Assembly (NCBI GenBank): GCA_027064085.1
Contig: JAMOQH010000194.1
Coordinates: forward strand, 1-24,872
DNA length: 24,872 nucleotides
DNA from: a bacterium
Lineage (GTDB): Bacteria > UBP6 > JAFGXH01
Reading direction: 5' to 3'
Part shown: positions 1 to 24,872 of the stretch, in pieces
How the letters are laid out: each line of letters opens with the position of its first letter
Position numbering within the stretch: position 1 is the first letter of the stretch
Program-made: the position numbers and the translations under genes
Notes under the pieces: model-generated
The model's database searches: none
Seen by the model: only the letters and a program-made list of their open reading frames with translations
Told to the model about the DNA's origin: nothing

Positions 1-360
1 CATGTGATGGTATTTCTTGTAGTAATCATGGTACTTGTATAAACAATAATGGAATAGCAACTTGTAATTGTGATAATGGATATCATAGTGATAATAATTT
101 GAACTGTATTGAAGATATTACTGACCCATGTGATGGTATTTCTTGTAGTAATCATGGTACTTGTATAAACAATAATGGAATAGCAACTTGTAATTGTGAT
201 AATGGATATCATAGTGATAATAATTTGAACTGTATTGAAGATATTACTGACCCGTGTGATGGTATTTCTTGTAGTAATCATGGTACTTGTATAAATAATA
301 ATGGAATAGCAACTTGTAATTGTGATAATGGATATCATAGTGATAATAATTTACATTGTG
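1..360 (+). repeat. 126-bp tandem DNA repeat encoding EGF-like modules
   Basis: Copies begin at 1, 127 and 253. Copies 1 and 2 are identical over 126 bases as read by eye. Copy 3 differs at a few positions (for example cat/cgt at its start, aaac/aaat in the middle) and diverges after about base 350. Each unit is 42 codons, one EGF-like module plus linker. The array runs off the left edge, so the total copy number is unknown. Near-identity at synonymous sites points to recent duplication or gene conversion. Confidence 0.9.
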
Positions 361-890
361 TTGAAGATACTGTAATTGATCCATGTGAAAAATTTGATTG
401 TTCTGATAATCCTAATACTCATTGCATAAATTATCAAGGAAATCCTGCTTGTAAATGTGATGATGGCTTCCATTTAGATGATGACAGAATATTATGTATT
501 CAAGATTCTAGTGATTTATGTGAAGGGGCTTTTTGTAATAATCATGGAACATGTAAAGTAAAAAACTCACAAGCATACTGTGAATGTGAAAACGGATATA
601 TTTCTAGTGATAATTTATCATGTGTTGAAAACATAACTGATTTATGTAAAGATGTTACTTGTAGTAATCATGGTTCATGTGCTGTTTCTGACAATAAAGC
701 AAATTGTATCTGTGAAGAAGGGTTTACTCAAAACGGTTTAACTTGTATAGAAAATACTACTAATAATGATAAAAATAGTAACTTTTTATCTTGTAACTAT
801 TCAAGTAGCAATGATAATTTATTGTTCTTTTTAATAATTCTTTCATTAGTTATACTTATTGTTAAGGAGAAAAGGATTAAAAATATTTAA
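1..890 (+). CDS. EGF-like repeat surface protein with C-terminal SCNY anchor (5' end outside window)
   Basis: The open frame runs in from the left edge (first full codon at base 3) and stops with TAA at 888-890, so 295 C-terminal residues are visible. They form six EGF-like modules of the pattern CxxxxCxxHGxC...CxCxxGY...C. The first three modules are almost the same sequence, and the last three are diverged. The protein ends in Ser-Cys-Asn-Tyr, a hydrophobic stretch of about 18 residues and a basic tail (KEKRIKNI). The same tail closes the S8, M4 and C11 proteases in this window. By analogy with MYXO-CTERM proteins it is probably exported and anchored or processed at the Cys. The last EGF module resembles the last module of the M4 protease (CSNHGSC followed by NKAxCxCE), so the C-terminal cassette is shared. 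The N-terminal domain is not visible; it could be another protease or an adhesin. A start at base 99 (TTG) would be artificial because the frame is open upstream. Confidence 0.85.
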   Translation, partial: CDGISCSNHGTCINNNGIATCNCDNGYHSDNNLNCIEDITDPCDGISCSNHGTCINNNGIATCNCDNGYHSDNNLNCIEDITDPCDGISCSNHGTCINNNGIATCNCDNGYHSDNNLHCVEDTVIDPCEKFDCSDNPNTHCINYQGNPACKCDDGFHLDDDRILCIQDSSDLCEGAFCNNHGTCKVKNSQAYCECENGYISSDNLSCVENITDLCKDVTCSNHGSCAVSDNKANCICEEGFTQNGLTCIENTTNNDKNSNFLSCNYSSSNDNLLFFLIILSLVILIVKEKRIKNI

Positions 891-917
891 TTCTCCTCTT
901 AAATTAAAGAAATATAC

Positions 918-939
918 AAAAAATAATTGATTATTTTTT
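918..939. terminator. A/T-only inverted repeat between EGF gene and S8 protease
   Basis: A perfect inverted repeat AAAAAATAAT / ATTATTTTTT surrounds a 2-base centre, read as about 8 bp of stem with a 6-base loop. It lies 28 bp after the stop of the EGF protein. It contains no G-C pairs except at the loop, so it would be a weak terminator and may be incidental in such AT-rich DNA. Confidence 0.3.
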
Positions 940-984
940 AAAATAGGAGTAAATATTATTGTGTTGTTTTTTTGAGGTTCAATT

Positions 985-3672
985 ATGAAAAAATTATTAT
1001 TAATCTTAATGCTTATAGGTTTTGCCCTTTTAGGTAATGATTATTCAAAGATAAATGGAAAAATTTCGGGCTTAGAAGTAAGTAATAAATTTATTTCTTT
1101 AAAATTATCTCACTCCATAACTAAGGCTGAGTTTAAAAAAGAAATATCTGCTATTAAATATTTACCTAAAATATCAGAGGTTAAAACTTTATCAAATAAT
1201 TCATTTGTTATTAAATTTAAAAGTAATATTTCAACTAATGTTATTAATAAATTAAAAGAAAATTATAAAGTTTTACCTTCTTATACTCTTAATCAAGAAT
1301 ATTGGCCTTTTGTAACAGATAATACTATTAATATTAAATTTAAGCCAAATGTATCTACTGCAAAACAAAAGCAAATTTTATCAGAAAACGATTTGAAAAT
1401 AGTTGATACGGATATTTTTAATGATAAAATCCATACAATAAAAACAAATAAAGATGCTTTTTATATGGCTAATAAACTATTTGATACTGGATTTTTTGTT
1501 TTTAGTAATCCAAATTTTTATATGTTTCATATTAAAAAGTTTACACCAAATGATACCTACTTCAATAATGAATGGCACCATAAATCTAATAGTGCTGGTG
1601 TTTATTCAGAAGGTGCTTGGGATATCAATAGGGGAAGTTCAAGTATTAAAATTGCAATTATTGATGATGGTATGGAATTAAGCCATCCTGATTTAAATGT
1701 GATTGCTTCAAGGGATTTTAGTGGTTCAAATGGCTTTAATGATGGAGGGGAGCATGGAACTTCATGTGCTGGAGTTGCTGCTGCGAAAGGTAATAATGGA
1801 ATAGGAGTAAGTGGAGCATGTATGAATTGTTCTATTATTGCAGCAAAGATAATGCGAGAAGATGGTTATTCATTGCAAAATGCAGATGCAAATGCTTTTA
1901 ATTGGGCAACTTCTCAAGGAGCAGATGTATTTAATAATTCATGGGGATATCAACAAGATTTTGATATTAATAGTTATAATCCCAGGCTTGTAAGTGCAAT
2001 TAATTATGCCGTAACTAACGGGCGTAATGGTAAAGGGGGTGTAGTATTATTTGCTTCGGGTAATGAAAACAGAAGATTCTCAAATTCTTCTCTGGAAGGG
2101 TTACCAAATATTATTGCTGTTGGTGCAACAACCAATTACGGAAGCAGGGCATCTTATAGTAATTATGGAAGTGGATTAGATGTTGTTGCTCCTTCTAATG
2201 GTGGCAGTGAGGGTATTTATACAACAGATAGGCTAGGTAATAAAGGTTATAATCATAGTGGACATTATGTAGTAGAGGGTCAAGATTATGGTTATGGAAC
2301 TGATATAAGTGATGATGATTATTCTAAAAACTTTGGTGGTACTTCTAGTGCAACTCCATTAGTATCTGGTATCGTTGGTTTAATGCTCTCTGAAAACGCA
2401 AATTTAACGCCTCCACAAGTTAGACAAATTTTAGAAAATACTGCTGATAAAATTGGTAGTGCTAGTAATTATGATTCTAATGGACATAGTGATTATTTAG
2501 GTTATGGCAAAGTAAATTCTGAAAATGCATTAATTGCTGTTAGGAACTTAAGTGGTTGTACTCCAGACCCAAATGGAGAAAATTGTTCAAATAACATTGA
2601 TGATGATTGTGATGGTGCTATTGACGATAATGATAGTGATTGTGGCAGTGCTCCAAGTGCTTGTGATAATGTTAATTGTCCTGAAAATTCACACTGTGAT
2701 GTTGATAGTGGTGATGGCAATGCATATTGTTACTGTAACACTGGTTATCATGTAAATGATAATAGAAATGCATGTGTTGCAGATAATGGTAATACTAATG
2801 TTTGTGATGGATTTGATTGTAGCTCAAAGCCTAATTCCGTATGTATTGATAATGGAGGAACTGCTACTTGTAGTTGCCCAAGTGGATGGCATTGGAATAG
2901 TTCGCAAACAGCATGTGAACAAGGAACAACTAACCCGTGTAGTGGAATAACTTGTAGTGGGCATGGTAGTTGTGTAAATAATGGAGGTACTGCAAGTTGT
3001 AACTGTGATAATGGTTATACTGCAAGTGGTTTACATTGTGTTCAAAATAATACTAACCCATGTGATGGAATTAATTGTAGTGGGCATGGAGTATGTGCAA
3101 ACAATAATGGAATAGCAACTTGTAATTGTAATACAGGTTACATCTCAGATGGAAGCTTACATTGTTTAGTTGATAATTCTAATCCTTGTCAAGGAATTTT
3201 ATGTAGTAATCACGGAGTATGTGCAAATTACAATGGTGTAGCTAAATGTAACTGTGATACAGGTTATATTGCAAACGGATTGTATTGTGTTCAGGAAGTT
3301 AATCCTTGTGATAGTATAACTTGTAGTGGACACGGAATATGTGCAAAATATGATGGAGTTGCAAAATGTAATTGTGATATAGGATATCATGCTGATAATA
3401 ATTTACACTGTATTCAAGGTGATACTGATGTTTGTAGTAATGTAACTTGTAGCAATCATGGTTCATGTTATAATAATAACAATGTTGCAAGTTGTAATTG
3501 TGATAGTGGTTATAGCTCAAATGGGATACATTGTATAAAAGATTCAAGCAATAATAGTAATGGTTCTAGCTGCAATTATAGTTCAGAAACTAGTAATTTA
3601 TGGTTTATCTTATTATTAGTTGGAATTATTGCTTTTATTTCAAGAAAAAAATATAAAAAATTAAATAACTAA
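985..3672 (+). CDS. Secreted subtilisin-like (S8) serine protease with MopE-like segment, EGF-like modules and SCNY anchor
   Basis: The 895-residue protein starts at ATG 985 after GAGG, with a signal peptide at residues 1-17 (ends FALLG). Residues about 20-185 are probably an N-terminal prodomain. The subtilase domain spans about 190-520 and has all catalytic landmarks: Asp227 in IIDDG, His257 in GGEHGTS, oxyanion Asn360 in ASGNE and Ser454 in GGTSSATP. A calcium-binding-like segment follows (524-553, NNIDDDCDGAIDDNDSDC, MopE type), then about eight EGF-like modules to about 850. The tail is SSCNY with Cys863, a hydrophobic helix and a Lys/Arg-rich end. The protein is inferred to be exported, autoprocessed and surface-displayed, degrading extracellular protein. 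Its neighbours are another EGF protein upstream and an M4 protease 38 bp downstream, likely the same cluster and possibly one transcript. Substrate and exact subfamily cannot be read from sequence. Confidence 0.95.
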   Translation: MKKLLLILMLIGFALLGNDYSKINGKISGLEVSNKFISLKLSHSITKAEFKKEISAIKYLPKISEVKTLSNNSFVIKFKSNISTNVINKLKENYKVLPSYTLNQEYWPFVTDNTINIKFKPNVSTAKQKQILSENDLKIVDTDIFNDKIHTIKTNKDAFYMANKLFDTGFFVFSNPNFYMFHIKKFTPNDTYFNNEWHHKSNSAGVYSEGAWDINRGSSSIKIAIIDDGMELSHPDLNVIASRDFSGSNGFNDGGEHGTSCAGVAAAKGNNGIGVSGACMNCSIIAAKIMREDGYSLQNADANAFNWATSQGADVFNNSWGYQQDFDINSYNPRLVSAINYAVTNGRNGKGGVVLFASGNENRRFSNSSLEGLPNIIAVGATTNYGSRASYSNYGSGLDVVAPSNGGSEGIYTTDRLGNKGYNHSGHYVVEGQDYGYGTDISDDDYSKNFGGTSSATPLVSGIVGLMLSENANLTPPQVRQILENTADKIGSASNYDSNGHSDYLGYGKVNSENALIAVRNLSGCTPDPNGENCSNNIDDDCDGAIDDNDSDCGSAPSACDNVNCPENSHCDVDSGDGNAYCYCNTGYHVNDNRNACVADNGNTNVCDGFDCSSKPNSVCIDNGGTATCSCPSGWHWNSSQTACEQGTTNPCSGITCSGHGSCVNNGGTASCNCDNGYTASGLHCVQNNTNPCDGINCSGHGVCANNNGIATCNCNTGYISDGSLHCLVDNSNPCQGILCSNHGVCANYNGVAKCNCDTGYIANGLYCVQEVNPCDSITCSGHGICAKYDGVAKCNCDIGYHADNNLHCIQGDTDVCSNVTCSNHGSCYNNNNVASCNCDSGYSSNGIHCIKDSSNNSNGSSCNYSSETSNLWFILLLVGIIAFISRKKYKKLNN

Positions 3673-3710
3673 ACTTATTATATACTCAAGTTTAATAAAA
3701 TGGAGATAAT

Positions 3711-5990
3711 TTGAAAAAAATAATTATAATATCAATACTATTATCCTCTTTAATATTTGCAAGTGGAAATAATATCTTTAAAAAAATAAATAACTTTAAA
3801 TCAACAAAAGATATGTTTAATGAAGTATTATTGAAAAATGTAGATAATAAAGATGATTTTGAGTTTATTTTAAAGAAATCTATAAAAGGTCTTAGTGGAG
3901 TAGAGTATCTTCATTATAAGTATAAATATAAAAATATTATTGTGGAAAATCAGGAAATTGTTATTTCTAAAAAAGATGGAGTAGCATTTTTAATATCAGG
4001 AAATTTTGAGGTAGCCAAGTTAAAATCTTTAAGTTCAAAATTTACAGAAGTATATAGTTTTGATGTATTTAGGAAATCTGTTTTTGATTTAAAATTTTAC
4101 TCTCCTGTTGAAAAGGCTATAATAGTTAAAAATAAACATAGTTATCTAACATATAAAGCATTAATTGCCTACACAGATAAAAAAGGCTATCATTTAGGAG
4201 AGATTTATCTGGATTCTAATTCTTTTAAAATAATTGATTTTCATTCTAATAAATATGAAGCACTTTTTAGAAAAGTTTATACTTTTGATAATAAATGTTT
4301 TACTTCTACTGCAATGTATAATCAACTTCCCGGAGTTCATTTATTTAGTGAGGGATACGAAACTGATTATGATTCGGCTGCTTTATATGCGTATAATAAT
4401 ACTGGAATAACATATTGGTTTTATAAAAATATGTTAAATAGAGATAGTTTTGATAATAGAGGAAGAAATCTTATTTCAACTCTTCATGTTCAATTTTATG
4501 ATGAAAATTATGGTTGTCATGGTCAAAATGCTTCTTTCATGGGTTATCCTTTTTATCAAATGGTTTATGGAGATGGAAATCCTAATATTGATTCAGATGA
4601 CTATTCAAGAGGCTTAGATGTTGTTGCACATGAATTAACTCATGCAGTAACAGATGCAACAAGTGACTTAATCTACAGAGATGAAATGGGGGCTTTAAAT
4701 GAAGCTATGAGTGATATTTTTGGAGCAACTACAGAAGCTTGGAGTGATTCTGGTGGAACTTCAATGGGAAATCCAACAAATTTTATTGCTAATGATAATA
4801 CTTGGAAAATTGGTGAAAAAATTGGTTCTGTAATGAGATATATGAATAACCCTGCTTTGGCAAGGCAATCACAACCTGACCACTACAGTAATCTTAGATA
4901 TATTGGTACCGAAACTGATAATGGTGGAGTACATGTTAATTCAGGAATAATTAATTTGGCTTATTATTTACTGGTAGCAGGAGGCAAACACCCTGTTCGC
5001 ACACAAGATTTACAGGAAGTTGAAGGTATAGGTTTGGAAAAAGCCATTAAAATATATTATGAAGCTCAAATAGGCTTATTTGTTAATTCAACTAATTTTT
5101 CTATGGCTAGAACTTATTTAGCTCAAGCTGCAGAAAACCTTTATGGAGTTTGTTCTAATGAATCTGAGCAAGTAAATAGGGCTTATGATATTGTTGGAGT
5201 ACCTGGAACAAGAAGAAATGAATGTATTAAGTCTTGTGATGAATTGAATTGTGAAAATATACAACATAGTGCATGTTCAACTACAACTACAAACTCTTAT
5301 TGTAAATGTAATGAGGGCTTTCATTGGAATCAAAATCATACAACTTGTGAAGAAGATTATACTTGTTATAATGTTACTTGTAAAATGAATAATAGTCATT
5401 GTCAGGATTATAATGGTTCTGCTGTTTGCATTTGTGATGATGGATATTATATTGATGGGCAATCCTGTTTAAAAAAACAAGTAGATCCTTGCGAAAATAT
5501 TGATTGTGGTAGCCATGGGGAGTGTAGTAGTCAAGGGAATGATGTCGCTTGTGAGTGCAATCCAGGTTATACCTTAAGTGATGATAAATTAAATTGTATA
5601 AAATATGTAAATCCATGTAATGGTATTGATTGTTCTAATCATGGAAACTGTGTTATTAAAAATAATGAAGCATTGTGTGGTTGTTTTAATGGTTATCATG
5701 CCCAAGATTTAGAATGTATTGAAGATGAAGTTGATTTATGTGAAAATGTTTTATGCTCTAATCATGGTAGTTGTTTAGTTAGCAATAATAAAGCAAGTTG
5801 TGTTTGTGAAAATGGGTATGAAATTAAAGGATTAGATTGTATAAAAAAAGAAGTAAATAACACAACTAATGAGAAATCTAAAAATAACAGTTCTAGTTGT
5901 AATTATGGTAGCTCAGAAGGTAGCTCATTTTTATTTTTATTACTTATTGCTTTTATAGTTATTATGAAAAAGAAATCTAAACTTATTTAA
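3711..5990 (+). CDS. Secreted thermolysin-like (M4) metalloprotease with EGF-like modules and SCNY anchor
   Basis: The 759-residue protein starts at a TTG codon (3711) placed 5 bases after GGAG; no in-frame ATG fits as well. The signal peptide is residues 1-18 (ends IFA-SG). Residues about 25-180 look like the FTP/propeptide region of M4 enzymes. The catalytic domain shows HELTH (His307, Glu308, His311), the third zinc ligand Glu331 in GALNEAMSD, and the proton-donor His408 in GGVHVNSG. From about 505 come five to six EGF-like modules, then SSSCNY with Cys730, a hydrophobic helix and KKKSKLI. It hydrolyses peptide bonds with zinc, presumably outside the cell. It follows the S8 protease on the same strand with 38 bp between. 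Its stop codon overlaps the stop of the convergent membrane-protein gene by the 4 bases TTAA. Confidence 0.95.
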   Translation: MKKIIIISILLSSLIFASGNNIFKKINNFKSTKDMFNEVLLKNVDNKDDFEFILKKSIKGLSGVEYLHYKYKYKNIIVENQEIVISKKDGVAFLISGNFEVAKLKSLSSKFTEVYSFDVFRKSVFDLKFYSPVEKAIIVKNKHSYLTYKALIAYTDKKGYHLGEIYLDSNSFKIIDFHSNKYEALFRKVYTFDNKCFTSTAMYNQLPGVHLFSEGYETDYDSAALYAYNNTGITYWFYKNMLNRDSFDNRGRNLISTLHVQFYDENYGCHGQNASFMGYPFYQMVYGDGNPNIDSDDYSRGLDVVAHELTHAVTDATSDLIYRDEMGALNEAMSDIFGATTEAWSDSGGTSMGNPTNFIANDNTWKIGEKIGSVMRYMNNPALARQSQPDHYSNLRYIGTETDNGGVHVNSGIINLAYYLLVAGGKHPVRTQDLQEVEGIGLEKAIKIYYEAQIGLFVNSTNFSMARTYLAQAAENLYGVCSNESEQVNRAYDIVGVPGTRRNECIKSCDELNCENIQHSACSTTTTNSYCKCNEGFHWNQNHTTCEEDYTCYNVTCKMNNSHCQDYNGSAVCICDDGYYIDGQSCLKKQVDPCENIDCGSHGECSSQGNDVACECNPGYTLSDDKLNCIKYVNPCNGIDCSNHGNCVIKNNEALCGCFNGYHAQDLECIEDEVDLCENVLCSNHGSCLVSNNKASCVCENGYEIKGLDCIKKEVNNTTNEKSKNNSSSCNYGSSEGSSFLFLLLIAFIVIMKKKSKLI

Positions 5991-6475
5991 AAGCTATTTT
6001 CTTGATTGTTTTCATTTTCTTCAATATCTTTCTTTAGATTTTTATATTCTTGTAAACTTGGTTTATTAACAAGCATAATTATTATAGATACAAAAGTAAA
6101 AGCGATCTGAATTTTTATGTTTTTTCCCATAATAAATAAAATAAATCCAAAGGTTGCAATAGTTTCTGCAAGTGCAGAAGATAAAATTATTGTAATAAAA
6201 TATATCTTTTTTGCAGATTTGACATCTTTAAAGTACTTAGTATAAAATTTTTCTTTTACAAATAATTTTCTTGCTGAAATAGAAAAAATTCCCATTAATA
6301 ATGACATAAAAGAAAATATCATAAGAATAATTTTATAATTTTCAGGAATAGGTTGTGAAGCAAAATTAGAATTTTTATTCATTATGAGATAGTCAATTAA
6401 TATATACATTAATGAAGAAATAAGTAATGCAAACCACAAAATGAATGTAACACTAGTTTCTTTATTTTTTAACAT
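5987..6475 (-). CDS. Small four-helix inner-membrane protein, function unknown
   Basis: The product has 162 residues with hydrophobic segments at about 9-31, 47-67, 93-117 and 121-136 and a charged C-terminal tail (KKDIEENENN). The start is ATG at 6475 with AGGAGG upstream, and a good promoter lies just beyond (TTGACA-N17-TACTAT). I do not recognise the family. The third helix contains SALAETIATFGF, which resembles the glutamate-bearing helix of F-type ATP synthase subunit c (A..E....[YF]G). The protein is too long and has four helices rather than two, so this may be coincidence. It is transcribed alone, convergent with the M4 protease and divergent from the amidohydrolase, which gives no contextual clue to function. 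Confidence 0.75.
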   Translation of the reverse strand: MLKNKETSVTFILWFALLISSLMYILIDYLIMNKNSNFASQPIPENYKIILMIFSFMSLLMGIFSISARKLFVKEKFYTKYFKDVKSAKKIYFITIILSSALAETIATFGFILFIMGKNIKIQIAFTFVSIIIMLVNKPSLQEYKNLKKDIEENENNQENSF

Positions 6476-6496
6476 AAAACCTCCTAGATTTTAGGT

Positions 6497-6525
6497 ATAG
6501 TATTATTTAGGTGGCTATTTGTCAA
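6497..6525 (-). promoter_or_regulatory. Sigma-70-type promoter of the small membrane protein gene
   Basis: Reading the minus strand, TTGACA (6525-6520) is separated by 17 bases from TACTAT (6502-6497), followed about 20 bases later by AGGAGG and the ATG at 6475. The -35 is a perfect consensus match and the -10 matches 4 of 6. Confidence 0.65.
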
Positions 6526-6532
6526 ATTATTG

Positions 6533-6541
6533 TGGTATAAT
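6533..6541 (+). promoter_or_regulatory. Extended -10 promoter of the amidohydrolase gene
   Basis: TGG-TATAAT (TGn plus perfect -10) predicts a transcript starting near 6548, downstream of the TTG at 6519. This is one reason to choose ATG 6564 as the start. No convincing -35 is seen, which is common for extended -10 promoters. Confidence 0.55.
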
Positions 6542-6563
6542 TCATAGGTTTTTTGGGTTTTTT

Positions 6564-7931
6564 ATGATATTATTGTACAATACGAAAATTTGGGGGTATT
6601 CCGATAATATCAATTCTGTAGTTATTAAAGAGGATAAAATATTTTATATAGGGGAATTAAATAAAATACCAGATGGAGTGTATAAAAAAAAAATAAATTT
6701 AAAAAATAAACTACTTCTTCCATCTTTTATTGATACTCATACTCATTTTTCTGAATATATAAAATTAAAATCACAAATAAATTTCTCTAAAGTTAATAAT
6801 ATTGAGCAAATATTAAAATTAATTAATGATTATCCTAAAAAAGTAAAAGGATATGGATTGAATATTTCTAAGTTTAATAAAAAAGACTTAGATTCAATTT
6901 TTAAAAATATAAAAAGAAATCCTTTATTAACTATGGCTAGTAGTGATTATCATTCTTATCTAACAACCAGTATTGGTTTAACTGATTGGCCACCTAAATT
7001 ACCTAATAATAAAGAAAAACTCAATAACAAAGATATAAAGCTTGCAATTACTGAATTATATAAAATGGGAATAACATCAATACATGAAATGGCATTTACT
7101 AAAGAAGATTTTTATTTATATGATAATATTGCTAAAAATTTAGAAGTTTGTAGGCATTTTCCTCTTGAAATGCTTGATGAGATAATAAAAACCAATCAAA
7201 AATCGTACTTTGGAAATGAATATTTAAAATTAGCTTCATTGAAATTATTTTATGATGGTAGTATAGGCTCGAATACAGCCTTGATGTTCAACTCAAATAG
7301 TGGAAAGTTAAATTTAAAATATAAAGACTTAGATAAAATTATAGAAAAGGCATTAAATAATGATATTTCTGTTTCTATACATGCAATTGGAGATAGGGGA
7401 GTTGATGATATCGTTAATCTTTTTATAAAACATAAAAATAATATAAAAAAATTTGTAAGAATAGAACATGCACAAACTATTACAGATGAAACTATAGAAA
7501 AACTAGAAACAATTAAAGATAAAGTATATTTAAGTATGCAACCACTACATATTAGAGATGATTATTTAACTTTAAAAGATATGAGTATAAAAGATATTTC
7601 ATTTAGATTTAAAAGTCTTAAAAATATGACTATAGGATTTTCTAGTGATGTTCCTGTAGTAGAATTTAATCCATTTAAGGCAATTTATTATGCAATAACA
7701 CATAAATTAAATAAAAATGAAGCTATAACAGTTAAAGAGGCCATCGATAATTATACCATTAATGCTGCAAAGTTATCAAATAGTGATAAAATTAAAGGAA
7801 GTATAGAGATAGGGAAATTTGCAAATTTGGCATTAATTAATGATTATAGTAAATACAATGAAAGTTTTTGGTTAAACGCAAAATCTTATTTAACTATTTT
7901 AAGGGGTAGAGTTCTTTATATAGATTTGTAA
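6564..7931 (+). CDS. Amidohydrolase family 3 (YtcJ-like) metal-dependent hydrolase
   Basis: The product has 455 residues from ATG 6564 (MILLYNTKIWG), which is where members of this family normally begin. A TTG at 6519 would add 15 residues, but it lies upstream of the probable transcription start. Motifs of the amidohydrolase TIM barrel are present: HTH metal ligands His59 and His61 in FIDTHTHF, the DGSIGSNTA segment, His273 in SIHAIGDRG, His302 in RIEHAQ and Asp362 in GFSSDVPVVEFNPF. The C-terminal part (KGSIEIGKFANLALI) matches the small beta-sandwich of the family. The protein is cytoplasmic with no signal peptide. It is somewhat shorter than the usual 520-550 residues. The family hydrolyses C-N bonds of varied substrates, and the substrate here cannot be inferred. 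It is monocistronic and closed by a hairpin terminator at 7955-7976. Confidence 0.88.
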   Translation: MILLYNTKIWGYSDNINSVVIKEDKIFYIGELNKIPDGVYKKKINLKNKLLLPSFIDTHTHFSEYIKLKSQINFSKVNNIEQILKLINDYPKKVKGYGLNISKFNKKDLDSIFKNIKRNPLLTMASSDYHSYLTTSIGLTDWPPKLPNNKEKLNNKDIKLAITELYKMGITSIHEMAFTKEDFYLYDNIAKNLEVCRHFPLEMLDEIIKTNQKSYFGNEYLKLASLKLFYDGSIGSNTALMFNSNSGKLNLKYKDLDKIIEKALNNDISVSIHAIGDRGVDDIVNLFIKHKNNIKKFVRIEHAQTITDETIEKLETIKDKVYLSMQPLHIRDDYLTLKDMSIKDISFRFKSLKNMTIGFSSDVPVVEFNPFKAIYYAITHKLNKNEAITVKEAIDNYTINAAKLSNSDKIKGSIEIGKFANLALINDYSKYNESFWLNAKSYLTILRGRVLYIDL

Positions 7932-7954
7932 TTTATTATTCAAAACTCTATTTG

Positions 7955-7976
7955 CCCACATTCGTGGGTTTTATTT
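7955..7976 (+). terminator. Rho-independent terminator after the amidohydrolase
   Basis: CCCAC-ATTC-GTGGG forms a 5-bp G/C-rich stem with a 4-base loop, directly followed by TTTTATTT, 24 bp after the stop codon. Confidence 0.7.
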
Positions 7977-8010
7977 GGATAAAATATACAATTGAAAAAT
8001 ATGATGTTTT

Positions 8011-8316
8011 TTAGTTGCAGTTATTTAATTCTGAAGTGCTCTGGCTATTCATTATACAGTTATATGTGCTTTTATTAAAATCTTTTGCGCATTGTTTTAT
8101 TGATGTATTTTTTTTAGCTTCAAATTCACCTCTTAAAGAATCAATAGCCTCATTTCTTTCTGTTGAAGACAAAGAATTTATCGATTCTGAATTAATAGTT
8201 AAATCATACATGTGTTCCATCATTTCATTACATTTTTTTTCTTCGGGACTTTTACTTTTACAACTAGAAATTAATATTAGTGATAGTATAAAAATGATAC
8301 TAAAAAATTTATTCAT
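8011..8316 (-). CDS. Small Cys-rich lipoprotein
   Basis: The product has 101 residues. The start ATG at 8316 follows GAGGAG. A type II signal peptide (MNKFFSIIFILSLILISSC) puts the lipidated Cys at residue 19 in an ISSC lipobox. The mature part has four further Cys (29, 76, 87, 100). The spacing CAKDF...C IMNSQSTSELNNC resembles small secreted Cys-containing proteins seen in Deltaproteobacteria-type genomes, probably with two disulfides. Its start overlaps the end of the upstream gene by 8 bases (ATGAATAA on the minus strand), so the two are co-translated. It is probably outer-membrane or periplasmic; function unknown. A longer open frame on the other strand over this region has no ribosome site and low-complexity sequence, and is not a gene. 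Confidence 0.75.
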   Translation of the reverse strand: MNKFFSIIFILSLILISSCKSKSPEEKKCNEMMEHMYDLTINSESINSLSSTERNEAIDSLRGEFEAKKNTSIKQCAKDFNKSTYNCIMNSQSTSELNNCN

Positions 8317-8830
8317 ATTTTACTCCTCTTTTTTTTATACATTTGTTAACAGATTTAAACCATTTCCAAGAACCAACATCTCTTTGGCAATCAATTCTTT
8401 TACCTTTTTTATTTTTTATAACTTTATTAACAAAAATTCTTTGCTTCATTCTTTGAGTCATTCTTTTGTATCTTCTGTTTCTTCTTCTATTTCGTCTTAC
8501 TCTTCTATTTCTGTTATTCATTCTTCTGTTTCTATTTATTTCATGATTAATAATTCTTGCATTATTTACATTACGAATAACATTACCAACAACATGGTCA
8601 TTTCTATTCCTACGATTAGTATTGTTATAGTTATGATTTCTATTTCTATTATTATATCTTGTATTTCCTTTTTTATTAGTTGTTTTGACTCTATTAATTT
8701 TAGTTTTCCTTATTTGTTTTCTTTTACTAAACCCTGAACGACTACCTGAACGGCCACCTGTTCTTCGGGCTTGTAAGCCTGATGAAAATATAAAAAGAGT
8801 AATTATTACTAAAAGTAAAAGTTTATTCAT
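8309..8830 (-). CDS. Exported Arg/Asn-rich, highly basic protein of unknown function
   Basis: The product has 173 residues. The start ATG at 8830 follows AGGAGGT at ideal spacing. The signal peptide is residues 1-21 (ends SGLQA). Residues 22-125 are dominated by Arg, Asn, Lys and Gly (for example 92-126, runs of NRN and RRN). The last third (130-173) is less biased, with QRDVGSWKWFKSVNKCIKK and two Cys (148, 164) that could pair. I recognise no family. The charge suggests binding to a polyanion such as LPS, DNA or acidic polysaccharide; this is inference only. It forms an operon with the overlapping lipoprotein gene downstream, which supports joint export and function. A clear promoter lies 41 bp upstream. 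Confidence 0.72.
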   Translation of the reverse strand: MNKLLLLVIITLFIFSSGLQARRTGGRSGSRSGFSKRKQIRKTKINRVKTTNKKGNTRYNNRNRNHNYNNTNRRNRNDHVVGNVIRNVNNARIINHEINRNRRMNNRNRRVRRNRRRNRRYKRMTQRMKQRIFVNKVIKNKKGKRIDCQRDVGSWKWFKSVNKCIKKRGVKYE

Positions 8831-8870
8831 ATTACCTCCTATGAATAATATAAGTGTTATATTGATAACT

Positions 8871-8899
8871 ATTATATCCTTTTTGTTTTAATTTTACAA
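8871..8899 (-). promoter_or_regulatory. Sigma-70-type promoter of the basic protein/lipoprotein operon
   Basis: On the minus strand TTGTAA (8899-8894), 17 bases, then a perfect TATAAT (8876-8871), followed by a leader of about 35 bases with AGGAGGT before ATG 8830. Confidence 0.65.
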
Positions 8900-8966
8900 T
8901 TTTTTTAATTGATTTACTGATAGTTTTTTATTTTCATTAGATTCGGGTAACTTAACTATAAGTAAT

Positions 8967-9938
8967 TTATTTAATATATCTTACCATTACATCATTATCA
9001 AGTTGTTTGATTTCTTTAATTTTTAAATTATTAATATCAATATTACCATTGTAAAAGCTTGTTTTATTTTTGCTTTTGGCAAACATAAGTGGTGCAAAAT
9101 ATAGTATAAGTTCATTGAATAAGTTTTCTTGTATAAATTGGTTGAAAATAGAGTTCCCCCCCTCAACAAAAATGCTTCCAAAACCTTTATTGTATAAATC
9201 TTTTAAAATTTCCTTAATTGGTTGCTGAGAATATTGTATAATTTTATCGTTATTTTTAAAAATATTTAGAGTTTTAGGCAACTCTTTGTTAGTTAAAACT
9301 ATTTTAGTCATTCCTTTAAAACTTGGATTATCCGTAAAAATAGTATTTCCTCCTACTAAAACAGCATCATGTTGTTTTCTTAATAGTAAGGTGTTTTGAT
9401 ATGCTTTTGAGCCTGTTAGTATAGTTCTTTGGCCTTTATTTTTGTTTATATATCCATTTAAAGATATCGCTGCTTTCAGAGTGATAAATGGCATTTCACT
9501 TTTGATTTGATGAGTGAAATATTTTAGTAACTCTTTGCCTTTATTTTCTAAAACACCTACTTCCACATCGATATTATTGTCTTTTAATTTTTTTATTCCG
9601 CTTCCATCTACTTGTGGATTTGGATCTTGTACTGCAATAATAACTTTTTTAGCATTTGCTTTTATTAAAGCTTCACTACAAGGAGGTGTTTTACCATGAT
9701 GATTACAAGGTTCTAGTGTTACAAATACATCACAATCAGTTGCATCAAAATTTATTTGCTTCAATGCTTCTATTTCTGCATGAGCTTGACCTGCTTTATG
9801 GTGGTATCCCCTTGCTACAACGGTATTGTTTTTCACAATAACACAACCAACGGCAGGATTAGGGAAAGTTGTTGTAAGTCCTTTTTTAGCCTCTTCTATG
9901 GCCAAATTCATATAATATTCTTTGTTATTCTTGTTCAT
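8967..9938 (-). CDS. ribD: Bifunctional riboflavin biosynthesis deaminase/reductase RibD
   Basis: The 323-residue protein converts diaminohydroxyphosphoribosylaminopyrimidine to the ribitylamino-uracil phosphate by deamination, then NADPH reduction. The N-terminal deaminase has the zinc site HAEIEAL (His53, catalytic Glu55) and PCNHHGKTPPCSEAL (Cys78, Cys87). The C-terminal reductase shows GGNTIFTDNPS and the FVEGGNSIFNQF cofactor loop. The length is a little short of the usual 360 or so, with the reductase compact but complete. ATG 9938 is used and overlaps the 3' end of nrdR by 14 bases; the ribosome site is weak (translation probably coupled). It is the last gene of rpiB-nrdR-ribD. No FMN riboswitch is visible upstream in the operon. 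Confidence 0.95.
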   Translation of the reverse strand: MNKNNKEYYMNLAIEEAKKGLTTTFPNPAVGCVIVKNNTVVARGYHHKAGQAHAEIEALKQINFDATDCDVFVTLEPCNHHGKTPPCSEALIKANAKKVIIAVQDPNPQVDGSGIKKLKDNNIDVEVGVLENKGKELLKYFTHQIKSEMPFITLKAAISLNGYINKNKGQRTILTGSKAYQNTLLLRKQHDAVLVGGNTIFTDNPSFKGMTKIVLTNKELPKTLNIFKNNDKIIQYSQQPIKEILKDLYNKGFGSIFVEGGNSIFNQFIQENLFNELILYFAPLMFAKSKNKTSFYNGNIDINNLKIKEIKQLDNDVMVRYIK

Positions 9939-10386
9939 CTTTTAGTAATTCTTCTATTTCATTAACGAATTCTTTAAGTTCTGTATAAGCTCTATACTCT
10001 GATGCAAATCTAATGTAGGCAATTTTATCATATTTTTTTAATTCCCTCATTGTAATTTTACCTATTTCCATTGAAGTTACTTCAGCAGTGTCTCTTTCTT
10101 CAAGAGTAATTTCAACTGTTTTGCATATTTCCTGTATATTTTCATTATTTATTCTGCGTTTTCCAGCAGCCTTTTGAATTGCAGTTATAAGCTTTTCTCT
10201 TGAAAAATTTTCTTTAGTAGCATCTTTTTTTATAATTGTTGGAAGATTTCTTTCTATTCGTTCATAAGTTGTGAATCTTCTTTTACAGTTTTCACATTCT
10301 CTTCTTCTTTTTACTTCATTAAATTTAGCAACCTCTCTAGTTATAATTACTTTTGTATTGCTAAAACCACAAAAAGGGCAAATCAT
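9925..10386 (-). CDS. nrdR: Transcriptional repressor NrdR
   Basis: The 153-residue protein is an ATP/dATP-responsive repressor of ribonucleotide reductase genes. The N-terminal zinc ribbon has Cys3, Cys6 (CPFC) and Cys31, Cys34 (CENC), followed by KRRFTTYERIE. The ATP-cone follows from about residue 46 (PTIIKKDATKENFSREKL). The length is typical. Its ATG (10386) overlaps the TAA of rpiB by one base (TAATG), so translation is coupled. No nrdA/B gene lies in this window, so the NrdR boxes it would bind are elsewhere. Confidence 0.96.
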   Translation of the reverse strand: MICPFCGFSNTKVIITREVAKFNEVKRRRECENCKRRFTTYERIERNLPTIIKKDATKENFSREKLITAIQKAAGKRRINNENIQEICKTVEITLEERDTAEVTSMEIGKITMRELKKYDKIAYIRFASEYRAYTELKEFVNEIEELLKDEQE

Positions 10387-10817
10387 TATATTCCTTCTAG
10401 TAAGTCTATTCTTCTTTGATGTCTTCCTGCTTCAAATTTTGTATTTATGAAAGTTTCTATTATTTCTTCAGCTATTAAAGATCCAGTGGTTCTTCCGCCC
10501 ATACAAACAATATTGGCATTATTGTGCTCTCTTGAAAGTCTTGCCATAGTTACTGAGTCAACAAGAGCAGCTCTAACTCCTTTGTGTTTATTGGCTGCTA
10601 TAGAAATACCAATTCCTGTTCCACATATTAATACCCCTAAAGTATTGTCTTCATTAGGTACTCTTTTAGCTACTTTAGATGCGTAAATAGGGTAATCAAC
10701 AGACTTTTCATTATAAGTTCCCATATCCTCAAATTCATAATTTTGTTTTTTGAAATAAGTTTTTAAGTGTTCTTTTAGTTTAAATCCGCCATGGTCAGAT
10801 GCAATTAATATTTTCAT
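10386..10817 (-). CDS. rpiB: Ribose-5-phosphate isomerase B
   Basis: The 143-residue protein interconverts ribose-5-phosphate and ribulose-5-phosphate. Family signatures are IASDHGGFKLKEHL at the N-terminus (Asp8, His9), GVLICGTGIGISIAANKHKGVRAAL with catalytic Cys65, and EHNNANIVCMGGRTTG. ATG 10817 follows GGAGGTGATAAA, a very strong site. It is the first gene of the operon with nrdR and ribD. A good promoter is found at 10843-10871. Confidence 0.96.
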   Translation of the reverse strand: MKILIASDHGGFKLKEHLKTYFKKQNYEFEDMGTYNEKSVDYPIYASKVAKRVPNEDNTLGVLICGTGIGISIAANKHKGVRAALVDSVTMARLSREHNNANIVCMGGRTTGSLIAEEIIETFINTKFEAGRHQRRIDLLEGI

Positions 10818-10842
10818 TTTATCACCTCCAATAATAACTATG

Positions 10843-10871
10843 AATATATCTTATTTTGTAGTAAAAGGCAA
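10843..10871 (-). promoter_or_regulatory. Promoter of rpiB-nrdR-ribD
   Basis: Minus strand TTGCCT (10871-10866), 17 bases, TATATT (10848-10843), then GGAGGTG before the rpiB ATG. Confidence 0.55.
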
Positions 10872-10895
10872 GTTTATTCTAGGCAAAAAGGTAAT

Positions 10896-10923
10896 CAGTT
10901 CGCTTTGTCTACTTTGCAAACTG
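10896..10923 (-). terminator. Hairpin after the Cache chemoreceptor gene
   Basis: Minus strand CAGTTTGC / GCGAACTG forms an 8-bp stem (one G-U pair) with a 12-base loop, 8 bp after the chemoreceptor stop. It is preceded by an A-run and followed after 5 bases by TTTTT. On the plus strand it is followed directly by TTTCTTTTTT, so it could work in both directions. Confidence 0.55.
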
Positions 10924-10931
10924 TTTCTTTT

Positions 10932-12812
10932 TTAAATAAATTTACAATTTGATAATTCAAGCAATCTGTTTGAGCTTTGATTTATATCTGATGATACGGA
11001 ATCAAGTTCATTTACTATATCATGAATTTTTTCTCCTACTTCCGAAACAGAATTACTAATTTCATTTGTTGTTTTTGATTTCTTCGCTACTTCTTTTACA
11101 TCTTTTTGTACATTATAAACAGAATCTATTAAATATTTAGTAGATGTAATAACTTCTTTAGTATAACTAGAGATAGAGTCTAATCTATTATTGGTATCAA
11201 GTATATTCTTGGAAACTTCTGTTGTTGTAACTTCTTGTTCTTGTAATGATGCTGAAATTGAGTTTATGGAATCTTTCATTTCAAAAACAACTTCATTGGT
11301 TTCAATTGATAAGTTAGAAACAACTGTACTAATATTCTGAATATCTATAATTTGTTTTTCTATTCTTGATGTTGCATTGCTTGTTTCTGTTGCAAGATTT
11401 TTGATTTCATTGGCTACAACGGCAAATCCTTTTCCTGCTTCTCCAGCTCTTGCAGCTTCAATTGTAGCATTTAAGGCAAGTAGATTTGTTTGATTTGCTA
11501 TTGCCTTAATTATTTCAGTAAATTGACCTATACTGTTGGAATTTTCTATTAATACTTCTATTTGTTCTTTTAGTATTGATGCTTTATTTTGAACAATAGA
11601 GGCTACATCTATTGCGGATACTGATGATTTAGATATTTCAGTGATTGTTGAAATCATTTCTTCTATAGATGTAGCCATTGAGTTTGAATAATTTACCACA
11701 TCTAATACTAATTCTTCATTTTTTTGCATTTTATTTTCAACAACTTTAGAAATATTATCCATTTCTTCTATTTTAATTAGAGAGTTTTGAATTCTATTAT
11801 CAACATCGATAATATTTTTATTTGAGATATTACTTATTTTTTGTAATGAATTTGATTCTTTATTTAGTATGTTTGAATTTTCTTTTAAATTTACGGAAAC
11901 TTTATTAATTACCTTTGACTCTTCTGCTAATTCAATAAATTTATCCTTTAGTAAATTAAACATATTTGAATATCGGGTTATGACTGTATTAATATTAATC
12001 ATTATTTCCTTAAATTCATCATTTCTATTTTCATCTATTAATGAACTTTCATTGTTGTTATTACCAAGTTCATAAAGAGCTGAGGCAATTAGTTTTATTG
12101 GTTTTAATATAACTTTTTTACCAACTACAATAAATGCAATGATAAATATAATGGCTAAAATAATACTTATAATAATGATTGAATTATAAAAATCACTTGA
12201 TTGTGTATCTATTACTTTAACTTTATTGGCTACCTTGGTTTGAATATCATCAATATAAACACCCGTTACTATACTCCAATTCCATGGTTTAAAAAATCTA
12301 GAATAAGCCATTTTTTTTACTATTTTTTTAGTTCCTGGTTTTGCATAATAATATTCAACAAAATTATTATCGCCTCTATCTGTTCTGACTAATTCTTTTC
12401 TGAATTTATAACCTTTTATATCACCCTTTTCAATATTTGTTGTCTTTCCATTTAATTTGGTTTTTACTGAATGAAATGCAAATTTGTAACCATCTTTAGT
12501 TTTTTCATATGCAAAGAAATATCCTGATTTACCATATCTCATATTAGATATGGTTTTTATTGTTAGTTCTTTAGCTTTTTTAATATCATTTGGGTATAAT
12601 TTATAATTACTTTCTGCTACTCTGTAAGCAAGTGTTACTAGGTCTTTTAGAGAGTTTTTATAATTTTGAGTTAATTCATTTGTGTAGTTTATTTTTTCTT
12701 CTTTGGTAAAGTTTTCAAAATTATAGAAAATCATTACTGAAAAAAATAAAATAGATGTAATAAAAATGATTACAATAGGCATTGCTATTTTAAACAGAAT
12801 GGATTTAAACAT
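10932..12812 (-). CDS. Transmembrane methyl-accepting chemotaxis protein with Cache sensor
   Basis: The 626-residue protein has a start ATG at 12812 seven bases after AGGAGG. Transmembrane helices lie at about 9-30 and 211-231. The periplasmic part (about 40-200) has the single-Cache (sCache_2 type) pattern: [27 protein letters not shown], and [15 protein letters not shown] just before the second helix. A HAMP-like linker ([16 protein letters not shown], 236-250) leads to the coiled-coil signalling domain, whose tip (437-475) reads [33 protein letters not shown] and docks CheA/CheW. No C-terminal CheR pentapeptide is seen. The protein senses a small extracellular ligand (this subfamily often binds short carboxylates; the ligand here is unknown). 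It is probably monocistronic. Confidence 0.95.
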
Positions 12813-12845
12813 ATTTTATCCTCCTAGAATATATCTCTTATATAT

Positions 12846-12853
12846 ATATTCGG
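12846..12853 (-). promoter_or_regulatory. CCGAATAT element upstream of the Cache chemoreceptor
   Basis: CCGAATAT lies 34 bp before the start codon. The same octamer stands 30 bp before the start of the second chemoreceptor (18221-18228). It could be part of a promoter or an operator; no matching -35 is evident. Confidence 0.35.
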
Positions 12854-12860
12854 ATAAAAT

Positions 12861-12878
12861 AATAATAATATTATTATT
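12861..12878. repeat. 18-bp perfect A/T palindrome
   Basis: AATAATAATATTATTATT is self-complementary over 18 bases. It sits between the zinc-ribbon gene and the chemoreceptor, adjacent to the CCGAATAT element. It may be a weak terminator for the upstream minus-strand gene or only low-complexity sequence. Confidence 0.4.
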
Positions 12879-12915
12879 TATAGGTAAAAAATATTTGTGA
12901 GTATAATAAATACAC

Positions 12916-12943
12916 TATATCGGAAGAGCTTTATGTCAATTTA
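12916..12943 (-). promoter_or_regulatory. Candidate sigma-28 (FliA-type) promoter for the Cache chemoreceptor
   Basis: Minus strand TAAA (12943-12940), 15 bases, then T-CCGATATA (12924-12916), one mismatch from the flagellar sigma pattern TAAA-N15-GCCGATAA/T. It would give a leader of about 95 bases. Chemoreceptor genes are classical targets of this sigma factor. Chance matches are possible in AT-rich DNA. Confidence 0.4.
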
Positions 12944-12984
12944 ATTTGCTTATACTTAAATAAGTTGAAATGTTTTTATTGTTT

Positions 12985-13740
12985 TTATTCTTCTACATCA
13001 AGAGGGTCTATGTATAAAATACATTTACATGAAGGACATGTAATTATTTCATTATGTCTTTTGTCGGGAATTGCTTCCCTATATATTTCATTCAGGATTT
13101 GAGGTGTAATTTGCATAAAACATCTTGAACAACTGTCATTTTCTACTCTTGAAACAACTCCACCTGGAAAAGCTTCATTAATTTCTTTATATAGAGTAAC
13201 TAAATCTACATTTGTGTCAACTTTATCTAATTCTTTAAATAGAAGTTCTTGTTTTTTGTTTATTTCAGCAATTTCTTCTAAAAAATTATGTTCTTCTTTT
13301 TCTAGTTTAGCTAATTCATTTTCATTATTTTTTTTAGTAGTTTCAAAATCATTTTTAGCTTCTTCAACAACTTCAATTGTATCTTTTAATAGTGTTTCAC
13401 TTGAAAGAAGTTCTTCTTCTCTTACAATTAGCAATCTTTTTTTATCTTCATAATCTTTTAATAAAGCTTCATCAGTTTCATTTTCTGAAAGTTTTTTAGT
13501 TGCTAATTCTGCATCTTTTTTAAGTTCTACAACTTCTTCTTGAATATAAGATAATTCAAGTTTTTGGTCTTCGTAGTGTTCTTGTTCTGATTTATAGTAA
13601 TTTTCTTTTTTTACAATTTCATTTAGTAATTCTTCTCTTTTTACTGGAAGATTCTTAAATTCATCTTTAAGCATAATAATTTTGTTATTGAGCCTATCCA
13701 ACTCTAACATTGTTTCAAGTTCTTTTTTTAGTTTTGACAA
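12985..13740 (-). CDS. Coiled-coil protein with C4-type zinc ribbon (HP0958/FlgZ-CdsZ family)
   Basis: The product has 251 residues. The start is TTG at 13740, set after GGAGGT that lies inside the last codons and stop of the upstream gene. Residues about 5-185 are a long Glu/Lys-rich antiparallel coiled coil. Residues 195-251 form a zinc ribbon with CSRC (Cys204, Cys207) and CPSC (Cys235, Cys238) and the family sequence following the first pair (FMQITPQILNEI). Relatives in Helicobacter and Campylobacter assist flagellar gene expression, and relatives in Chlamydia bind type III export or ribosomal partners. Which role applies here is unknown. It is cotranscribed with the NIF3 gene, 3 bases away, a pairing that is common in bacteria. 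Confidence 0.88.
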   Translation of the reverse strand: MSKLKKELETMLELDRLNNKIIMLKDEFKNLPVKREELLNEIVKKENYYKSEQEHYEDQKLELSYIQEEVVELKKDAELATKKLSENETDEALLKDYEDKKRLLIVREEELLSSETLLKDTIEVVEEAKNDFETTKKNNENELAKLEKEEHNFLEEIAEINKKQELLFKELDKVDTNVDLVTLYKEINEAFPGGVVSRVENDSCSRCFMQITPQILNEIYREAIPDKRHNEIITCPSCKCILYIDPLDVEE

Positions 13741-13743
13741 AAC

Positions 13744-14538
13744 CTACCTCCATAAAATAAAGGGATTATCTTCCTTATTAAAAATATCAATAAAAATTTC
13801 TTTAAAATTAAATTCTAGAAGCTTTTTTAATATAATTAACGAATGACGCTCCGAGTTAAAATGACCCAAATCGATAACAGATAAACCTAATTGTTCTGCT
13901 AATCTAGCATCATGATATTTTATGTCACCCGTAATATACAAATCAGCTCCTTTTTGATAAACATCTTCAATAAAAGATGCTCCACTGCCACCCATTATGG
14001 CAATTACTTCTATGACTTTATCAATATCTCCAACAAAACGCAAATATTTTGCCAAAGATTTTTCTTTAACAGCATTTAATATGTCAGAATAAGCCATTTT
14101 TTTATTTAATTTAATAATACGACCAAATCCAACATTATTTTCTGTATTATTTTTAATGAAGGATTTACTTTCATACTTAAAATCTAATTTATCTAATAAT
14201 GCATCACTAACAGTTGGTTCTACCGAATCAAAATTAGTATGTGCTGAATAAATTGTTATATTATTTAGTATAGCTTTTTTTATAACTCTTCCTAGGTATG
14301 TTTGAGTATCAATAGGAAAAATAGCCTTTAATGCAAGAGGATGGTGGGTTATAATCAAATTTATCTTATTTTTAATGGCATAATTAACAACTTCTTCAAG
14401 TGGGTCCAAGGCTAATATAATTTTTGATGTATTAACTGTGGTATCTCCAACTTGTAATCCTGATTTATCCCATTTTTCTGAATATTTTAAAGGATAATTA
14501 TTCTCTAAAACATTTAATATATCTTTTATTATTGCCAT
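13744..14538 (-). CDS. NIF3-family (YbgI/YqfO-like) dinuclear metal protein
   Basis: The 264-residue protein is of the short form without the PII-like insertion. The N-terminal WDKSGLQVGD, then LITHHPLALK (His65, His66), HTNFDSV, and the C-terminal GGSGASFIEDVYQKGADLYITGDIKYHD and LGHFNSER give the metal-binding set of the family. Such proteins are cytosolic hexamers, sometimes annotated as GTP cyclohydrolase I type 2, with an uncertain physiological substrate. ATG 14538 agrees with the usual family N-terminus, yet no Shine-Dalgarno sequence precedes it. The start lies 32 bp downstream of the tRNA 3' end, so the mRNA may be made by tRNA processing. It is followed after 3 bp by the zinc-ribbon gene. 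Confidence 0.92.
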   Translation of the reverse strand: MAIIKDILNVLENNYPLKYSEKWDKSGLQVGDTTVNTSKIILALDPLEEVVNYAIKNKINLIITHHPLALKAIFPIDTQTYLGRVIKKAILNNITIYSAHTNFDSVEPTVSDALLDKLDFKYESKSFIKNNTENNVGFGRIIKLNKKMAYSDILNAVKEKSLAKYLRFVGDIDKVIEVIAIMGGSGASFIEDVYQKGADLYITGDIKYHDARLAEQLGLSVIDLGHFNSERHSLIILKKLLEFNFKEIFIDIFNKEDNPFILWR

Positions 14539-14570
14539 TTTATTTGATTATTAAAAGAAGTTAATAAAAG

Positions 14571-14644
14571 TGGGCCTACCTGGATTTGAACCAGGGACCG
14601 ACCGGTTATGAGCCGGTGGCTCTAACCAACTGAGCTATAGGCCC
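14571..14644 (-). tRNA. tRNA with CAU anticodon, probably Ile2 (lysidine-modified)
   Basis: The full cloverleaf is read on the minus strand: acceptor GGGCCTA/TAGGCCC (7 perfect pairs), D arm GCTC/GAGC, anticodon stem ACCGG/CCGGT with loop CTCATAA, T stem CCTGG/CCAGG, discriminator A. The 3' CCA is not encoded (next base C, then TTTT). The anticodon CAT fits Met or Ile2. C4-G69 and C5-G68 in the acceptor stem agree with tRNA(Ile) lysidine synthetase recognition and with known Ile2 sequences, so Ile2 is preferred over elongator Met. Confidence 0.93.
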
Positions 14645-14777
14645 ACAGTTGATGTGTGATATAATTAGCATATCTATATGAATATTTCAACTATTTTTTT
14701 TATAAATTTATAAAAAAATAATGAAATGATATGTATTTGTGAGTGTTTTCAAGAACTTTAATAATATTTTTTTATAG

Positions 14778-14805
14778 TTGATAATTTTAAATTATTTGTT
14801 ATAAT
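14778..14805 (+). promoter_or_regulatory. Promoter of the lipoprotein-yggS operon
   Basis: TTGATA (14778-14783), 16 bases, TATAAT (14800-14805) with an extended TGT before it. The start codon is 29 bp downstream after GGAGG. Confidence 0.65.
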
Positions 14806-14833
14806 TCATAAGTGTTTATTTGGGAGGAACATA

Positions 14834-15913
14834 ATGAGGTTATTTTTACTTAGTTTATTAAGTTTGATTGTATTATTTACATATTCTTGTAGTGGTAGTG
14901 ATGGTGGTAGTGATGACACAGGCTGTAAAACTAATGCAGATTGTACTGATAATAAAGTTTGCAATACAAAAACAAGTAAATGTGAAGCAGAAATTTTAAA
15001 AGATGTTTTGACTTCTATTGAAGTTGATATTGAAAATTCTTCAGATGCTAAAAAAGCAAGTGTGTTAGTTGGAGAAAAGAAAACTGTTAGAGCATGGGGA
15101 GTATATGATGAAAATGAAACAGATGCTCAAGATATCTCAAAAAAAGTTAGATGGTATAGTTCTAATTCATTAATCGGTATTGCAAGTAAAAATAGTAATG
15201 GTGAAATTGAATTTAAAGCTAAAAAGGCTGGTAGTGTTGAGATTTATTGTAAATATCAAGGTATAGAAAGTACAAGAGTTACTTTTGAGGTAACAGATGC
15301 TATTATTGCGAGCATAGACTTAAAGAGTAATTCAGGTGATTCAATATTTTTACATCAATCAGTTATTTGGAATATTATCGCAACTTTTGAAGGAGGAAAA
15401 CAAGGTAAACTTGAGCCTGATACTGTTGAGTTTCATTCCAATCCAGAGGGATTAGTTAAAAATGAAGATGGTGAATATAAATTTTCTACTGTTGGAACTT
15501 ATGATGTATGGGTTACAAAAGATGGAAAGGAAAGTACTCATGTACAAATAGATGTTAATGCTAATATTATAACCAAGTTAGAGTTGACTTATGATAGAAA
15601 TGATGGGGATTTTGTAGTAAATATTGCTCATAAAGTTATTATAAATGAAGTTTATGAGGGTAATGGTAAAGGTGAATTAACAGATGCTACAGGTTTAGAA
15701 TGGGTTTGTGAAACAAGGGTTGATAATGGAGATGGTACTTATACTCCAACAGATTGTGTTGAGGGAGATTATGAAGTTGATGGATTTAACATAAGCTTTA
15801 AAAGAGCAGAAACATTTTATGTAACTGTTTCTAAAACTTATACTGAAAATACTACTTGTGAAGAAAATAAGTGTTCTGCTTTATTTCCTTTTCTTGTTGC
15901 GGAGGCTCAGTAA
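14834..15913 (+). CDS. Lipoprotein with Cys-rich N-terminus and Ig-like (Big-2-like) domains
   Basis: The product has 359 residues. The start ATG at 14834 follows GGAGG. The signal peptide ends LFTYSC with probable lipidated Cys19 (the lipobox is not canonical because of Tyr at -2), followed by a Ser/Gly/Asp linker. Residues 31-50 form a small Cys motif (CKTNADCTDNKVCNTKTSKC) common in myxobacterial-type lipoproteins. Then come about three beta-sandwich-like segments; the first (about 55-155) has the VRWYSSN...I..A...G...KAKKAGSVEIYCKY pattern of bacterial Ig-like group 2 domains. It is probably on the outer membrane as a structural or binding protein; no enzyme motif is seen. It is coupled to yggS: the TAA overlaps the next ATG by one base, and the ribosome site GGAGG lies within its last codons. 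The product pairing is functionally odd. Confidence 0.85.
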   Translation: MRLFLLSLLSLIVLFTYSCSGSDGGSDDTGCKTNADCTDNKVCNTKTSKCEAEILKDVLTSIEVDIENSSDAKKASVLVGEKKTVRAWGVYDENETDAQDISKKVRWYSSNSLIGIASKNSNGEIEFKAKKAGSVEIYCKYQGIESTRVTFEVTDAIIASIDLKSNSGDSIFLHQSVIWNIIATFEGGKQGKLEPDTVEFHSNPEGLVKNEDGEYKFSTVGTYDVWVTKDGKESTHVQIDVNANIITKLELTYDRNDGDFVVNIAHKVIINEVYEGNGKGELTDATGLEWVCETRVDNGDGTYTPTDCVEGDYEVDGFNISFKRAETFYVTVSKTYTENTTCEENKCSALFPFLVAEAQ

Positions 15914-16602
15914 TGAGAGATAGATTTTTATTCCATAATTTATTAGATATTAAAGAGCAGATAAATTTTATAAAATCAGAATATAAGTCTAATGATGTAA
16001 AAATAATTGCTGTCTCTAAAAAAAAACCTCTATCTGATATAGAAATACTTAATTCTTTAAATCATCATTTATTTGGTGAAAATTATGCTCAAGAATTAAA
16101 AGAAAAATATGAAAATTTTAGTGGTGAAAAACCAATATTTCATTTCATTGGCCCTTTGCAAACTAATAAAGTTTCTATGATAATAGATAAAGTTGAGTTA
16201 ATTCATTCAGTTGATAGAGAAAAATTAGCGAAAGTTATCAACAATGAGGCTAAAAAGTTAAATAAAATTCAAAATATTCTTGTTCAGTTAAACTTAACTC
16301 AAGAAGCAACTAAGGCAGGGATAGCTGAAAACGAATTAATCCCATTTATAGAAAAAATTTCTAAATATGACAATATAAAAGTAGTTGGTTTAATGACTAT
16401 GCCCTATTTTACTGACAATTTAGAAGAAATTAGGCCCATTTTTGCAAAACTTAGAAATTTAAGGAATAATTTAAATACTCAAGGGTTTCATGATATAAAA
16501 GAACTGTCTATGGGAATGAGTAATGATTATAAACTTGCAATAGAAGAAGGTGCAACTATGATAAGAGTGGGAACAGCTATCTTTGGAGCAAGGACTTATT
16601 AA
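15913..16602 (+). CDS. yggS: YggS/PROSC-family pyridoxal-phosphate homeostasis protein
   Basis: The protein has 229 residues when started at ATG 15913, which has GGAGG 7 bases upstream and matches the normal family N-terminus; a longer frame from 15871 would run inside the lipoprotein gene without support. It is a fold-type III PLP protein: Lys36 in IIAVSKKKP forms the Schiff base. [58 protein letters not shown] are the family landmarks. It is cytosolic and maintains free PLP balance, with no known enzymatic activity. It is translated from the lipoprotein transcript (TAATG junction). Its stop overlaps that of the convergent chemoreceptor by TTAA. Confidence 0.94.
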
Positions 16603-18191
16603 AAAATACCATTTTCATTCATAGATTGGGAGTATTTACTATCCATTCCTAAAATATGATCTTGTAGCCAACCTTTTGCGAAAGCCATTATGTCTATAAA
16701 GTCAACATCTTTATCTGATTGCAAGTCTTTAATAATTGTTCTTAATTTAGCAATTAGTGCTTTATGGATTCTAATTTGTTCAGAAAGTCCTGAATAATTT
16801 ATTTTATTCATGAGTTCTTCTTCGTCATCAAAATGTTTTTCTGTGAAATCTGTTAAATCAATTACTATTTTAATCATTTCTTCTTTCGTTGCATTACTTT
16901 TGATTGCTTTGTGTAGTTTATTTATTCTATCAAATATTCCAGAATGTTCATTGTCTAGTTCTTTAACCTTCACACTCCAACTTTCATTGAATGTAAATAG
17001 TGACTTATCTACTTGTTTAGCTTTATTTGTTAAATCAGAGGTTAATTTAAATCTTTTAACTAGTAATATAACATCTTCTGATTTAGATGTAATTTCCATT
17101 GCATTAATATATAGATTCGTTGAATCAGATTTTAGGTTTTTACTTGTTTTTGCAATATCAGTAATTGAATTTGAAACTTGATTAGTCATATTATTTGCTT
17201 CTGTAATATTTTTAGTTATTTCATTTATTGCAATAGACGCTTCTTGAACGGCCATAGTCATATCTTCAATACCATTTGCAGCTGATGAAATACTTGATGA
17301 CATATCATTGGTTGTAATTGATTGTTCTTCTACTGAAGTAGCAATGGATGTAACGATTTCATTAACATTATTTATAACCTGATTAATACTTTCTATTTCA
17401 TCTATTGTTGTTTTTGTTGCGGTTTGCATGGTATCTACTTTTTGTTTTATTTCACTAGTTGCTGTATTGGTTTGATTTGCAAGTTTTTTTACTTCTTCTG
17501 CAACAACAGCGAAACCTCTACCTGCTTCTCCAGCTCTTGCGGCTTCAATCGTAGCATTAAGGGCTAGTAGCTTAGTTTGATTTGATATATCGGCTATTGA
17601 TGAAGTTACATTACTAATATCCTTGGCTGCTTTACCGAGCTCTTGAACTCTATTATTTGCATTTATAACGGCTTCAACTGCTTTTGCAACTATATTTCGA
17701 GCATCTTCTGCATTTCTTGCTATTTCTGAAACGGTCGCAGTCATTTCTTCTGTTGCTGTTGCGACTGAATTAACATTATCAGAAGAATCTTGAGCTCTTT
17801 TTGATACTATATCCATATTAATACTTAATTCTTCTGTTGCAGATGCCACTGAGTTCATATTATTATTCATGATTTCAGCTGCATTGTTTACTTCAATAAT
17901 TTCTGTATCAATTTTAGTTATTTTATTCATTGTTTCTTTAGATGTTTCTTGCATTTCTTTAGATGATGCTAAAAGTGCATTTGATGATTTAAGTACACCA
18001 AAAATAATATTCGCAACTTTATTTTTTGTTTTATTCACTAAATCAATATACTCATTTATTTGAGCAACATCACTATTATGCTTTAAGTTTTCAGAAAAAT
18101 CTAACTTGCCTAATTTTTGAATTACTTCAATAGAATACCTTAACTGGGTTTGCATTTCTAGAAGCACTTCATTGTTATCAGAACGAGACAT
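16599..18191 (-). CDS. Soluble chemoreceptor with C-terminal hemerythrin domain
   Basis: The 530-residue protein has no signal peptide or membrane segment. Residues 1-380 are a coiled-coil methyl-accepting domain whose tip (202-241) reads [29 protein letters not shown]. Residues 400-525 form a bacteriohemerythrin four-helix bundle. Ligand positions by ungapped motif matching are His416 (DNEH), His453 and Glu457 (HFDDEEELM), His476, His512 and Asp517 ([10 protein letters not shown]). The position before His476, normally His in YPGLxEHxxEH, is Gln472 here ([11 protein letters not shown]). The protein probably senses oxygen, redox state or nitric oxide in the cytoplasm and signals to CheA. Start ATG 18191 follows GGGAGG. 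The gene stands alone, convergent with yggS and divergent from the C11 protease. Confidence 0.94.
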
Positions 18192-18220
18192 TTAACCTCC
18201 CTACATTAATATACTAAATT

Positions 18221-18233
18221 ATATTCGGAATAT
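18221..18233 (-). promoter_or_regulatory. CCGAATAT element in a 13-bp palindrome upstream of the hemerythrin chemoreceptor
   Basis: ATATTC-C-GAATAT is a perfect odd-length palindrome (18221-18233), 30 bp before the start. It shares CCGAATAT with the site before the Cache chemoreceptor. A TATAAT overlaps its downstream end on the minus strand, so it may be a -10 region or an operator covering it. Confidence 0.4.
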
Positions 18234-18255
18234 TTTAAATAAAAAATTATATTAT

Positions 18256-18284
18256 TTGATAATTTTTTATTTTATTGTTAATGT
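18256..18284 (+). promoter_or_regulatory. Candidate promoter of the C11 protease gene
   Basis: TTGATA (18256-18261), 17 bases, TGT-TAATGT (-10 18279-18284). The -35 is good and the -10 weak (3 of 6), helped by the TGn extension. Confidence 0.4.
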
Positions 18285-18306
18285 AGAGTGTTTTTATGGG
18301 GATTAT

Positions 18307-20709
18307 ATGAAAATAATAATAATATTTTTCTTTTTGGTAACCTCTTTTTTATATGCAAAAGAATGGACCATAATGGTGTTTATTAATGGCGATAATAGTT
18401 TAGATGAATATGCTTTTATGGATTTAAATGAATTAGAAATTATTGGCTCTGATGAGAATATAAATATTTTAGTTCAATATGATAGATTTGAAGCAAACTC
18501 ACAAGCTAATTGGAGTAGTGCAAAAAGATTTTATGTTACAACTGATTATGATGTAGATACAATTACTTCAACTGAAATTAGTGATTTAGGAGAAGTTGAT
18601 AGTGGTGATTATCATACTATTGTTGATTTTGTAAACTGGGGAAAAAATAATTATCCTGCTGATAATTATGCTCTTATTATGTGGGATCATGGTAGTGGTT
18701 GGCAGAAAAAGAGTTTAAATAGAAAATTTCAAAAATCTATTTCCGTTGATGATACAAGTGGAAACCATATTTCTGTTGCAAATGGAGATTTTGAAGCAAT
18801 GCTTTCACAAATTAAGCAATCTTTGGGTAAGAAGCTTGATTTTTTAGGCTTAGATGCCTGTTTAATGGGAATGTGGGAAGTTACTTATTCCTCTGAAAAA
18901 TACAGTCGGTTTTTAGCCTTCAGTGAAGAAACTGAAAATGCTAGTGGTTGGGAGTATTATACTTTACTAGATTTATTTAAGCAAAGTGATAAAACTGCAA
19001 GGTCTTTATGTAAATCAGTAGTCAATTCTTCTTTAGATTCTGTTGGAGCTACGATATCATGTATTGATTTAAGTTATATCCCGTCTTTGACGGAAAATAT
19101 AAATAATTTCGCCTTACAATATCAAGATAATCACAGTATTGATTTTGAAATATTAACAGCTTATTCTAATACTCTAAGCATGGAAACTGAAGAATACTAT
19201 AAAGACTTTGGAATGTTTTTTAATAATTTAATATTATTAGTGAATGATGACATTAAAGCTCAATGGATAGCACCTATTTTAAATGATTATTTTAGTGCAG
19301 TTGTGCTCTCTAAGGGAAAAAATACTGATATCGCTGATTATACAAAAGCAACAGGTTTTACCATTTTTATGAATGCTGGTAGTACTTTTAGTGAAGGTGA
19401 AGAAGATTTATACTTAAATTCTAACTGGAGTATAAATACCTCATGGGATGATTTTATTACAAGAGAATTTTACTTTAATGAAGATGAATATGAACCCGAT
19501 AATTCTATGCAAGAAGCTTATTATAATGAAAATTTAGAAACAACTAATCATTCAATTCATAGAAGATTAGATACTGATTTTATGAAACTTAATTTAAAAA
19601 AAGGGTTTTCATATACCTTTGAAACAGAGTGTTCATCTTATGATACATATATGAAACTTTTAGATGAAAATGGAAATATTATTTTAGAAGATGATGATGG
19701 TGGAGTTGATAGATGTTCTAAAATTAATTATTTTTCAGAAGTAAATCAAGTTGTTTATTTAGAAACCTACACTTATGAGCATGAAACAATTGCCATTTAT
19801 AGCTTAAGTATTTCCGAAACAGAAAGAATAGATGATTTTCCTAATTCTATAGAAAATATTTCAGATTCAGATATCTTAAAAAATGATTTAAGTGCTGAAA
19901 TTAATTATATTAATGATATTGATGTTTTTTATCTTGATTTAAATAATTACAGTGAATATACAATTGAAACAATAAATGATGGTTTAGATGACACAATATT
20001 AATTATTTTTGATTCAAATGGAGAATATGTTACCGAAAATGATGATATAGATACTAGTGGTGAAAACTATATGTCAAAAATCATTTTTGAGCCCGAAAGT
20101 AATGGTAGATATTATTTTTTTGTTAAAGCTTATGATGATAAAGTTGGAAAATATAAAATTAAATTAACAACTGAAAATAAATGCACTGAAACAAACGCTG
20201 GTGTAGAAATTTGTGATGGAATTGATAATAATTGTGATGGAAATATAGATGAAGCCCTTAATATTCCTGATTCTAATAAGCAAAATGGTGTTTGTAAGGG
20301 GCAAAAAAAGATATGTGATGGCGTTAATGGTTGGGTAGAACCTGATTATTCTGAAATCAAAAATTATGAATCCATAGAAATAACATGTGATGGATTTGAT
20401 AATAATTGTGATGGAGAAATTGATAACAATTTAACAGCTCCTAAAAATATAAATCAAAATGGCGTTTGTTTGGATAGTCTTATGATTTGTATGGGGGTAA
20501 ATGGTTGGGTAGAAAATTATGATAATATTAAAAATTATTCAAAATTAGATGATACTAATGATAAATTAGATAATAATTGTGATGGTCAAATTGATGAAAG
20601 TTACAAAAAGCCTAGTAGTTGTAATTATGGAAAAGGAAGTGATAATCTTTTATTGATTTTTATGTTTTTTCTCCTTTTGATTTTTATTAGGAAATCATTA
20701 CATATTTAA
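18307..20709 (+). CDS. Secreted clostripain-like (C11) cysteine protease with PPC-like and MopE-like domains and SCNY anchor
   Basis: The protein has 800 residues from ATG 18307 (after GGGGA); an upstream in-frame extension is unsupported because the signal peptide begins here (MKIIIIFFFLVTSFLYA). The C11 domain (about 19-390) begins WTIMVFINGDNSLDEY and carries catalytic His128 (LIMWDHGSGW) and Cys185 (LDFLGLDACLMGMWE). Two beta-rich segments follow (about 394-505, 510-622) resembling pre-peptidase C-terminal domains (EPDNS start). Then come MopE-type metal-binding repeats at about 635-650, 693-708 and 750-766 (CDGIDNNCDG, CDGFDNNCDG, KLDNNCDG). The tail is SSCNYG with Cys772, a hydrophobic run and IRKSLHI. 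Clostripains usually cleave after Arg/Lys. It is inferred to be exported and surface-held like the S8 and M4 enzymes. Convergent with the sigma factor gene. Confidence 0.95.
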   Translation: MKIIIIFFFLVTSFLYAKEWTIMVFINGDNSLDEYAFMDLNELEIIGSDENINILVQYDRFEANSQANWSSAKRFYVTTDYDVDTITSTEISDLGEVDSGDYHTIVDFVNWGKNNYPADNYALIMWDHGSGWQKKSLNRKFQKSISVDDTSGNHISVANGDFEAMLSQIKQSLGKKLDFLGLDACLMGMWEVTYSSEKYSRFLAFSEETENASGWEYYTLLDLFKQSDKTARSLCKSVVNSSLDSVGATISCIDLSYIPSLTENINNFALQYQDNHSIDFEILTAYSNTLSMETEEYYKDFGMFFNNLILLVNDDIKAQWIAPILNDYFSAVVLSKGKNTDIADYTKATGFTIFMNAGSTFSEGEEDLYLNSNWSINTSWDDFITREFYFNEDEYEPDNSMQEAYYNENLETTNHSIHRRLDTDFMKLNLKKGFSYTFETECSSYDTYMKLLDENGNIILEDDDGGVDRCSKINYFSEVNQVVYLETYTYEHETIAIYSLSISETERIDDFPNSIENISDSDILKNDLSAEINYINDIDVFYLDLNNYSEYTIETINDGLDDTILIIFDSNGEYVTENDDIDTSGENYMSKIIFEPESNGRYYFFVKAYDDKVGKYKIKLTTENKCTETNAGVEICDGIDNNCDGNIDEALNIPDSNKQNGVCKGQKKICDGVNGWVEPDYSEIKNYESIEITCDGFDNNCDGEIDNNLTAPKNINQNGVCLDSLMICMGVNGWVENYDNIKNYSKLDDTNDKLDNNCDGQIDESYKKPSSCNYGKGSDNLLLIFMFFLLLIFIRKSLHI

Positions 20710-20734
20710 TATGTATTTATTTATTTTATTTTTT
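20701..20734 (+). terminator. Weak terminator after the C11 protease
   Basis: CATAT-TTA-ATATG overlaps the stop codon and is followed by a T-rich tract (20714-20734). The stem is only 5 bp and mostly A/T. Confidence 0.3.
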
Positions 20735-20742
20735 ACAATAAT

Positions 20743-22191
20743 TTAGTTTTCAATAAAAACTAAAAGTGATTTAAAGTTTTCCATTGCTCTAAGTTTATTT
20801 AATGCTATTTTTTCTATTTGTCTAATTCTTTCTCTTGTAAGAAAAAACTCATTACCAACTTCTTCAAGGGTTTTTTGGGTAAAATTTCCTAATCCAAACC
20901 TAAGCTTTATTATTTTTTCTTCTTTAGGGCTTAATTTAGAAAGTAAAAGGTCAACTTGTTCTTTTAAAACAGCTTCTTCAGAATTTTTTAATGGTCCTTT
21001 TATATTATTGTTTGGAATAATTGAATATAGTTGATTGCCATCATCTTTTATTGAAACATCTAGAGATTGAGTTGATTTATTAACAAGGTAGTATAACTTT
21101 AAATCTTTAGGTTTTATTCTTAACTCTTTTATTATTTCTTTGTCTGTAGGCCTTCTTTTATGTTTTGATGTAAAGTTTAATATAAATTTATTTAAGTAAT
21201 TGATATTTTCTTGTACATGAGAGGGTATTCTTATTTCTCTAACTTTTTCTTCTAAAGACCTTATTATAGATTGTTTTATCCACCATGTTGCGTAAGTTGA
21301 TAACTTATTTCCTTTTTTGTAATCAAATCTATCGATTGCTTTTATTAATCCTATATTCCCTTCTTGTATTAAATCCCCAAAACTAAGTCCTCTATTTTGA
21401 TATTTTTTAGCAATAGAAATAACTAATCTTAAATTAGCTTCAGCAATAATTTCTCTAAATCTATCTAGTTCTGTGTAATATTTTTGTAATTCATTTTGAA
21501 AAGTTAGGACTTGCTTATTTGTTAGTTTTGTTGAATTATGAATTTCTTTGTTAATTTTAATATATTTATCACATTTTTCTATTAAAATATCTTTTATTGA
21601 TTGATGTTTTTTAGTTTTAAATTTTGAAATTATATTAAGTGGATTTTCTGAAAGCATAATTTTTTCTACTTGATTTAATGTTAATGGAGGTATTCCATTT
21701 TTTAGCAAAAATCTTTTTATTTCATTTAGGTTAGAAGCATATTTGTAATTAATTCTTTCAAACTCTTTTCTTAAGTATTTTATAACATTTAAATTTAATG
21801 AAAAGTATTTTGAGTATTTAATAAATTCATTAATTTTATTTTTATTATTTAATTCAATTAGGTTTTCTAAGTATAGTTTTAAGGAAATTTCATTGTTTTC
21901 ATTAAAGTCTTTTAATGTTGTGTATCCATAATAAAGAGAATTTATTGATGATTTGTTATTAATGATTGATTCAATTTTTTTTATAAAAAGGATTCTACCA
22001 TGTTCTAATTCAAGGTAGTTATCTATAATTTCATTTTTTAGTATATGCATTTTAGAAGTTAGAAGGTATTCTTCTTCTGTTGTTAAAATATCACTATTTC
22101 CTAGTTGAGATAAGTATATATTTAAAGGTGTTTTATGCTTGTAAGTAGATAGAGCTTTATTAGAATTTTTATTTGCTTTATTAATACTCAT
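20743..22191 (-). CDS. Sigma-70 family RNA polymerase sigma factor (RpoD-like, no region 1.1)
   Basis: The 482-residue protein has a start ATG at 22191 six bases after AGGAGG. Region 1.2 lies at about 23-50 ([26 protein letters not shown]). A Lys/Asn/Ile-rich spacer of about 190 residues (55-245) sits where RpoD has its non-conserved region. Region 2 is at about 252-318 ([43 protein letters not shown]), region 3 at about 322-395, and region 4 at about 415-470 with the helix-turn-helix [24 protein letters not shown]. It directs RNA polymerase to -35/-10 promoters. The spacer and region 2.4 favour the RpoD group, yet region 1.1 is missing, so it may be either the housekeeping factor or an RpoS-like alternative one. 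It has its own promoter and is not in the usual dnaG-rpoD neighbourhood. Confidence 0.9.
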
Positions 22192-22217
22192 TGAGCGCCT
22201 CCTAAAAACTAATTACT

Positions 22218-22244
22218 ATTCTAGCAAATAATTTTCCAAGACAA
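22218..22244 (-). promoter_or_regulatory. Promoter of the sigma factor gene
   Basis: Minus strand TTGTCT (22244-22239), 15 bases, TGC-TAGAAT (-10 22223-22218, extended). The leader is short and carries AGGAGG. A run of 12 A on the minus strand (22288-22277) lies about 35 bp further upstream and could act as an UP element or bend. Confidence 0.5.
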
Positions 22245-22312
22245 TAAAAGTGAGTGTTTATAGTGTATTCTATTTATTTTTTTTTTTTAGGGTATTATAA
22301 GTAAATTTTTAT

Positions 22313-22439
22313 GACATTTTTGTCTATAACACAAAAATAATACTAACTGTGTACTTTAAAAAGTGCTTTTTATGGCTAGATGTTTATATATTTTAAGTTT
22401 TGAATGATTTTAAGCATACAGAATAAAGACATTTTTGTC
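22313..22439. repeat. Twin GACATTTTTGTC elements upstream of the sigma factor gene
   Basis: GACATTTTTGTC occurs at 22313-22324 and 22428-22439, 115 bp apart start to start, both in the flgH-sigma gap. Each is GACA/TGTC flanking TTTT. The second lies 8 bp after the flgH stop and on the minus strand is followed by TTTATT, so it might also be a very small terminator stem. Confidence 0.5.
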
Positions 22440-22446
22440 GTGTGGT

Positions 22447-23145
22447 TTAAAATGGCCATACAAAATCTAAAAATCTGCTAAACCAACCTTCTGATTGTTT
22501 ATCTGAAATACTTCCTCTTCCGGTGAATTCAATTTGAGCATTTGCAATTCTATCAGAATTAACAATATTCTCATCTGAAATATCTTTTGGTCTTATTACT
22601 CCACTAATATAAAAATGTTGTTCTTCTTTATTTACTAAAATAACTTTTTGCCCTTCAATAAAATAATTATTAGATGGCAAGACTTGCTTAATTGTGGCTG
22701 TAATTGTTGCAGTTAAAATTCCTTTTCTTGATGTTTTACCATCTCCCTTAAAATCATGTTTATAGGCTTGCTTAATTAAAGCTTCTTTGTCTATATTTGG
22801 ATATTGAGCTGAAAGATAGTTCATAAAGTTCATCATTGCTGAAACTGAAATATCTGTATTTGTTTCTTTACTTGTTTCTGTATTAGCTTGTCCACTTGCA
22901 CTTGCAGAATCATAAATTTTAATGGTAATGATATCACCAATGCTAAGTGTTTTATGAGTAGAGAATAAATTATTCATATTACTAGATTCACTCCACAAGG
23001 AGCCTTCTTGAGTGGCTTTTTGTTCTCTAAGTCCACCTTCATAGTGGTATATCCTTTTTTTGGCCTTATATGGAGCTATATGAGGAACACATGATGATGT
23101 TACTCCCCATAATATAATAAAAAAAATAAAAAATAAGCTTTTCAT
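22447..23145 (-). CDS. flgH: Flagellar L-ring protein FlgH
   Basis: The 232-residue protein is an outer-membrane lipoprotein forming the L ring around the flagellar rod. The signal peptide ends with Cys at SSC (residue 19). Family landmarks: GSLWSESS and LFSTHKTLSIGDIITIKIYDSASASGQANT; GDGKTSRKGILTATITATIKQVLPSNNYFIEG; VNKEEQHFYISGVIRPKDI followed by N.V.SDRIANAQIEFTGRG; and the terminal WPF. ATG 23145 lies one base after the flgA stop, with AGGAG inside the flgA end, so translation is coupled. The gene normally after it, flgI, is absent here. Confidence 0.95.
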   Translation of the reverse strand: MKSLFFIFFIILWGVTSSCVPHIAPYKAKKRIYHYEGGLREQKATQEGSLWSESSNMNNLFSTHKTLSIGDIITIKIYDSASASGQANTETSKETNTDISVSAMMNFMNYLSAQYPNIDKEALIKQAYKHDFKGDGKTSRKGILTATITATIKQVLPSNNYFIEGQKVILVNKEEQHFYISGVIRPKDISDENIVNSDRIANAQIEFTGRGSISDKQSEGWFSRFLDFVWPF

Positions 23146-23146
23146 T

Positions 23147-23815
23147 TTACTCTCCTATAAAAATATCAACCTTTTTAGTTGCAATAACTCTTGCTCTAAG
23201 GATTTTATTGTTGAAATTAGATTTTACCATAATATATTTTCCTAATTTTCCATTTTGTTTAGCTATTCCTTTCATTGATATTATCAAATTTCCTTTTTTT
23301 GCTTTAATTGTAACATCATCTCCTTTTTTAATTATAGTTGGTGCTTCAAATTGATGTATATATATTTTTTTATATGGCTTAATTGTTATTTTAGCGACTT
23401 TTCCTTTAATTTGATTGTACGAGCTAATTGCATTTTTGTAATTTTTATTTGTTTGATATATTTCTGTTGTTTCAAAATCATCTTTAGTGAAGATTTCATT
23501 TTTTTTAATAATTCTTTTTGCATATAGATTTTTTATTTTCTGAGATATTATAATAGATCCGAAGAACTTCTTTTTATTAGTTTTAATTGTTATTGCCGTT
23601 GAGCCAAAGAAATCATTTCCTAAAAACTCTATTTTTTTTACTTCATCTATAGATTTTACACCTTTAAGGGTAGGGAGCCTATATTCTTTAATTTTAAAAT
23701 CTTTAATTTTTTTATTGAGTTCATTTTTTATTTTAAATTTTAATTCAATATTTAAAGAGTTTAATTGCAGTGCAAATATATTAAAAGAGAGTAGGGTGAG
23801 CAGTATAATTTTCAT
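23147..23815 (-). CDS. flgA: Flagellar P-ring chaperone FlgA
   Basis: The protein has 222 residues from ATG 23815, placed after GGAGATAATT; the TTG at 23827 lies within that ribosome site and is rejected. The signal peptide is MKIILLTLLSFNIFA. The C-terminal half holds the SAF and barrel domains typical of FlgA: KKNEIFTKDDFETTEI, IKGKVAKITIKPYKKI, PTIIKKGDDVTIKAKKGNLIISMKGIAKQNGKLGKYIMVKS, and ARVIATKKVDIFIG. It is a periplasmic chaperone for FlgI assembly. The N-terminal part (15-95) is diverged. It forms an operon with flgH. No clear sigma-70, sigma-54 or sigma-28 promoter was found directly upstream. Confidence 0.92.
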   Translation of the reverse strand: MKIILLTLLSFNIFALQLNSLNIELKFKIKNELNKKIKDFKIKEYRLPTLKGVKSIDEVKKIEFLGNDFFGSTAITIKTNKKKFFGSIIISQKIKNLYAKRIIKKNEIFTKDDFETTEIYQTNKNYKNAISSYNQIKGKVAKITIKPYKKIYIHQFEAPTIIKKGDDVTIKAKKGNLIISMKGIAKQNGKLGKYIMVKSNFNNKILRARVIATKKVDIFIGE

Positions 23816-23938
23816 AATTATCTCCAATCATTCAGTTTTAAATAAGCAAAGTTTTTTCCTTTGTTAGATTTTATTTTTTATTGCCCTTTCATACCAGTTA
23901 TAAAGTTATAAATAACTATATAAGCTGTTATTACAGGG

Positions 23939-23966
23939 AAAAATAAGCCAAAAAGGTCTTATTTTT
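23939..23966 (-). terminator. Terminator-like hairpin between the mini-ORF unit and flgA
   Basis: AAAAATAAG / CTTATTTTT pair perfectly (9 bp), extended inward by CC/GG with a one-base bulge; the loop is 5 bases. On either strand the 3' arm is U-rich (TTATTTTT), so it could terminate RNA in both directions. On the minus strand it would end a transcript begun near 24133, before flgA. Confidence 0.5.
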
Positions 23967-24041
23967 GAATATTTTATATTTTTGTATTATAATTAATATT
24001 AGTCAGCTTTTTGACATTTTTCTAATTTTGTTCTTTTTTTT

Positions 24042-24075
24042 GAATGAGTCGTAGCACTGCTACAACTTTACATTC
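24042..24075 (-). ncRNA. Stable stem-loop downstream of the mini-ORF (candidate small RNA or leader element)
   Basis: AGTCGTAG-CACTG-CTACAACT forms 8 pairs (one G-U) with a 5-base loop. GAATG/CATTC adds 5 more pairs beyond a 3-base bulge. It is the most G/C-rich structure of this gap and begins 6 bases after the mini-ORF stop on the minus strand. It is followed there by eight A, not U, so it is not an ordinary minus-strand terminator. Confidence 0.4.
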
Positions 24076-24081
24076 TATTTA

Positions 24082-24123
24082 TTATATTATTCTAAGTTTT
24101 CTTTTTTCATTCTTTTTTACCAT
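24082..24123 (-). CDS. 13-codon mini-ORF (possible leader peptide)
   Basis: Minus-strand ATG 24123 to TAA 24082 encodes MVKKNEKRKLRII. AGGAGG lies 5 bases before the ATG, in a context (AGGAGGATAAAAT) like that of the Cache chemoreceptor. A promoter (TTGCCA-N17-TATATT) is immediately upstream, and a hairpin follows. The peptide is 6 of 13 Lys/Arg. It may be a regulatory leader peptide, a small toxin-like or membrane-active peptide, or an accidental ORF; there is no homology by which to decide. Confidence 0.4.
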   Translation of the reverse strand: MVKKNEKRKLRII

Positions 24124-24139
24124 TTTATCCTCCTATATT

Positions 24140-24168
24140 AATATAACTTGTAAACTTGAATTTGGCAA
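24140..24168 (-). promoter_or_regulatory. Minus-strand promoter of the mini-ORF unit
   Basis: TTGCCA (24168-24163), 17 bases, TATATT (24145-24140), nearly the same as the rpiB promoter. The predicted start is near 24133, very close to the AGGAGG at 24134-24129, so the leader would be extremely short. Confidence 0.5.
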
Positions 24169-24191
24169 GATTTTTTTATTTAACATATTAT
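24162..24191 (+). promoter_or_regulatory. Plus-strand promoter of the final gene, sharing its -35 with the minus-strand promoter
   Basis: TTGGCA (24162-24167), 18 bases, TATTAT (24186-24191). The -35 overlaps the minus-strand -35 (24163-24168) by five bases within TTGGCAA. Start codon 45 bp downstream. Confidence 0.5.
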
Positions 24192-24236
24192 AAAAAGTAT
24201 GATATATTAATTTTGTATTATATTTTGGAGATAATT

Positions 24237-24872
24237 ATGAAGGTGTTGATATTATTGTTTTTTTATTTATTTACAACTATGTTGTTTTCAGAAGAACATA
24301 ACACGGTATTTTTTAATATTAAGTCTAAAATAGAAATTCCTGATGATTTTCGTGATGGAGTAGAGGAAGCTTTAACCAAAAGAGGTAAAACTTTTATAGA
24401 TAAAGAAACTCAAGAAGAAGCTTTAAAGCAACAATCAGAACAACAAAAAACAGAATGTTATAAAGATAGTTGTGTTATACAAGTAGGTCAAATGTTTGCA
24501 GCTAATAGTATAGTTTTATTAAAAGTTCAAAAAAAGAATAATAAATTATATAAATTTAAAATATCTTTAATTAATGTGGAAACAGGTAATAGAATAAGTA
24601 CTATAAGTATATATTATAAAGATAAACTAAATAACTATGAAAGATTAAACAAGTTTGGTAAAAATTTAGTATTTAAAATTTTCCCTCTATCTTGTGAAGA
24701 TGGTTATACAATTATTGATAATCAATGTGTAAATAAAAAAGAAATAATGTGTAAAGCGATTAATATACCAAGGCATGCTAAAGCTATCAAAGATATGGTA
24801 GAAGTATCTTATAATGGTAAAAGGTGGGAAGAGCCATCAGAATGTGAATGGGAATGTAAAAAGAATTATGAT
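24237..24872 (+). CDS. Exported protein with CsgG/LpoB-like N-terminal domain and Cys-rich continuation (3' end outside window)
   Basis: ATG 24237 follows GGAGATAATT, and 212 codons are visible to the window edge with no stop. The signal peptide is about residues 1-18 (MKVLILLFFYLFTTMLFS). Residues 20-140 carry the motif C-Y-K-D-S-C-VIQVGQMFAANSIVLLKVQKKN...YKFKISLINVETGNRI. This is the pattern of envelope proteins with a CsgG/LpoB/FlgO-type fold (a Cys pair, then G..L.A...). From about 150 a Cys-rich part starts (LSCEDGYTIIDNQCVNKKEIMC), ending with WEEPSECEWECKKNYD, as in Cys-rich modular surface proteins. The full length, and whether the protein ends in the SCNY tail, cannot be seen. The family assignment is from memory of the motif, so moderate. 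Confidence 0.75.
   Translation, partial: MKVLILLFFYLFTTMLFSEEHNTVFFNIKSKIEIPDDFRDGVEEALTKRGKTFIDKETQEEALKQQSEQQKTECYKDSCVIQVGQMFAANSIVLLKVQKKNNKLYKFKISLINVETGNRISTISIYYKDKLNNYERLNKFGKNLVFKIFPLSCEDGYTIIDNQCVNKKEIMCKAINIPRHAKAIKDMVEVSYNGKRWEEPSECEWECKKNYD

Follow-up and report, generated by a model that had tools for sequence, protein, structure and literature searches.

A probable lineage-specific Cys-CTERM sorting system with a divergent myxosortase-like protease in an uncultured bacterial family

Among the described invariant-cysteine sorting signals, Synerg-CTERM/MrtS (NF040589) and JDVT-CTERM/MrtJ (NF033192) combine such a signal with a CPBP protease of the same core as that of MYXO-CTERM/MrtX (TIGR03901/NF040593). 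The last of these is the closest described system to the one considered here, and for M. xanthus both cleavage by MrtX and a dependence on conserved Cys residues have been shown experimentally (PMC11980579; Guo, Haft and Wall 2025). Lipidation of the MYXO-CTERM Cys in M. xanthus is still a hypothesis, and the 35 MYXO-CTERM proteins of its genome include hydrolases and adhesins among the cargo (PMC11980579).

The window analysed here, a stretch of 24,872 nucleotides, was the subject of an earlier note reporting that four of its proteins share a C-terminal SCNY tail, which was proposed to be a lineage-specific signal with its own processing enzyme, used to display proteases. Our reading, which we hold to be likely, is that these proteins belong to a lineage-specific, divergent myxosortase/Cys-CTERM sorting system that displays hydrolases.

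The tail in the window and across one family

All four SCNY tails were found where they had been reported, and their cysteine codons were re-located exactly (Table 1). In each of the four proteins SCNY gives way to polar residues, then to a hydrophobic segment and finally to Lys/Arg, and the six-frame translation of the window contains SCNY four times, once in each of these tails. A domain search of the window proteins confirmed the S8, M4 and C11 peptidases and the EGF repeats. The S8 protein starts with the signal peptide MKKLLLILMLIGFALLG, and the M4 and C11 proteins also have one. As a search at the nucleotide level, the pattern W-S-N-TGY-AAY-TAY was unspecific, matching 248 times where the reversed pattern matched 50 times.

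Table 1. Tails and cargo genes of the window, and the candidate protease gene encoded elsewhere in the same genome
Feature	Coordinates	Strand	Details
EGF-repeat protein tail	783..887	+	sequence FLSCNYSSSNDNLLFFLIILSLVILIVKEKRIKNI; Cys codon 792-794
S8 subtilase + EGF protein tail	3559..3669	+	Cys863, codon 3571-3573
M4 thermolysin-like + EGF protein tail	5886..5987	+	Cys730, codon 5898-5900
C11 clostripain-like + MopE-motif protein tail	20608..20706	+	Cys772 (from ATG 18307), codon 20620-20622
EGF-repeat protein gene (cargo)	3..890	+	PF07974 E 4.6e-18; 5' end lost at contig start
S8 protease gene (cargo)	985..3672	+	PF00082 E 6.7e-44
M4 protease gene (cargo)	3711..5990	+	PF02868 E 9.1e-43
C11 protease gene (cargo)	18307..20709 (start ATG 18307)	+	PF03415 E 6.8e-43
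Myxosortase-like CPBP candidate gene	contig C182:43667-44356, outside the window		230 aa; directly downstream of ftsY

Profiles of the tail were built stepwise, from the four window tails (A1), from 14 tails (A2) and from 32 tails (A5). Searched against the window's own genome (G000), A1 detected further tails in unrelated proteins, with E-values of 7e-7, 1e-6, 5e-6, 2e-5 and 5e-4; the match at 2e-5 is the internal tail of a fused ORF, and the other four are C-terminal. The Cys is invariant and the Tyr nearly invariant in the A2 alignment, whose profile recovered more tails in G000 and, from E 8e-8, tails in the relatives G001 and G002, which belong to the same family (f1, represented here by three genomes in two genera). 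No tail was detected with A2 in the other 25 genomes of the phylum. When A5 was run on 386 genomes at E<=1e-3, matches were confined to the three genomes of f1, and the remaining 383 gave none. Since every profile also matches the tails it was built from, only the tails newly found at each step and the 383 genomes without a match count as a fair test.

The full A5 listing for G000 contains 20 matches down to E 3e-8, and the next one stands only at 0.015. One tail is counted twice among the 20, being repeated at two contig ends, which leaves 19 distinct tails, and one additional true tail, on an amidase of contig C106, lies below the threshold (E 0.17); G001 has 13 tails and G002 has 12. An SCNY-type tail thus occurs well beyond the genes of the window and is not a chance resemblance, and its proposed restriction to one lineage holds at the level of f1. 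The expectation that it would be found only at C-termini holds for nearly all of the proteins, the exceptions being three orthologues of one conserved fusion, one in each f1 genome.

SCNY itself turned out to be too narrow as the lineage's signature. The motif is better described as [S/G]-C-[N/S/D/T]-[Y/F], in which S or G is usual before the Cys; SCNY is one form of it, and in its strict form is concentrated in the window. After it come 6-10 polar residues, rich in Ser and Asn, and then a hydrophobic segment of 14-18 residues; a short stretch of Lys/Arg closes the tail. Searches of the tails with the curated NCBIfam sorting-signal models gave only scattered weak hits to unrelated models (best E 0.0067), Pfam gave no match, and the MYXO-CTERM model TIGR03901 (cut-off 20 bits) matched nothing in the three f1 genomes at E<=0.1. 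The architecture is nevertheless that of MYXO-CTERM: an invariant Cys, one helix and a basic C-terminal end, on proteins with signal peptides (most of the tail proteins with complete N-termini have one). We consider it very probable that the tail acts in sorting, as a C-terminal signal of this invariant-Cys type.

At least 20 proteins of G000 carry the tail, and their domains are otherwise unrelated. Peptidases of the S8 (five), M4, C11, C1 and M14 families are accompanied by a peptidylarginine-deiminase-like protein, a CAP protein, a cell-wall amidase and TSP3-repeat proteins, one of which also contains a C-type lectin domain. In G001 and G002 the list extends to M36-like and C39-like peptidases and to further amidase and CAP proteins. 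The proposed role in protease display therefore describes many of the cargo proteins, but not the CAP, TSP3/lectin, deiminase-like and amidase ones. This variety also bears on the idea that the tails are recent copies of a single gene end, spread by duplication or conversion and devoid of a dedicated function. Three of the four tail-bearing window genes are indeed adjacent and have EGF repeats in common, and the clustering of the strict SCNY form in the window points the same way. The tails have, however, diverged outside the motif (mean column identity in A5, 34%), they sit on S8, M4, M36, C11, C1, M14, C39, amidase, CAP and TSP3 proteins, and their genes lie on many contigs in two genera, so that recent duplication is a very improbable account.

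A second alternative is that the tail is a stable membrane anchor that stays uncut, its Cys having a structural or disulphide role and the CPBP protein described below having other substrates. A hydrophobic run with a basic end would by itself hold a protein in the inner membrane, and many of the cargo proteins are Cys-rich. To put the motif against other C-terminal segments, we scanned 1088 ORFs in ~1.52 Mb of G000. This sample comprised 0.45 Mb around hits and 1.07 Mb from further contigs, chosen chiefly for their size; it yielded 23 ORFs that end in an isolated membrane segment and basic residues. A Cys immediately precedes the segment in 18 of the 23, and each of these 18 carries the motif, figures to be read with the reservation that the 1.07 Mb part is not strictly random and that C106 was already known to hold a weak match. 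The five other anchors in the sample lack the motif, and a plain anchor needs no invariant Cys followed by [NSDT]-[YF]. Further points against an uncut anchor are the limitation of the tail to one lineage, the presence of a myxosortase-like protease and the little use that secreted proteases and amidases would have if kept in the inner membrane. We regard a stable anchor as unlikely.

An internal tail in a conserved fused ORF

The three internal tails lie in one long ORF per f1 genome (1781, 1730 and 1728 aa). In this ORF an exported domain is followed by the tail and Arg-Lys-Lys, and then directly by a lipoprotein signal and a second extracytoplasmic domain; the second hydrophobic run ends in Gly-Cys (ISGC, IGGC and FYGC), as expected of a lipoprotein signal. 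A separate start at the junction is unlikely in G000, as no in-frame ATG, GTG or TTG is present there. Both halves are ~47-48% identical across genera and are not interrupted by a stop codon, which speaks for a genuine fusion protein rather than an assembly error.

Such an ORF is easiest to understand if the tail is cut, and there is a precedent in M. xanthus MXAN_5598, which has an internal MYXO-CTERM (PMC11980579). The fused chain could form a membrane hairpin with two cleavage sites, one for the myxosortase-like enzyme and the other for lipoprotein signal peptidase. A single polypeptide would then yield two proteins, the first with a lipid anchor at its C-terminus and the second with one at its N-terminus, always in a 1:1 ratio; we put the chances of this scheme at about even.

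A myxosortase-like CPBP protein in the tail-bearing genomes

The window holds no candidate for the processing enzyme, as the earlier note had said; a candidate was missed at that stage because its gene is on another contig (Table 1). A membrane-protein ORF beside the M4 gene (5987-6475) was considered for this role and has no family match. G000 encodes only two proteins of the CPBP family (PF02517). One, L021, downstream of an insertase gene, is MroQ/ABC-permease-like with a weak match to Mrt_core, and was set aside. The other passes PF02517 clearly (74.0 bits, cut-off 22.4) and has its best NCBIfam scores with myxosortase models: MrtP 104.5 bits, MrtC 96.8, Mrt_core 91.4, MrtX 75, MrtS 74 and MrtJ 53. 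On Mrt_core (NF040914) both it and its G002 orthologue (97.8 bits) remain below the curated cut-off of 100, and it is likewise below the cut-offs of all the named models, MrtX (75 against 180 bits), MrtS (74 against 130), MrtJ (53 against 75), MrtC, MrtP and MrtZ. With myxosortase models as best hits and every cut-off unreached, the protein is, judged from its sequence, closely related to the myxosortases but narrowly misses formal inclusion among them.

Orthologues of this protein are present in both other tail-bearing genomes (50% identity in G002, 58% in G001), in agreement with the suggestion that a CPBP- or rhombosortase-type protease should accompany the tail. The catalytic residues, E-E-x3-R, H and H-x3-N, do not vary among 28 relatives (alignments A3 and A4). 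A model of the G002 orthologue, 50% identical to the G000 candidate, has a pLDDT of 95.2 and the Rce1 fold: Rce1 4cad (MmRce1) was the only convincing Foldseek match (prob 1.00), and VIA-align returned 4cad at Z 14.7 (rmsd 2.9 over 191) and SpdC 6u0o at Z 16.9, the next row having 5.4.

The surroundings of the gene differ among the three genomes. In G000 it adjoins ftsY, and no substrate gene is adjacent. In G001, where two contig ends each hold part of the enzyme gene, a 907-aa tail-bearing S8 protease is encoded two genes upstream on the same strand; a small lipoprotein gene also lies upstream, and the same gene stands beside the enzyme in G002. Adjacency of enzyme and substrate genes is thus seen in one of the three f1 genomes, and a scan for C-terminal Cys tails in the enzyme flanks of 80 other genomes, up to 10 kb, revealed no substrate genes. 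The pairing of the CPBP protein with the tails rests on three genomes in two genera; the protein is probably the enzyme that acts on them. The dedicated enzyme that had been anticipated would accordingly exist, as the one myxosortase-like CPBP protein of the genome, but as a divergent relative of the myxosortases rather than a new class; with this candidate in hand an enzyme of unknown class is unneeded.

Cleavage by some other intramembrane sorting enzyme (a rhombosortase, an exosortase or an unknown one) is worth weighing, as rhombosortases and exosortases also act on tripartite tails (PMC11980579). Against this, the tails contain neither a PEP nor a GlyGly motif and match no curated sorting-signal model convincingly, while the invariant Cys, a characteristic of myxosortase substrates, is present in every one. 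A motif scan of ~1.5 Mb of G000 produced two poor rhomboid-like candidates and no exosortase-like ones. We therefore judge another sorting enzyme quite improbable and retain the CPBP protein as the candidate.

Sister families of the phylum that holds UBP6 (f2, f3 and f4) encode a CPBP protein with the same pattern of model hits and, in the same genomes, tails of the same architecture with the form C-[S/T]-[ILVM], such as GCGCSTVG, CDCSLIAG, GSGCSIVT and GGCSIVAA, followed by a helix and an Arg end. Five f3 genomes pass the MYXO-CTERM cut-off, and no f1 genome does. As the sister families have such enzymes together with C-[ST]-aliphatic tails, the f1 tail is a variant of an existing kind, which differs from theirs mainly in the aromatic rather than aliphatic residue at Cys+2. 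In the enzyme tree the f1 enzymes form their own clade (100/100), apart from the other enzymes of their phylum; since a joint clade was not rejected (p-AU 0.296), simple vertical descent is possible, and we do not claim a horizontal origin from Myxococcota.

Proposed pathway and comparison with known systems

The pathway that we infer for f1, including cleavage, lipidation, the enzyme-tail pairing and the surface location of the cargo, is modelled as a whole, from export and retention to lipidation, cutting and type II secretion, on that of M. xanthus (PMC11980579). The N-terminal signal peptide would direct the cargo through Sec, and the short hydrophobic helix of the tail would keep it in the inner membrane with the Cys in the periplasm and the Lys/Arg end in the cytoplasm. 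The Cys would then be lipidated, perhaps by one of several Lgt-family enzymes, a step that the analogy with MYXO-CTERM makes rather likely. The myxosortase-like CPBP protein would cut beyond the Cys and release a lipid-anchored protein, which a type II secretion system would take to the cell surface; on the same analogy this delivery is somewhat more probable than not, and full-length GspD is encoded in all three f1 genomes.

G000 has several Lgt copies, and a cluster on its contig C131 comprises two lspA and two diverged lgt genes; G001 has a similar lspA/lgt cluster, and G002 has paired lgt genes. The M. xanthus model names Lgt as its foremost candidate for the acyltransferase (PMC11980579), and the extra copies of the f1 genomes are therefore worth testing, as concrete candidates for the enzyme that may modify the tail Cys. 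The tandem lspA-lgt-lgt cluster also bears on the question of which acyltransferase modifies the Cys in the known system. For the lineage itself, cargo drawn from seven or more peptidase families, together with cell-wall amidases, CAP and lectin-like proteins, suggests a set of surface-displayed hydrolases, possibly used by these uncultured bacteria for scavenging or predation.

Compared with systems that follow the same tripartite logic, GlyGly-CTERM/rhombosortase and PEP-CTERM/exosortase, f1 differs in having neither a GlyGly nor a PEP motif and in the class of its candidate enzyme. It is closer to Synerg-CTERM and JDVT-CTERM, although the f1 tails match neither model, except for one JDVT-CTERM hit at E 0.14, and the enzyme stays below the cut-offs of both MrtS and MrtJ. 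The resemblance is greatest to MYXO-CTERM/MrtX, with which f1 shares the tripartite tail of invariant Cys, hydrophobic helix and basic end. MrtX of M. xanthus is, like the f1 candidate, a CPBP glutamic intramembrane protease with EExxxR and HxxxN; exported hydrolase cargo, a type II secretion system (in f1, GspD) and a protein with an internal tail are also common to both. In contrast to MYXO-CTERM, the f1 motif is C-[NSDT]-[YF] and not of the GCGC type, the basic end is Lys-rich as well as Arg-rich, TIGR03901 does not match, the enzyme lies below the MrtX cut-off and the host is outside Myxococcota.

These likenesses and differences point to an invariant-Cys sorting system beyond Myxococcota, one that has a distinct signal sequence. 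Between f1 and its sister families, the aromatic and aliphatic residues at Cys+2 offer a natural comparison of what the enzyme reads beside the Cys. The myxosortase of M. xanthus was shown experimentally only recently, and f1 would add to it a second set of tails, with a diverged enzyme, from another phylum.

A fused ORF with an internal sorting tail

A single ORF of 1728-1781 aa is present in all three genomes of the family, namely the window's own (G000) and two relatives (G001 and G002), and in it a sorting tail is followed directly by a lipoprotein signal peptide and then by a second exported domain, within which lies a P-domain. Its product is possibly a polyprotein that receives two cuts. 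G002 is identical, over the aligned stretch, to a MAG deposited as Anaeromyxobacter dehalogenans (DYRY01000005.1, locus L082), a name that is very probably a mislabel for this genome of the phylum in question.

Lipoprotein genes

The myxosortase-like gene (candidate CPBP membrane protease for the tail) is directly adjoined in both relatives by a conserved lipoprotein gene, which was not found in the stretches examined of G000, part of that genome. Each of the three genomes also carries diverged lgt genes in tandem with adjoining lspA copies (two in G000); one lgt has a Cys-rich insertion, and a canonical lgt is found additionally on a separate contig. All genomes of the phylum have multiple Lgt-family matches.

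Features and their positions (L, locus with local coordinates; C, contig)
Feature	Genome:contig	Position
Fused ORF	G000:C80	L004:6410-11755
Fused ORF	G001:C252	
Fused ORF	G002:C208	
Lipoprotein, 85 aa	G001, G002	L060:355-612; L024:102-359
Tandem lgt, lspA	G000:C131	L204:5733-8592
Tandem lgt, lspA	G001:C123	L206:4615-7129
Tandem lgt, lspA	G002:C210	
Tandem EGF units	window	3-390
Big_2-like lipoprotein	window	14834-15913
Amidase	G000:C106	L285:7783-9861
Amidase	G001:C244	L217:84-2195
Deiminase-like protein	G000:C101	L002:5865-7853

Cargo with and without the tail

At the contig start, three nearly identical EGF units stand in tandem, and this repeat probably caused the assembly break there. The window also encodes a lipoprotein with a Big_2-like domain, a Cys-rich start and no tail. 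Outside it, the tail is borne by a Porphyromonas-type peptidylarginine deiminase-like protein (PF04371) and by N-acetylmuramoyl-L-alanine amidases with Ig-like repeats; the presumed display of a cell-wall amidase on the surface hints at attack on other cells.
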